Below are positions 1 to 64,000 of a DNA stretch of 64,000 bases, piece after piece. Both the position numbers and the translations under genes were made by a program. Each line of letters starts with the position of its first letter. Positions within the stretch are counted from its first letter, which is position 1. Source of the stretch: Sanghuangporus weigelae. Taxonomy: Eukaryota > Basidiomycota > Agaricomycetes > Hymenochaetales > Hymenochaetaceae. The notes under the pieces are model-generated. The model searched no databases, was not told the DNA's origin, and saw nothing but the letters and a program-made list of their open reading frames with translations. The stretch spans positions 3,410,001-3,474,000 of the forward strand of contig CP137319.1 of the NCBI GenBank assembly GCA_033182465.1, written 5' to 3'.

Positions 1-1107
1 TGGTCCACTGTAAGACTGATCTTTTCTTTCTTTGAGCTTCTTACAGTTCTTGACAATATGCCCTGGTTTGTGGCAATAATGACACGTCCTCGTTTCCTTT
101 CGAGGTCGTTCCTCAGCAATGAGGGATACTTCCTTGCCTTTGGTATCTCGTTTTTGGTCAGTTTTTCGTCTTTCACGTTCTTTCGACTCTCGTTCGGATT
201 CGACTGATATGAGATGGATTAGAGCGTCTGGATCAATGGCTCGGATTTTTCGAATGGTTTCCTGGGAAATTTGGCCACCATAAAACGAAATTGCATGACT
301 TGCTGCTACTTCAGCGGCCGAAACTTGGGTCAAAGCGTACTTGGCCAATCCAGGAGGAATGGAGTTGATGATAGTCGACCTGTAAGCATCATCGTCAATT
401 GTTACGCCGCATGCTGCTAATGTTTGCTTTTTGAGGCGTAATTCATTCAGGAATTGCTTCACATTCGCTCCTTTGGGGCATTTCGACTCCATGAATTCGT
501 TTTTCAATGAGGTTTGTGCAAACATCGATTTGTCGGTATATTCCTGAACTACTAATCTCCATTTCTCAGCAACTGTACGACATGTCAAGATTCGGACAAT
601 AGTCGTATCAGGGAGCTTCGAGGTAAGCAAATAATTTGCTGTATCTTCGTCTTTGTCCCATGCATCCTGACGAATTGACAATGTTAGATCGTCATCATCA
701 TCATCATCAGCTGGAGGAACCCCTGGGGATGGTGGAAGAGGCGGTAGGCTTTCTATAGGCGGTTCAGGCTGGGGCGGCGGAGCAGTCGCTGCTCCTCTGC
801 CTCTGCCCCTACCTTGACCAGAACGCGTTTGGATTCCCTCAGGAGCGACAGGAGGCGGTTGAGGGGCTGGTGCAGAGCCCGTCAAACCCAAATTCGGCCA
901 ACCCAAGGGGCCGAATGACTGAGCTGAAGGCTGAATAGGCGGGGGAACGACTCCAGCCGCTTCAGGACGAGTGGACGACCCATCAAAGTGGTCCCAAACT
1001 CGTTTGGTACGTACAGCGGCCTCAAGACATATAGCGAATATCGTCCAATTCTCCCCACTAGGCTGTAAAGACGGCACGGACTTCAGTTCGTCCAATGACA
1101 AGGACAT
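1..1107 (-). CDS. gag: copia-type Gag polyprotein (partial, N-terminal 369 codons)
   Basis: An uninterrupted frame starts at ATG 1107 (MSLSLDELKS) and reaches the window edge without a stop. It has an N-terminal region, a Pro/Gly/Arg-rich and poly-Asp linker (residues about 50-145), a helical gag core of the copia gag/UBN2 type (about 150-300) containing the stretch YTDKSMFAQTSLKNEFM, a basic Glu/Arg/Lys region, and near the edge one CCHC zinc knuckle of the form C-x2-C-x4-H-x4-C (CHYCHKPGHIVKNC) that would bind element RNA. Family knowledge: Gag packages the genomic RNA of the element. The open frame and complete LTR suggest a young insertion. Whether pol is fused in frame cannot be seen here. 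Confidence 0.85.
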   Translation of the reverse strand, partial: MSLSLDELKSVPSLQPSGENWTIFAICLEAAVRTKRVWDHFDGSSTRPEAAGVVPPPIQPSAQSFGPLGWPNLGLTGSAPAPQPPPVAPEGIQTRSGQGRGRGRGAATAPPPQPEPPIESLPPLPPSPGVPPADDDDDDDLTLSIRQDAWDKDEDTANYLLTSKLPDTTIVRILTCRTVAEKWRLVVQEYTDKSMFAQTSLKNEFMESKCPKGANVKQFLNELRLKKQTLAACGVTIDDDAYRSTIINSIPPGLAKYALTQVSAAEVAASHAISFYGGQISQETIRKIRAIDPDALIHLISVESERESKERERRKTDQKRDTKGKEVSLIAEERPRKETRTCHYCHKPGHIVKNCKKLKERKDQSYSGP

Positions 1108-1207
1108 ATCGGTGAGTTTCTCCTTTTCTTTGTAGCGGTCTCAGGCGCTAACACTCGGAATATTGCTTTGATTGAAAAATAGCGGACTCTGGCGCACGAT
1201 CAAGCAA

Positions 1208-1218
1208 GGCTCATAACC
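1208..1218 (-). promoter_or_regulatory. primer-binding site complementary to initiator tRNA-Met anticodon arm
   Basis: Directly after the LTR end (CAACA, no gap) the element reads GGTTATGAGCC. Its complement GGCTCATAACC matches the anticodon stem-loop of eukaryotic initiator tRNA-Met (CAU anticodon), not the 3' acceptor end. This is the half-tRNA priming mode known from Drosophila copia and related elements. Confidence 0.7.
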
Positions 1219-1504
1219 TGTTGTGAGGGAGCGAACACGAATATCCGAGAGGAAAACTCTCTATTATTTTGTTATACAGTTTTTACAGCGGTTTTATAAT
1301 ACTGAAGGGATCTGAGACATAAGTCGGGATAGAACGGTAAAGAAATAGAATGGTAATACAATTCAAAAAGCGAAAGAGAATTGACAAACAAGAATGACAA
1401 GCACAAAACCGAAAGAATGCAAATGATTAATAAATACCATATATTCATTCCAAACGGCAAGTGAAACAACTCGATCGGAACTTCGACAGTTTGATAATCC
1501 AACA
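1219..1504 (-). repeat. 5' LTR of copia element (286 bp)
   Basis: The ends are TGTTG and CAACA, a perfect 5-bp inverted repeat, as usual for LTRs. The junction at 1504/1505 falls inside coding sequence of an A-type kinase exon, which fixes the outer boundary; the PBS at 1218 fixes the inner one. The second LTR is outside the window, so LTR identity, and hence age, cannot be estimated. Confidence 0.8.
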
Positions 1505-1708
1505 GTATCCACGTCTTTCGAGCATTCTTTGCCGACTTCTCCATATCAGCTCACCGCGAGAGAGATCGTATTTGATGGTTGTGTTTTCTCTGCGCCATGC
1601 GGGAAGCTCTCTTGACATTTGGCGATTTAGAAACGGAATGAACGCGGTCGCGTTCATAACGCGTTTTGAGGGTGAGGGTGCCACAGCCCCTCGTGCGGAG
1701 CTAAACAT
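1505..1708 (-). pseudogene. A-type kinase-like gene A0, exon 1 fragment severed by copia insertion
   Basis: From ATG 1708 the frame encodes an A-type N-terminal module closely matching neighbour A1: LPAWRRENTTIKYDLSRGE, then a WRSRQRMLERRGY stretch. After the Tyr of the HGY-equivalent (RRGY) the sequence passes into the LTR, so the RPGW-PSW half of the module and the whole kinase domain are separated from the start by the retrotransposon. No base change is visible before the insertion point, so the transposon is the only lesion seen in this piece. The rest of the gene would lie beyond the left edge. Confidence 0.8.
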
Positions 1709-1951
1709 TCGCGTATCAGGACGAAGCTATACCAAATTCACACCTTTGATCTCTTGTCCTCTGAACATCTTCTTTTCATTCATCTTGATTTTTAATCTAA
1801 ACAAGAGCCAATCGTAACGATGGAAGAAACAATAGCCAGTAGGTCAGTTGCAGTTGCACAGGCCCTCTCGGAATCATTTGGCATTACGTAATATAAGGCC
1901 CAGGCAGAATCTGATTCTCTATGCCAAGCGCGCGCATAGTCCATTTACATA

Positions 1952-2583
1952 CAGTAAGGTAGGGAAAGTATAAACTCGACTAGCTGTCACATGTGACTGA
2001 TGACCCTGAAAGTCCCTGATTTAGCCTAATTAGGAAGGACCCTAGCGGCAAAAATCTCGAGGTCAGATATCCCGGTACTTGTTGAACACCAAAATATCAT
2101 AGCATTTGTCTACCAATGTGTTTTAATGTATGATAGAATGCTTTTTATGATGTTTAAGCAAGTCTATGCTGAGTTCCAAGCACCATAAGAAATGACTCTT
2201 ACTAATAACGGTTAACTAAGCATAAAATTACTATATATAGGCAGTATTAGTCACTCGGAGTTTTCCGGGACACGGCAAAAGTCCAGAGGTCAAAATTTCA
2301 AAAATTTCTGAAACTTCGCCAGGATGGTGGAAAATGAATCCTGAGCCATTTGGTACAAAAACATTTGTTTCCTTAATTGGTCGGCCAAATCTTAGTATTT
2401 TTGAAATTTAAAAACATATATCTGTAGATATCTACAATCCAAAGACATGTATGCAGGACAAATGTATGCTTCTGAGGTGTGGGAGGCAGAATTAAAGAGT
2501 TGTGTTGTTGTGCCAAATGAGGAAGGTCAGGGTCGCGCGACGCGCGTCACAGCTAGTCGAGTTTATACTTTCCCTACCTTACT
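1952..2583. mobile_element. Non-autonomous TIR element (MITE), Tc1/mariner-pogo-like
   Basis: Two near-perfect inverted repeats of about 38 bp bound a 632-bp stretch: AGTAAGGTAGGGAAAGTATA onward at 1953-1990, and its reverse complement ending at 2583. They differ at one position near the inner end. TA dinucleotides flank both ends (1950-1951 and 2584-2585), as expected for Tc1/mariner/pogo insertion. The interior is AT-rich and I see no transposase frame, so it is probably moved in trans. It lies just downstream of A1. Confidence 0.65.
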
Positions 2584-2649
2584 TACTGAAACATTAGGTA
2601 AACAAAACATTGCCAATTTTCGTTTGAGTATTCTGTAGAAATGTAATTC

Positions 2650-4061
2650 CTATGCAATTGCATGGGATTCATCTAGAGATGCGTTAACAGGAGACCCATG
2701 TGATGCGACTCCACAGCTGCATGCTTTGAACATCGAACAAAAAACAAAAGAGCATTCTCTTCTGAGGGATCCAATATCGTGCAATAGCGACGCAAGGTTC
2801 CCTTTCCCAATCTTCTTCAAGCGTCGTCTTCGGACATACCCAGGAAGTGCAGAAGCGATCTCTTCATATCTTGCCAGGGCTTCTGAGGCAGAAGGGCGTT
2901 TTGTTGGTTCCCGGTGCGTCATTGCTTCGACGAGAGAAGCCATGAATTGCATATTAGTGTATTTCTTTTACGTAGGCTGATGAATCAGCAACGTTCTGTA
3001 TACGTTCCGAAGAAAAGCAGATTTAAAGCGCACAGAGGTGAAGTTTCGCTTAAAGACGTTTCCTAGAATGAAGACATCCACTGGAAAGGGATCGTATAAA
3101 TTAAAGCCGGAGAGCTCTGGGACATCTCGGTCGAGGCCATTTAAACCGAGTACCAGTCTAGGTTCACCCTCCAGAAATCGACTCGAGATGCCGAAATCCG
3201 TGAAGAAATATTTTACCCTCGGAACGTCACTGCGCCGAAGAGGGATTGTCGGCTTGCCACCTATTTCCAAATCCCAAAAACATGGATGAAAACCTTTCGG
3301 GAACATCCCAACTGCATCAAACATTATATTACTGTTCGAGCAGTCTCTACAGCAGGAAAGTAAGCGGGATCATCCTACAATCCTTAACCGCAATTTACTG
3401 ACCTGTGCGCGACGCCCAGCTTATGCATGAAAACCAGTCCCTAACAATGATAAGCAGTGACGTCCGTTGTATGCAAGGCCGGGCCTGAAAGCTTACCTGC
3501 AATGTTTGCTTCATAAAGTCGAGATCTTCTTCAACGTTGAAGAAGGGTGGATGGTCAAAAGGTCGCAGTACGGGCATTACAATGAATTCCACGCATGGCT
3601 CCGATTCGTCCCTAATGATATCGAGAATAGGAACACAATGATTTGTGGGATCCTTGGCATGATCTTGCGAAGAAAGATAAGTGCCGATTTGCGCTTCTTT
3701 CGAATCCCGGTCTACGACCTTTAGCATGACCTTCAATCCATCGGAGAGGCGCTCTGCATCGATTATGAAAGGCAGCTACTTCAAGTTCAGTGGACGTTGG
3801 ATGACAGCAGCAAATCAGAACGAACCGGGTAAAGAGTCCATCTTCGCAGAGCAAGGGTCTCTTTGCTGTATTCAACCAGGAAGGGACCCAATCAGGCCTA
3901 AAACGTGGACGAAGGAGATATCCATGTCGCTCAAGCATCCTCTGTCGATTTCTCCAGACCCTTTCACCAGGAGAGAGATCGAACTCGATTCGAATGTTTT
4001 CTTTGCGCCAAGCAGGAGTTTCCTTAGACATTTGAAGATTGGAAACAGAGTGCGATTGCAT
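2650..4061 (-). CDS. A-type kinase-like protein A1 (380 aa, 6 exons)
   Basis: Exons on the minus strand: 4061-3822, 3775-3497, 3440-3403, 3346-3034, 2964-2715, 2672-2650; every junction keeps frame. Exon 1 carries the family N-terminal module (VWRNRQRMLERHGYLLRPRF, then DWVPSW). The kinase-like part has the beta-3 Lys (VMLKVV), HRD split over the exon 3/4 junction with Asn in DCSNSN, the PKGFHP insert and DFG (FTDFGISSRF). No glycine loop is visible. It is closest to A0 and A14. The first intron has a weak donor (GTTCTG), placed by analogy with paralogs. ATG 4031 (MSKETPAW) is an alternative start. Substrate unknown; the family is presumed to bind or phosphorylate proteins. It faces the TIR element downstream. 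Confidence 0.8.
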
Positions 4062-5996
4062 GTAGGTGACGGAACAATGGTAATTCTTTTTTGAGGACGT
4101 CAATAAGTAGAATCGAGTATCAGAACGGGGGACCGATACCAGAATCGTTGGCGTTCCGGCTCTTATTGATTGCCTTCTCTTTATCCGGCTTCATTCTGAT
4201 GCTGGACAAGAACAAATATGGTGATGGAAGAACAACACACAGACAGTGAATAGCATGCAACCGAAGAGTCCGTTTGATAACCGATCAATATTGGGCCCAG
4301 GCACAATCCATTCTTCGCAACATTACATACAGCATTAACAGTTGTCAAGATTCAAAAAGTTGTCACCGACGACGACTTTTTCTGAACAGAATTCCAAGTA
4401 ACTGACAGTTGACTTGAGCTGTAATTCTTCGTATACATGACGAGGATCTACATGAGTAGCTTCGGCTTCAAGACAATATCGAAATAGAGACGCAATAGTT
4501 CCTTGGCATGCTTCTTGGTCGAAAACGGTTGAGTGTAAGAGACTTTAGGTGTCCCGACTGACGACCTCAGAGATGACCTGCGACTCATCAACGAAATGCT
4601 ACTGAAAGTGGTCATCCAGGAAATTAAATACCGTGAATGAGAACAGAAGATATATTACGAACGGGATTCAAAAGTGACTCTCTACAGAGCAACAGCTCTT
4701 CGCAGGATGCAAAAACCAAACCATAATCGGGAACGAAGGAGCTTCCTCCGACATTCGAACATCTTTACTGATGTCTCCAGAAAAGCTCTCCAGTAATAGG
4801 ATCAGGCTCAAATGAGGCATTTTCTCTGCTCTACGCGGAACTGTTCTGGGCTGTAGAGAGTGAGGATCAAGTTCAGTTATGGCGGAACACTTGAGACTCA
4901 CCAAAACTAGACTTTTTGTCCTTCGACCCTTGCTTGCAGTCACGTAGCAAAACGCATCTACCGATATCTAGCCTGCTTTAAAGCGGTCCTAACAATCTCA
5001 GATTCTGTGATCATCATCTGATCCATGGCTTAATGGTGGGATATATCTCTTCCGCGGCCGAGATCTTCGCCTGAATGCACTGCTGTTCGATTGCCGATGA
5101 ATAGTTGAATCTAGGATGGGATAAGATAAGATGAACCAAATAAGAAGACGCAGCTCACATGTGTCCGGCCAAAGGCTCGCCGCTGAGAATCACAACTATT
5201 TCATGCCTTAATCCAACAAAGCGTTAGCATTGCCAAGCTAACCTCGATGTGTCCTGTGAGGCTGAAAAAAGAAGGGATTGCATAAAGAAGATGAGAGGCC
5301 GTTAGCGAGGTAGCAGTGAGGGACTTGACAGACCATCGCCCTCTTGGTTTCATGTCCGTCTGGATGGCTTGACAACGGCCATGTACAATATGCCAGCTAT
5401 GCACATAGACTGTCGGAGCAGGGGTTTAAATTTGCGTTGGATCTGTTTTTGGCGTGATATCCTTCAAACATGGCAGCAGATCGATAGACGATGCGCACGC
5501 AATTAGAACCTCAAATGACACGGGGAAAGAGCTTGCATTGCTCAGAGAAACTCAGGGAGGAAGTTGAATGAAATTTGTCGACAACGTGAGATGTGCCAGT
5601 GAACCGGAGTAGAAGAAGATTCGGGGTCGTCAATCAAAATGCCGCATAATTCTCACGGTCACCTACCTGGATCATCTCCTTCTTTTCGCTGATACAGATC
5701 TACCATCATCGGTCATCGACTGCTTTACCGCCTCTTGGAACTTTCTTGTCTTTACACTAAAGATTGCCCTGACTGAACAATAAAGAGATGTCAAGCTTAT
5801 CGCTTCACCGATAGACTCCATAGCGGCTCGTATTTGGGTCTGTCGAGTGAGTCGGATTTACACCTTGTTCCTTGTTGTCTTATTGTTACTGAAGCTCGCG
5901 AACATTTATTGTTCTGGTATTGTTCTTGATCAGCGCGACCCTTCTTGTACTCTCCCACCATTCGCTGTAACACTTCCTCCATCTTGCTGACCTCCT
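4062..5996. other. Intergenic stretch without recognisable gene
   Basis: Only short reading frames (under 95 codons) are present on either strand, with no conserved motif, no tRNA-like fold and no kinase remnant that I can recognise. The last 100 bp (about 5900-5996) resemble the sequence upstream of A6 (a TTGATCAGCG-like block, then CTTCCTCC and CTGACCTC before the ATG). The duplication that produced pseudogene A2 therefore carried its promoter along. Confidence 0.5.
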
Positions 5997-7319
5997 ATGA
6001 ACCTGAAGAAAATACGTCACAGGCTGTTTTTTGGCGAACATTTCCAAATTGACTGGAGCTTGTATGATCTAGCAGGATACGAAATCTAGTGGAGAGATCG
6101 TTATTCACTGTTTGAATCTCAAGGTTATCGTCTCCGTGATCGATTGCGACCAGGATAAATACCGTCATGGGCTTCAAATCCGAAGAGGCATCCGGAGGAC
6201 CACGGAGGACCACGAGGACACCGCCTCCAGTAATGTAGGTTGGCTGCACCTTCTTGACTATTCATGCTGTTTATCATATTTGCTAGCACCCTTTCATCAC
6301 TGAAGCTACTCGTATCTCCGATGGTTCGGATGTCATCATTAAGAAGATCAAGAAATATAGCGATGAAAAGTCAATAGCAACCTATCTATCTGCTTTGAAG
6401 GATCCGAGGAACCATTGCGTGCAGATCATCGACTCATTTCCGGATGAAACAGAAGATGGCATTGAATTCCTCGTCATGCCGCTGTTGCGCATGTTCAATA
6501 GTCCTTCCTTCCGTTCAGTCAATGAAGTCGTCGACTTTATAAAGCAGACGCTCGAGGTTTGCTAGCTTCATCTTCCATCTTAACACACTTACAAACTTCG
6601 ATGCAAGGGAATCTCTTTTATTCACTCCAAAAATGTCGCGCATAGGTACGAGTGCTCAACGACTGTCCAAAGGACTTTCTGTCTTCAAGTTCTATTAGAG
6701 ATTGTTCGTATTTGAATATCATGCTCGATGGAAAACCAATGTTCCCAGAGGGCTTTCATCCTATCCATCAAATTATGAACAGGAGCTCCACGACGCTGGC
6801 AAGGTACAAAAGTCGAAGTAATACCACAGGCGTGAAGTATTACTTCATCGATTTCGGATTATCTACACGATTTGATGACACAGACGGAGATCGGTTGGTG
6901 ACTGGTCGCAGGTGCCAAGTTCAAGTCCCGGAACTCTGATAAGGTCCCTTATGATCCATTCACGGCGGACATATATTTGCTTGGCGACGTATATATGAAG
7001 AATTTTATTGAAGTACGCCTTCTGGTTGTTTCTGCTATCACATAACTTGACTGGCTTCCGTCAGGAATACTCGAATGTTCATTTTCTGAAGCCCCTTGTG
7101 CAGTCCATGACGCGAAAGGACCCATCTAAACGCTGCAAAGCCGATGATGCCTTGAGACAACTTGAACATATCGTTTCTCAGAAATCGAAGTCATCGATGC
7201 GTTGGAGATTGATAAAGAGCAACGTAGGAGGAACATCACATTTCTTCCTCAACGTCAGGTGTATCAGCCGCGAAGGCGTCGTTGTTGCTAAGCGTATGAT
7301 TAGTGCGAGTCAATCTTAA
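5997..7319 (+). pseudogene. A-type kinase-like pseudogene psiA2, close relative of A6
   Basis: The whole five-exon body of an A-type gene can be followed from MNLKKIRHRLFFGE to the C-terminal exon. Three lesions are seen by comparison with A6: TAG at 6087-6089 where A6 has Trp of the WWRDR motif, TAA at 6156-6158 where A6 has Trp of PGWIPSW, and a 2-nt loss near 6940 just after the VPEL motif that shifts frame before YDPF. Exon 2, the 38-nt exon (ISFIHSKNVAHR) and the DFG exon are otherwise open and the splice sites look intact. The gene is a recent casualty rather than an old relic. Its upstream region also matches A6. Confidence 0.85.
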
Positions 7320-8096
7320 TCGAGTCATCTTTTCAAGAAATCTATGATGATATCCGTTACAGTCAACTAGCAGGTTTGGGACCAGCGGCCATCATTCCTT
7401 CCTAAATAACGGTGGCAGTTTTTAAAGGAAGTCGATACGGCTTAGCGAAACAACATCGAAGAGATCAGAACGCACCATCACTCTCTAGACTATTAAGTAA
7501 TCCATTCCGCTTCCTGCTAACACATTTCGACTTGATAATGCTCGTACATAATACATCACCTATGCATATGGAAGGATGAAATAGTCATGGATCTGGTGGC
7601 ATTTGAAAAGGTTATCTAGGTTATGGGACAAGCTCTTGCTCAACACCTGGGTGTTGAAATTGATTATATAGAGAGGTGATCGCGTCGTGATTTCCGTATT
7701 ATGATCCTTTTCTGTACTCTATATGTCATCATTAGCTCGATGTTATACCTCGCTCTTCTACTATCATTTCTATAGACTGAGTACAACTTCCTTAGATCAC
7801 ATTCGAATAGCAACTGTCAGCAAGACATGATGTTTTGAAGATGCGAAATACTTTCTTATGAACGTGGGTGTACCGAGGTGAAGGAGAAAGCTCAATATCG
7901 ACGTCGCTTTTCGCAAAACTAGCAAAGCTTTATATACCAGGTCAATGATGCTTGAGGTGGCTTCAACTGGTCCGTTTTCCTTGAGTTCGGCATCATTGAT
8001 CAAGTGGACACGTATCAATCACTTTGCAGTACGTGAATACTAGCTACTGGTGCGAAGAGGGAAAGGCGGAACACTGAACAGACGAGCCTTTGCATT
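7320..8096. other. Intergenic stretch between convergent psiA2 and B1
   Basis: This holds the 3' flanks of psiA2 (plus) and B1 (minus). A 73-codon minus-strand frame at 7797-8018 has no recognisable motif and does not continue the B1 kinase. I see no RNA gene or repeat. Confidence 0.4.
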
Positions 8097-11000
8097 CTAG
8101 ATCGTGTGACGTACAGGGGATGGTGGTGGCGATTTGAACATTATATCTAGATGCTTCTTTCCGATCTCCACAATGCTTGGTCGCTTGTCGACATTATTCC
8201 AGCATGCTTCCATTAATGTCCAATGAAGCTCATCTCGTATGTCTAGATCTTCCTTTCGGACAGGTGGCTCTCCAATTGACTTCTCGCGTTCAATGCTAGA
8301 TGATCCCTTGTGGGGGACTCTCTCGTAAATCACCTAATTCAAACTTATCATGTCCGTCCCGCAACGAAAGAGTCACACATACCTCTAGAAATACAGCTCC
8401 GAAAGCATATACATCCCCTTCTTTCGAGACTCTGGCCAAAGAGTTCTGCCGCGGAGCGCTTTGGAACAACTCTGGTGCAAGCCAAGGGAGACTCGTCTGC
8501 ATGTTGACGGAACTGAGGCTCAGAATATGATCGATGTCGTCTTCGTAGAGTTCGGTCATGCCGAAGTCATTTAGGACTGCATAGCAGCTTGGATCGTCTA
8601 AGAACTCGTTCGTGACTAAAACGTTTGCCTATACGATCGAATTAGCTCTCCATAAATTAGCTTGTAAGGTATTCAAACGGTCCCACAGCTCGTAGATCTC
8701 CGTGCACAATATCTGATGCATGAACTGGAGATTGGATTATCATGAGTATCTAGTCAGATTGAAGGAGGGTGAAGACGCACGATAATCAAGGGCAAAGGTA
8801 ATATCACGTAACTGATGGATAAGCCGGATTTCCCGTCAGTTCAAATGAGTTTCTCGTCGATATCCAACAGAGGCTTACAAACTTGAGTTTACGCTCTTCT
8901 GATAATACGTGTTTCACAGATTCATGAGCGGCATTCCCATATTTCATCACAAGTTTCTTAAGATCAGTATGATATAACTCCGACACTAAACATGGTTGAC
9001 TTGAAAGAGAAAAGTCAAAACAGACAAAACCCAGAAGCGGTGCGATGTGCTTATGCTGGAGCCGATTCCATATTCGAGCCTCGCGTTTGATTCTCTACAT
9101 GATGTGAGAAGATGATCAAAGGTCAATAATCGTGATGTCACGAAAGCTAAGAACAGACATTTACCTTTGCAGATTTAGGACCTGGTCTACATATCTTGAC
9201 AGCAACCTATAAGATAATAAGCATCACTGGAAGAGCAATAAACAGATTTTCTCACAGGCTTCTTTCCTTCTTGACACTGCATCTCGTAAACATCGGCATA
9301 CCCACCACCTCCCTTCCATGCCTGGGTGTCATAAGTGATATCGGTGAATCGCTCTAGTCCCAGGTCCTCGAGTTCTATAGGGTGATTAATTAGTGGACCG
9401 GGCCAAAATTTATGAGGAAGAACCACTACATGCCCTGACTGTCCAATCTTATAATCTCATTCGTTGAACCAGAGTCCTTTCTCTCTCGTTCAGTGCCAAG
9501 CTGTAAGCTTTGTGAGACCAACAGCTGCTTTTGCCCAATGCCGTCCAGACGCCTCGCGAACTCGTCCCTTGTTTTACCAGCTAAACGATTATCCATTTCG
9601 ATAAAGCCGCTCTTGCTTGAGTATGAGGGGTTTTCGTCTGCACATTTGAGCCGCTGTAAGGAATTAGACAAATGCAGTAACAGTATGAAATACCATAGTC
9701 AAAGACTTTTCCCGCATAGAACTGATCGCGGTATTTCTCTACGTCGAAGCCAACTTTTTGCCCGAATAGCTAAATTCAATTTAATACATTGCATTGGAAG
9801 CAGTTGATCACGACTCACATAACAGGTTCTCAAAAGGGACCTCAAGTAAGGTCCAAGTTTTGTAAGCTGCCTCTCGAGACGATGACTCTCCGCGATCGCA
9901 ACGGCAGTTATATCCTTTGATAAGTTAACTACTTGTGACACGAGGTATATAATCCTGTGCAAATATCAGAAAAAGTAAGAATTCGTTTGGCTTTACTTAC
10001 GGAACTGTATATTGAAAGATCTCCTGTAGCTCTGATCCTGGTATATTTTCAGGCAGGATGCTGAAACAAACTATAATCTGATAAAGCACTATCTCTCGGC
10101 ATTCTTCCGCAACCATTTGAAGACGCTTGATGTGTGGAGAACGCTGTGATTGACGTATGTGTTCAAATCAACTTCACTATCTATTTTGCAAGTTATTTCT
10201 CACCGCTTGTTCAAGCTTCTCCAGAATCCGAATGGAAACTCGTCTTGCAAGGCGCTTCATGTCTGACCACCCATGAGACTCTGTTTGTAGTAGTGAGTAA
10301 TCGACTAGTTCTATGGAGAATGACCTCACCCAATGATTCGGGGTTAGGATATTTTGGGCGCCACCATGATCGGAGCTTGGCTTCAGTGAAACGAAGATCG
10401 GACCATATGTCCCCGTCATACGAGCTCGTAACTTCAAGTTCTGTTTGACGCGGTCAACTACTTCGGACAAGGCATATATTATAACACCTTTTGTACTTAC
10501 GCTTGAAGTGCAGCTCCCATAGAAAATCAGGTACTCTCTTGCTATCAGCTTCAGATGCTTTCGACACGTCACGAGGAAACGATGTGTTGAAGGCATATTT
10601 TGCCATGCTACAAGTCTCCGCCTTTTTTGCTCGCTGCTCAGAAGTCCGCTTTGCATGACAGTTAACAGAAGTCCAGCAGAGCCAGGGACTTGCTGCTCTC
10701 ACCTTGTACGAGGTACAGTTATTCAGGAGATCTTCTCGGAGCATCACTCTTCTGCGTATTGGTCGAGAATGTTTATCACGAGGAAATCGTTGAAGGAGGG
10801 TTGGGATAAAGTCTCTTTTCCTTAGTGCATGCTTAAGGCGGTCCTGAGCGCTTTCAAGTCATTGTGATATCTGGTAGTCTCACGTAACAAGATGGACTCA
10901 CTTTGATCTTTTCTCTTCTGCACGCATCACGTCGGGGTTTTCATCGTCTGAGTCATCTAGCATGGAGAATAGAATGCTGCGCTGTCGTTCACTTAGCTCC

Positions 11001-11099
11001 CAAAGAGATTTCAATATCTCATTCTAAGCAAAATTACAGTAAGACTAACTGAGAAGACAAATCGGATGCTAGACTTACCTCCTCTTCAACAGTCGGCAT
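8097..11099 (-). CDS. B-type TKL-like protein kinase B1 (702 aa, 17 exons)
   Basis: Exons (minus): 11099-11079, 11023-10902, 10850-10703, 10648-10501, 10440-10330, 10280-10204, 10143-10001, 9954-9819, 9769-9694, 9637-9440, 9374-9256, 9206-9165, 9094-8879, 8811-8781, 8724-8687, 8628-8383, 8333-8097; all junctions are in frame. About residues 1-420 form a helical N-terminal region shared by all B genes, with a W...F-x3-L-x2-WW-R-P-K segment (residues about 170-180). The kinase follows: GGGGYADVYE glycine loop, VAVKIC Lys, REARIW Glu, HGDLRAN catalytic loop (HGD for HRD), NDFG, SPE-like WLAPEL and DVYAFG. All catalytic residues are present, so it is probably active. It is divergent from A3 over a 201-bp gap. 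Confidence 0.85.
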
Positions 11100-11300
11100 G
11101 GCTCACAATGGGAGATTACGCAGAGCTGGGGGCAGAGAACAAGCCCAACTTAAAGAAAGAGCCGTGCGAATCTGTAACGACAGGAAGAAACCATTAGATG
11201 GTCTTAGTCATCGTCTCGCGTCAGACCCTGGTAACGGCTATTGTACTTTTGTTTCGACAAGCTACTTCCCTTCCACGTTCCTTCCGCTGCTCACAAGCTC
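11100..11300. promoter_or_regulatory. Compact divergent promoter between B1 and A3
   Basis: Only 201 bp separate the start codons of B1 (minus) and A3 (plus), so both promoters must lie here or overlap the genes. The same arrangement recurs between B3 and A6 (160 bp). This suggests coordinated transcription, an inference from spacing. I see no convincing TATA box. Confidence 0.5.
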
Positions 11301-12698
11301 ATGAATCTGAAGAAGGCTATCCGAAGAATTTTTGTTGGCGAAACTGGCGCTGTGGATGGTGCTCTTTTTAGGTTAACTGATGAAGAAAAGTGGTGGAGGG
11401 ACCGTCATGCACACCTGGAATCTCATGGGTATCGGCTTCGGGAAAGATTGCGACCGGGGTGGATGCCTTCATGGGAGAAAAATCCAGAGTTGCGTCCTGA
11501 GGATTGCGAGGACTCGGTGTCTAGTGCAGTGGGTCTTCTCCTTTTCTCCCCTTTTCTGTTTTGCTCTGTGCTTCATGCTCTGTAAAAGTATACCCACATT
11601 GCTCCAGTCACTCGTATCTCCGACGGATTGGACGTAGTTATCAAGAGATTGTCAAAAGGCACGAACGAGAAGTCAATAGCCGTCCTCCTTTCGTCGCAAG
11701 AAGACGAAAGAAATCATTGCGTTCCGATTATTGATACCTTCGCCGACGAATTAGATGACAAGATCGAATATATCGTCATGCCGTTATTGAGAGAGTTTTA
11801 TCTACCTCCCTTTTATGCAGTCGAAGAGGTGATCGACTTTCTGAGACAGACGCTAGAGGTACGAGAGCTTCTGCGCTTTATTTTTCTCCCTTCTCAGACG
11901 CGGGTTGAAGGGCATAGTATTTATGCACGATAAGGACGTTGCACACAGGTAGGATATTGTCATTACTATAATTTGTATACACTATCTAACAACAACTATG
12001 AAAGAGATTGCTCAGATTTGAATATTATGATGGAAGGCAGGTCTCTATATCCTGACGGCTTTCACCCTATTTATCGAAACATGGACCGTCAATTGAGGGG
12101 AGAGGCCAGTTTCAAGAATCGACGCGATACGAAAGGAGTCAAGTATTATTTTACCGATTTTGGGCTGTCCACTCGATTTGATGAATCGGATGGCGCACGC
12201 CTCGTCACCGGAAGTGTCTGTGCAGCTGATGTACCAGAACTCTCAGATTCCGTGCCTTATAACCCATTTGCGGTTGACATCTATCTGCTTGGGGATGTCT
12301 ATCAACGATACTTCATTGAAGTGAGTTCAAGCAATGCTTTTGCGCATTTCGTCCTGACTGTTCTTTTAGCAGTTCCGTAATGTTCAGTTTCTGAAGCCCC
12401 TCGTCGAGTCCATGTTGCAACGCGATCCATCTTGCCGTCCAAGCGCACATGACGCTCTGAAGCGATTAGAGAGCCTGGTCTCTCAACGACCTGGTTATTC
12501 CCTACGGTGGAGACTGTTAAGACACGACTGTGGACGTCTTTCTCGATTTTTCATCAATATGAATTGTACCTGTCGTGAAGGTATATTTGTTGCTCGTAAA
12601 CTCGTTGGTGCGTATTGTCCATTGGTGATGTGCACTGCTCTGACAAGAACTTCCGTCTAGGGGTTCCTCGTCTCGTGGAAAGTAAAAACAAGGCGTAG
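11301..12698 (+). CDS. A-type kinase-like protein A3 (375 aa, 6 exons)
   Basis: Exons: 11301-11528, 11589-11858, 11911-11948, 12005-12320, 12370-12607, 12661-12698. They have the family-typical lengths 228/270/38/316/238 and keep frame throughout. The N-terminal module reads EEKWWRDRHAHLESHGYRLR, followed by PGWMPSW. The kinase-like part has VVIKRL, HRDCSDLN, the FHP insert (YPDGFHPIYR), FTDFGLSTRF, VPEL and a NPFAVDIYLLGDVY helix. The glycine loop is missing. The last short exon adds a basic tail (VPRLVESKNKA). Known for this group: widespread in agaricomycetes, function untested. It is divergent from B1 and followed in tandem by C1. Intact. Confidence 0.88.
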
Positions 12699-13161
12699 AC
12701 GTAGAATCTCAACTATACAGTTTCCGCAGCTCTCATAGTGCATCTTCCTCCTTATCACACAGTTGGCCTCGGCACTTTCGTGGATTATTGTATTGTTCCC
12801 GTATTTTTCACAATTGGCCCTGGATTTCGGCGTCTTGTTCGCCGCCGATCAATCGATTCTTTTGTATTCCGAGATGTCAAGCGGTTGTCAACTGATTTGA
12901 TCCACGTTCATTGGCGTTTTTGTGACGTTCACTGGCGTTGTATTTGCTGTTACGACTTGTCCCGGATGTGAAGTCTTGGGTTGTTCCACCGTATTGTATA
13001 AGAGTCGCAACAGAACAATCTTGTGTTATCTCTCTTCACGAAACTTTCAAATCCTACTCTCCGCAAAGGTTAGATGCTATGTACATGTGCGATGGCTTGT
13101 TTACGACTTTATCGCAGGCTTTGATCCCATTCGTCTCCATAACTTGCTCGTTTGCATCTAT

Positions 13162-13213
13162 GTAAGTATTCGAGTTCGATTTTTATTGACGTACAAAGTA
13201 ATCATATTTGCAG
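13162..13213 (+). other. 5'UTR intron of C1
   Basis: GTAAGT at 13162 and TTTGCAG ending at 13213 fit a 52-nt fungal intron 20 nt before the C1 start codon. C2 has an equivalent arrangement: GTGAGT near 32535 and CTATTAG ending near 32573, 17 nt before its ATG. The open frame that runs through this intron upstream of 13234 is therefore read as untranslated. Confidence 0.6.
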
Positions 13214-13233
13214 TCGATTTATCGACGCGAACG

Positions 13234-14952
13234 ATGACCGATCCCCTCAGTCTCGCGCAGCTTATATTTGCCATTCCGCAGCTCATCGATGGCTGCGTAA
13301 GCAGTGCCCGAACGTTCCGGAATTTCCTTAAAGTCGAAGGAAATTACCGTTTCGAATTCGAGCACGCCGAAAGCCAGATGTTCCAGCTTCGCGAATATGT
13401 GATTATTGTCCGATGCACAGCTCTGAAAGAGGACACTCGAGACCATCTCGAGAAGGTTCTCCGTAGGGCCCATCATTACGTGGACAAGCTAACCGCTACA
13501 TTCGAGAAATGGTCCATTCGACTAGGACACGCATGCCTGGACCAGCCCGAAGCTACCGGACCAGACCCGGGCACATCAGAACTTGAGGCAACTCCTTCAG
13601 AGGCCAAACTCCTTAACGAGAAGGAGTCCGGTTCTTCCTCTGATGTCGGTAGTACGCATGCATCTGATCGAGGAAAGTGCAAAACATCCGTCCTCCGATC
13701 GCTTCGCTTCGGGCTCAACAAGTTGTGGTACCTATCACTCGGCTGCATCACCATACGCGAGGCACTTGATAAATTGGAGGCTACGAACAGAGTACTCAGC
13801 GAGTTTATACCCATCTCGCAGCACATGGATCACCTCCTGTCCCATAACGAGGATGCCAAGAAGTTCACTATGCTAGCCAAAAAGAACGATAAGGACGAAG
13901 ACTGTCTCATTCCCGAGAACCTTAAAATCAAAGAGCTCGAGGAGGTGGAGGATCCGATTTTCTTCAAGGTCGAAGAGCCGGGCGAATATTACGGATGCAT
14001 TGTCGAACAACGATACGTGAATGTCCCAGGAGATCGGCCAGGCGAGCTCAAGGAAACGGAACGCTTGGCAAGAGTGCTCCGCGAAGATAAGCAAGCAAGG
14101 GATGGCATCACCGATCCAAATGTCGGAATCCTCAGGTGTTGCGGATACATGCTACCCCATTCTTCTGAACATCTCCTTGTATTTCGCCTTCCGCAATTCC
14201 ATCGAGCGCGAACGCTACGCACTGTCCTGCTAGCACCAGAAACGGAGAACCACATCTTCGAAGATCGCATAGAATTCGCACTGAAGCTTGCAACTGCCGT
14301 TCATGTCTTCCACTCTATAGGTTTCGTCCATAAGGGCATCAAGCCGGAGGCGATACTTGTCGCGGAACACATACTTCCACCTCCCAGTGACGTGTATCAA
14401 CTCGGCACGCCATATCTCGCCGGTTTCAATATCGCACGCTACAACGAGTCAGACTCGGGCATGTACAAATTCGATAGGGTGATGAACAAGAAGCTTTACC
14501 ATCATCCTCGACAGCTCGGAAAGCGTCGACCTCAGAAATACCAGATGGATGACGACATTTACAGCCTGGGTGTATGCTTGCTCGAGATCGGCCTTTGGAA
14601 GTCGGCGTTCAACTGGGATGATAAGAAAAAGATCTATCGTGTGAGCGATTGGGCTAGGGGCTTGTTCGCTGATGTGCCACGGAATCCGCAAGGTTATGTT
14701 ATAAATTTCGAGCTACGAGAGGAGGAAAATGAGAACGACTACCCGATAGACATCGCGCGCAAAAGGAGGCTGACTCACATGGCTGAGTCGATGCTGAACA
14801 CGAAGGTGAACAAGGCGTACTGCAGGGCGGTAGTGGCTTGTCTTACCTTTGGTGAGCAAGCTCGGCTGACCAAGCAAAATGAAAGTTACATTGGCAGTCA
14901 AGAATTCTACGAAAAGGTCATCTGTGAGCTCCGTCGAGCGAAAGGATATTGA
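13234..14952 (+). CDS. C-type protein C1: HeLo-like helical N-terminus plus pseudokinase (572 aa)
   Basis: One coding exon. ATG 13234 follows a 5'UTR intron and is the start conserved in C2. Residues 1 to about 110 are helical, beginning MTDPLSLAQLIFAIPQLIDG, a hydrophobic start like that of fungal HeLo/HeLo-like domains, which act on membranes in programmed cell death. An acidic Ser/Glu-rich linker (about 115-150) follows, then a second helical piece ending in SEFIPISQHMDHL. The pseudokinase has HKG (366-368) in place of HRD, Ala where the catalytic-loop Asn should be, and GFN (397-399) in place of DFG, but keeps DIYSLGVCLLEIGLWKS. It is predicted to be catalytically dead. The HeLo assignment is by eye. 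It sits between A3 and D1. Confidence 0.8.
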   Translation: MTDPLSLAQLIFAIPQLIDGCVSSARTFRNFLKVEGNYRFEFEHAESQMFQLREYVIIVRCTALKEDTRDHLEKVLRRAHHYVDKLTATFEKWSIRLGHACLDQPEATGPDPGTSELEATPSEAKLLNEKESGSSSDVGSTHASDRGKCKTSVLRSLRFGLNKLWYLSLGCITIREALDKLEATNRVLSEFIPISQHMDHLLSHNEDAKKFTMLAKKNDKDEDCLIPENLKIKELEEVEDPIFFKVEEPGEYYGCIVEQRYVNVPGDRPGELKETERLARVLREDKQARDGITDPNVGILRCCGYMLPHSSEHLLVFRLPQFHRARTLRTVLLAPETENHIFEDRIEFALKLATAVHVFHSIGFVHKGIKPEAILVAEHILPPPSDVYQLGTPYLAGFNIARYNESDSGMYKFDRVMNKKLYHHPRQLGKRRPQKYQMDDDIYSLGVCLLEIGLWKSAFNWDDKKKIYRVSDWARGLFADVPRNPQGYVINFELREEENENDYPIDIARKRRLTHMAESMLNTKVNKAYCRAVVACLTFGEQARLTKQNESYIGSQEFYEKVICELRRAKGY

Positions 14953-16504
14953 CATAGAACCATGAAATTATGCATTCGACTCTTAGACAGAATATTAATA
15001 GGCTAAAAGAACATGATCATGTCGTGTAATTGTATTTCAGTCTCGACGCTCGCGCTTAATGAAGCATGCACTCACCAATGAGCAAAATCTGAAGCAAAAT
15101 GTAGACTTGAAATCGATGAACCTAAGCCTGATCAGTTTATGAGCCATAACACAGCGTTACGCTGGCGGTCGTAATCTACAGGCGGTGGTTCAGCGCAATG
15201 CTTGATAAGATTCCTGGTCCCGACTTACATATATCTGTCCTGAGAAGCAGCTTCGTATCGCTGGTATTCGACTGCCGCAGACAGAGTAAAATAAGACTAT
15301 GTAGACTACGCAGCATGAGCATGGACGAGCTGCTATTTGCTATGGGCGGTAGGTGCTGAAGAAGAGGCTATTGGCAGCATGTAGCTCCAACGATCCGCGA
15401 GCCGATATGTGATGGCTAGTGATGCGAGAGTTTCAGATCCAATACCGACGAAGAAGGGTTGGAGCCAAAATGGTGAGAACGAGACAAAACTTCAAAATTC
15501 CCTTCAGCGCGTCCAAGAATCGACAGCAGGAACCGATCTTCATCCATGGAATACGGCTTTCGCCGTTTGTGACTTCAATGACTCATTCTTGAGTGCCATA
15601 TATCAGTATTGCAACAGATATGCTGCGCATGGACGGGTAGAGATGACGGTGAATCATAAAGAAGGAAATCTCTTGGGGTGGAAGTGCGGATTGACACCCG
15701 GGCCGGAAGTGGGCCCGTGACCCTGAGATCCAGATTGGCTTTTACTGTGGCAGCACTTACAGTTGCTGTTCTCGCCTTCATATCACTATGCATGAGACCA
15801 GCTAATTCGATCTTGTTGTTTGATAGTCACGCAAATTTAGTCTCTCCATTTCTCGGACGGGTTGACGATTAACGGCACCACGAAGGCGTGCCCAAGACAT
15901 GAAATGATCCGAAGCCCGTCAGCATTGAAGCCAGATGCGCTACATCTTGCGTGCTACAGTTTGCTTATGTCTTCAGGCTGCTGCTAGTTTTTTTGAGCAC
16001 GACTAGGCTGTACATGCCGCAACAAACATGGCAGCACTCTTCTGCATCCTTCTGAGATGGACCATCCATGGTCTTCGAAATTACGTTCCACCGAAAGTAT
16101 TTGCGTACAAATCAGAACTTACTTGCTTACTTCAAGGAAGATCAGCTCTTAGGAAACCAAACTTCTGCGCTGCATCAGAAGACTCGGCATATATTTTGTG
16201 TCTTTCTGCGAGAGGGATCTGGCAATAGTGGAAGGTCACCTACTTCGACAGATCAATGATTTGGTCATATTTTACATACATGTAATAAGCATGTTCGGCA
16301 GAGGTTGTTGGAAAGAATGAATTGATTAATCATCTTGCCACGGAACCAAAACGTAATGACAATACAACCCTTAAAGAACTTTGATTCCGTAGGTCCTGCG
16401 TGGGCCTTGTGGACCCCAGGTATACCTTGTGTATCACCAGAGATGCTGATCGATTCCCCTGTAACACGCATTATAGTTCTGAATGATATTGTTTGTAACC
16501 CTTG
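14953..16504. other. Intergenic stretch between C1 and D1
   Basis: The largest open frame is 103 codons at 15409-15720 (plus), with no recognisable domain and no paralog at the matching place in unit 2 (34415-35776). A few short overlapping frames occur at 15575-15872 and 16028-16259. I see no RNA gene or repeat, and would not annotate any of these as genes. Confidence 0.4.
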
Positions 16505-16513
16505 TATATAAAT
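16505..16513 (+). promoter_or_regulatory. TATA-like box upstream of D1
   Basis: TATATAAAT lies 74 bp before the D1 start codon, within the usual range for a fungal TATA element with a short 5'UTR. The base match is the only evidence. Confidence 0.4.
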
Positions 16514-16586
16514 TTATCTCGCACGCCTTGTCTGCAAAGTGAGCCTACTGATCGCTGACCTCTCTTCGCTTTGCTTTTGTCTCGTC

Positions 16587-17985
16587 ATGGTCAACAACAT
16601 TCCGAAGGCAGCCGCTGAGCTCAGAGCTGCAATTATTCAAAGTAAGTAGATCCAATATTTTTGGCGGTGCAATAGCCTGATCGTAATTCATGTATACTGT
16701 AGAGCTGAGAGAGCGTAACATACCGGAATACAACCCTGAGCAGCTCGAGAAGGCACCAGCATGTGGACATGGTACTTCCGGCGCAAAATCGATTGTATAT
16801 TGGAAAATGCTGGATAATGGGCAGGTTCGACCTCGTAGTTGTCTTTTTGCCTATCATGATGGCGGTTTAGATGATAATCAATGTTCCATCAGGGCGTTGC
16901 GGTGAAGTGCCTTACACGAAGCGTAGAAAAGCTTGTCGAGAGCGCCGAGGGATCCGCTCAAGAGAAGAAGAGGGAAAGATTATTCCAGGTGAGCGAAACT
17001 TTTGCTCCTTTTCTTCGTCACTTATTAGACATAAATTTAAGTATTTTGAGAGAGAATGCGTACTTTGGCACCGTGGATCTACTGTCTCTGCCGGCTTGCG
17101 GGACCCTAGGGTCGTGAAACTTCTGGGATTTGTGACGAGTTATGATAACAGTATTTTCCCATCGCTCGTTTTAGAACTTCACTCGCTCGGTGACTTGAGG
17201 ACACTTGTTTCTCAACACCCTGAGTTGAGTGATAAGGAGCGGGTTCAACTAGTGAGTTCTCCCATTTCCCCGCGCACCGATTAGTATAGAACTATGCATT
17301 CAGCTAAGGGATGCCGCGTGTGGTATTGCATATTGTAAGTAAATACAATGCATCGACTTGAGTAGCTCAACGATTGCAATAGTGCACGACCCTACGCTAT
17401 TAATTGTCCATCGGGATATCAAAGGGGTGAGTGTTCCCGATCGCTTCTATGATTTTCGAATATCTGACACAACTTCACCAGAGTAATATTATGGTACGAA
17501 AGCGAGAAGATGGAAGACTTGTAGCTGCGATTGGAGATTTTGGTGCCGCTAAGCTGATGGACCCGGAAGTATTTCCAATTCAGAACTCTTCAACGACCCC
17601 ATCACTTTGTTGGACACCGCCCGAGTACATTGTGAACGGTCTAGAGGACTACTCGAAGCCTACAATCCATGGTGACATATGGTCATTTGCGTGTACTGTG
17701 ATTGAGGTATGTGCAGTCATTCAGCAGCAGCGGCTTCCATTCTTAGATAAGGAATTGATATTGCTATAGATTCTCTCAGATGCTGATCCATGGCACGGAT
17801 TTCACGATGTCGTAATGCGCCTTATGGGAGAGGCAGAGCCTCCGTATCCTCCAGCTCCAAGTCGCTTCAAAGGGACTTCCCCTCTTTGTACTTTTCTTCG
17901 ATCATGCTTCCAGCCACCCGCCGACGAACGCCCTACGGGACGTTTACTAGAATCACAGATACGACATCTAGTGGAGGCATCGTAG
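16587..17985 (+). CDS. D-type protein kinase D1 (332 aa, 8 exons)
   Basis: Exons: 16587-16641, 16703-16824, 16893-16988, 17042-17251, 17304-17334, 17383-17426, 17482-17706, 17770-17985; frame is kept at all junctions. A short lead is followed by a full kinase domain: loop region GHGTSGAKSIVYW, VAVKCL Lys, FERECVLW (alpha-C Glu), HRDIKGSN catalytic loop, GDFGAAK magnesium loop, WTPPEY in place of APE, and GDIWSFACTVIE. Every catalytic residue is present, so an active Ser/Thr kinase is expected. The six internal exons have the same lengths as in D2. It lies between C1 and B2 in the repeated module, so it is a candidate partner kinase for the C protein (inference from context). Confidence 0.88.
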
Positions 17986-18696
17986 CTGGACTATTCCCCA
18001 CATAATATTCTTGTTTTTACTCGGACCTTTTAAATAACATGTACATCGCTTCTCCTAGAATATCGGCACGAACTTACACGGATATTCTAAATCAGATAAT
18101 TCACAAGGAAAGTTGAACGCCCGCCAAGAGAGCAACATATAGTTGAATCAGAAGGTGTCAAAATCTGATATTATGCAATACCTGTTTGTCTAACCAATGT
18201 CAAAGAGTTGCAATTCTACACCTTGGTCTTCTGCTTTTTGTTCCCCGTTGATGGAAACACAAACGGAATGCAGGCCTAGTCGGTGTGACTATGCCAAAGG
18301 CAATACAAAGACGAGGTTGATGAGAACGATCACCATGGTAGCGGCATCATGGTCTAACTGACAACAAGCACATTTATCACTTCTCTTGGAGCATAAAATG
18401 GGAGTACACAAACGTGTTATGTTGATCGCGACGTCCGGTGAATACAAATGTGATATTAGAATCGAGTGATTCCTAGATTCGAGTCGTCAAGAGAACGGTC
18501 TTCTTGTACGTCTTCAATAAACTTTTACTTGTCTAACCCACGGAATCCTGATCGCACTTTCCGTCCATATCGGATCTCACTTTCCGCATTTAAGAGTTGT
18601 GCTCTTCGATACGATTATACAAAATTTTACTTTCTCGATAAATAATTTGGGTGTTGTATTGCATGCGTGGCTATATTTACGGCCTTGAGATTCTCA
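17986..18696. other. Intergenic stretch between convergent D1 and B2
   Basis: This is AT-rich 3' flanking sequence of two convergent genes. I see no open frame of note, repeat or RNA gene. Confidence 0.4.
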
Positions 18697-21160
18697 TCAG
18701 ATGGAATAGCGTATAGTTTTGCTCGGAAGTAGCGCATCCAGAATTCGAAGAACACCCCATGCAGCCTCCTGTATGTTGCATCGCTTGTCCGCTGTTTCCC
18801 AACACGATCGCAGCAGTTCCCAGTTGAGTTCATTCTGGGGATGCGGCTCGTCATTTCTGCCTGAATCATCTCCAGGAACGACTAGAGGAGCACTATTTTG
18901 CGTCAATCCTTCGTAAGGATCCCTCTCGTAAACAACCTATATAGAGTGTCAGTACCATCTTCTGTCATGGAGATTGATCAGACGAACCTCGTAAAATGTG
19001 ACTCCGAATGCATACACATCACCCGTCTCCGAAACTCGGGGGACTGAACTGCCGTCCTTCAATTCAGGTGCAAGCCAGTAGTCTGTCGGTTGCCTCTGAG
19101 GAGAGCTGAGATCTGGTTTATCCGACACCGTTTTTATGTAATTGCGATCATCGCCTGGCTCGCCGAAGTCCTTCAGTACTGCATAGCAACTTGGATCATT
19201 TATCATTTCGTTCGTGATCATGACGTTGGACTATAAAGTTTCGCAAATGAAAAAGGGAGGATGAATGACAAAGACAAAAGAGTCGTACCGCTCGTAATGC
19301 GCCGTGCGCAACGGGTATTGCATGCACTGACAACCGACTGCTCATTATACAAGCTCAAAATCATAATTGAGGACTTACTGTAATCAAGCGCGAAAACAAT
19401 GTCTCGCAACTGGAGGTGTTGCGATTCATTTAGCGAAGAATCTCGACATATTCGAGTAAATGATGCGCTTACAAATTTGAATCTGCGATCCTCGGTCAAA
19501 ATCCGCTTTTCGGGACTCTGGGCGCATCTGCCGTACTTGCTTACGAGTTGTTTGAGATTGGTCTGATACAACTCCGAGACTAGACAAAACTGGGGGCTAG
19601 GAGAAGCATCGAACCAGGAAAAACCGAGCAAAGGAGCGAAATGCTTATGATTGATCTTCATCCACAATCGAGCTTGCCTCAGAAGTCTCTAAGTGACGCC
19701 GTAAGAAATCATTTGCCTAGTCAATGAAAGCTTCTTACTTTTGCACACGTGCTCCGTTTGTATATTTTCACAGCGACCTACCTCTTCGCGTTCAACCAGG
19801 GCTAAGTCAATTGAGCATCATGCGACTCACTGCTTTCTGACCCCTACCGCGTTTCATCTCAAAAACGTCTGAATATTTGCCGTCTCCTTTCCATTCCTTC
19901 GTTTCGCAGTCGATCCAGGGCACTTGTCTCAAACCAATTTCCTCCAGTACTGTAAAGTACACAGTAAGCTACTAGTCGTATATGCAACATGATGCTCACC
20001 TCTTCCTTCCAACTTTCTGACGGATACGAATGCATCTGTACAAAGTGTCTTGCCATGATCCGTTATGTCACAGTCATCTACAGATTGGATTTGAGAGTCC
20101 AAAACTATGTCCCGTGAGTGGTTGGCTTCACCTCTATCAATCGATTCAATAGATTTGCTCGGCTTATGAAAATGTTCCTTGCCGGACGAGCATACGTCCT
20201 CGTGTACATCTGGCATACCTTCAGAAAGTGTTGTACACAAGATCATCGAGATGACAGGACGTACCGAAGTCAAAGATGGAGTCCGCTTTCAATTCTTCAC
20301 CAAATTGATGGATGTCAAAGCTGATACTGTTTCCGAGAAGCTGAATGTATGGTAAGCCATTGTTCCTTTTGTTGCAATCGTTACGACCCACGAGACATCT
20401 ATTTCGGAGTTCGGTGACAAGACTCTCCATTTTGCGAATCCGCCCCCCGATGCAACCAACTGAATCGACGGTATCTAACGAAATAGATGAAGACTCCTGG
20501 ACGACCTCCGAGACAAGGTACACGATTCTGAAAGTAAATCAAGAAGCGAAGACTTAACGACAAGCAATCGCTCCTACGGTACAGTGTATTCAAAAAGCTC
20601 CTGAAGGCTCGCAGCGTCTCTCGGAGGAAGGTTGTAACATAAGATAATGTGATAAAGTAGCACTTCTCTGCATCTCTCAGCGATTGTGCTCAGACAATTC
20701 ACGTTTGGAGATCTCCTCACGATCTGTCGTAGCCAATTAAGTACGTTTTCATAGACACGCCATACTGTAAGATTGTACGCACCATTATTTGTACTTTCTC
20801 CAATATTTGTATAACTATTCGCCTTGCGAGACGTTGCGTGTCTACCCATGCCTTGGTGCCTGAGAGCGGTAGTCAGAAATGCCGTAAACACTTCTCAGAA
20901 TAGAAGAACTCACGTAAATGCGGTGAATCTGCGCGCTTGCGATACCACCATGTCCGAAAATCCGTTTCGTTGTACTCCAACTCTGACCATAAATTCCTTG
21001 TTGGCGAATTCGCGACTTCTAGTTCTAGGAAGCCAGATCAACTGCCTCACGGTGAATAAAAAAATATCTGGAACTTACGTCTAAAGCCCAGTTTCCAAGT
21101 GGACGGAAGTCGCATCTCCTGCGCAAGCTTTTCTGGAGTTGTAAAGGTGCCCGAGGTCAT
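18697..21160 (-). CDS. B-type kinase B2, short N-terminal form, probable pseudokinase
   Basis: Many-exon gene; start ATG 21160 (MTSGTFTTPEKLAQEMRLPS) matches the start of B4. The helical N-terminal region contains the conserved F-x2-WW-R-K-R-ADSP segment, LARRIVIQILEKVQ, then LLYHIILCYNLP. The kinase part keeps the loop region (WKGDGKYSDVFEM), VAVKIY and KDFG. The alpha-C Glu is Gln (RQARLW, codon 19674-19676) and the catalytic loop reads HGALRA, so the proton-accepting Asp is Ala (codon 19298-19300). B4, its module partner, has RESRIW and HGDLRA. The frame appears otherwise open and spliced normally, so this looks like a maintained pseudokinase or a kinase in early decay. Exact exon list not fully worked out. 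Confidence 0.75.
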
Positions 21161-22712
21161 AATTGAATGAGAACAAGAAGAATGACGGGTTTGATGACGA
21201 GCCAGTACCTTATATGTCAGTGGTAAGGCCGAGAATCTGCTCTTGATAATGATTTATGTGGCCAGAGCTATTGTGACGCTTCATTTCTATCAGATCATGC
21301 CAAGGTCGCCGGCCAGATCGGGGAGCACAACAAGACTCCCATTTCGTACAAGTCTTTATGTTTACCAAATGATTACATAAATATTCCGCATCTGCCTTAC
21401 AGCAATTACAATAGGCAGTAAATCCACATGGAGAAACAAACGGGACCAGTATGTGACTTTTTGAAGCGAAGTAAGCATTCTAGTAACTTCGCTGCAAGGG
21501 AATCATGAGCATACAGATTACATCAGATTATAGCAATTTTCCTCACCGATATTAATGGGAAATGTAGAAGTGCGCAGAGCTAAACTGAGAGGAAAGCGCT
21601 TCCCGGCGCACGCAATTAAATAAGATTTCGAGTTGTCTCTGTACTGAGTTTGTAAGTGGCTCTGTTGGGGGGAGAAGAGACTAAAACATTATTAATGAAG
21701 TCCGGCAATTTCTCGACATTGGGTATATATGAACGGTATGTGTGGTGTGCTAGAGAATGGGAGCCGTGCATACCACGAATGCTTGGGTGACATAGCGATG
21801 ATACCAAGCATCCCTGTACACTGTTGAATTCTACAGAAATTCTATAGCGTCTGACGGTTCGTCACAAGGCGAGCCGAAGTAAAAAAAGTCGGAACATGGG
21901 CGCACCGACATGCCAGAACAAGACAGCTGCAACGTAAAGTTGTATGCTGCGTGCAATCGTAGAAACCATGCGCAGAAAAGCTCAGCATTTCTACTAAAGA
22001 TCAACCTATCCAGCGCGTGCGTTGATCGTCGGTGATAGGGAGAGTGCCTCTTCAGCGAGTTTGAGGCGTCGCCGTCAATTTGTCGTAATGTGGCAAGAAG
22101 TGGTGTGCAATAGAAGAAAACAATCTGAGGGAGAAGTTACGTCCACAAAGAATCCATGGCATCGGCTACAACTGCCAGCTGAGGATGGCATGAGATGGGT
22201 TAGAGGAAAGAAGTCGTCACGGGCCATCGATCTCTCACACACGATCGGTGGGCTCAGCTCAATCCTGCATTCCCTTCGCAGCTCCTCGTCATGCATTTGA
22301 GAAAGAGGCCCATTCGCAGCCAAGAAAGTCCAGCGGCCAACGACAGTCCAATTCCGCCAAAGAAGAACGGTTTAGAGAGCTGTGGGCTTGAAACGTTCAT
22401 ATTACGTAACAGGATCGATATATAATGGCATACACACCACAAGGGCTCGCTCTCTGGTCGTGAACCACCAGATTCTTTCGCGGAGCCTCCCTTTGTCGCG
22501 GTAGAGAGTCGGAGACAGAATAGTAGTTTTCTCGTTTTCGCCATAGACAAGAATCACGTGCACCGTGTCGACCGTCCAGTTCATAACAAACACAAGAACA
22601 CCATGGACCTTGTCTACTCGTCATTGTCCTAAATTCATGCAAATTCACCTAAATCACGCAACGGCTCTGACACGTATTCTTTTCCTTGTCCATTCTTTTA
22701 CCCATATCGGAC
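21161..22712. other. Intergenic stretch between divergent B2 and psiA4
   Basis: About 1.5 kb with only short frames, for example 22022-22300 plus and the overlapping 22075-22323 minus, neither with a motif I recognise. It holds the promoters of B2 (minus) and psiA4 (plus). No repeat or RNA gene was recognised. Confidence 0.4.
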
Positions 22713-23986
22713 ATGAAGCTAATGAGTCTTTTCCATGATCTGTTTTATGACGAGCCATACCAAATTGACGGGTTGTGGTAGCGAGATCGTAACCCACTTC
22801 TGGAATCTCATGGCTATCGTCTCTACAATAGATTGCGTCCGGATTGTATACCTTCATGGACGTTAAATCGAGAGTTGCGACCGGTGGACTGCGAGGATTC
22901 TATGAGTCAGCTTGTGAGTTGCTCTTCAATGGCATCCTTGTCGTTAATAGTCTGAAGTATTATAGTTCTCCCAGATTACTGATGCTACTCGCATCTCCGA
23001 CAGTTCGCACGTTATCATCAAGAGAGAAGACACTGAAAGTGCTATAGCGTCGCACCTGTCGTCTCTCAGAGATCCAAAAATCATTGCGTCCCGATCATTG
23101 ATTCTTTCATGAGTCATACAGATGACAGGATTAGATTCATCGTCATGCCATTACTACGTTACTTCAATGATCCTTCATTCCAATCAGTCGACGAAGTCGT
23201 CGACTTCGTGCAGCAAACTCTCGAGATTTGTAAGCAGTACTCTCGATATCGATGCGTTTACCAGCTTGAGTGAAGGGAATCGCTTTTATGCATGCCAACA
23301 ATGTTGCGCGCAGGTAAAGTTTGATACCAGCTGCCCGAAAGCTGTCTGACATCGCAATCTATCAGAGATTGTGCGGACCTGAATATCATGCTGGACGGAA
23401 CGTCGATGTACCCAGAAGGCTTTCACCCGGTTCTCCAGAGCAGAAGCCGCAACTGGAAAGAACCGGCGAAGTTCAGAAGCCGGAGCAATAGCCAAGGAGT
23501 CAAGTATTACTTCATTGACTTCGGGTTGTCCACGCGATTTGAGGGTACGAAGGAAGGTCGACTTGTGACTGGCCGCATTTGTCAGGTGTGCGTCCCCGAA
23601 CTTTCGGATTGCATTCCCTATGATCCCTTTGCAATTGACATTTGTCTGCTCGGAGATGTTTAAAGGAGGAACTTTCTTGAGGTATGCCAGCTGCTTTGTA
23701 TGATTGCCGCTCTAACATGTCCCTTCAGAAATACTCGAACGTACAGTTCTTGATACCTCTTGTGAAATCGATGACTCGAAAGGATCCATCTCAACGTCCC
23801 AAAGCTGATGAAGCTCTTAGACAACTTGAAGGGCTTGTATCCCAGGGGTCTGAGTTTTCCTTAAGATGGCGGCTTCTAAAGCCCGACGTAGGTCGAATCT
23901 CTTGGCACTGGATCACAGTTGAGTGCTCTGGTCGTGCGGTTGTTATTATGATTCGGCGTCTTGCGAGGAAGTTCAACACGTCGTAG
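22713..23986 (+). pseudogene. A-type kinase-like pseudogene psiA4
   Basis: The A-type layout is traceable from ATG 22713 to 23986. Lesions: in exon 1 a small deletion removes the region before the WWRDR motif and leaves TAG at 22779-22781; in exon 2 a 1-nt loss just before the NHCVPI-equivalent (near 23080) shifts frame; and in exon 4 TAA replaces the Tyr of the GDVY motif near 23660. The catalytic exon is otherwise recognisable (RDCADLNIMLDG, FIDFGLSTRF, CVPELSD), and the last exon is open to its stop. It occupies the same place in unit 1 that intact A8 holds in unit 2. Confidence 0.82.
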
Positions 23987-24491
23987 CTGGCGCGGTCTAA
24001 CAAGAACTCCCCGGATGAACTGGGCATCTCGTCGGATTTGACTGCACGGAAGAAAACAAGAACGGATTCACAAAGGGTCATGTAAATAAGAGACATGTTA
24101 AGGTCTATTGATCTTCTCTATTGCTGTGTGATGTTGTACTATAATTATTTATTATAGAGACGAGAGCTATTGCAATGACATATTCTCAACGGATATAGAA
24201 TAAAGTTTCCTCTAGAAATCTGAAAAATGAAGAAAGAGTAAGGTAAAAAAAATCTCATGTCATCTTCGGAGATACCCATCAAGGCCAACAATATGTAATC
24301 ACTTGATGCTCTACGTTGATCTACACTATCATAATCCCATCCAACGTCAACAACGATTCAAGCTGATTACTTCTCAGTAGGAGGTCCCAGTAAGAGGAAA
24401 TTTTCGTTGTTATCGAAGACGAGAATAGATGGAGCGGACAATGCGCATCCAGCCGTGAACATAGGATATTCGCCAAGACTGAGCTTCAGAC
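23987..24491. other. Intergenic stretch between convergent psiA4 and A5
   Basis: AT-rich 3' flanks. The part from about 24360 begins the block duplicated together with A5 at 44760 onward. No gene or RNA seen. Confidence 0.4.
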
Positions 24492-26670
24492 TTAATTGAC
24501 TCTGCCGTGGGCAGATGCGGAGGACGAATATGAGAACCAGTGAAGAAACCATATTTGATGCAGGAGTACCTTATGTATGCCTTGCGCAGAGACGCTGAAA
24601 CCACACGAACAGTCAATGATTGAATTCAGTATCTCAGGACGGAGAGACGTACACAACCAAGACTTAATCGCCAATTTTGTTTCGCGCTTCATAGAACCAA
24701 TATCACACAAGAATCGGCTTAATCTGTCCGCATCGGACGTGACTATCAAGCGTAGCAGAAGTCGAGGAGTTTGCTGTTTAACGATATCATTGAAGAGCTG
24801 CAAAGATTCGTGGACTGTCGGTCGTGACTTCGGATCCCGTTGGATCATGGCATCGATTAGCGGAGCCAAGAAAGAAAGCCCGTCGTATTGCTGCGGGACA
24901 ATAACTGAGTCGAGAACTATGCACGATAAAGAAGAATGGATGCATACTTCGACTAAGACATCCTTGAACACGTCGCCGAGTAAAAAAATGTCCACAGCGA
25001 ATGGATCATACGGATCGTCCTGGTAGAGCTCAGGCAGGTTTTTGTCAAGGCATGCCTTGCCTGTGACGAGGCGATTAGCGTCATTTCCATCAAAGTGGGA
25101 CGATATGCCGAAGTCAGTGAAATAGTATTTAACTCCAGCGACATCTCTTCGCCGCCGCGGATGCGCAAAGCTGGTTCTACCATACTCGAGATTCCGAGCA
25201 CCAGGATGAAATCCTCGTGGAAATACAGGAGTCCCATCCATCATGATATTCAAGGTCGAGCAGTCCCTGTTCATGAATTTCTATCAGCACTATTTCTAAT
25301 GACTGCGCTGCGCTGGTCACCTATGAGCCACGTTGTTGTCGTGAAGAAAAGACAAGCCCTTGTGTCCGAATGTCATCATCAGCTGCAGCTTAATTGCGAC
25401 CTGATAATTTGAGCGTACCTCTAACATCTGCCTCATGAAATGCACGACTTCGTCCACAGACGTGAACGGAAGAATACTAAAATTGATTAACAGAGGCATG
25501 ACGAGGAATATGTAAGCGTCGTCATCTTCACTGAAAACGTCAAGTAGGGGAACTGCGTGGTTGCGAGGATCGCGGAGCATCTCTTCAGATGTGAGGTACT
25601 TGAGTATAGGGAGCTCATCGCTTCTTCTAGGGACTCTCTTGATCGCTACCTTTGTCCCGTCTGACACTCGAACAGCATCAATGACCTTCGGGTGCTGCAC
25701 AGATAGCTGAGTGGGAACTTCGACCGTCACTAGTGAACAGATATATACTCACGAAGTTCCTATACCCATCTTCACAAAGTAGTGGATCTTTCTTCTTTCG
25801 GACCCATGATGGAGTCCATCCCGGACGAAATCTTGGTCGCAATTGGTAGCCATACTTCATGAGGAAGCCATATCGATCCCTCCACCACCTTTCGCCACTG
25901 TTGAGATCGAAAGGTATGCGCGTTGTTCCATCGGGAGTTTTTGCCTTTGAGTGCATCGGTACTGAGTTGATTGAAGGTCATCGCGTGTAGAATATATCCG
26001 CGACCCATTGTGATAGAGAACAAAAGCGAACAAAATAAACGTGCCGCGTTGAGACTTGTGCCGCCTGATACAGCAGATGATCGACGCGGGCCTTTCCGTA
26101 GTCAGGGGGCCTGCGCGGCTGTTCTTGCTTTACTTTGGCCTTCGCGTAGCAATATGCCAATATGAAACCCGGTAAGTTCTCAGCTTTGGCCCATACAAGA
26201 GTAACAAGACTTTTACAAGTGGACTAAAATCGTTCGTTCTTGATCTCTTGGAGTCCAAGATGAAACCTTTGCGCTATAGCTTTCCGCTGATTTTCTGTTT
26301 TGCTTAGCTCACACAGCTCATCCAGTAGCTATAATATCTACAGGGCAGGTTAATAAAGAATTGATCGTAAATCGGGCGGCATTTAATCTCAATACTTCAG
26401 AGAACAAAAGACAAGCTTAGATAAGAGCACATATATTGATCTGGATGAAAATTCATGTGCCGAGCAAAATGGTACACTTGTACGTATAATATGGAGATCA
26501 GCACTGCTTGTAGACAATTATTGCTCCTGTTGTCTGTCTGTCTGATGTCATCAGGGATAAAGGTAGTAAGGTACGGAGTATTGATTGAAGCCTCCTAAGA
26601 GAAAAAGTCGGAGGGAGCGGTATTTGCAAACGCACTGACAGCACGGTAACAAAATAACATGGCGAATAAG
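24360..26670. repeat. Recent duplicate block around A5 (partner at 44760-47040)
   Basis: Gene A5 and both its flanks align with gene A9 and its flanks. Examples are the shared upstream text AATATATCCGCGA(C/T)CCATTG at about 25990 and 46388, and the shared distal text GCCTCCTAAGAGAAAAA at about 26588 and 46960. Indels and about 5-15 percent substitutions separate the copies by eye; exact identity needs alignment. Confidence 0.7.
24492..25956 (-). CDS. A-type kinase-like protein A5 (369 aa, 7 exons)
   Basis: Exons (minus): 25956-25753, 25694-25419, 25358-25321, 25266-24948, 24890-24653, 24594-24570, 24501-24492; total divisible by three. The N-terminal module has GERWWRDRYGFLMKYGYQLR, then PGWTPSW. 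The kinase-like part has VAIKRV, HRDCSTLN, the FPRGFHPGAR insert, FTDFGISSHF and LPELYQDDPYDPFAVDIFLL. The two tiny last exons give a basic tail (SSLRKAYIRVN) and are placed by exact agreement with A9. It is intact and closest to A9. Substrate unknown. Confidence 0.85.
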
Positions 26671-27492
26671 GTCAAGGAGTCAGGTCAGGATTGAGTCCAC
26701 ACAGAGGAGAATTGCTGAACTGATTACAATTTTCAGTCATGGATTGAGATGTATTTGAATATATTCGAATCCATTTGCTAGCCCGTGTCCAAGACATCTC
26801 AGCAACGTCAAATACAACCTCAGCCACCTGCTGCTGCTGCTGCTGCTGCTGATACACCTGTACCCGCAGCTAACGAGGTGTAACCTATGGATCAGGAAAA
26901 ACTCATGTCAGTATGAAGAACCTCCGATTTTGTTAGCCCACAAGCCTTGCTCCCTTTGTTTCTTCTCTATAAGACTAAAACGAGACAGGCCACTGGCATC
27001 AAAGGCAGGCGAATAGATGTTACGAAGTGACGGAGTTAAAGGGATATGTCGCTCACCCACAAACTCGTCGAGAGAATCTATGCACCCATTAGTGAGCTTG
27101 ATATGCATCGGCATCGAAAGAAGGCATTTGACTCGGGATTGAACCGAAGTAACGTGTTTAAGTCGTGTTAGGCATTCTGAAGCCTTTTCCGGAGATTTCA
27201 TTGCGCATAATCGTTTGGGCGTGAGTTCCGACGCGGACATGTCTCAAATGCCAAGTGTCTGTCAACCCCAAATGTACATTCAGTAGAGGCGATGGTTGTC
27301 AGTATTTCCAAACCTATTAGAAAATGCCCTGCTTTATGAAAGCCATTCGAGTCAGTCTACCGGAGCGCACATAAAGGTTGCGAGAAACGCGAAGTTCATC
27401 TTATTGAATCATCTTCCTTGATACCATTCCGTTTTGATGCTTATGGCCATCAACAGTTCTATTGCAAACTTATCCACGAACACAGTCATAGT
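25957..27492. other. Intergenic stretch between A5 and B3
   Basis: The first 700 bp belong to the block shared with the A9 flank. A 110-codon minus-strand frame at 26908-27240 (MSASELTPKRLCAMK) shows no motif I recognise and has no copy elsewhere in the window. It is left as unsupported. Confidence 0.4.
26828..26851. repeat. (CTG)8 microsatellite
   Basis: Eight perfect CTG units. On the minus strand they would read as poly-Gln in a 61-codon frame that lacks other support. Confidence 0.85.
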
Positions 27493-30400
27493 CTACGTAT
27501 CTAGTTTCTTTAGATACCTGGACCAATATGCCATTCCAGGATCTTCTGGACCGGTTGGTGTTGCTGGTAACAGCTGATCGAGAATGTCAAGCACACCCCA
27601 CGCAACCGTCTTGATGTTAAAACGCTTGTCCGATGCTTCCCAGCAGCCCTGCATCAACGTCCAATGAGACTCGGGCAAGAGGTCAAGATCTTCTTTGCTT
27701 GCGGGAGGTTCGCCTATCGACTTCGCATATCTTATGTTATACGTCGTTTCGGCGTATGGATCTCTCTCGTAAACAACCTAAACACAGTCATAAATGAGAT
27801 TAAAGGACCGGAAAACAGAACTTACCTCAAGAAAAACGACCCCAAATGCGTAAATATCTCCCTCCTTCGAAACCCTGGACAACGAGTTTTCTCTAGGAGC
27901 TGCCTCGAGAAGCTCGGGAGAAAGCCACAAGTCACTTGTACATTGATTGACAGAACTGAGATCACGATGGTCTAACAAAGAGTCGATGTCATCCACATAA
28001 TGCTCGGCCATGCCGAAGTCATTCAGAACCGCGTAACAACTCGGGTCCCGAAACATTTCGTTTGTTACCAAAACATTAGCCTAGTGAAACCACGTCAAAC
28101 CATGGCAGCATATGTAGAGAGCATGAAATTACCGCTCGCAAGTCTCCATGTGCAATCCCTGAAGCGTGCACTTTTTAATGTCATTGAGCGAGACTGTAAC
28201 TCCGTAAGAGAAAGCACATACAGAACTCGAGGGCCAGGACGATGTCCCGTAGCTATTCAGGAGGGTGTCAGATCAAGTCGTACTTTATCTGAGGATGTTC
28301 AACTGTGCCTACAAATGCGAATTTCTGATCTTCCGCCAGAGCTTGTCCTTCGATCTCGCATCCTCCCCTGTATTTATACACCAACCGCTTGAGATCACAG
28401 TGGTACGGTTCTGACACCAGACATGGTTGAGTCGCCCAGCCCGATCCCAAAGCGGCGCAATGTGTTTGTGCTTGACAGTGGCCCATACTCGTGCTTCACG
28501 TTCTATTCTCTGAATGCAATCTGATAAAAATGCGTAATAACAGTAAGTGGAGGGGAGCGTCCTTACTTTTGCCGTTCGGGGTTTTGGCTTATATTTCTTG
28601 ACTGCGATCTATTTCATTCCATGTAGTTCAGAAAAGATATTCATATAGTTTAGTCATACTCACAGGTCTGGATCCGCTGTCCCTTTCCATTCGACAAACT
28701 TCTGCAAATCCACCGCTACCGAGGAAAACTTCCGATTCATGTCTTATGTCCGTGAATTGCTGAAGCCCAATGGACTCAAGAACTTCAAGGAGCAAATAAT
28801 GGATTACGTGTCTTCAATCATATTTATCTAGAAGAATGAAGCTTACCTTTCTTGTCCAGCAGATCGACCTTCCCTTCCACATCTTTACCTTCTATTTCTT
28901 GGGCATCTGAATTACAGTGGATGTTTGCTCTGACCACAACTTGTTTTTGAGCGATACTGCCCACTCGCTTCATGTATTCCTCCTGGCTCTTTCCAGCAAT
29001 CAATGGATTTAACTGAATGAAACCAGACTTGTTGTCGGGATCCTGATCTGCAGCGCATCGATTAGTTTCACAGTGCAGAGCGTGGTCAATATAAGACGTG
29101 AAACGATAACCAACCGAAGTCAAAAATTCTGCCCTTATTGAAGTCCTCTCGGTATGCTTCTATGTCAAACCCGATCCTGGCCCCAAGAAGCTGAATGCAT
29201 TCTCAGTATGCGAACACATTATAAAGAACGAAGAAGCTTACATAGCACTTCTTTCGCAGTTCCCTCACGAGAGGTTCAAGCCATTGTAACTGCTTCTCGA
29301 TGCGATATAATTCAGGGATATCAGCAGCTGAGATATCCGAAGAGACTCGCACGATACCGCAAATGAGATAAATGACGCTTAATAATAGTCAAGCTGTGAG
29401 CAAAGTGTACTACATTTCCGCTTACGGGACAGTATGCTCAAAGATATCTTGAAGGTCCTCAATGTCATCCAATGGTATGTTATAACACAGGATAATCTGG
29501 TAAAGAACTATTTCTCGGCAAATCTCTGCAAGCATCTTTAAGTGTCTAATGTGACGAAAGGCTTCTAGCGCCTACAGGACTTTTGAATGAAAAGGATAGG
29601 AGAACGTCAAGAAGAAGCACTTGCTGGTAACTGAATTCGCTCCAGAATCTGGATAACTATGCGCCTTCCGAGACGCTTCATGTCTGACCATCCGTCGGAG
29701 TCTACAAAAACAGTTAGATATCATCAGATTACTTCTGGGGCAAGCTTACCTGTCGATGGTAGTGAGTACTTCGGTCGCCACCATTTCATGAAGTTGCTCT
29801 CGGAATACTTCGTGTCCTTCCATATATCCCCCACATTGCTGGTCGATGGCTTGATTTCTGAACGAAGGTCAATTTCTGAACGAAACGAGGAACACTTATT
29901 GCTCATACGCCTAAAGCAAAGTTTCCACACAAAGCATGGTGGATCCGAAGTTTTCGATGAGATATGAGATGAACCGTTTGATGTTGAGGACGTGTTAAAT
30001 GCGTATCGCATAATAGTGGATTCTTTCGCTTGTTGTTCCCGCAAATCAGACGTGTTCTGCCAAATTGTTTGTCGGTAAATCGTCCAATACTATTTGAAGT
30101 CGCCTTCTACTCACACAGTATGCCATAGTCGAACGGAGGATATCCTTCCTCAGCTTCGCCCTTCTTGATATTGCGGAATGATTTCGCGAGCGAGGAATGC
30201 GCTGCAAAAGCTTCTCGATGGTACCCCGATCCCTCATTATTATACCAACTGATCTCTGTAGGCTACAAGACATCAGCAGGCTAAGTGGGACCTAAACCTT
30301 GCACTATCACTTACTGAACTCTTTTCTCTTCTGCCGTCTGAATTGCCGGATTATCGTCATCGGAATCGTCGAGCATGGAGAAGACGACGCTCCGTGCTCG

Positions 30401-30513
30401 CTCGTTGATCTCCCACTGCTCCACTACTTCTTGAGACTTTGTTTCAAAATTGGATCAGCTGGCGAGGTCAGACGGAGAGAGTTGATGCCTACCGCTTGTC
30501 GGAGAGACTGCAT
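27493..30513 (-). CDS. B-type kinase B3, extended N-terminal form, with a frame-breaking deletion
   Basis: Start ATG 30513 (MQSLRQA, then SQEVVEQWEINERARS) matches B1. The N-terminal region has the conserved FMKWWRPKYS segment and GWSDMKRLGRRIVIQILER. The kinase keeps IAVKKY, EREARVW, HGDLRA/NVLV, NDFGMAEHY, the P+1-region WLSPEL and DIYAFGVVFLEV; the tail ends YWSRYLKKLDT. Between the codons for KHIAPL and TQPCLVSEPY (about 28435-28455) the sequence is 16 nt shorter than in B1, which breaks the reading frame of the exon corresponding to B1 exon 13. One intron (donor after 29625) uses GCAAGT, supported by the conserved 77-nt exon length. It is either a young pseudogene or an assembly error. 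It is divergent from A6 over 160 bp. Confidence 0.75.
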
Positions 30514-30673
30514 GCTTGAGTGTTTAGGGACGGTTGAACGCGATGCAATGAACCTTTTGTTCTTTATTCGACCCTTGACCGTGTGAACGTTTACTAATTG
30601 GGACATCCTTGATCAGCGTGTCCGTCCTTATACTCTACTCCATTGCAAACTTCCTCCGCCTTACTGACCTCTC
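30514..30673. promoter_or_regulatory. Compact divergent promoter between B3 and A6
   Basis: 160 bp between two divergent start codons, the counterpart of 11100-11300 in unit 1. The A6-side half is similar to the sequence upstream of psiA2. Conserved head-to-head spacing in both units suggests that the pair is co-regulated (inference). Confidence 0.5.
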
Positions 30674-32037
30674 ATGAACTTGAAGAAAATACGGCACAAG
30701 CTGTTTTTCGGCGAACCATTCACAATTGACTGGAGCCTGTATGATCTAGCAAAATACGAAATCTGGTGGAGAGATCGTTACTCACTGTTTGAATCTCATG
30801 GCTACCGTCTCCGCGAACGACTGCGACCGGGATGGATTCCTTCATGGACATCAGATCCGAGGAGGCACCCGGAGGACCACGAGGACACTTCTTCTAGCGA
30901 TGTACGCTCGCTGCTTACCGCTAGCTATTCATGCTGTTAACAAAAGTTTTAGCACCCTCTCATCACTGAAGCTACTCGCATCTCCGACGGCTCGGATGTC
31001 ATCATTAAGAAGATCAAGAAATACAGCGACGAAAAGTCGATAGCAGTCTATTTATCTTCTCTGAAGGACCCGAAGAATCACTGTGTCCCGATCATTGACT
31101 CGTTTCCGGATGAAGCAGAAGAGGGCACTGAATTTCTCGTCATGCCATTATTGCGCATGTTCAATAGTCCTTCTTTCCGTACAGTCAATGAAGCCGTCGA
31201 CTTTATAAAGCAAACGCTCGAGGTTCGCCGCCCACTTTTCCTGTACTGATACGCTTATAAACGCCAGCCCAAGGGAATCGCCTTTATGCATTCTAAGAAT
31301 ATCGCGCACAGGTCCGAGCTGTCTTATCTGTCTGAAATATCTGCTGACTTCAAGTGCTGCCAGAGACTGCTCGGATTTGAATGTCATGTTAGACGGGACA
31401 CTGATGTTTCCAGAGGGCTTTCACCCTATCCATCAGATAATGGACAGAAACTCCACAAGGTTGGCGAAGTACAAAAGTCGGACAAGTAGCCCAGGCGCGA
31501 AATATTACTTTATCGACTTTGGGTTATCTACACGATTTGACGAAACGGATGGAGAGCGACTCGTGACTGGTCGCAGGTGCCAGGTTCAAGTCCCGGAACT
31601 CTCAGATCAGGTCCCTTATGATCCATTTGCAGTGGACATTTATCTACTCGGCGATGTATACAGGAAGAATCTTGTTGAAGTGCGCTTGCTGACTGTTTTC
31701 GCCAGTACATAATTTGACTGTTTTTCGATAGAGGTACTCAAATGTTCAGTTCCTGAAGCCTTTCGTGGAGTCCATGACGCGAAGGAACCCATCGGAACGT
31801 CCCAAAGCCGATGTTGCTTTGAAACAACTTGATGATATTATTTCTCAGTGCTCGAAGTCGTCGCTGCGCTGGAGGCTAATAAAGAACAATACAGGACGAG
31901 TCTCGCAGTTTTTCATCAGCATCAGATGCATCACGCGTGAAGGAGTCATCCTTGCTAAGCGTATGATCGGTGAGTCTCACTCTTCTTATTGGAGCCTACC
32001 TGACAAGAGCTTCTATAAAGGTATTCGTCTCAATTGA
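30674..32037 (+). CDS. A-type kinase-like protein A6 (368 aa, 6 exons), family reference copy
   Basis: Exons: 30674-30901, 30953-31222, 31274-31311, 31364-31679, 31732-31969, 32021-32037. The N-terminal module (residues 1-76) has WWRDRYSLFESHGYRLRERL, then PGWIPSW. The kinase-like part has VIIKK (Lys95), HRD 178-180, Asn185, DFG 230-232 and PEL 256-258. No GxGxxG loop precedes Lys95: the stretch there reads TRISDGSD. HRD and DFG are separated by 49 residues carrying the FPEGFHP motif, where canonical kinases have fewer than 20. The Arg179 codon is split between the 38-nt exon 3 and exon 4. All catalytic residues are present, so activity is possible. Intact; closest to psiA2. Confidence 0.9.
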
Positions 32038-32590
32038 CTGAACTTGCGAGCCGATTATAATAACTCCTTACGCATTGTGTTGACATCCTCACGCGTACCT
32101 ATTGTCTTGTTCTAATGTATCGCCGCTCTTTGGTATCTTAGTACTAAGAATTTCAAATATCAAAGCCTTTTGTTTATCTATATACGTATCGTTTGGTTAC
32201 GTGTCGTCAACAAAATCATCGGTCGTTATGGTACTTGATTACAAGCCATCCGTTGTTCTGAGCTATGGCCAGCAAGGTCCAAGTCGATGATCCGTCTCCT
32301 TCTGTCGGCATTTGAGCAGTATAAAACTGATATCGATATCTTTACCAAACTCCATCATAAATCACTCTCCGATTGCTGCTAGGTCCTGCTTTCTCGATAA
32401 CACATCGAAACACAGGCAACGTAAGTCGAAGCACGACTCAAAGTGGTTTGTTCGCAATCGGCTATTCTGCAGGTTTTATTCGAACAATTCGTATATTTGA
32501 GCCAACGAGTGTTGGTTATACTCGTGAGTTTAGAGAACTGTTGATACAAATCATGTTTTTAACGTTTCTATTAGGATATCACAGACTCTC
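32038..32590. other. A6/C2 intergenic region and C2 5'UTR with intron
   Basis: A GTGAGT donor near 32535 and a TTAG acceptor near 32573 mark a probable 5'UTR intron just before the C2 start, as in C1. Nothing else is recognisable. Confidence 0.45.
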
Positions 32591-34414
32591 ATGCCCGACC
32601 CCTTGAGTATCGCTCAGCTCGTTGTCCTAATCCCTGAGGTCATCGACTACTCTGTAAAAGGGGCACGAGTCCTGCGACAGTACAAGAAAATCAATGGCAA
32701 TCTCCACTTCTCAATCGAACACGCCGAGGATCTGATGTATCGCCTTCGACTGTACATTACAATTGTTCAGTGCACGACTCTCCGACCGGACATCCGCGCG
32801 CATCTCGAGCGAGCGCTCAGCAGAGCACACCTTTATACGACGAAACTGGCAGACGACTTGCACAAATGGTCCGCTCGGCTGCGGCTTGACCCCGTGGAAG
32901 ATCCCAAGGCTGACGCCTCAGACGAGAACAAATCCGGAGGCGAGCAGGAAACGAATCCATCAGAAGCAACCGATTTTGACGAAAAGACCCTCGATGTATC
33001 TGCAACCGCCAGAAATTCATCGGACGCAGCGGAGCATGACGAAAAGACTCTCGAAGTATCTGCAGCTGTCAGCAATGTATTGAAATCCGTTCAAAAAACC
33101 GAAGCAGCACCTCCTGCCGAACGGAAATCTCCACATTTTCAGCCACTGCTTCTTTTAAACAGAATACGGTACCTAGCGTTAGGCTCCGTCAGCATCCGCG
33201 AATGCCTCGAGAAACTGGACTTAACTTACAAGACACTCAGCGAGTTCATACCCATCTCCCAACATTTAACCCAGCTGTTTTCGTATAACGAGAAGGTCTA
33301 CATATTCACGCAGTTGGCGAAATCAGCGAAGACGCCGACATCTTGCCTCATTGATCGCAGACTGAAATTGACTCTATTGGAGGAGACGAACTCGGATGAC
33401 CAGATGTTCTACAAGGTGACGGAAAGGGGAGAGTTTCAGCACTGTATCGTCGAGAAGCGATATGTAAACGACCCGAGACTATTTGACTCGGAAGAGAAGG
33501 AGACGGAGAGGCTCGCGAAAACGCTTCGAGAAGATAAGCAGTCGGAGTACGGCGTGTCTACGAAAAGCATAGGTATCCTCCGGTGCTGTGGATACACGAG
33601 GCCTGATAAGCAAACATTCGAGGTCATATATCGCAAACCAAAGGGGTACACTGCTCGTACCTTGCGGAAACTTCTCACGACATCAGGTTCCGAGTTCCAT
33701 CCCATCGAGAAGCGTGCTGCCTTCGCGTTGCAGCTAGCCAACGCTGTTCATGCCTTTCATTTAATGGGATTCGTCCATAAGGGCATTAGACCGGAAGCAA
33801 TACTCGTACTGGAACCCATGAAGGAGTCCCATGTACCGTTCTACAATATTGGCACGCCGTACCTCGCTGGTTTCAATGCTGCGCGATATAACGAGTCTTT
33901 ATCAGGCATGTATCGGTTCGACAGGGTGATGAACAAGAAGCTTTACCATGAACCACGCCACCTGGGGAAGGTTCGACCCCAAAAGTATCTCATGCGCGAC
34001 GACGTCTACAGTCTCGGTGTCTGTCTACTCGAAATTGGCTTGTGGAAGTCCGTGTTCAGGTGGAATGATAAGACTAAGTTTTATGTCGTCGATGATTGGG
34101 CGAAAGACTTGTTCGCCGATCTTCCTTGGACCGCGGATGGAGAATGTCTCGACTACAACTCTGATGACGAATCGGATTGTGACGAAAACGAATATGCGAT
34201 AGATGCACTACGCAAGAGAAAACTCATCAACATGGCGAAGACTGCGCTTAACACAAGGGTAAACAAAGCGTATTGTGATGCGGTGGTGACTTGCCTTACC
34301 TTTGGAGAAGAAGGCGATTTACTGCCTGGAGAGAATGGAAGTTATGCGGGGAGCAGTAAATTTTATGAAAAGGTGCTTTGCCAACTTCATAAGGCCGCCG
34401 GATCATCTGCGTAG
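32591..34414 (+). CDS. C-type protein C2: HeLo-like helical N-terminus plus pseudokinase (607 aa)
   Basis: Single coding exon, start ATG 32591 (MPDPLSIAQLVVLIPEVIDY), homologous to C1 over the full length. The helical head (about 1-100) is followed by a Ser/Asp/Glu/Lys linker that contains an internal repeat: a block of about 18 codons around EKTLDVSA and EKTLEVSA (residues about 130-165) occurs twice. That accounts for part of the extra 35 residues over C1. The pseudokinase has HKG at 396-398 for HRD, Ala for the catalytic-loop Asn, and AGFN for DFG, with DVYSLGVCLLEIGLWKSVF intact. Predicted role: non-catalytic, signal-sensing executor or scaffold. It is downstream of A6 and upstream of D2, as C1 is between A3 and D1. 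Confidence 0.82.
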   Translation: MPDPLSIAQLVVLIPEVIDYSVKGARVLRQYKKINGNLHFSIEHAEDLMYRLRLYITIVQCTTLRPDIRAHLERALSRAHLYTTKLADDLHKWSARLRLDPVEDPKADASDENKSGGEQETNPSEATDFDEKTLDVSATARNSSDAAEHDEKTLEVSAAVSNVLKSVQKTEAAPPAERKSPHFQPLLLLNRIRYLALGSVSIRECLEKLDLTYKTLSEFIPISQHLTQLFSYNEKVYIFTQLAKSAKTPTSCLIDRRLKLTLLEETNSDDQMFYKVTERGEFQHCIVEKRYVNDPRLFDSEEKETERLAKTLREDKQSEYGVSTKSIGILRCCGYTRPDKQTFEVIYRKPKGYTARTLRKLLTTSGSEFHPIEKRAAFALQLANAVHAFHLMGFVHKGIRPEAILVLEPMKESHVPFYNIGTPYLAGFNAARYNESLSGMYRFDRVMNKKLYHEPRHLGKVRPQKYLMRDDVYSLGVCLLEIGLWKSVFRWNDKTKFYVVDDWAKDLFADLPWTADGECLDYNSDDESDCDENEYAIDALRKRKLINMAKTALNTRVNKAYCDAVVTCLTFGEEGDLLPGENGSYAGSSKFYEKVLCQLHKAAGSSA

Positions 34415-35776
34415 CGCTTGAATATAAAAATTGTTCAGTATCTATTTTACTGTCCAAGATGACTGACTAGCATACCATGGCATCCCGTATCTTTCCTGGA
34501 TCTAGAGACGAACACGCGGAACAACAGTGACGAGAGATCACGTGGTAAGAAATGACTCATACATTCCCACGATGGTCAGTTTCAGCAAAAGTACCTTAAA
34601 TACGAAGCCTCACAATTAATGTCTCTATCGAGGCATCCACATGGCGAGGATTTCAAAAATTCAGTTTCTCGGGATCCAAGTACTTACTCCCGCGCAATAT
34701 ATCGCCGATATCATTTTGATCTACATGGTCTCAACATCTCTCTGAAAATTTGCATCTTACGTATCCCAGCAGAAGGGCCCCACCACTTCCGGAAATTGTC
34801 TGTCGAATAATGGCCTTTTATCTTCAGTGGCAGATGACTGCTGATAGCAATAGCTGCCGTGCCGAGTCGGCGACGTGGGCTGGCTCGGATAGGTGTCGAC
34901 TACTCTAGCGATAACCCTGTTATGACGAAGAGAGGACTCATATCGCTCACCACCTACGACTCGCGTTCCTAAGGCATAATAGGAATAATTAGAATCAGGT
35001 ACATAAGCCAGACCAGGTATTCATGTGTCACATTTACTGATATCATAAACCAGGTTAATCCAGTTGCTCACAAAACTTTTATGCAGTATTAGCTCTCTCA
35101 GTTGCTCAACGCTGGTCTTTGGAGAGCTGGCTCAGCGTCTGCCGCGGAATAAGGACTACTCATAATCAAATGTTAAGTTTTCTCAGCCGGGTTACGACTC
35201 TTGCCGTGGCGTCGCCCATTGGCTAGTTTTATGCTCCTCGGAGTTAGATTTCACGTATATTCAATGCAACTGAACTTCCTGGTCTAGTGTCGAGCACTAT
35301 TTGTTATTCCTTTGACTTTTTGTGTCGGAAACGCAACGCAACAAGAACTTGCTTCATTGACGACCATCAGCTGGACTAGATTGACGTTAATTCACGGATG
35401 TAATGAACCTAGTTCTTAGCAACTGGCGCATTCGGTCGTGAATAGAAGGAAACAGGTGACAGTTCAGTTTCGTCTACGATGTCCTTGTTTCTGCTTGCGG
35501 AAATCAAAACGCTTTATTGTTTACACGTTTGCATGCTGAGCGTGGGAAGCCCGAAGTTGCCACAACTGTTGCTAGATCAGGATAACAAATATGTCCTTAA
35601 TTGTTGTTCCTAGGCAAATTGATGTACCTTGTGTTCTATTGTAGGTGACTGTCGGTCCTAAGAAGTTGACTCATTTTGAAGTCCTTGTGTTTGCGGCGTC
35701 TGGTAGGCAGTCCTTCCGTAAGACAGTCCATCCGTATAATTTGCTCTCTCCAACGATCAACTGGGCTTCCACATCC
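34415..35776. other. Intergenic stretch between C2 and D2
   Basis: No open frame above 75 codons and no motif. A possible 3' splice site (CTATTGTAG at about 35644) upstream of the D2 ATG hints at a 5'UTR intron in D2. Confidence 0.4.
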
Positions 35777-37162
35777 ATGACGACCGCAAGACCTCTTGAA
35801 GAAATTGCTACAGAAATAGTCCAAAGTGAGTATCGCGAATGACAGGAAGCATTCCGGCATTTATTTCGCTGCTAGGATTAAGGAGTAGGAAAATCCCTGA
35901 ATATCAGAAACAGCATCTGGAACAGGGACAATCTTACGGAGGAGGAGGCTGGGGATCGAGGGCAATTGTATACTGGAGGCGGTTGGGCAATGGCGAGGTT
36001 TGCAAATGAGAGTTCTGGCAGCAATATCTCTTTCTAAAGCTCATTTGTTTTCAAGCTTGTGGCAGTCAAGTGCCTCTCGAAAACGCTCGTGGAATTCATA
36101 AAAAATGCTGACGGCAAGGATGCTGAAGCGAGGAAGGAGAGGCTATTCCAGGTATTTGTATTTTCAGTTCTGACAAGATGTTCTAGCATTTCTTACGCTT
36201 TTCCCTTGGAGTACTTCGAGAGAGAATGTGTATTGTGGCATTCAGGATCAAGACAGACCGAAGATCCACGGTGCTCGAATATTGTACGGCTTCTTGGCTT
36301 TGCGACGGATTACGAAAATTGTATATTTCCATCTCTCGTACTTGAATTGTATCCAGAAGGCGATCTCCGTGAATTCGTATCAAATAACAAACAGCTGAGT
36401 GAAAAGATAAAGTTAAAGATGGTGAGCTTCCTACGCCATTTTGCCAGGGTATCAGCGACTGACATCGCATGCTCCCAAGCTCTGCGATGTTGCCGCTGGA
36501 CTAGCTTATTGTATGTACCATTTTTTAGTAACTTCGCCATTTTAGTCATGCTTTCCCAGTGCACGAACCGCGCCTCATGATTGTACATCGTGACATAAAT
36601 GGTGTAGGTGTCGACGCGACAATATCGCTTGCCATTTGTTCATTCATTTACAGAGAAACATCATGGTTCGGAGACACCCTGGCGGAACGTTCTCTGCAGC
36701 GATCGGTGATTTTGGGTCCGCAAAATTGACAGACCCAGGAGCCTTTCCCATCATCAATTCGTCAACGAGTCCGTCATTAGCTTGGACACCACCCGATTAC
36801 TTTGTGAATGGAAAAGAAAATTATTCCAACCCCACAATATTCGGTGACGTCTGGTCCTTTGCATGCACCGTAATCGAGGTACTCACTACATTTATTCAAT
36901 CCTTTGAGTGCTTTGCTCACCAACACATCGACAGATCATGTCAGACTCAGATCCTTGGACAGGCATTCATGATTACCCACTATGCTTAGCCAGAGAGAAG
37001 CAACCGCTCCACCCGCCAGTACCAGAACGATATAAAGACGACTCGGAGTTCCGGTCATTCGCTCGTTCATGCTTTTTTCCTACCCCTGACTCGCGTCCAG
37101 TAGGTCGCCTCTTGGAGGAAAGGTTGCAGATCTGGTACGAGAGGATCCAGTATCTTCAATGA
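35777..37162 (+). CDS. D-type protein kinase D2 (334 aa, 8 exons)
   Basis: Exons: 35777-35825, 35876-35997, 36056-36151, 36212-36421, 36480-36510, 36560-36603, 36654-36878, 36935-37162, in frame throughout. Exons 2-7 have the same lengths as in D1 (122/96/210/31/44/225). The kinase domain has a Gly-rich stretch (YGGGGWGSRAIVYW), VAVKCL, FERECVLW, GDFGSAK, WTPPDY and GDVWSFACTVIE. The catalytic loop reads HRDINGRN, where D1 has HRDIKGSN: the HRD Asp and loop Asn are kept but the Lys two residues after Asp is Asn, which could lower or alter Ser/Thr kinase activity. It occupies the same module position as D1. Confidence 0.88.
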
Positions 37163-37353
37163 GCAGATAAGGCTTCAAAGATCATATTTGTCTTCCATCG
37201 GACTCGGAGATTTGCACCGTGCATATTTCAACTTTAGAACGTTCAAAAGAGGGCTTTCGCCGGCATCATTTCATTCTATGTACGTATTCCTGATGACCTG
37301 TAATTGTCGAATACTTTATGTTTCCATGCTTTGGGGTAATTATCCATTGGGAT

Positions 37354-39864
37354 TTATGAAATTGGCTTCTTTAAGTACTTCGACCAGTAAGCAAGCTCCG
37401 GACCTTCAAGCTCGTCGAAATTGGTTGGAGTCGGCGGAATCAGCTGATCCAAGATATCGAGTATACCCCACGCCACCTTCAATATCCCTAAGCGCTTGTC
37501 CGGCGTTTCCCAACATCCTTGCATGAGCGGCCAGTGGGACTCGGCTAGTAGGTTTAGGTCCTCCTGTTTAGCAGGCAACTGCATTGTGGACTTGGCGTCA
37601 TAAACGCTAATCATCAGACCGTCATACGGATCTCTCTCGTAAACGACCTATAATTCATTCGTATTTCAGGCCGCTGAATCCCCACCAGCTTATTGTCACG
37701 CACCTCCACGAAGACCACGCCAAATGAGTATATGTCACCCTTCTTCGAGGCTTTAGGTAGCGCTTCATGTTCGAGAGCCTCGTCAATTAATTCAGGGGCT
37801 ATCCAATAGCCTCTTGTTCGGGTAGTGGATGCAGGACCCAGGTAATCGTCTACCTGACTAATGTTGCTGTAGTGATGTTCGGCCAAACCAAAATCATTCA
37901 GGACTGCATAGCAACTCGTATCATCTAAAAGTTCGTTTGTGACGAGAACGTTCTCCTACACAGACACCTTAGTGGCAGAAGTGCATAAGAATCACATCGC
38001 AGAATGCGTACCGCTCTCAAGTCTCCGTGAGCAATTCCGGAAGCATGCACTGGTATACCTCCGCTTAGTAAAAGGTAATATTACGGACAGACTGACAGAT
38101 GCACATACAGAATTCAAGTGCCAGGATGACGTCCCGCAGCTGAGAGATGTCATGTCAGATCAGACCAGCGTCCTTACACAGCAATCGTGCTTACAAACTC
38201 GAGTTTACGCTCGTCGTTCAGGGCTTTGCTGTCGGACTTTCGACCGTTTGTCCCGTAGTCCTTCACGATCTTCTTGAGATCAGTATAGTATGAGTTTGAG
38301 ACCAAACATGGCTGAGACGTGAATGACGAATCAAAGCAAACAAAGCCGAGAAGCGGCGCGATGCGCGGATGCTTGACTGTCATCCAGATCCGTGATTCTC
38401 GAAGCAGCCGCTAGATTTGTCTTTGCGATAAGATACTCGTAGTTGATTATAGGAAGCACCTTACCTTGGCATACGTGTTTGTCTTATATATTTTCACAGC
38501 AACCTATTTTCCATTTGTCAATAGGAGTTTACCTCAACTTTTCTAAACTCACAGTGCCCAAGCCTTTCTCGCGTTGCATTTCAAAAACGTCTGCATACTT
38601 ACCATCACCTTTCCACTTCTTCGACTCGTAAACAACGTGCTTTAACTGTTTCAATCCAATTTCCTCAAGGACTGAAAAAGAACAAGGCGTACGCAAGATA
38701 TCACGAACTTAAATTGCATGCCTGCTCACCTCTCGTTTCTAATTTCTTGACATAGTAGAACGCGTCCGCCGAAAGCTTCTTCCCGATATCCGAGGCGCTT
38801 TGCGAGGCCTCGGATTCGCTTTGAGGACACATTTTTGTGGGCTTTTCAATGCTATCTTCTTCGCGATCCTCTGCCTTCTGTGTGACTGAATTATCCTTCT
38901 CTCCACGGGAACAGTTTCCAGCAACGTCTGCGTGCGATCAATACGGGGATACGAACCAATGTTTGTTCGTAAAAGTAGCGTACCAAAGTCAAAAACAGAG
39001 CTCGCTTTCAGCTGTTCTATGAGCTGGTTTACGTCAAAGATGACTTCATTTCCAAGTATCTGGGTTTTATAGTCAGCGATTACATTCCGTTCGGCTGCTA
39101 GGCAAGCTTACATAGCACTTTCCAAGAAGTCCGATAAGGAGATGATCCAGTTTCTGGCAATGTACTGTCCCGGAAGTTTCTTCGAATTCATGCAGCAGTT
39201 GCGTAGAATATATTTGGATGGCTTTGGAGACGACGTATACAACTCTAAAGGATAGTCAGCAAAAAATAGCACGATCCGGTACGTATTTTACTTACGGTAC
39301 TGTGTATTCGAAGAGTTCTTGCAGAAGATTCGCGTCTTTCAAAGGAAGGTTATAGCATAGGACGATATGATAAAGTAGTACATCTCTGCATCTCTCGGCG
39401 ATCACTTTCAGACGTTCCGTGATTGGACATTCTTCCTTTATCTACAATATAAAATTAATGACGAAATTGTGGGAAGCATTGCCATTCTTACCGCTATGAG
39501 TTGAACCTTTTCCAGGACTTGAATGACAATTCGCCTCGTAAGACGTTGCATGTCCGACCATGATTTGGTATCTGGAAAAGACGGTCAGGCGAATAAAGCT
39601 CTGAGGAATAAAATGAGCTTGCTTTGTAGGTGAGAGTCTGCGCGTCTTCGCTGCCACCATTCTCGAAAACCCGCTTCATCAAAAGCTAGGCCCTGCCATA
39701 TAGCCTCTTTAGACAACGTCGCGACTTCAAGTTCTAGGGGAATAGATCAGTTCCTTTTGGAGTTAGTTAGAAGCGGACGAACGCCTGAAGTTTAGCTTCC
39801 AAGAAGCAGGAAGATGTACACGTTGTGCAAGTTGTTCCGGGCTTGTAATTGTTATATGTTCCAT
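37354..39864 (-). CDS. B-type TKL-like protein kinase B4, short N-terminal form
   Basis: Start ATG 39864 (MEHITITSPEQLAQRVHLPA) aligns with the B2 start; an in-frame extension to ATG 40035 is possible but has no match in B2. The helical N-terminal region carries the FREWWQRRRADS segment and MQRLTRRIVIQVLEKVQ. The kinase has WKGDGKYADVFEM, VAVKIY, RESRIW, HGDLRA then ENVLV, NDFGLAEHH, a WIAPEL P+1 element and DIYSFGVVFVEV; the tail ends YWSKYLKKPIS. All catalytic residues are present, unlike its partner B2. Introns are short and GT-AG; I saw no frame break, but not every exon junction was checked. Confidence 0.78.
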
Positions 39865-41191
39865 GTTGGATGGAGTAATTGACGAAAAGATTTCTTCGGA
39901 ACAGGAGGAAAGGCGCCTTTTATGTCGATGGTTCACCTGGTTCGCCGCACACAGCGTTCTCTTGGCCAGGGCGATATCTTGTAACCATTCTTGTGCTAAG
40001 GCCTCCGGGCGAGATTTGACAAGAGGTTTGTTCACACCCTTCTGGAAAAGCCCTATCTTATGTCATCTCCGGAAATACCCGTCGAGTATAAACAAGAGCA
40101 ACTACAACAGAAACACTAACCGTTAATTCATTTGGTTTATTGTGTCGCTGGTAACAGAATCCGAGTATAGTTCTGCTTGTTTCTTGACGAGTCCGATTGT
40201 TTAGTGAGCACATTGCGGTTCCGGAGCTGTCGGATGACTTCCGCAGCGAATCATCCATCACGAAATTTCATAGGAAATCAAAGCCAATTAATGGTCAATA
40301 CGTTCTTAGATCTCTTCGCTCTGTCCTGATTGGACTTATTCACCAGGTGCCTTTGTGGATGAAAATCATGAAGCATTCTTTTCAGTAGTTGCGAGTCCCC
40401 AGAAGTATCCAGTTTGTTTACTTCGAGAGACATCCTTATGATTAAAAGGAAGGAATTCACTGTGCCCTTAATTGTGCGAATCGCTCTGCCCGGAGTTCCG
40501 AACCCCTACATATCCATGTCTTCAGAGAACTTCTCGTCTAATGAGCTCAGACAAGGTGTTTTCTGGATGAAATAGGCAGTCGCCGACACTGAGAAGAATC
40601 TTCCTGGATATCTATATCGTAAGAGATGAGTTACTCAATGTGATATTAGGCACTCTTATTTGACGTCGACCCATGTCAGTACCATTTCATTGATTTAATT
40701 GTTTTCAGGCTATAGAGAAATGAGGGGCCGGAGACTTGTGAGATACGATCAAAGCCTGATGAGATCGTGAACGATCGTCGATCATTGAACGGCGATCACT
40801 CGTCATATTTCTGATTTCTTCCGAAAGAGGTAATGGACCATTCTGGCCTAATCATTTTTCTCGAGCCATGCATGCTTAGACGAAGTCCTCTTTGAATGAA
40901 AGCAACTCACTTGGCGAGAGCATTTTGCAATTCGATGATAGGATAATGCCAACAATGAAAGGGAGTCATTTTAATTGGATGTTCTTAGCTTTTGCGCGTA
41001 TGCTATCGTCTTTCCAACACGATAAATATTGCTTCCGTTTTTATATATAAGGGCAAGAACAATTTACGTCTAGTTTTTCAATTTCCAGCGTTTTGTAAAA
41101 ATCCGCTGTGTAGTTCACGACCTCGTCTCTGCGAAGAATTTATCGTACTCGGGTCAATGGGATGATAACTGATCAAGACAGTATATCTTAC
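39865..41191. other. Intergenic stretch between B4 and A7
   Basis: It contains the B4 upstream region (including the optional 57-codon N-terminal extension 39865-40035) and AT-rich sequence up to the A7 3' end. A possible sixth exon of A7 lies near 41140-41168. No other gene or RNA seen. Confidence 0.4.
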
Positions 41192-41206
41192 CTAGCACGC
41201 TTTTAG

Positions 41207-42449
41207 CTAAGTTAACGGTCTCTTCGAATATGGAACCCACGTCCTGAAAAAATGTGTGATCGGTCCCGAATCTTTCTCCTTCAGTCTCCATCGCAGAGTG
41301 TACCACGACTGATTCGATACGAGAACATCGAATAATCGCAAGGCCGAGAAAGAAGCTAATCGCTCCCTACAGTCGCGCGTAGTCATTCGTTCCACCAATG
41401 GCAGGAGGAAATCAAGATTTGAGTATCTCTGAAACAGTTATCAGAAGGAAGCACAAGCCAGACGGCGAAACGTACATTGAGAAATGCCTTTCTGAATAAA
41501 TTTCCAAGAATGAAGACGTCGACCAAGAAAGGATCATACGGCACATCTAATGAGAGCTCCGGGACTTCGTCGTCCTGACCATGGACACCCAGTACTTTCC
41601 GAGGCTCATCTGGTCCAAATATCGAGGATATTCCGAAATCAATGAAATAATATCGCAGATCTTTCACGTCACGGCGTCGTTTGGGATAAGCTCGCTTGTA
41701 ACCAGATGCATCCATCGTATAGGTTGCTGGATGAAATCCCTTTGGATACATATCATCAGCATCCATCATTAGGTTCAGTTCGGAGCAGTCTCTGTTATTT
41801 GCAGTCAGCGACACCCACCCGCAGTGGTATAACTCACCTATGTGCGACGTTGAGCTCATGCATGTAGCAAAGACCCTATTTGTGTCAGAATGTCGCATAA
41901 GCTTCATCTGGTATAAATATACCTGAAGTAGTTGTCTCATGAATTCTACAACCTCGTCAACTGAGTGAGCAGCGGGATAATAATACGGGCGAAGCAGAGG
42001 CATAACAATGTATGAAAACCGTGGATCATTATTGTCGGTGAAAACATCCAGTAAAGCAACAGTATGGTTATTTGGATCTTGAAGCCTCTGAGGTTCAGTC
42101 AGGAAGCGAAGAGTATCAATCTCTCGGCTGCCTGTGCAAACGCGCTTTAAGAAAACCCTCCGCCTGTCAGAGACTCTAATGGCGTCCATGTTCATAGGAT
42201 TCTGGGAATGAAATGCGGCTCAGGACAAACAGAAAAAAATTGTCGTCAAATGCCTACATTATGTAAATGGTAATCTTCATGATGTGAAGCTGGTTTTTTC
42301 GTGTTTAGCCATGATGGCACCCAGTTGGGATTATATCGAGGTCGGAGCTGATAACCGTGGGACTCAAGCATTCCATATCTATCCCTCCAAAGAGCTTCTC
42401 CACTTAGCAGACGGCTTGCATTTTCACGCGAGTCTAGCGAGGTGTCCAT
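41207..42449 (-). CDS. A-type kinase-like protein A7 with 1-nt deletion near the C-terminus
   Basis: Exons (minus): 42449-42258, 42201-41923, 41875-41838, 41791-41476, 41428-41207 (348 aa as read). The N-terminal module has ALWRDRYGMLESHGYQLR, then PNWVPSW (Asn in place of Gly). The kinase-like part has VFLKRV, HRDCSELN, the YPKGFHPATY insert, FIDFGISSIF and VPELSLDVPYDPFLVDVFIL. The last large exon would end at a GTAAGA donor at 41191, giving 237 nt where paralogs have 238. One T is missing from a T run near 41246, so the tail switches to WVPYSKRPLT and stops early at 41207. The kinase core is unaffected. This may be a real polymorphism or a homopolymer sequencing error. It is the extra gene of unit 2. 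Confidence 0.8.
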
Positions 42450-43192
42450 GAACGCGACGCAATTGTAGGCGGTGCACGAGAGATACATGTATATGCCTTA
42501 AATCACAGAGGCTGCTGGTCCGAGAGATTACGCTCAGAGCATGGGCCTTGGATAGGACAAAATCAGATCGCAGCTCGTCGACTGAGAATAGTAGTGCCGT
42601 TGTTGTTCGCATAATGAGGTTCATAAGAGTAGGGACAGAAGACGCAGCAAGAGAAGGAGAACAAGATCAATGGCTAACTCGTGGGAACAAAAGAATAGAT
42701 CTGGCTAGATTTCTATAACGCCACGTATCGTCCGATCCGTACTATTACTAGGACTATGTAGTACTCCGTACAGCTCGAACTTATACACCCACCAATATAT
42801 TATATATCATTTCGCGTCCCACAATACATAAGAAAAAGCGGACCAAAACGAACAGTGCATTTTTGCCTCGCATCGTTTAGGGAAAATTTATGATGAGGCA
42901 GCTTATAGCGGGCATACAATATGTGCGCGTCCTTTCCATTTTCTCTATCGTTGATATTCCTAACGCGTGCTGACTCGATCGTATTGCAAGATTGGGGAAA
43001 ACAAGAAATCACGCTCTGGGAATAGTCAGGGCAGACACATCATTGCTCGTAGTGTTAAGAATAATAGACCTGCACGAACGTCCCATTTATAAGGGTGATT
43101 GCAATGGGAGAAACATCCACTTTTTCTGTCACCAAATCCTCATTGATCATTACACTTCCGTAGAGCGCCTCTCTTTCCATCATCTACTAATA
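42450..43192. other. Intergenic region between divergent A7 and A8
   Basis: 743 bp containing both promoters. No gene-like frame; the only signal noted is the TATA-like box of A8. Confidence 0.4.
43086..43093 (+). promoter_or_regulatory. TATA-like box upstream of A8
   Basis: TTTATAAG about 100 bp before the A8 start codon. The base match and its distance are the only support. Confidence 0.35.
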
Positions 43193-44597
43193 ATGGGACT
43201 TACGGACTTCCTGGTTAATCTGTTGTACACAGAGACAGGCTCTATCGATAGGAGCCTGTTTGACCTGACCGAAGGCGAGAAGTGGTGGGGATCTCGTTTC
43301 TCGATGCTCGAGTCTCGTGGATATCGTCTGCGTGAGCGACTTCGGCCCGGATGGATACCTTCCTGGATAGCAGATCCAAACTTAGCTCCGGTGAGCTGCG
43401 AGGACGCGGCGCGTAATCTTGTGCGTCTTTGAGCTGTTTACCTCTGCAGCGCTAACGGTTGTACTACTTAGTATCCACAAATAATTGACGCAACGCGTAT
43501 TGCAGATTCCTCATGCGTCATCATTAAGAAGATCCCGAAGTGGAGCGACGAAAGGTCTATAGCTGTCTTTCTTTCCTCTATAAAGGACGAAAAGAATCAC
43601 TGTGTCCCCATCCTTGATGCCTTCCCTGACGAGACAGACAACAGCATTGAATTTGTCGTCATGCCAGTGCTACGCAAGTTCAACAGTCCTCCGTTCGTCA
43701 CAGTCAGCGAGGTTGTCGATTTCTTTCGGCAAACTTTAGAGGTATGGAATTTTCTTGCGAACTCAGATGTTTGAGCTTTAACACATTTGAAGGGTATCGC
43801 TTTCATGCACAGAATGAATGTCGCCCACCGGTATCTCGTATCTTCAGCTGTCTTTTCCTTTGTTAACGTCGATCCAAAACAGTGACTGTTCAAGGTTGAA
43901 TATCATGCTAGATGGAACATCGATATATCCTCATGGATTCCATCCGGTTTATCGAGAGAAGAGCCGTGATTATAAAGGACGTGCAAAGTTTATCAACCGA
44001 AGCGATTCACCTGGAGTCAAGTACTATTTTATAGACTTTGGGCTTTCCACGCGGTTCAGCGATACTGATAAAGACCGTCTCGTCACTGGTCGTATCTGCC
44101 AAGTCGATGTTCCAGAGCTTTCAGAAATAGTTCCCTATGATCCGTTTGCCGTGGATATTTATCTGATTGGTGATGTCTATAAAAGACATCTCATCACGGT
44201 ATGGTCGACTTCGACATCACTTTAAATTTCTGACTATTCTTCAGCATTTCTCCAATCTTCAGTTCTTGCGGCCTCTTGTGGACTCGATGGTACAAAATGA
44301 TCCTGCCCGCCGTCCTAAAGCCGATGATGCTCTGAAGCTTCTGGAATGCCTTGTTTCGCAGAAATCAGGCTACTTCTTGCGTTGGAAGCTCTTTGAGAAA
44401 GACTTGGAACACAGTTCTCGATTTCTCGTCAATTTGAAATGCGCCAGTCGTGAGGAATTCCTTGTAGCTCGTAAATTGATAGGTAGGGCATTATGCCTTG
44501 GGACCGCGTGCTCTGTTCATGAAGATTATTGTAACGCGATTTAGGCAAAGTTTTCCGGCACAAAAACACGTGCGCCTTCAACCAGGGGGTTCACTGA
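43193..44597 (+). CDS. A-type kinase-like protein A8 (380 aa, 6 exons)
   Basis: Exons: 43193-43420, 43472-43741, 43793-43830, 43883-44198, 44245-44482, 44545-44597, with exactly the family lengths 228/270/38/316/238 and frame kept. The N-terminal module has GEKWWGSRFSMLESRGYRLR, then PGWIPSW. The kinase-like part has VIIKKI, HRDCSRLN, the YPHGFHPVYR insert, FIDFGLSTRF and VPELSEIVPYDPFAVDIYLI. The last exon gives a tail rich in basic residues and Cys. Intact. It holds the place in unit 2 that pseudogene psiA4 holds in unit 1, so this position survives in only one copy. Confidence 0.88.
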
Positions 44598-44883
44598 CTG
44601 ATGATTTCCGCTGGCAGTTCATGATCGCGATCGCCGCTCCATTATAGTCTACTTTCAATATGTCCCTGTACATCGTAATCTCGAACTACAACTTGTCGGA
44701 TTTCAAGAGATATCTACTTGATGTTCTATGTCTACACTATCAGAATCTCAGCCAATGTCAGCAATGATCCAAGCAGATTACTTCCCGATATGCGGGCTCT
44801 TTTGTTGTCATCAAAGACTAGAATAGGTGGAAGGATCTACGCGTATTCTTCCGCAAACGTAGGATAACAGTCGAGACCGAGTG

Positions 44884-46355
44884 TCAGACCCAATTGACTC
44901 TGCCATGGGCAGACACGGAGGACGAATACGATAATTGAGTGAGTGCACCGTATTTCGATTGCGAGCAATACTTCATCCATTTCTTGCGTGGAGATGCTGA
45001 AACCACACGGACAACGGTCAATGATTGAATTCAATATGTCAGGACAAAGGGACGTACACAACCAAAGTTTGATCGCCAATTTTGTTTCGCGCTTTATAGA
45101 ACCAATGCCACACAAGAACCGGCTCAGTCTACTCGCATCGATCGTGACTATCAAGCGTAGCAGACGTTTGGGAGTTTGCTGTTTGACGATGTCATTGAGG
45201 AGTTCTATAGAATCTTGAACAGATGGTCGAGACTTCGGATCCTGTTGGGTCATGGCATCGCTTAAAGGAGAGAGGAAAGAAAGCCCATCATATTGCTGAA
45301 GGATAATAACTGAGTCAATAATCGCGCACGATCGAGCAGAATGCATGCCTACCTCGACCAAGACATACTTGAACACATTGCCAAGTAGAAATATGTCGAC
45401 AGCGAATGGATCGTACGGCTCATCCTGATAAAGTTCAGGCAGATTTCTGTCAAGACAGTCTTTTCCCATGACGAAACGATAAGGATCGTTCTCATCAAAA
45501 CGGGACGATATTCCGAAGTCAGTGAAATAGTATTTGACACCAGAGACATCCCTTCGCCGCCGTGGATGCGCAAAGCTCTTTCCAGTATACTCGAGATTCG
45601 GAGCACCAGGATGGAATCCTCGTGGAAACACACGAGTACCGTCCATCATAATATTCAAGGTCGAGCAGTCCCTATTCGTGTTTCTATTAGTGCTCGTTAT
45701 AATGAATGCGCTGTGTGGCTCACCTATGGGCCACATTTTTTTCGTGAAGGAAAGACAGACCCTGGCAGACGAGAGACATCATCAGCTACAGCTTAAGAAC
45801 GACCTTATTGCAGCACACCTCTAACATCTGTCTCATGAAATCCATGACTTCGTCCACAGACGTGTAGGGAAGGAAGGTAAAATTGATCAACAAAGGCATG
45901 ACGATGAATGCGTAGGGGTCGGCATCTTCACTGATAACATCAAGCAGGGGAACTGAGTTGTTTCGAGTGTCGCGGAGCATCTCTTCCGACGCAAGATACT
46001 CGAGTATGGAGCGCTCATCACATTGTCTAGCGACCTTCTTGATCACCACCTTTTTCCCATCCGACACTCGAACGGCATCGATGACCTTCGGATGCTGCCC
46101 AGATACGTAGTAAGAAGCTGGACCGACGCTATTGAACAGAACTGTACTCACAAGATTCATATGTCCGTCTTCACAGAGAAGTGGTCTTTTCTTCTTCCGG
46201 ACCCACGTCGGAACCCATCCCGGACGGAACCTCGGTCGCAGATGGTAGCCATGCTTCAGGAGGAAGCTATATCGGTCCCTCCACCATTTCTCACTGTTAG
46301 TGAGATCGAAAGGTATGTATGTTTCTCCATCAGAAGTTTTCGCTTTGGAATGCAT
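44884..46355 (-). CDS. A-type kinase-like protein A9 (371 aa, 7 exons)
   Basis: Exons (minus): 46355-46152, 46094-45819, 45761-45724, 45671-45353, 45295-45058, 44996-44972, 44899-44884; exons 1-6 are identical in length to A5. The N-terminal module has SEKWWRDRYSFLLKHGYHLR, then PGWVPTW. The kinase-like part has VVIKKV, HRDCSTLN, FPRGFHPGAP, FTDFGISSRF and LPELYQDEPYDPFAVDIFLL. The C-terminal tail (SSPRKKWMKVNWV) differs slightly from A5. Intact. The lysine-rich linker VRKKKRPLLCEDG between module and kinase is shared with A5. Confidence 0.85.
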
Positions 46356-47040
46356 CGGTACTGAGTTGATTGAAGGTCATCGCGTGTAGAATATATCCGC
46401 GATCCATTGTGATAGAGAACAAAAGCGAACAAAATAAACGTGCCGTGTAGAGAGGAGATGATCGACGCGGGCCTTTCCGGTCAGGAGGCCTGCGCGGGCG
46501 TTTACTTTGGCCTTCGCGTAGCACGCTAACCGAAGCTCTCATCTTTGGCCCATACAAATGGACTAAACTCGTTCCACATAGTGCCATTTCTCCGTTCTTG
46601 ATCTCCTGGAGTCCAGGATAAAATCTTCGCATTTCGTAGCTACAGCTTTTTAGCCTCCTTTCCACTGACTTTCTGTTTCGCTTAGACCATCCAGTTCATC
46701 CAGTAGCTATATACTGTATAGCATATATAGAGAAAGTCGCTGAAGAGTTAGACGGCATCCAATCGCCATACTGCAGATAACAAAAGACAAACTCAGACAA
46801 GAGCGCGAATATTGGTCTCGATGAAAATTCTTGAAATAGTACACTTGTACATATAATATGGAGATCAGCACTGCTTATTGACAATTATTGTCCCTGTTGT
46901 CTATTTGTCTGATAGCATCGTAAATGCCGAAGGTAGTGCGGTACGGAGAATTGATTGGAGCCTCCTAAGAGAAAAATCGGAAACAGCGGTAGTTACGAAC
47001 GCACTCAGAGCACGGTAAAAAAGCAACATGACGAACAAGG
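46356..47040. other. Intergenic region upstream of A9
   Basis: Duplicate of the A5 upstream region (see the 44760-47040 repeat). No gene-like frame. Confidence 0.45.
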
Positions 47041-47847
47041 TCATGGTGTGAGCTTAGGATAGAGTCCTGCACAGGTGCGGCTTGATGACGATCGCTTCGT
47101 CGAGCTTAGATCGCAAAGCCGTCTGCTAAGCCTGTCCATACTCGGACGACGCAAGATTTGCCACGAAAGCCGAGGCATCTGTTGCTTGACGATGCCATTG
47201 AAAATCTCTAGACACTCATTAATGCTTGGCCAGGTAACTGGATGTTTCTGAGACATCATGCCCATAAGTGGCGAAAAGAAAGCAAGGTCTTCATTTCTAT
47301 TTGCATAGAGAATATAATCGCTAAAAGTTATTCCAATGAAGGAAGGTGTCTTTACAAAACAATGCTTGTACAAGTTTTCAAGAACGAAGACGTCCACGCA
47401 GAGCGAGTCGAACGGCTTACCCTGGCAGAGCGCAGGAAGCGCCTTGTCTTGCCAGTCTTTCCCTGTGATCGGAAGTTCTCTGTGGCATCATCGGATCGTG
47501 AAGATATACCAAAGTCGGGATAAAGGACGTCCCGACGGCGGCAGGGATAAGCAGAATATTTTCCACCAGTATTGAGGTGTGGAGTAGCAGCATGAGTGCC
47601 CTTTGGAAAGAACTCTCTCGAATCCGTCATGATATTCAGAATTGAACAGTCTCTATATGTCAACTTCGGCATTAAACCCGGGCTTCATTAGTCACCTATG
47701 CGCAATTGCTTTGCTATGTATGAAAGACAATTTCTAAAAGAAGTTAGAATATATCATTTGCCACTCGAAGAGAAAGACACTGCTCACCTACAAAGACTGC
47801 TTCATGAAAACGATTACCTCATCCACCGAACCGAACGACGGATTACC
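47041..47847 (-). pseudogene. A-type kinase-like pseudogene psiA10, 5' part missing
   Basis: Reading on the minus strand, the end of exon 2 (NPSFGSVDEVIVFMKQ), the 38-nt exon (LSFIHSKAIAHR), the catalytic exon (RDCSILNIMTDS, FPKGTHAATP) and the last exon are recognisable. In the catalytic exon about 15 nt are missing just before DFG (RRRDVLYPDFG, lacking the VKYYF segment). A frame change follows soon after, so that the VDVF segment is in another frame. Upstream of exon 2 the gene stops at a long inverted-repeat element; exon 1 and most of exon 2 are not found beyond it. Clearly dead. Confidence 0.8.
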
Positions 47848-48774
47848 GAATGAGTTTACTGCCTTTTTCATATGTATTGTCACTCGCGACTTCTGTGATT
47901 TTTGTCACACAGAACACCTCAAAATATTAAAATCGCCATATCTCACTCAATTCTTGACCGTTTTGCATGAACTAAGTTGCTAAATTCATAGTTTTAAAAT
48001 TTGTTTCAAACTACAACAAGGATGAAGAGACATAAGTAAATAATGAGTGAGATATGTCGCAAAAGGCCGATTTTAGACACATCTTTCATGTGCATTTTTT
48101 CCTGCCTTCAGACTGGGTGCTACAACAACCTAGACTGCACCAGAGTGGTACTACTAGCATAATATGAATTTACGGACATCAGATTTCTTAAGAATAAATT
48201 TATTTTGAGGTCTGGGGGCCCTTGAGAAAAGGTAGGTTTGAGCTCAGCTCAGACATGTATCAAACCAGCAGATTCAACACAGAATAGAGCTCAAAGTCAA
48301 TCTGTAAATTTAAAATAAAATAATTATATCATTTTGGACTTGCTTGTAGGACTGTAGAAGCAGGGATGAGGGCAGGAAAAACTGCACATGAAAGATGTGT
48401 CTAAAATCAGCCTTTTGCGACATATCTCACTCATTATTTGCTCATTTCTCTTCATCCTTGTTGTAGTTTGAAACAAATCTTAAAAATATGAATTTAGCAA
48501 CTTAGTTCATGCAAAACGGTCAAGAATTGAGTGAGATATGGCGATTTTTATATTTTGAGGTGTTCTGTGTGACAAAAATCACAGAAGTCGCGAGTGACAA
48601 TACATATCACACCGGGCAAAAACTCATTCCGAGCCCTTAGAAATTTTGATCGGAACGGGTGAGCTCTCATCCGATTGGCTCTTTTTCCATTCTGGGTAAC
48701 ATTTTCACGGTTCGGGCATGAGTTTTTGCCCGGTGTGCATGAAAAAGGCAGTAAGAGAGTCGGTAATCGATCCG
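47840..48774. mobile_element. Foldback/MITE-like element with arms of about 270 bp
   Basis: The left arm, about 47840-48110, and the right arm, about 48373-48774, are inverted copies. Matching text includes GTCACTCGCGACTTCTGTGA on the left and its complement near 48585, ATATCTCACTCAATTCTTGA and its complement near 48530, and GACACATCTTTCATGTGCA and its complement near 48390. The loop of about 260 bp has no open frame. The right arm contains a second, nested insertion at 48608-48738. The element abuts pseudogene A10, whose 5' part is lost at this point. Confidence 0.75.
48608..48738. mobile_element. Nested 131-bp foldback insertion
   Basis: Ends are perfect 20-bp inverted repeats (CACACCGGGCAAAAACTCAT and its complement). 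Comparison with the intact left arm of the host element shows this block is extra: there the text runs directly from ATATGTATTG to the neighbouring CTTTTTCA, while on the right the 131 bp intervene. It is therefore younger than the outer element. Confidence 0.7.
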
Positions 48775-49366
48775 CCGATGTCCGTGCCGGAATAGAAGCT
48801 TGTGCCAGTCAACGCCACCAAGTTCCCTGTCTCTCGAGGAGAACGGTTCACGTTCTCCATAACTTTCGAGATCGTCGCATCCAGAGTCTGAAGTTACAGA
48901 CCTGGGCCGAATCGAGACTGGCGAATGCAGACAACTGTGTCTTCGGCAAATTATGTTGGATCTGTTACTTCCCACGCACGCCGTCCACAGCGCGATGACC
49001 TGGCCCGATACTTGAGCAAGCAGTGCCTTGGTTTTTGTTCTCGAACGGATCGCTTGTTTCTGCACCCGATGAAGAACATAAAGCTAACAGACAAGAGCGT
49101 AGGAGATGGCAGCATGAAATCATAAGTCTTATATGATATGTAATTCTGGATTGCACGATCCAAACTTGGAAATTTTATTCCACGCCCACGGGAAAAAATT
49201 TCGATTTTCGATCGCGTCGCGCGATGGATGTTGTTTCTTTCCTGACCGACAGAACAAAAGCAAAACCCTCACTAACGCTCCTCCTTCGATCGTCTTGTTC
49301 TTGGTTTGTGTACTTATACGGCACTGCGTGATATATAACAGTAATTAACCCTCTGTGACTCTCCTC
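48775..49366. other. Intergenic region upstream of A11
   Basis: A 132-codon minus-strand frame (48667-49065) overlaps the nested element and has no recognisable motif; I do not support it as a gene. A TATATAA at 49332-49338 lies 29 bp before the A11 ATG, close for a TATA box. No remnant of the A10 5' exons was recognised. Confidence 0.4.
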
Positions 49367-50752
49367 ATGGCTGCTGCAGCGATAAGTTCTAGTGAAGAAG
49401 ATTCCAAAGAATATAACGACCTTTTCTTGCTCAATGAGGATGAATGTTGGTGGCGCAACCACTATGAAGTCTTCATTCAACATGGATATGAACTTCGCCC
49501 GCGATTTCGCCCTGGATGGAAACCGTCGTGGGAGCGCTCAAAGAAGCTGCCATTCCTCTTTGAAGACGGTCAATTCAATCTGGTATCAAACTAATCCTTG
49601 CGTAACTGAATCCCAGCTCACGAGTGACACCATGCCTAGCACGCAAAGACTATGGACGCCACGCGTGCTTCTGATGGAAAGCGTATCAAAATGAAGAAGC
49701 TGTTCAAGGGCAGCAAAGAGCTGGAAATAGCCCGGTTTTTCTCGAGCGAGGATATGTCGAGGGATCCCCGTAATCACTGTGTTCCGGTACTTGACGTATT
49801 CAGCGAGGAGGGCAGCCCCTTGGAGTTTATGGTCATGCCTCTTTTGACACTTTACCAGGATCCTCCATTCTCGACGGTGGATGAGGCTCTCGATTTCATG
49901 AAACAACTTCTTGAAGTACACATTCCTTTCTCAGTGCCTCATGTTCAAACTGACAAAGCCCTTTTTAGGGATTAGTTTTCATGCACGAACATGGTGTGGC
50001 TCATAGGTGAGCATGCCGATACTCTTAGTGTGCGACAATATTTAAACTACCTAGGGATTGTTCATCAAATAACATCATGATGGATGGGGACCCGCTCTAC
50101 CCGAAGGGGTTTCACCCGAGTTTGCCCATGCTAGATGCAAGTGGGAAGAAGGCACGACCGCGGCGAAGACGTAACGCTCATGGTGTAAAATACTATTTCG
50201 TAGACTTCGGAATATCCAGTCAGTTTGACGGCACCGAAGAGACGCGTCTTGTCACTGGGCGGGATGGATTAGATAAAGATGTTCCTGAGCTTCATCAATA
50301 TGTACCGTATGACCCTTTCCTCGTCGATATTTTTATTTTGGGCAACCTTTTCCGAAAGGAGCTGATCCGTGTATGTTTTTTCACCCTGCTTTAGCTAGAT
50401 GGCACTGAATCTTTATTCTAGGAATACGATAACATGAGTTTCCTTGAGCCACTGGTTGACAGAATGACGCAGCAGAAACCAAGCGATCGCCCGACAGCGT
50501 CAGAAGCTCTAGTCTTGTTCAACGAGCTTATTCACAAACAATCACCCCGATCGTTGAGATGGGCGCTTATCGAACTTGACGGAAGTAGATTCGATAAGGT
50601 CGTCTGGATTACCGAGTCTCTGGTTCATGAGGTCTCGGTCCTGTTCAAGTCGTTCTTCTGTATGTATCCAGTGCTTATGCGTGAAGCCTTCTAAGTAGTC
50701 CTCTCTGTTAGTTTTCATGAAAAGAACTCTCAGGGAAGGCCGAAGGAGTTGA
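49367..50752 (+). CDS. A-type kinase-like protein A11 (374 aa, 6 exons)
   Basis: Exons: 49367-49582, 49640-49915, 49969-50006, 50055-50370, 50422-50659, 50712-50752; frame is kept. The N-terminal module has EDECWWRNHYEVFIQHGYEL, then PGWKPSW. The kinase-like part has IKMKKL, HRDCSSNN, YPKGFHPSLP, FVDFGISSQF and VPELHQYVPYDPFLVDIFIL. The beta-3 Lys context (IKMKK) is more divergent than in other copies, but the Lys is present. The final exon encodes a short basic tail (FMKRTLREGRRS) and is inferred from a GTATGT donor and TTAG acceptor. Intact; pairs with pseudogene psiA12. Confidence 0.85.
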
Positions 50753-51122
50753 TGGCAATCGTGATAAAATTAATTTATGCGTTATGCGCTTTGTTAGTGT
50801 CATTAGTAGTGGAATCTCGTTCGGTAATTAGACAATTTCCCGTAAGACAATAGCTGAGAGAAGTCCAAATCCAGGCGAGGGTTTTGACGTAATGAGAGCC
50901 TGCACACTTCCAATCAACCAACGAGCGCGATCAACGTTGCGTTAACATCACTCATTTTGTGTGCTCTCGTTACAGAAAGTGACGAAAGTGCCATAAGCTT
51001 TGGGCAGACTTTGCTCTCAAAGACCGACGATACATTTCGATCAGCTCGTACTTGTAAGTCGATAGCTCTCACCATTTGACCAAAGTCTCAACCATGTTCA
51101 GCATGCACTTGCCGCATCATCA

Positions 51123-53585
51123 ATGACAGATCTCGTTTCTCTGGTCCTTGGAGTGCCGAATATCGTCGAGGGATTCGTTAAAACTTGTCAAGCTATTAAA
51201 TCTTTTAAAACCGTGGAACTAGGGTTCCGACCGTATCGTATACGGATACGGCCGTATAACTCGAGTCTTATACGGATACGACCGTATGAAATACGGCCGT
51301 ATATTTGGTGGTCAAGGTCTCATACGGATACGGAACACCCGTATACGGGAATACGGCGTATACGGAGGTTCCGTAACTCTACCACATCAGGACATACTAA
51401 CAAATATCTTTTCAAAGTGTTCAAAGTCTATCTCGATACAATGAAGGTTCTGCTCACTGATAATGGTGCTTAGGGATGATTTTCATAGCAGTCCAGCAGA
51501 TCAGCGTATTTGTGATCACCGGATGTGTGTGAATAATCGCTTACCTGGTTGCATATTGCCAAAATTTTTGCTGGCACCAGTCCTGCCGTGCTTGGTAACA
51601 CTCAAATTATGATTTCCAAAGAAAATAATATGCTCCCCGCATGGAAGGCAGGGACAAATACCCTTCCAAAGGGCATGCGAAGCGGAGTTCCGTATATGGC
51701 GCATATACCGTATACGGCATTTCTTTCCCAACTCTATACGGGATACGGCCGTATATATACGGGCCGTATATTTTCTTCTTTTTCTCTTATACGATACGGC
51801 CGTATCCCGTATACGGAAAGCCGTATACGCATTATACGCATACGGTCGGAACACTACGTGGAACACAAGCATCGCCAAGTCGTTCGCAATGCAGAGTACT
51901 ACTCGAGGAAGCTGAGATACTACGCTCTACTTATTGACTGTTCCTCGCTGCGAAATAATGAAGCAGCTGGAATACAAGAAGTATTTCGGAGGAAAGAATG
52001 GCAAATTTCTGGGATCGAGAACGACGACCCTCACATAATCGCACGAGATTCGCAGATGCTCCTCTTAGAGCTTTTTCAAGACTCAGTCGCTGCGCTTGCT
52101 ACCGCCAAGAAAGTCATCGAAGAATGGTGTATCCGTCTCGGATTGAACATCGAGGACTACCGTCGCCATCAGATTTTTGCTGCGAAACTTGCACTGTCAA
52201 TTTCCGACTTTGTGACAAGAAAAATCCATGTTTCCGACCAGAAGAAGGAAAAGGGCACAGTTTCTACCATCTACGGAAAGACAGCTTTTCTAGTGATAGG
52301 CAGTAGGCAAATCGAGGACGCGATAGGTCGACTTGAGCATTGGCTCAGACAGTTGCACGACGTACTTATGGTCTCTCCACTTCTTAGGCACGATCTCATA
52401 AATAACCGACAAGACGCGCTCGAGACTGAAAAGGAGCTCGACGATGACGTTCTATTCATCGCAATAGCTCGAGCAAGAGCCACGGATGGACGGACAATGG
52501 AAATCGTCAAGCCGGAACTAATTTCCTCGCTTCAGCCGCTTGATATTCGAAAGCCAAATAGCCTTATGTTGGTTGACTCTCAAGAGAGCCCGTACTACGG
52601 CTGTATAGTTAATCGCAGAAACATCATACATCTTTGGCATAAAGGAAAGGAGGAACAGGCACTAAAGGATGCACAGCTTATCGCTTGTCTCTTCTCGGAA
52701 GAACATAACGAACTCGGTCATGACGTGTCGGCAACTGCAGGCGTACTTCCATGTTGTGGTTTTGCAAGACCGTAAGCTCACTACCACGATGTCGTCTTCC
52801 GTGTTCCCGGCGGTTCCAAAAGGCCGAAAACACTTCGGACTCTTCTGTTAGAAGGGAATCCGCGACACTCCCTAGACGAACGCCTCAAACTCTGCATAAA
52901 GCTAGCCTCCGCCGTTCTAGTCGTGCACTCCCCCAGGATTGTGCACAAAGACATCCGCCCAGATTCGATCATTATAGCTGACAATATGGTCGACCTCCGA
53001 GCGTCAGACAACGACCCTCCCGTTCTTGGTGAACCTTACCTTGTCTCGTTTAACGTATCGCGATCTATAGACTCGAGCACAGAGCCTCTCGTACCATCAC
53101 AGTACGGTGGGCCTCGTTATACACTCACCCAAGGCACTTCGAAGGGCCTCTACATCTCCCGTTTGAGATGCGCGATGACGTATATAGCCTGGGTGTATGC
53201 TTTCTGGAGATCGCGATGTGGTCTTCGCTCTTCGTCTGGACTCTGGAGCGATGATGCTCAAGCTTATATCAACGATACGTCTATTTGCGATCTTTCTGAA
53301 GCGCGATATGACAGAATTCTGGACGAAGCTGGTGAATACATGTATCGTAGTTCAAGATGGCTGAGGCATCGTGACTTGGTCCTGCTGGCAGAGCGACGGG
53401 TCCCAATAACTATGGGAAATGCCTTCAAAGACGTTGTTGTCGAATGTCTGACTTTCGGAATGGGGAAGAAAACGCTAGCGGAGGTTATACGAGCCAGAGA
53501 TTTAGGCCAAAACCATTTCCAGAATCAGAGTGTAGCATTTGTGAAAAACGTGCTTTCCAAGCTCCGTAATCTAAAGCTCTCCTGA
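51123..53585 (+). pseudogene. C-type gene psiC4 (HeLo-like plus pseudokinase), broken
   Basis: Homologous to C3 from the start (MTDLVSLVLGVPNIVEGFVK) to the end. Three lesions: a 637-bp hAT-like element inserted at 51220-51856 in the first helical segment; a TAA at 52773-52775 shortly before the pseudokinase; and a frame change near 53145, after which the DDVYSLGV-equivalent continues in another frame. The catalytic-loop equivalent is HKDIRPDS and the DFG position reads VSFN. Coding character outside the lesions is still good, so the loss is fairly recent. It sits between A11 and psiA12. Confidence 0.85.
51220..51856. mobile_element. Non-autonomous hAT-like element with 8-bp target duplication
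   Basis: A perfect 8-bp direct repeat CGTGGAAC flanks the element (51212-51219 and 51857-51864). Its termini are inverted repeats, TAGGGTTCCGACCGTAT on the left and the complement of TAGTGTTCCGACCGTAT on the right (one mismatch). An 8-bp duplication and TAG-type ends are the hallmark of the hAT superfamily. Both subterminal regions (about 51230-51375 and 51685-51845) are packed with variants of the palindromes ATACGGCCGTAT and CCGTATACGG. The centre (about 51380-51680) is unrelated and has no transposase domain I recognise. Element plus one target copy is 645 bp, a multiple of three, but internal stops end the host frame. Confidence 0.85.
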
Positions 53586-54018
53586 TGTATGTATGCTATA
53601 TCCTTTCATCATGTCCATGCACGGATGTAGAAGATCATACGATGCAAAAAGCGCGATGGCTATTCTTTTTAGACAGAAGAGGGCATCCGTTCTCATACTT
53701 TTATCGAAAGTAGGGATTCTTCAAATTGAGCAAAAGCCCAGGACACTGAGGACAGCCTGGACAGTCGAGATATCCGTGCCACGCAAAATGGAAATTATAC
53801 CGGCCGTATTTTTACAGCTGTCCCATATAATAAGAATCCGTTAAATACGACGTCTCTGGAAGACGTAACGTACCTACTCATATTCTGAATATTTTTTTGC
53901 AGCGGCGACTCGTCAAGGGGGTCGGATATATTCTTACGTAATCTCGGATCAGCCATTTTTTGTTTGTTCTTGTTTTCTCTTTGAAGCCGAATCCACCATC
54001 CGGCCAGAACCCTCACTT
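53586..54018. other. Intergenic region between psiC4 and psiA12
   Basis: No gene-like frame or repeat recognised. Confidence 0.4.
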
Positions 54019-55336
54019 ATGATTCTTTTGTTTTTGCTCAAAACTGTGAAAAACGCGAGCCGTTCATGCTGTTAGAGAATGAACGCTGGTGGTGCGATCA
54101 CTACAACGTCTTCATTCGACACGGGTACGAGCTTCGCTCACGTTACCACCCCGACTGGACGCCATCGTAGGCAGGAACCAAGAAGTTGCCCTTCTTTTGT
54201 GAAGATGGACTTACAAACAAGGTGCTCAGCCTTCTTTCCCATATTGTGTAACTTATGAATGCTAGCTCGCGCAGCATCCCAAGACTATGGACGCGAAGCG
54301 TATCTCCGATGGAAGACGCATAAAGATGAAGAAGCTGGCCAAGGGCAGTAAAGAGTTAGAGATAGCTCGGTTTCTGACGAGCGAGGAGATGTCAAAGGAT
54401 CCTCGTAATCACTGTGTTCCGATACTTGACGTGTTTAGCGAAGAGGACAGTCACTTGGAATTCATGGTCATGCCTCTGCTTGCTCACTACTCGCAACCTT
54501 CATTCTTTACTGTGGATGAAGCTCTCGACTTCGTGAGGCAGCTCCTTGAGGTACGCCCACCCTCTTCCTTTGTCTTGTACTAAAAGTGTTCACTGTCATT
54601 GGCAGGGCTTAGTATTCATGCATGAAAATGGTGTAGCCCATAGGTGAGTATGTTGTTGTCCTCATAGTATAGGGTGTCAAATTCGTTCTACTTAGGGACT
54701 GCGCAGAAAACAATATCATGATGAATGGGGATCCTTTGTACCCGAAAGGCTTTCATCCCTGTTTGCCTATTCTCGACGCGAAGGGGAAGATGGCAAGGCC
54801 TCGACGAAGACGTGATACTCGCGGCGTGAAATACTATTTTACGGACTTCGGAATTTCTAGTCGGTTTGAAAGCGCTGAGGAGATTCGGCTTGTCACAGGT
54901 CAGGATGGACTGGATAGAGAAGTCCCGGAACTCCGTCAATTTGACCCGTATGACCCTTTCTCGGTGGATGTTTTCATTTTAGGAAACCTTTTTCGAAAGG
55001 AGTTGACGGACGAATGTATGGCTCTTCGTTCGATTAAGCTGAGTTAAGACGATTGTTTAGGTTTACGAGAACATGGAGTTCCTTGATCCTTTAGTTGAAA
55101 AAATGACGCGACAAAACCCGTGCGAGCGGCTGACGGCAGAGGAAGCGCTACATTTGTTCGATAGTCTTGTTCAGGAGCAATCTCCGCGATCGTTGCGATG
55201 GTCTCTCATTTATCACGACGGAACCAGACTAGATAGATATGTCTGGACTACCGAGTCCTATGTTAACGAGGCTTTTGTACAGTTCAAGTCCTTCCTGTGT
55301 ATGTTCCTGAAAGTGTCCATCTTTGACGTTTCCTAA
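54019..55336 (+). pseudogene. A-type kinase-like pseudogene psiA12, sister of A11
   Basis: Exon 1 is recognisable (NERWWCDHYNVFIRHGYELR) but the Trp of the PSW motif is TAG at about 54168, and no in-frame ATG precedes it. Exons 2 (54275-54550), 3 (54606-54643) and 4 (from 54696) are open, with IKMKKL, VFMHENGVAHR, RDCAENN, YPKGFHPCLP and FTDFGISSRF. After exon 4 the expected donor after 55011 is absent: the text reads GACGAATGTATGG where A11 has CGTGTATG, and use of the next GT would shift frame. Exon 5 is open again to 55336. It is probably silent; a start at a downstream ATG (54284, MDAKRISDG) cannot be excluded. Confidence 0.75.
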
Positions 55337-56139
55337 TCACCACTTCTCCTTAGCTTTCTCAAGAGAAAGCCATTGAGAGAACCGGACTAGATGATATCAA
55401 AACCATAGTCAGGAGTAACGCTCAACAGATATGTTATCTGTATCCCCTTCTCATAGTACGATGTATTATATACACTTTACATTGTTGTAATGGTGGTTAT
55501 TCAACGGTTGACTCCAAAACGTAACGAGAGGATGGGAGAAAGTCATCATTGAGCCCGAAAATGTCGTGCTAAATCGTTGCATGGAAAGATAGGTCGGGTA
55601 GAGTTGAACTTGAAGCAATAGTCGTCAGCGACTTTCCGCGTGGGAAAGCCGCCATCTTCCTCGCCGCATCTTCGGCTTCACTTCTGCAGACATGAATACT
55701 CATCTTCGACCTGATCTGTATTGCTTACAAGTCGCGCCCGCTGGCAGATCTCTCAAATGATACTGCCATCCGCATGGACAATTGGACTGGATTTCACTCA
55801 GCGCCCGTGAACCCATCATTAGAGGTGTCACGGAAGTCCGTGCAGTTCTGGGAGGTCCGCAGCGTCGCGTACTTGATTTGGACAATGCTCAGGCGCGTGC
55901 TCTTTGCTTTTCTATTTCGTCTTTGGTGAATAGCTGCTAAGATTCGACCTTTTAAAGCGCACTACCATCAGAAATTCACATTTTTCTGTTCATCTGACTC
56001 TTTGAAGCAGCCTCATATTACTGTCATCTTCCTATCTTTCCGTCGTACTTTATGAGCCTAAGGAATTAGCTTTACAGCTTGGCTTACGATGACCGCTGTG
56101 TCATTGACAGAAGCTCGTACGAACTACGGGATTGTGGAA
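55337..56139. other. Intergenic region between psiA12 and psiA13
   Basis: No gene-like frame. The exon 1 region of psiA13 would be expected at the right end but was not recognised. Confidence 0.4.
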
Positions 56140-56731
56140 TCTGACGGAACGAAGTGGTCCTCAACAAAATCGTCGATTTCATGTGGCAGACACTCGAGAT
56201 TCGCGTTTATATAATCTACATGGACGCGCTCACTGACTACAATTGAAGGAAAATGCTTTCATGCGCCCCAACAATGTATAGGTATGAACATCCACCGTCT
56301 ACCTAGATGGCTTACATGGTGAAAATGATTTATCTGTAGACAGACTGCGCCGACTTGAGCATTATGCTAGACGGAAGATCGAAATTCCGAGAAGGCTTTC
56401 ACACCATCCGCGATACCATCAACTGGAGTTCGGCGGCTCTGGTAAAGTTCAAAAGCTAAAGCGACTGGCCCGGCGTAAGATATGATGTTTCTGACTTCCT
56501 ACCTCTCTTCAAGATTTGATGACACAGATGCAGCCTGACACATGGAAGCGGGTCCTCTTTGAGGTATTGTTTCTAGTTTTGCGCCAATTCAGTACGAAAC
56601 TCAACTTCCCTTGTCAGAAATACTCAACTGTCCAAATATTGGTGTCTCTAGCGGAAGCAATGTCGCAGGAGGTTCTGTCTCAATGTGCCAAGATTGATGA
56701 AGCTCTGAAGCAGCTTCGATATTCCCGTTGA
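56140..56731 (+). pseudogene. A-type kinase-like relic psiA13, heavily eroded
   Basis: The end of exon 2 (IVDFMWQTLE), a degraded 38-nt exon (ENAFMRPNNV followed by TAG), the start of the catalytic exon (DCADLSIMLDG, REGFHTIRDT) and part of the last exon (KYSTVQILVSLAEAMSQE) can be followed. The segment from the insert through DFG, PEL and VDI is largely deleted; what remains has a stop at about 56457. Exon 1 is not found. This is the oldest-looking A remnant in the window. Confidence 0.75.
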
Positions 56732-57297
56732 TCGTGGTCGAATGTATAAGCCGTGAAACAGTTACGGCTGTGAAACAGCTTTCTCGAATATGTTCAGTTC
56801 TGATGCGCACATGAAGCTTATCGACCAGACGTAAGGCTGGGTTTAGAAGATGGAGTAACTTCGGGTAGGTGACAGCATGACCGGGTACGGACTGTGGGAT
56901 ATGAGCTCTAGCTTATATTCCAGCCCGTTTGTAAATTTTCTACGCGGCGGTTGGCGCTGCCATCAACAGCTCAAAGACGACTTTCCGTCATATCTCGCTC
57001 CATGAAATGGCTATGCCATACGTCTGTTGCTGCGGTTACTTATTTATCATATCACATTTGTATCCACGCACAATATTTTATTTTGCAATGTCATGGATGC
57101 GTCAATGCACTATGGCACATGGAACTCAAGTGTCCTAAGCTATGCTTTATAAATGATCCTGAGCGCAGTGAGGTCTGACATGGCAAATTTGGATCGGACA
57201 TTAGTTTATTTCCTAGTTCTCGTTTTTTATGAAATAAGCGAAGGTCTCTTCATTTACGAAAATGATTGTAGCACTATCATCGTAACAGCAAAAATAG
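56732..57297. other. Intergenic region between psiA13 and C3 3' ends
   Basis: No gene-like frame, repeat or RNA gene recognised. Confidence 0.4.
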
Positions 57298-59052
57298 TCA
57301 AGAAAAGTTAAGGCTACGAAGCCTACTCAATACATCCCGCACAAATGCAACGCTTTCATTCTTATTCTCATATTCCGTATCTGTAATCTTCATAACGGAC
57401 TCGTTGAATGTCGGCTTGGACTTCTCTCCAAACATGAGGCACGATACGACGACGTCCTTGAACTTGCAGCCCATAACGGGTGGTATTTCCTTCTCCGCCA
57501 ATCTGATCAGGTCCCATCGCATTAACCATCCTCTATTCCGGTACTCTGGCTGACCCATCTCCAAGAACATGCGCTTGTACTTGTCTATTGAGAAGTCGAA
57601 CCATGAGAAATCCGCATCATAACATTCTCTCCTGTCCTTCCACGAGAATAGGGACTTCCAGAGTGCAACCTCGATGAGGACGACTCCAAGGCTGTATACG
57701 TCATCTCGCATATGATACCGAATGTGTTCTGTCGTCGTAGTGTGGACTGGATGTGTGTAGGCCACTCTCATGTAGTGAGAATACTTGAATGGAGTGATGG
57801 TAGTGTCGGCGCTGTCAGGCCGCGCTCGGTCAAAGTTTGCGAGATATGGTGTCCCGAGTTTCATTGGGAATAAGTCACCTTCGTCACCCATCAGTGGTTC
57901 GAAGACAAGTACCGAGTCTGGCCTTATATCCTTGTGTACGATACCCAGAGAATGTACAATGAGTACGGAGGTGGAGAGCTGAATTGCGAATCTAAGGCGG
58001 TCATCTAGAGAATGTCGAGGCTCTCCCCCCAGAAGAAGCATGCGCAGGGTTCGCGGTTGTCGCGTACCCGATGGGGGCCTGAGAACCAAGTCATGCTCAT
58101 TGCTATAAAATTCCGCGGAGACCTTCGCCCAACCGCAGCAAGAAAGCATTGCGGAACCAGCAAATGTTTGGATAATCGCCGTGCCAGATCTCTCTTCCGC
58201 GAAGAGCCTCGCAATATATTCCGTCTCTGTTACCGCCTTTTGGACTAGCGATTCTTTTCTATAAAGATGGTTCACGTCGCGTCGATTGATCACACATCCC
58301 ATATACCGCCCCTTTTCTATCATGTAAAACCCAGTCGGGCGCGCGGGATCGAGGTCCACGTAGGTGTCAATTTCTGATGCATCGATTCGATGAGCCGGAA
58401 GATCCTCCTCCAAACGCCGTCTGCAGCTAGCAACGAATAGAACATCGTCGAGACATTCCTTCATGCTGGTGATACTGGTATGAGATATTGGATCTCTGAA
58501 ATTCTTGAGTGTTTGGAAGGAGAGAAGAATGTCGCCTACATCTCCGGTCCATTTTTCAAGTACATCCATGGAATCGTTGATCTGACGACATCCCATGGCG
58601 AGATACGCGATTTCCGATGCGAATTTCCCAACCTTCGAACGTCTGAAGCGAGATAAAGGTTCCAACTTATACTTCAGCATCAGTCTTTCTGCTATGTTCT
58701 GCGCCATGCGGGCCATGAGAATCCTGCTGTTCGAGTGCGACGTAATCTGCAGTCGTATCGTCCAATCCTCGACGATTCGTGCCGTGGTCAACATCGCATT
58801 ATATGCATGTAGCACAGCTTCTTCAAGGAGATACTGCTGCTGAGAGTCGGCAGCTGCTATTCCAGACTTCGCAGTGTCGACATCGATGAACGATACGTAG
58901 TAGGCGAGTTTGCGGCTCCCGAAACTGGCTCGTTTGATGGCCTCCGTATGATTGCGTTGCAAATGCCTGTACTCTTGCACAGATCTGCACGTCTTCACGA
59001 CCCCTTCGACAATGGCCGGGAAGGATAGAACGAGACTTACGAAGTCGGTCAT
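57298..59052 (-). CDS. C-type protein C3: HeLo-like helical N-terminus plus pseudokinase (584 aa)
   Basis: Single coding exon. ATG 59052 (MTDFVSLVLSFPAIVEGVVK) is the start matching psiC4; the frame extends 40 codons upstream without homology and contains a likely 3' splice site, so it is read as 5'UTR. The helical head (about 1-180) is followed by a pseudokinase-like tail with an RHSLDDRLRFAIQLSTSVL helix, HKDIRPDSVLV (Asp kept, catalytic-loop Asn replaced by Ser), LANFDRAR where DFG is expected, and MRDDVYSLGVVLIEVALWKS. It is a different subtype from C1/C2, which have HKG and GFN. It is intact and runs opposite to psiC4. A membrane-active head is inferred by analogy only. Confidence 0.82.
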   Translation of the reverse strand: MTDFVSLVLSFPAIVEGVVKTCRSVQEYRHLQRNHTEAIKRASFGSRKLAYYVSFIDVDTAKSGIAAADSQQQYLLEEAVLHAYNAMLTTARIVEDWTIRLQITSHSNSRILMARMAQNIAERLMLKYKLEPLSRFRRSKVGKFASEIAYLAMGCRQINDSMDVLEKWTGDVGDILLSFQTLKNFRDPISHTSITSMKECLDDVLFVASCRRRLEEDLPAHRIDASEIDTYVDLDPARPTGFYMIEKGRYMGCVINRRDVNHLYRKESLVQKAVTETEYIARLFAEERSGTAIIQTFAGSAMLSCCGWAKVSAEFYSNEHDLVLRPPSGTRQPRTLRMLLLGGEPRHSLDDRLRFAIQLSTSVLIVHSLGIVHKDIRPDSVLVFEPLMGDEGDLFPMKLGTPYLANFDRARPDSADTTITPFKYSHYMRVAYTHPVHTTTTEHIRYHMRDDVYSLGVVLIEVALWKSLFSWKDRRECYDADFSWFDFSIDKYKRMFLEMGQPEYRNRGWLMRWDLIRLAEKEIPPVMGCKFKDVVVSCLMFGEKSKPTFNESVMKITDTEYENKNESVAFVRDVLSRLRSLNFS

Positions 59053-59314
59053 TGTACTAGACGATATGTGACTGAGAATCCTGATGCGCGAGGTTGTGAA
59101 TTCACGTCGATCAAGCGAGATCTGTATTACAGTAAATCTAATTACAGCAGTACCGGTTGTAGATATGTGCATCCTGTTCTGTAGTTTCTGTCGAACTATC
59201 CTGTACTGTCTCGGTTTAAGATGGGCGTCAAGTAATATAGGTAAATAAATTTATACACGCCGAAACGGTCGCAATGGAGAAACAAACATAAGCACGAAAT
59301 GAGGGACTGAACAT

Positions 59315-60764
59315 CTACTTAGAATGTCGAGTTGACCCTAAATGTACGAATAAGAGACGTTCGAAATATACTCGCAAAATAAACACTCACTACATAGCGA
59401 TCCTATAATAAAATAACACTCCCTACCAAGCGATCCAGCATCTTGTATGAAAGAGCCCAGTCTTCCCTTTCCAGCTTCTTTCAGACGCCATCTACGCTTA
59501 TAACCTGGTATGGAAGATATGAGCCTCTCGAAATGTGCCAAAGCTTCTGTGGCCGATGGGCGTTCTGTTGGATTTTCTTGGGTCATGCTCTCGACGAGAG
59601 GGATTAGGAAGCTCGCATTTAAAAATTTCTATCGAAAGGTCAGAAGCTACGCAACGATAATTTAAACTTGCATACCGTCGTAAAATTGCGTTTGAAAACA
59701 TTCCCTAGTATGAACACATCGACCGGGAATGGATCATAACGATTGAGTGGTAACAGCTCTGGAACTTCTCTGTCGAGTCCATCTACCCCGGTAACCACTC
59801 TCACTTCACCATCTGCAAAATGTGATGATAATCCGAAGTCCGTGAAATAATATTTCACGGACGCGACATCGCTCCTACGTCGAGGACTCGTTGGTACTCC
59901 ACGTTCGTCAAGATTCCAGACACTCGCATGGAATCCGTTCGGATACATCTCGGCACCATCGAACATGATATTCATGTCCGAGCAGTCCCTGGATGATCAT
60001 ATAGTCAGTTCAGTCCATCGCAGTTAGGCAGAATCATCACCTATGTGCTACACCCACACTGTGCATAAAAGCGAGACCCTATGGAAAGCTCAACAGGAAG
60101 ATTATAGAGGAGGAGGCACAGTAAAGACACACCTCTAGAGTCTGCTTCATGAAGTCAAGCATTTCGTCTACAGAGAAGAAAGGAGGTATATTGAATGGGC
60201 GAAGAAGTGGCAGGACAAGAAACTCCGAGTTTGGTGCAGATTCATCTCTTATGACATCCAGGATGGGCAAGCAGTGGTTTCTGGGATCTTTTGCTAGATC
60301 AGGAGATGACAGGAAGGTTCCAATGGAGGTCTCTGCTGAATCTCGCTGGACAGATTTGATGACGACTTTCTTCCCGTCCGAGATACGCGTAGCATCTATG
60401 AGCTTAGGTACCTGCTTTTACATCAGTCGCTGACGACAAAGAGATAACTGAGGAGCTCTACCGGATTGAAAAGCGAGTCCTCGCAAAGCAAGGGATCCAT
60501 GTTCGTATTCAACCAGGATGGTACCCATCCAGGTCTAAATCGTGGACGTAGCAGATATCCGTGACGTTCAAGCATTTTCTGCCGATCTCTCCAGACAATT
60601 TCATCAGGCATAAGATCGTATGAGATGCCATCATCTGGGACGTTTTCGTCCGAACGAACAGTCTTGCCTGGCATTAGGCAGTAGCGCAGAGGGTAGTCCT
60701 GAAGTTGCTCCGACAGACAAGCGAGCATATGGTTTCCGTTCAGACCGTGGGAAAGCATTGTCAT
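59315..60764 (-). CDS. A-type kinase-like protein A14 (396 aa, 6 exons)
   Basis: Exons (minus): 60764-60462, 60411-60133, 60078-60041, 59988-59676, 59628-59394, 59337-59315; frame kept. Exon 1 is longer than in paralogs (101 codons) with a Cys/Leu-containing lead before the module VWRDRQKMLERHGYLLRPRF, then PGWVPSW. The kinase-like part has VVIKSV, FMHSVGVAHR and DCSDMN, YPNGFHASVW, FTDFGLSSHF, VPELLPLNRYDPFPVDVFIL. The exon 2, 3 and 4 lengths (279/38/313) and the 23-nt last exon equal those of A1, so A1, A14 and A0 form a subgroup. Intact. Confidence 0.85.
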
Positions 60765-61117
60765 TTAAGACCTTTTTGTTCTCGGTTTGAAATTGGTTGT
60801 CAGTTGAACACAATCCACCTCCTCTCATGGCTCAACTGCAGTGTATCTCAAGGGATGTCCGTTGCTGTGTTCGGATTATTTGTAAATCTTTTTGTTGCAG
60901 AGAGGGACAACATAAGAGACGTTGTAGATCCAGGAGCTGGGGTGTGCTAGTCCGATACTCCTCGAACGAGAAATGAAGGTATCAGAGCATGCTTTGGTAT
61001 GCAGCTTACTCTACTTACCGTGTATTCTGATTCTCATCGGAGAACCGATAGGATAAGCAGCTGGTCCTGCAGCTTGACGATCTTCAACTTGAACGCCAAA
61101 AAACTGAATCATCGTGC

Positions 61118-63772
61118 ATGTTCGGAGGCAATGATGAAGCAGACACAGTTTGCGCATCCTTGAGAACGAAACATGAACGGTGCGGATGCTTGACATTTCT
61201 TTCACAGTTATTACTGACCTTAAATTCAGAACAAAAGCCCAAGCCCAGAAGACGCTCAGATCCGGTGGAAAGGGCATTGTCCATGGCATCAAAAAGCGAA
61301 TTCCTGGCAGATCAAATCAGCACGTCCAGAAGAAAGAGGTTCTCCTGGGAGTGGCCTCACGTTTGAAGGGACAGTATGAGGTTCGGGAAATATCCTTGCC
61401 AAAGTGCTGAGAAATGACGTGAATTATCCAGCTTTCTACCAGAATTCGATCTTCATTCGAAACCATCTCTAGAGTGGCTTACATGACAGAAACGCCAGTG
61501 ATTACGGACGCTTATAGCCAAATTCAGCGTTCCGAGTGGAAAATGGTAGTTAATGGCACGTCAGTTCATTCTATATTACGACGTTAAACTTACTTTCCCA
61601 GTAGTACCACAACGATCGTCAGCTGTTTTCGAAATGCGAGCATCACCATGGGAGGTCCTACGATACGATCAGAGCTTGTTCGATGAATGGTGGAAGAAAA
61701 GGCTTGCTCTTTCCCGGTTGCCAGAAACAGGTTGCAATGTTCCCTTTCCCAAGTCCGAATGAATCTGATCTGGATTTAGCTGGTCAAGAATGGAAGGATA
61801 TACAAGCCCTTTGCAGCGCAATGATACTCTTATTCGAGCATCTTATTTCCCCGGTGAGTTTAAGTGCATGCTAATGCCAGTGTATATACTACGTCGCTTA
61901 CGGTTGGTTGTACTTAGGAGCTGTCTCAAAATCCGGCTCTGGGACAAGACGTAGAGAAACTTCTGAATCAGTCTCAGTTGCTTGGAAATAACTTCTATCA
62001 GCTCTTATCGTATCCGGAATACTTCTCCTCTACATCAGAGCTACTTGGCGCCGCCGCTGCGTGAGTATTACTGATATCTCAAAAGGCTACCTCTTTACGA
62101 ACGTTAGACATTTTTATGTGGATCAGGATGGCCCACGTTGCAATTAAGTGCGTGGAAACGATCCGTACCTCTATCAGTGATCAATATGAAGGTCATTGTG
62201 ACGGTGGAAAATCTTTGGGATACTATGGGCGGCAACTAAAAAATTCGTGCGTCATCGTTGATGAACTCTTAGCTAAGAGCAATGTCAGTCTTCAGTCTAT
62301 CACTATGATGCTTCCCGACGCTGAGAATCTTTTCAGCTCATTCTTCATGAAGCTAGCAAACCAGAACGAAATGTAGTGGTTCTACAGAATCTACAGGAAC
62401 TGGGACTGCAGAGGTCATCACATACGATGCATACAGAAGCAAATGAAGATCATGTCGTGAAAGCTGAGGAGCATTTGGAGTCCTGTAAATACTTCGACGT
62501 CAAAGGTACAGTTCCTATCTCCGAGTATTGGGCAGATACTAAGGAATGCTAGATCTCAAACTCTTTGGATTACCGGAGATTCTACTATCTTCAGGAGAAG
62601 GGCATCAGATAGGTTTTGGATCATCTTCCATAGTTTTTGAGCGCCGTGTACTTGAAGGAACGAGACGCGTAGGTCAATCTCAGCTTTATAATGCAATTAT
62701 GCTCACACACTATTCACAGTATGCAGTTAAAGAGCCCAGCGGTGTGACTGCCAACAACCGGGACTCATTATGGAATGTAAGTTACCCATCAAACTCTTCG
62801 TCCCAATGATCGTACTGATTAGTGTTTCCATGCACAGAAATTCGGAAGGGAGGCACAAGTGTGGAGGCTATTAAAGCATGAAAATATCCTTCCACTGAGA
62901 GGCTTTTGTCTTCTCTCTAACGATCTTCCGGGACTCGTGATGGATGTTCATCGCTGGAACTTCAAAGATTTCGTGCGAGAATGCTCTCCGTCATCAAAGC
63001 AAAGATTGGAGCTGGTACGTTATGTGCTAAGTAAATGAACATTATTGGATAATATTAATCGGAAAACAGCTCCATGGTGCCAGTGAAGGGCTTTCGTACC
63101 GTAAGAGTGCTACTTCAGTATATTATTGTGCGCTTTTTCAATTATCAGCTAGTGCACTCTCAAAACATCGCCCATGGCGATTTGCGCGCTGTAAGTTGAA
63201 GGTGATATATCTCTGTTTTCACTTGTTCTGACATACTTCAAGTGTAATGTCCTTGTAAAAGAGAACTCTCTGAGGACAGGTTTCTCGGCTCTACTAACCG
63301 ATTTTGGTACCGCCTACTTCGTGAATGGTGTAATAGATCCAGTCCTGAAAGAAACTAAGTTCAAGGCCACGCATGACCAAGTTGGGAACGTGGGCTGGCT
63401 TTCTCCAGAGCTTCTGAGAAATGTAACGAGCCAGGGAGAGGAGGACGCTTACCCATACGTTTCGATTCCAGGCGATGTCTATTCATTTGGCTGTGTCTTA
63501 TTAGAGGTGCGTGTATGAAAGGGATAGAATGTCTATCAACTGAATAATTTCATTAGATCATTTTTGAACGTGATCCGTATCAGGGATGCAGCTCGGACGA
63601 AGCAAAAAAGGAGAAGATACTCCAAGGCTTGCTACCCGCATCGCTCGAGGAAACGAGCGACATCTATTATGAATTTCTTCTTTCATTATGGGCCCCGATA
63701 CTTGCACGACGTCCGACCGCGGAACAGGTAGCCGATCGGATACTTATCTTTCTGCAAAACGATAACTTATAA
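61118..63772 (+). CDS. Divergent B-type TKL-like kinase B5 (5' end uncertain)
   Basis: 3' exons: 61623-61730, 61780-61853, 61918-62060, 62127 onward, 62544-62776, 62838-63014, 63070-63100, 63153-63190, 63243-63506, 63557-63772. The N-terminal region shares the B landmarks: a basic IPGRSNQHVQKKEVLL stretch like B1 exon 3, a LFDEWWKKRLALSR segment, EWKDIQALCSAM, and 143-, 31- and 38-nt exons equal to B1. The kinase has GFGSSSIVFE loop, YAVKEP, FGREAQVW, HGDLRA then CNVLV, TDFGTAY, WLSPEL and DVYSFGCVLLE; all catalytic residues are present. Near 62282-62389 either an intron with a GTCAGT donor or a 1-nt frameshift must be assumed. The start codon was not identified; 61118 is a placeholder, and 60765-61117 holds only its upstream sequence. 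Confidence 0.7.
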
Positions 63773-64000
63773 TATATTTGCATTGTATAATAAATATTTC
63801 GCTCAAGCACTCTAATTGATGCCTTTTCCGTCATTAGTTTCCGGACAAATTTTTATGATGCTAGCGACAGAGCTTGCTAATTCATTTAGACTCCTCTATG
63901 GCGCATAGTTTCCAATAAAGTCCTTCAGCTGTTATCCGCTTGGATTGATGAGCCCAGCACATCACCATCAGTGCCCAACAGTCATCATCGATGACGCAAC

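Follow-up and report, generated by a model that had tools for sequence, protein, structure and literature searches.

The analysed window of Sanghuangporus weigelae DNA (64,000 nucleotides of contig CP137319.1, positions 3,410,001 to 3,474,000) carries repeated pairs of genes in a fixed order: a predicted active kinase, here called D, and directly downstream on the same strand a gene, here called C, predicted to encode a helical head followed by a catalytically dead kinase tail. The pairing and the correlated divergence of the two families are the strongest result of the analysis. Together with the dead tail, the active-looking D and the sequence constraint on one pair of C genes (E19/E20), these observations underlie our tentative proposal of a multi-copy two-gene module, in which the active kinase D would switch on a head-pseudokinase effector, C, whose head would act on a membrane.

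Three of the C genes in the window are intronless reading frames without interruption, encoding 572 (C1), 607 (C2), and 584 (C3) amino acids, and C2 is 53% identical to C1. C4, which was absent from the initial annotation, carries a transposon-like insert.

13234..14952, + strand: C1, head and predicted pseudokinase tail (HKG/GFN)
13234-13857, + strand: C1 head (residues 1-208)
32591..34414, + strand: C2, head and predicted pseudokinase tail
51123..53585, + strand: C4, broken fourth copy, with an insert in the head and a later stop and frame damage
57298..59052, - strand: C3, head and predicted pseudokinase tail (HRD Asp present; Asn and DFG Asp gone)

Searches of the whole genome found 12 C genes, and the intact full-length set analyzed comprised eight (C1 to C3 and five other members). 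E19/E20 was the sole pair measurable over the whole length, the whole-length dS of the other two pairs being saturated or failing. Its dN/dS was 0.09 (NG86) or 0.12 (YN00), values that are rough because dS exceeds 1. With 12 members and this ratio, the family is real and more than a product of chance. The reading that the whole array is decaying was rejected, the same values counting against it for E19/E20.

The C tail is predicted to be a catalytically dead kinase fold. The Pkinase profile matches all eight full-length members at E ≤ 0.1, and among the members with listed scores C1 alone exceeds the curated cut-off, the margin being 0.1 bit. We rejected the tails as active kinases because the catalytic Asn and the DFG Asp are each kept in 0 of 12 C genes; nor does any of the 12 tails contain GxGxxG. 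The initial annotation had described tails lacking the HRD Asp, Asn, and DFG, with HKG...GFN in C1 and C2. These two motifs read as given, and the loss of Asn and DFG Asp extends to the whole family, but the HRD Asp is kept in 4 of 12 genes, including C3 (HKD...NFD). The segment after the lost DFG holds two to five Ser/Thr residues in each of the eight intact members, a count that in C1 and C2 does not clearly exceed the average over the protein.

By sequence, the tail weakly resembles DUF7580, the MLKL pseudokinase, and other kinases. DUF7580 (PF24476) matches the kinase-like C-terminal region in three of eight members (E ≤ 0.1; best E 1.6e-5), with listed scores (C1, 23.3 bits; C2, 25.1 bits) all under the 27-bit cut-off. 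No mention of DUF7580 was found in the literature searched. Whole-genome searches for DUF7580 and for HeLo each gave no matches and are uninformative on absence because no control gave a match, even though the C1 and C2 proteins match DUF7580. When a profile of the eight C proteins was searched against the PDB, MLKL (6vbz) ranked second (E 6.4e-7) and accounted for three of the 17 matches at E ≤ 0.001, but EIF2AK1 ranked above it, and EIF2AK3, LIMK1, and DCLK1 matched too. MLKL gave the only one of three listed alignments to cover ~200 C-tail residues, and in it HGN...GFE of MLKL pairs with HK...xFx of C.

The identity of the head as HeLo or 4HB is not established by profile searches or modeling. 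As initially annotated, C1, C2, and C3 have a hydrophobic start: in each protein, the 19-residue segment of highest hydrophobicity begins at residue 4 or 5, with a mean Kyte-Doolittle value of 1.46, 1.42, and 1.65, respectively. In the five other intact members the N-terminal segment peaks at 0.24 to 1.29, never the maximum of the protein. Transmembrane propensity in the first helix, looked for as a HeLo/HELL feature, is thus present in C1 to C3 but weak in the other five, and strong hydrophobicity there is not shared by the family as a whole. Neither sequence nor fold showed the head to be HeLo-like. A Pfam scan of the 12 heads gave no HeLo (PF14479) or MLKL_N match, consensus heads did no better, and a head profile found neither HeLo nor MLKL in the PDB. 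SesA matched one of the 12 heads (17.5 bits; cut-off, 26.3), no better than unrelated families did. The AlphaFold head model has four long helices and one short, at a low pLDDT of 54 (38.9 for full-length C3), and fold comparison of this low-confidence model returned generic helical bundles. A whole-genome MLKL_N search gave one weak match, outside the C genes. The MLKL-like plan suggested by the initial annotation keeps its predicted helical head, its pseudokinase tail, and the second rank of MLKL in the PDB, but not HeLo/4HB membership of the head.

A D gene lies directly upstream of each C gene in the window, and further D genes, located by tblastn with one D protein, have no C behind them.

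11235..12660, + strand: D kinase gene of several exons, directly upstream of C1 (gap ~570 bp; DCSDLN, TDFG)
30668..32037, + strand: D kinase gene directly upstream of C2 (gap ~550 bp; DCSDLN, IDFG)
49424..50694, + strand: D kinase gene directly upstream of C4 (gap ~430 bp)
59338..60764, - strand: D kinase gene directly upstream of C3 (gap ~285 bp)
44840..46355, - strand: D kinase gene unpaired with C (VVIKK, VAHRDCSTLN, TDFG)
~2740-3989, - strand: D without C behind
~6063-7012, + strand: D without C behind
~22776-23717, + strand: D without C behind
~24612-25956, - strand: D without C behind
~41491-42410, - strand: D without C behind
~43259-44496, + strand: D without C behind
~47044-47835, - strand: degenerate D without C behind
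~53991-55327, + strand: D without C behind
~56343-56498, + strand: D fragment without C behind

The tblastn block at 45-47.8 kb corresponds to two D genes. One of them (44840..46355) was spliced by hand from five exons (46355-46152, 46094-45819, 45761-45724, 45671-45353, and from 45295); its product matches Pkinase with E 1.2e-11 (45 bits; cut-off, 31.7) and has the beta-3 Lys, HRD Asp, Asn, and DFG, all four. Among 20 D exons extracted, 19 keep the catalytic Asp and Asn and all 20 keep DFG; the beta-3 Lys stretch was displayed for eight exons. In the D gene next to paralogue E18 the catalytic Asp is lost and the last exon contains a stop. With these residues, D is predicted to encode an active-looking kinase.

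For 10 of the 12 C genes a D kinase lies immediately 5' on the same strand, which agrees with the linked kinases of the initial annotation; two have no adjacent D. The order holds for all four C genes in the window, an arrangement equalled in 483 of 100,000 shuffles of 24 genes listed by hand, and nine of 13 window D genes lack a C. All genome matches of two D queries (45/45 and 44/44) fall on one contig (labelled C2). They lie at the cluster and at two outlying sites, both of which have an outlying C gene close by (1.7 and 14 kb). D turned up at only three genomic places, the same as C. Identity matrices of C and paired D were correlated over seven pairs (r 0.854; reached in 9 of 5,040 permutations) and over 10 pairs (r 0.758; 0 of 20,000). 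In only 5 of the 10 pairs do C and D agree in their nearest neighbours, and the paired D genes form no clade of their own, several being nearest to an unpaired D. D is the likely kinase partner of C, as judged from the gene pairing.

Two other kinase types share the region.

8299-9698, - strand: B-type relative
16871..17766, + strand: third kinase type, just downstream of C1 (GDFGAAKL)
18952-20538, - strand: B-type relative
27496..28720, - strand: B-type kinase gene (HGDLRA...ANVLV...NDFG)
36038-36986, + strand: third-kinase relative, just downstream of C2
37357-39107, - strand: B-type relative
63195-63515, + strand: B-type relative

A larger block of D, C, third kinase, and B recurs at 11-20.5 kb and 30.7-39 kb. 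The initial annotation had named both D and B as linked kinases; D is paired with C, but B shares the region without fixed pairing. B was rejected as a fixed partner, since its eight matches lack a constant position.

In the proposed working of the module, the pseudokinase tail of resting C would restrain the head. Some cue would switch D on, and D would phosphorylate the C tail, likely in the stretch with Ser/Thr residues that runs from the lost DFG to the HPR motif. The phosphorylated tail would then change shape or oligomerise, and the freed head would act on a membrane, in the manner of RIPK3 and MLKL. Phosphorylation that frees the head for membrane action is by analogy the leading mechanism, and an unproven one; we infer action of D on C, phosphorylation, membrane action, and a role in cell death or non-self responses. 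It is rather doubtful that the array goes further and constitutes a kinase-switched, NLR-independent necroptosis-like system of diversified kinase and MLKL-like executioner pairs, perhaps matched lock-and-key for non-self recognition or defence, and parallel to or sharing ancestry with RIPK3-MLKL.

Dead kinases often serve as scaffolds or allosteric partners. It is quite conceivable, if on balance improbable, that C is such a pseudokinase partner of D, its head being an oligomerisation or adaptor domain, and that the module is a signalling complex with no membrane-attacking effector. A head unrecognised as HeLo or MLKL_N and the weak N-terminal hydrophobicity of five of the eight intact members suit this explanation, the tail matches EIF2AK1/3 and LIMK1 no less well than MLKL, and gene pairing with correlated divergence fits it equally well. 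It sits less easily with the N-terminal helix as the most hydrophobic stretch of C1 to C3, with the outcome of a six-frame genome search in which SesA gave a single match at E ≤ 1, a C head (E 0.095), and with the grouping of published fungal head-pseudokinase proteins with death effectors in the accessible part of PMC12881547.

We consider it unlikely that the genes lack any functional link and form a lineage-specific tandem kinase array, in which the D-C order was fixed once and then copied by segmental duplication. Correlated trees would be expected from co-duplication alone, the C, D, and B genes all lie on one contig, larger blocks are repeated, and broken copies and fragments are present (C4, D at 47 kb, and C pieces at 3497 and 3528 kb). 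The D-C order nevertheless persists, while other neighbours differ, between copies whose C proteins are only ~22-30% identical and at another locus, 360 kb distant; E19/E20 are under purifying selection. That C is an ordinary HeLo-family effector under NLR or amyloid-motif control, with incidental kinases nearby, is very improbable: such control is the rule described for fungal HeLo proteins in the accessible parts of PMC9815663 and PMC10197012, but C has a pseudokinase tail in place of a C-terminal amyloid motif, and it is kinases, with no NLR recognised among the neighbours as read, that recur beside it.

Returning to the proposed kinase-switched module, its layout is reminiscent of MLKL, the executioner of animal necroptosis, and of the kinase that activates it. 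For fungal death effectors of the HeLo kind, the literature describes control by NLRs or amyloid motifs (PMC9815663, PMC10197012, accessible parts); if the module is real, an active kinase encoded next door would provide the MLKL-like control so far missing from fungi, and how kinase-triggered necroptosis arose would become testable in a simple organism. The D-C gene pairs name candidate partners for testing. Fungal HELL-pseudokinase proteins are already in print, as given in the accessible part of a 2025 review; pairing of a kinase gene with genes of this type was not found in the literature searched.

Among known families, DUF7580 (PF24476) is similar to the C tail in three of eight members, yet below 27 bits. 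A 2020 study by Mahdi reportedly concerned plant MLKL proteins. Plant MLKL (Pm13; PMC10951266, accessible part) is likened to C by description, having a helical head and a kinase-like domain outside animals. Basidiomycete MLKL_NTD-like domains are known as BaMLKL (PMC9815663, accessible part). If the C heads were 4HB, membership of the same superfamily as BaMLKL and L033, the Pfam MLKL_N protein of the same genome (contig C4:1777279), would be expected; L033 passes the MLKL_N cut-off (28.5 versus 27 bits), unlike the C heads, and hhalign of the C head profile with L033 gave a probability of 0.3%. Fungal HELL proteins with a kinase or pseudokinase share the head and tail layout of C, an architecture called reminiscent of MLKL, and no neighbouring kinase gene or pair array is described for them in the accessible part of PMC12881547; the C head, unlike theirs, is unconfirmed as HELL. 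From MLKL itself, C differs in that its head is at most a candidate 4HB and that conservation order fails to separate MLKL from other kinases, and from MLKL/RIPK3 in that the putative partner D is a neighbouring gene. Like MLKL with RIPK3, C and D would combine a helical head, a dead kinase tail, and a partner active kinase, and MLKL carries a non-DFG xxF motif at the place equivalent to that of the C tail.

The genome searched comprises 33.87 Mb in 13 contigs, with the window at positions 3410001-3474000 of the contig labelled C2. Its kinase genes carry introns of an Agaricomycete kind, which may point to a mushroom. Searches for the C family, whose members encode a helical head and a kinase-like tail, returned at least 15 pieces with gene C2 as query and at least 17 with gene C3, 100% of them on contig C2. 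These pieces resolve to at least 12 genes, a lower bound like all our counts for this family; fragments also occur on the same contig, near 3497 and near 3528 kb.

Genes of the C family in the window (C1-C4) and elsewhere on contig C2
C1, window 13234-14952, + strand: long, intact
C2, window 32591-34414, + strand: long, intact
C3, window 57298-59052, - strand: long, intact
C4, window 51123-53585, + strand: interrupted by an insert after the first helix, with a stop further on
E17, contig C2, 3494.9 kb: C gene
E20, contig C2, 3505.4 kb: C gene
E18, contig C2, 3526.0 kb: C gene
E19, contig C2, 3545.5 kb: C gene
E22, contig C2, 3563.4 kb: C gene
Outlying C genes (n = 3), contig C2, near 3053, 3060, and 2719 kb

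Eight C genes are intact in a single frame and encode proteins of 572-609 amino acids. One pair shows constraint: E19 and E20 are 75% identical, with a dN/dS of 0.09 (NG86) or 0.12 (YN00) at dS >1 and similar values for head and tail. Whole-length comparisons of C1/C2 and E17/E18 were saturated and gave no estimate; their heads, used instead, gave 0.24-0.29 and 0.11-0.16, respectively. The C4 insert, ~640 bases between the first and second helix, is bounded by inverted repeats of 17 nt at 51220-51236 and at 51840-51856, which are 94% complementary. This segment (window 51220-51856) is MITE-like and rich in ATACGGCCGTAT palindromes. A Copia-type gag frame lies at window 1-1140 on the - strand (Retrotran_gag_2, E 1.1e-15).

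All eight intact C proteins matched Pkinase at E<=0.1, and three of the eight matched DUF7580, below the cut-off among members with displayed scores. Tail motifs were read in 12 C genes, C4 from its second piece only and the outlying genes from the open frame alone. The DFG Asp and catalytic Asn are substituted in all 12, and the GxGxxG loop was seen in none of these tails. The initial annotation had C1-C3 lacking the HRD Asp as well, but C3 retains it, as do C4, E17, and E18. A PDB search with a profile of the eight C proteins (17 distinct sequences at E<=0.001) placed EIF2AK1 first (2.8e-7) and MLKL (6vbz) second (6.4e-7); two more MLKL entries, EIF2AK3, LIMK1, DCLK1, and a MAP-kinase-kinase-like protein also fell within E<=0.001. 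C1 alone matched ULK2 best (3.1e-6), with MLKL at 0.014. The motifs and the PDB results together mark the tail as a pseudokinase, as first proposed. MLKL is one of the closer structures; sister status to MLKL is beyond what the data show.

The head was predicted from a three-row alignment to form helices at 4-30, 36-61, 68-102, 148-191, and 196-207, with a mean pLDDT of 54. Fold searches with this model returned generic helical bundles. Pfam SesA, a profile akin to Helo_like_N according to PMC9815663, was found in one of eight heads (E22, 17.5 bits, below the 26.3 cut-off) and was absent from four further C heads in the Pfam scan. A whole-genome SesA search gave a single match at E<=1 (E 0.095), and it was this same E22 head. 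Since a chance match would be unlikely to land in a C head, we count it as weak independent support for the putative HeLo-like head first proposed. Pfam MLKL_N matched no C head; as a positive control, it recognized a separate gene of the same genome, L033 (contig C4 near 1777279), whose joined exons score 28.5 bits against a cut-off of 27. The MLKL_N region of L033 is followed by a long tail, with no kinase noted in the displayed open frame. An extra stretch separates the second and third head helices in E17, E18, and gene C4 (window 51066-53585) and is missing from C1, C2, C3, E19, E20, and E22.

Introns interrupt the D genes, the kinases proposed as partners of C. A hand-spliced example carries VVIKK, VAHRDCSTLN, and TDFG; its Pkinase score is 45 bits. 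We compared 20 D exons, 10 adjoining a C gene and 10 not. Beyond these 20, the genome has nine or more additional D places outside the window. DFG is kept in 20 of 20, and the catalytic-loop Asp and Asn in 19, these having been found with a pattern requiring both residues. The exception, beside E18, has Val for the catalytic Asp; this D (L018) also shows a small deletion, and a stop interrupts its last exon; the neighboring C is intact. In the D before E19 (L039, contig C2, 3543-3545 kb), ~1.3 kb separates the catalytic exon from the last one.

All 45 matches of one D query, D9, fell on contig C2. The interval 3.391-3.599 Mb accounts for 43 of them, with single matches at 3062 kb and 2733 kb. 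The 3062 kb D as query returned 44 of 44 at the same three places (42, one, and one), where the C genes also sit. The suggestion that kinases are linked to C genes was borne out: D is the next recognized gene upstream, on the same strand, for 10 of 12 C genes (C1-C4, E17, E18, E19, E20, E22, and the outlier near 3060 kb). In eight of these pairs the gap was taken by hand from the ends of the frames and spans ~180 to 1780 bases. The unpaired C genes lie at 3053 kb (no D near) and 2719 kb (D 14 kb off), and nine of the 13 D genes in the window are not followed by a C gene. The 4/4 pairing in the window was equaled in 483 of 100000 shuffles of a hand-made list of 24 genes, drawn up without unassigned frames, two fragments of D, or a retrotransposon gag. 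The order D, C, a third kinase type, and a B kinase recurs in the same orientation at window 11235-20538 and 30668-39107.

Identities among C genes track those among the neighboring D exons (r 0.854, 9 of 5040 permutations, seven pairs; r 0.758, 0 of 20000, ten pairs). Block duplication alone would be sufficient for this correlation; it poorly explains why D-C order persists in C copies sharing just 22-30% identity, and again at a locus 360 kb distant. Tight co-evolution is disfavored, as C and paired D identify the same nearest neighbor in five of ten cases and several paired D genes are nearest to an unpaired D (for example, 81% for the D of C2 and 84% for that of E19).

Our best reading is that active kinase D and head-pseudokinase effector C work as a pair. 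Directly observed are the D-C gene order, the active motifs of D and the dead ones of C, and the constraint. D would contact and phosphorylate C, switching the effector via its dead tail, and the head may then act on membranes and bring about death. The literature searched, with most subscription papers outside its reach, yielded no account of a fungal kinase-pseudokinase effector gene pair. Fungal proteins that join a HELL head to a kinase/pseudokinase domain have been described and likened to MLKL (PMC12881547). Basidiomycete MLKL_NTD-like domains are described on NLRs or alone (PMC9815663), MLKL-family transport proteins are assigned to Glomeromycotina (PMC8778642), and kinases close to tyrosine kinases are reported as expanded in Agaricomycetes (PMC3937382). 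The proposed D-C pair would resemble RIPK3-MLKL, in which the kinase RIPK3 switches MLKL.
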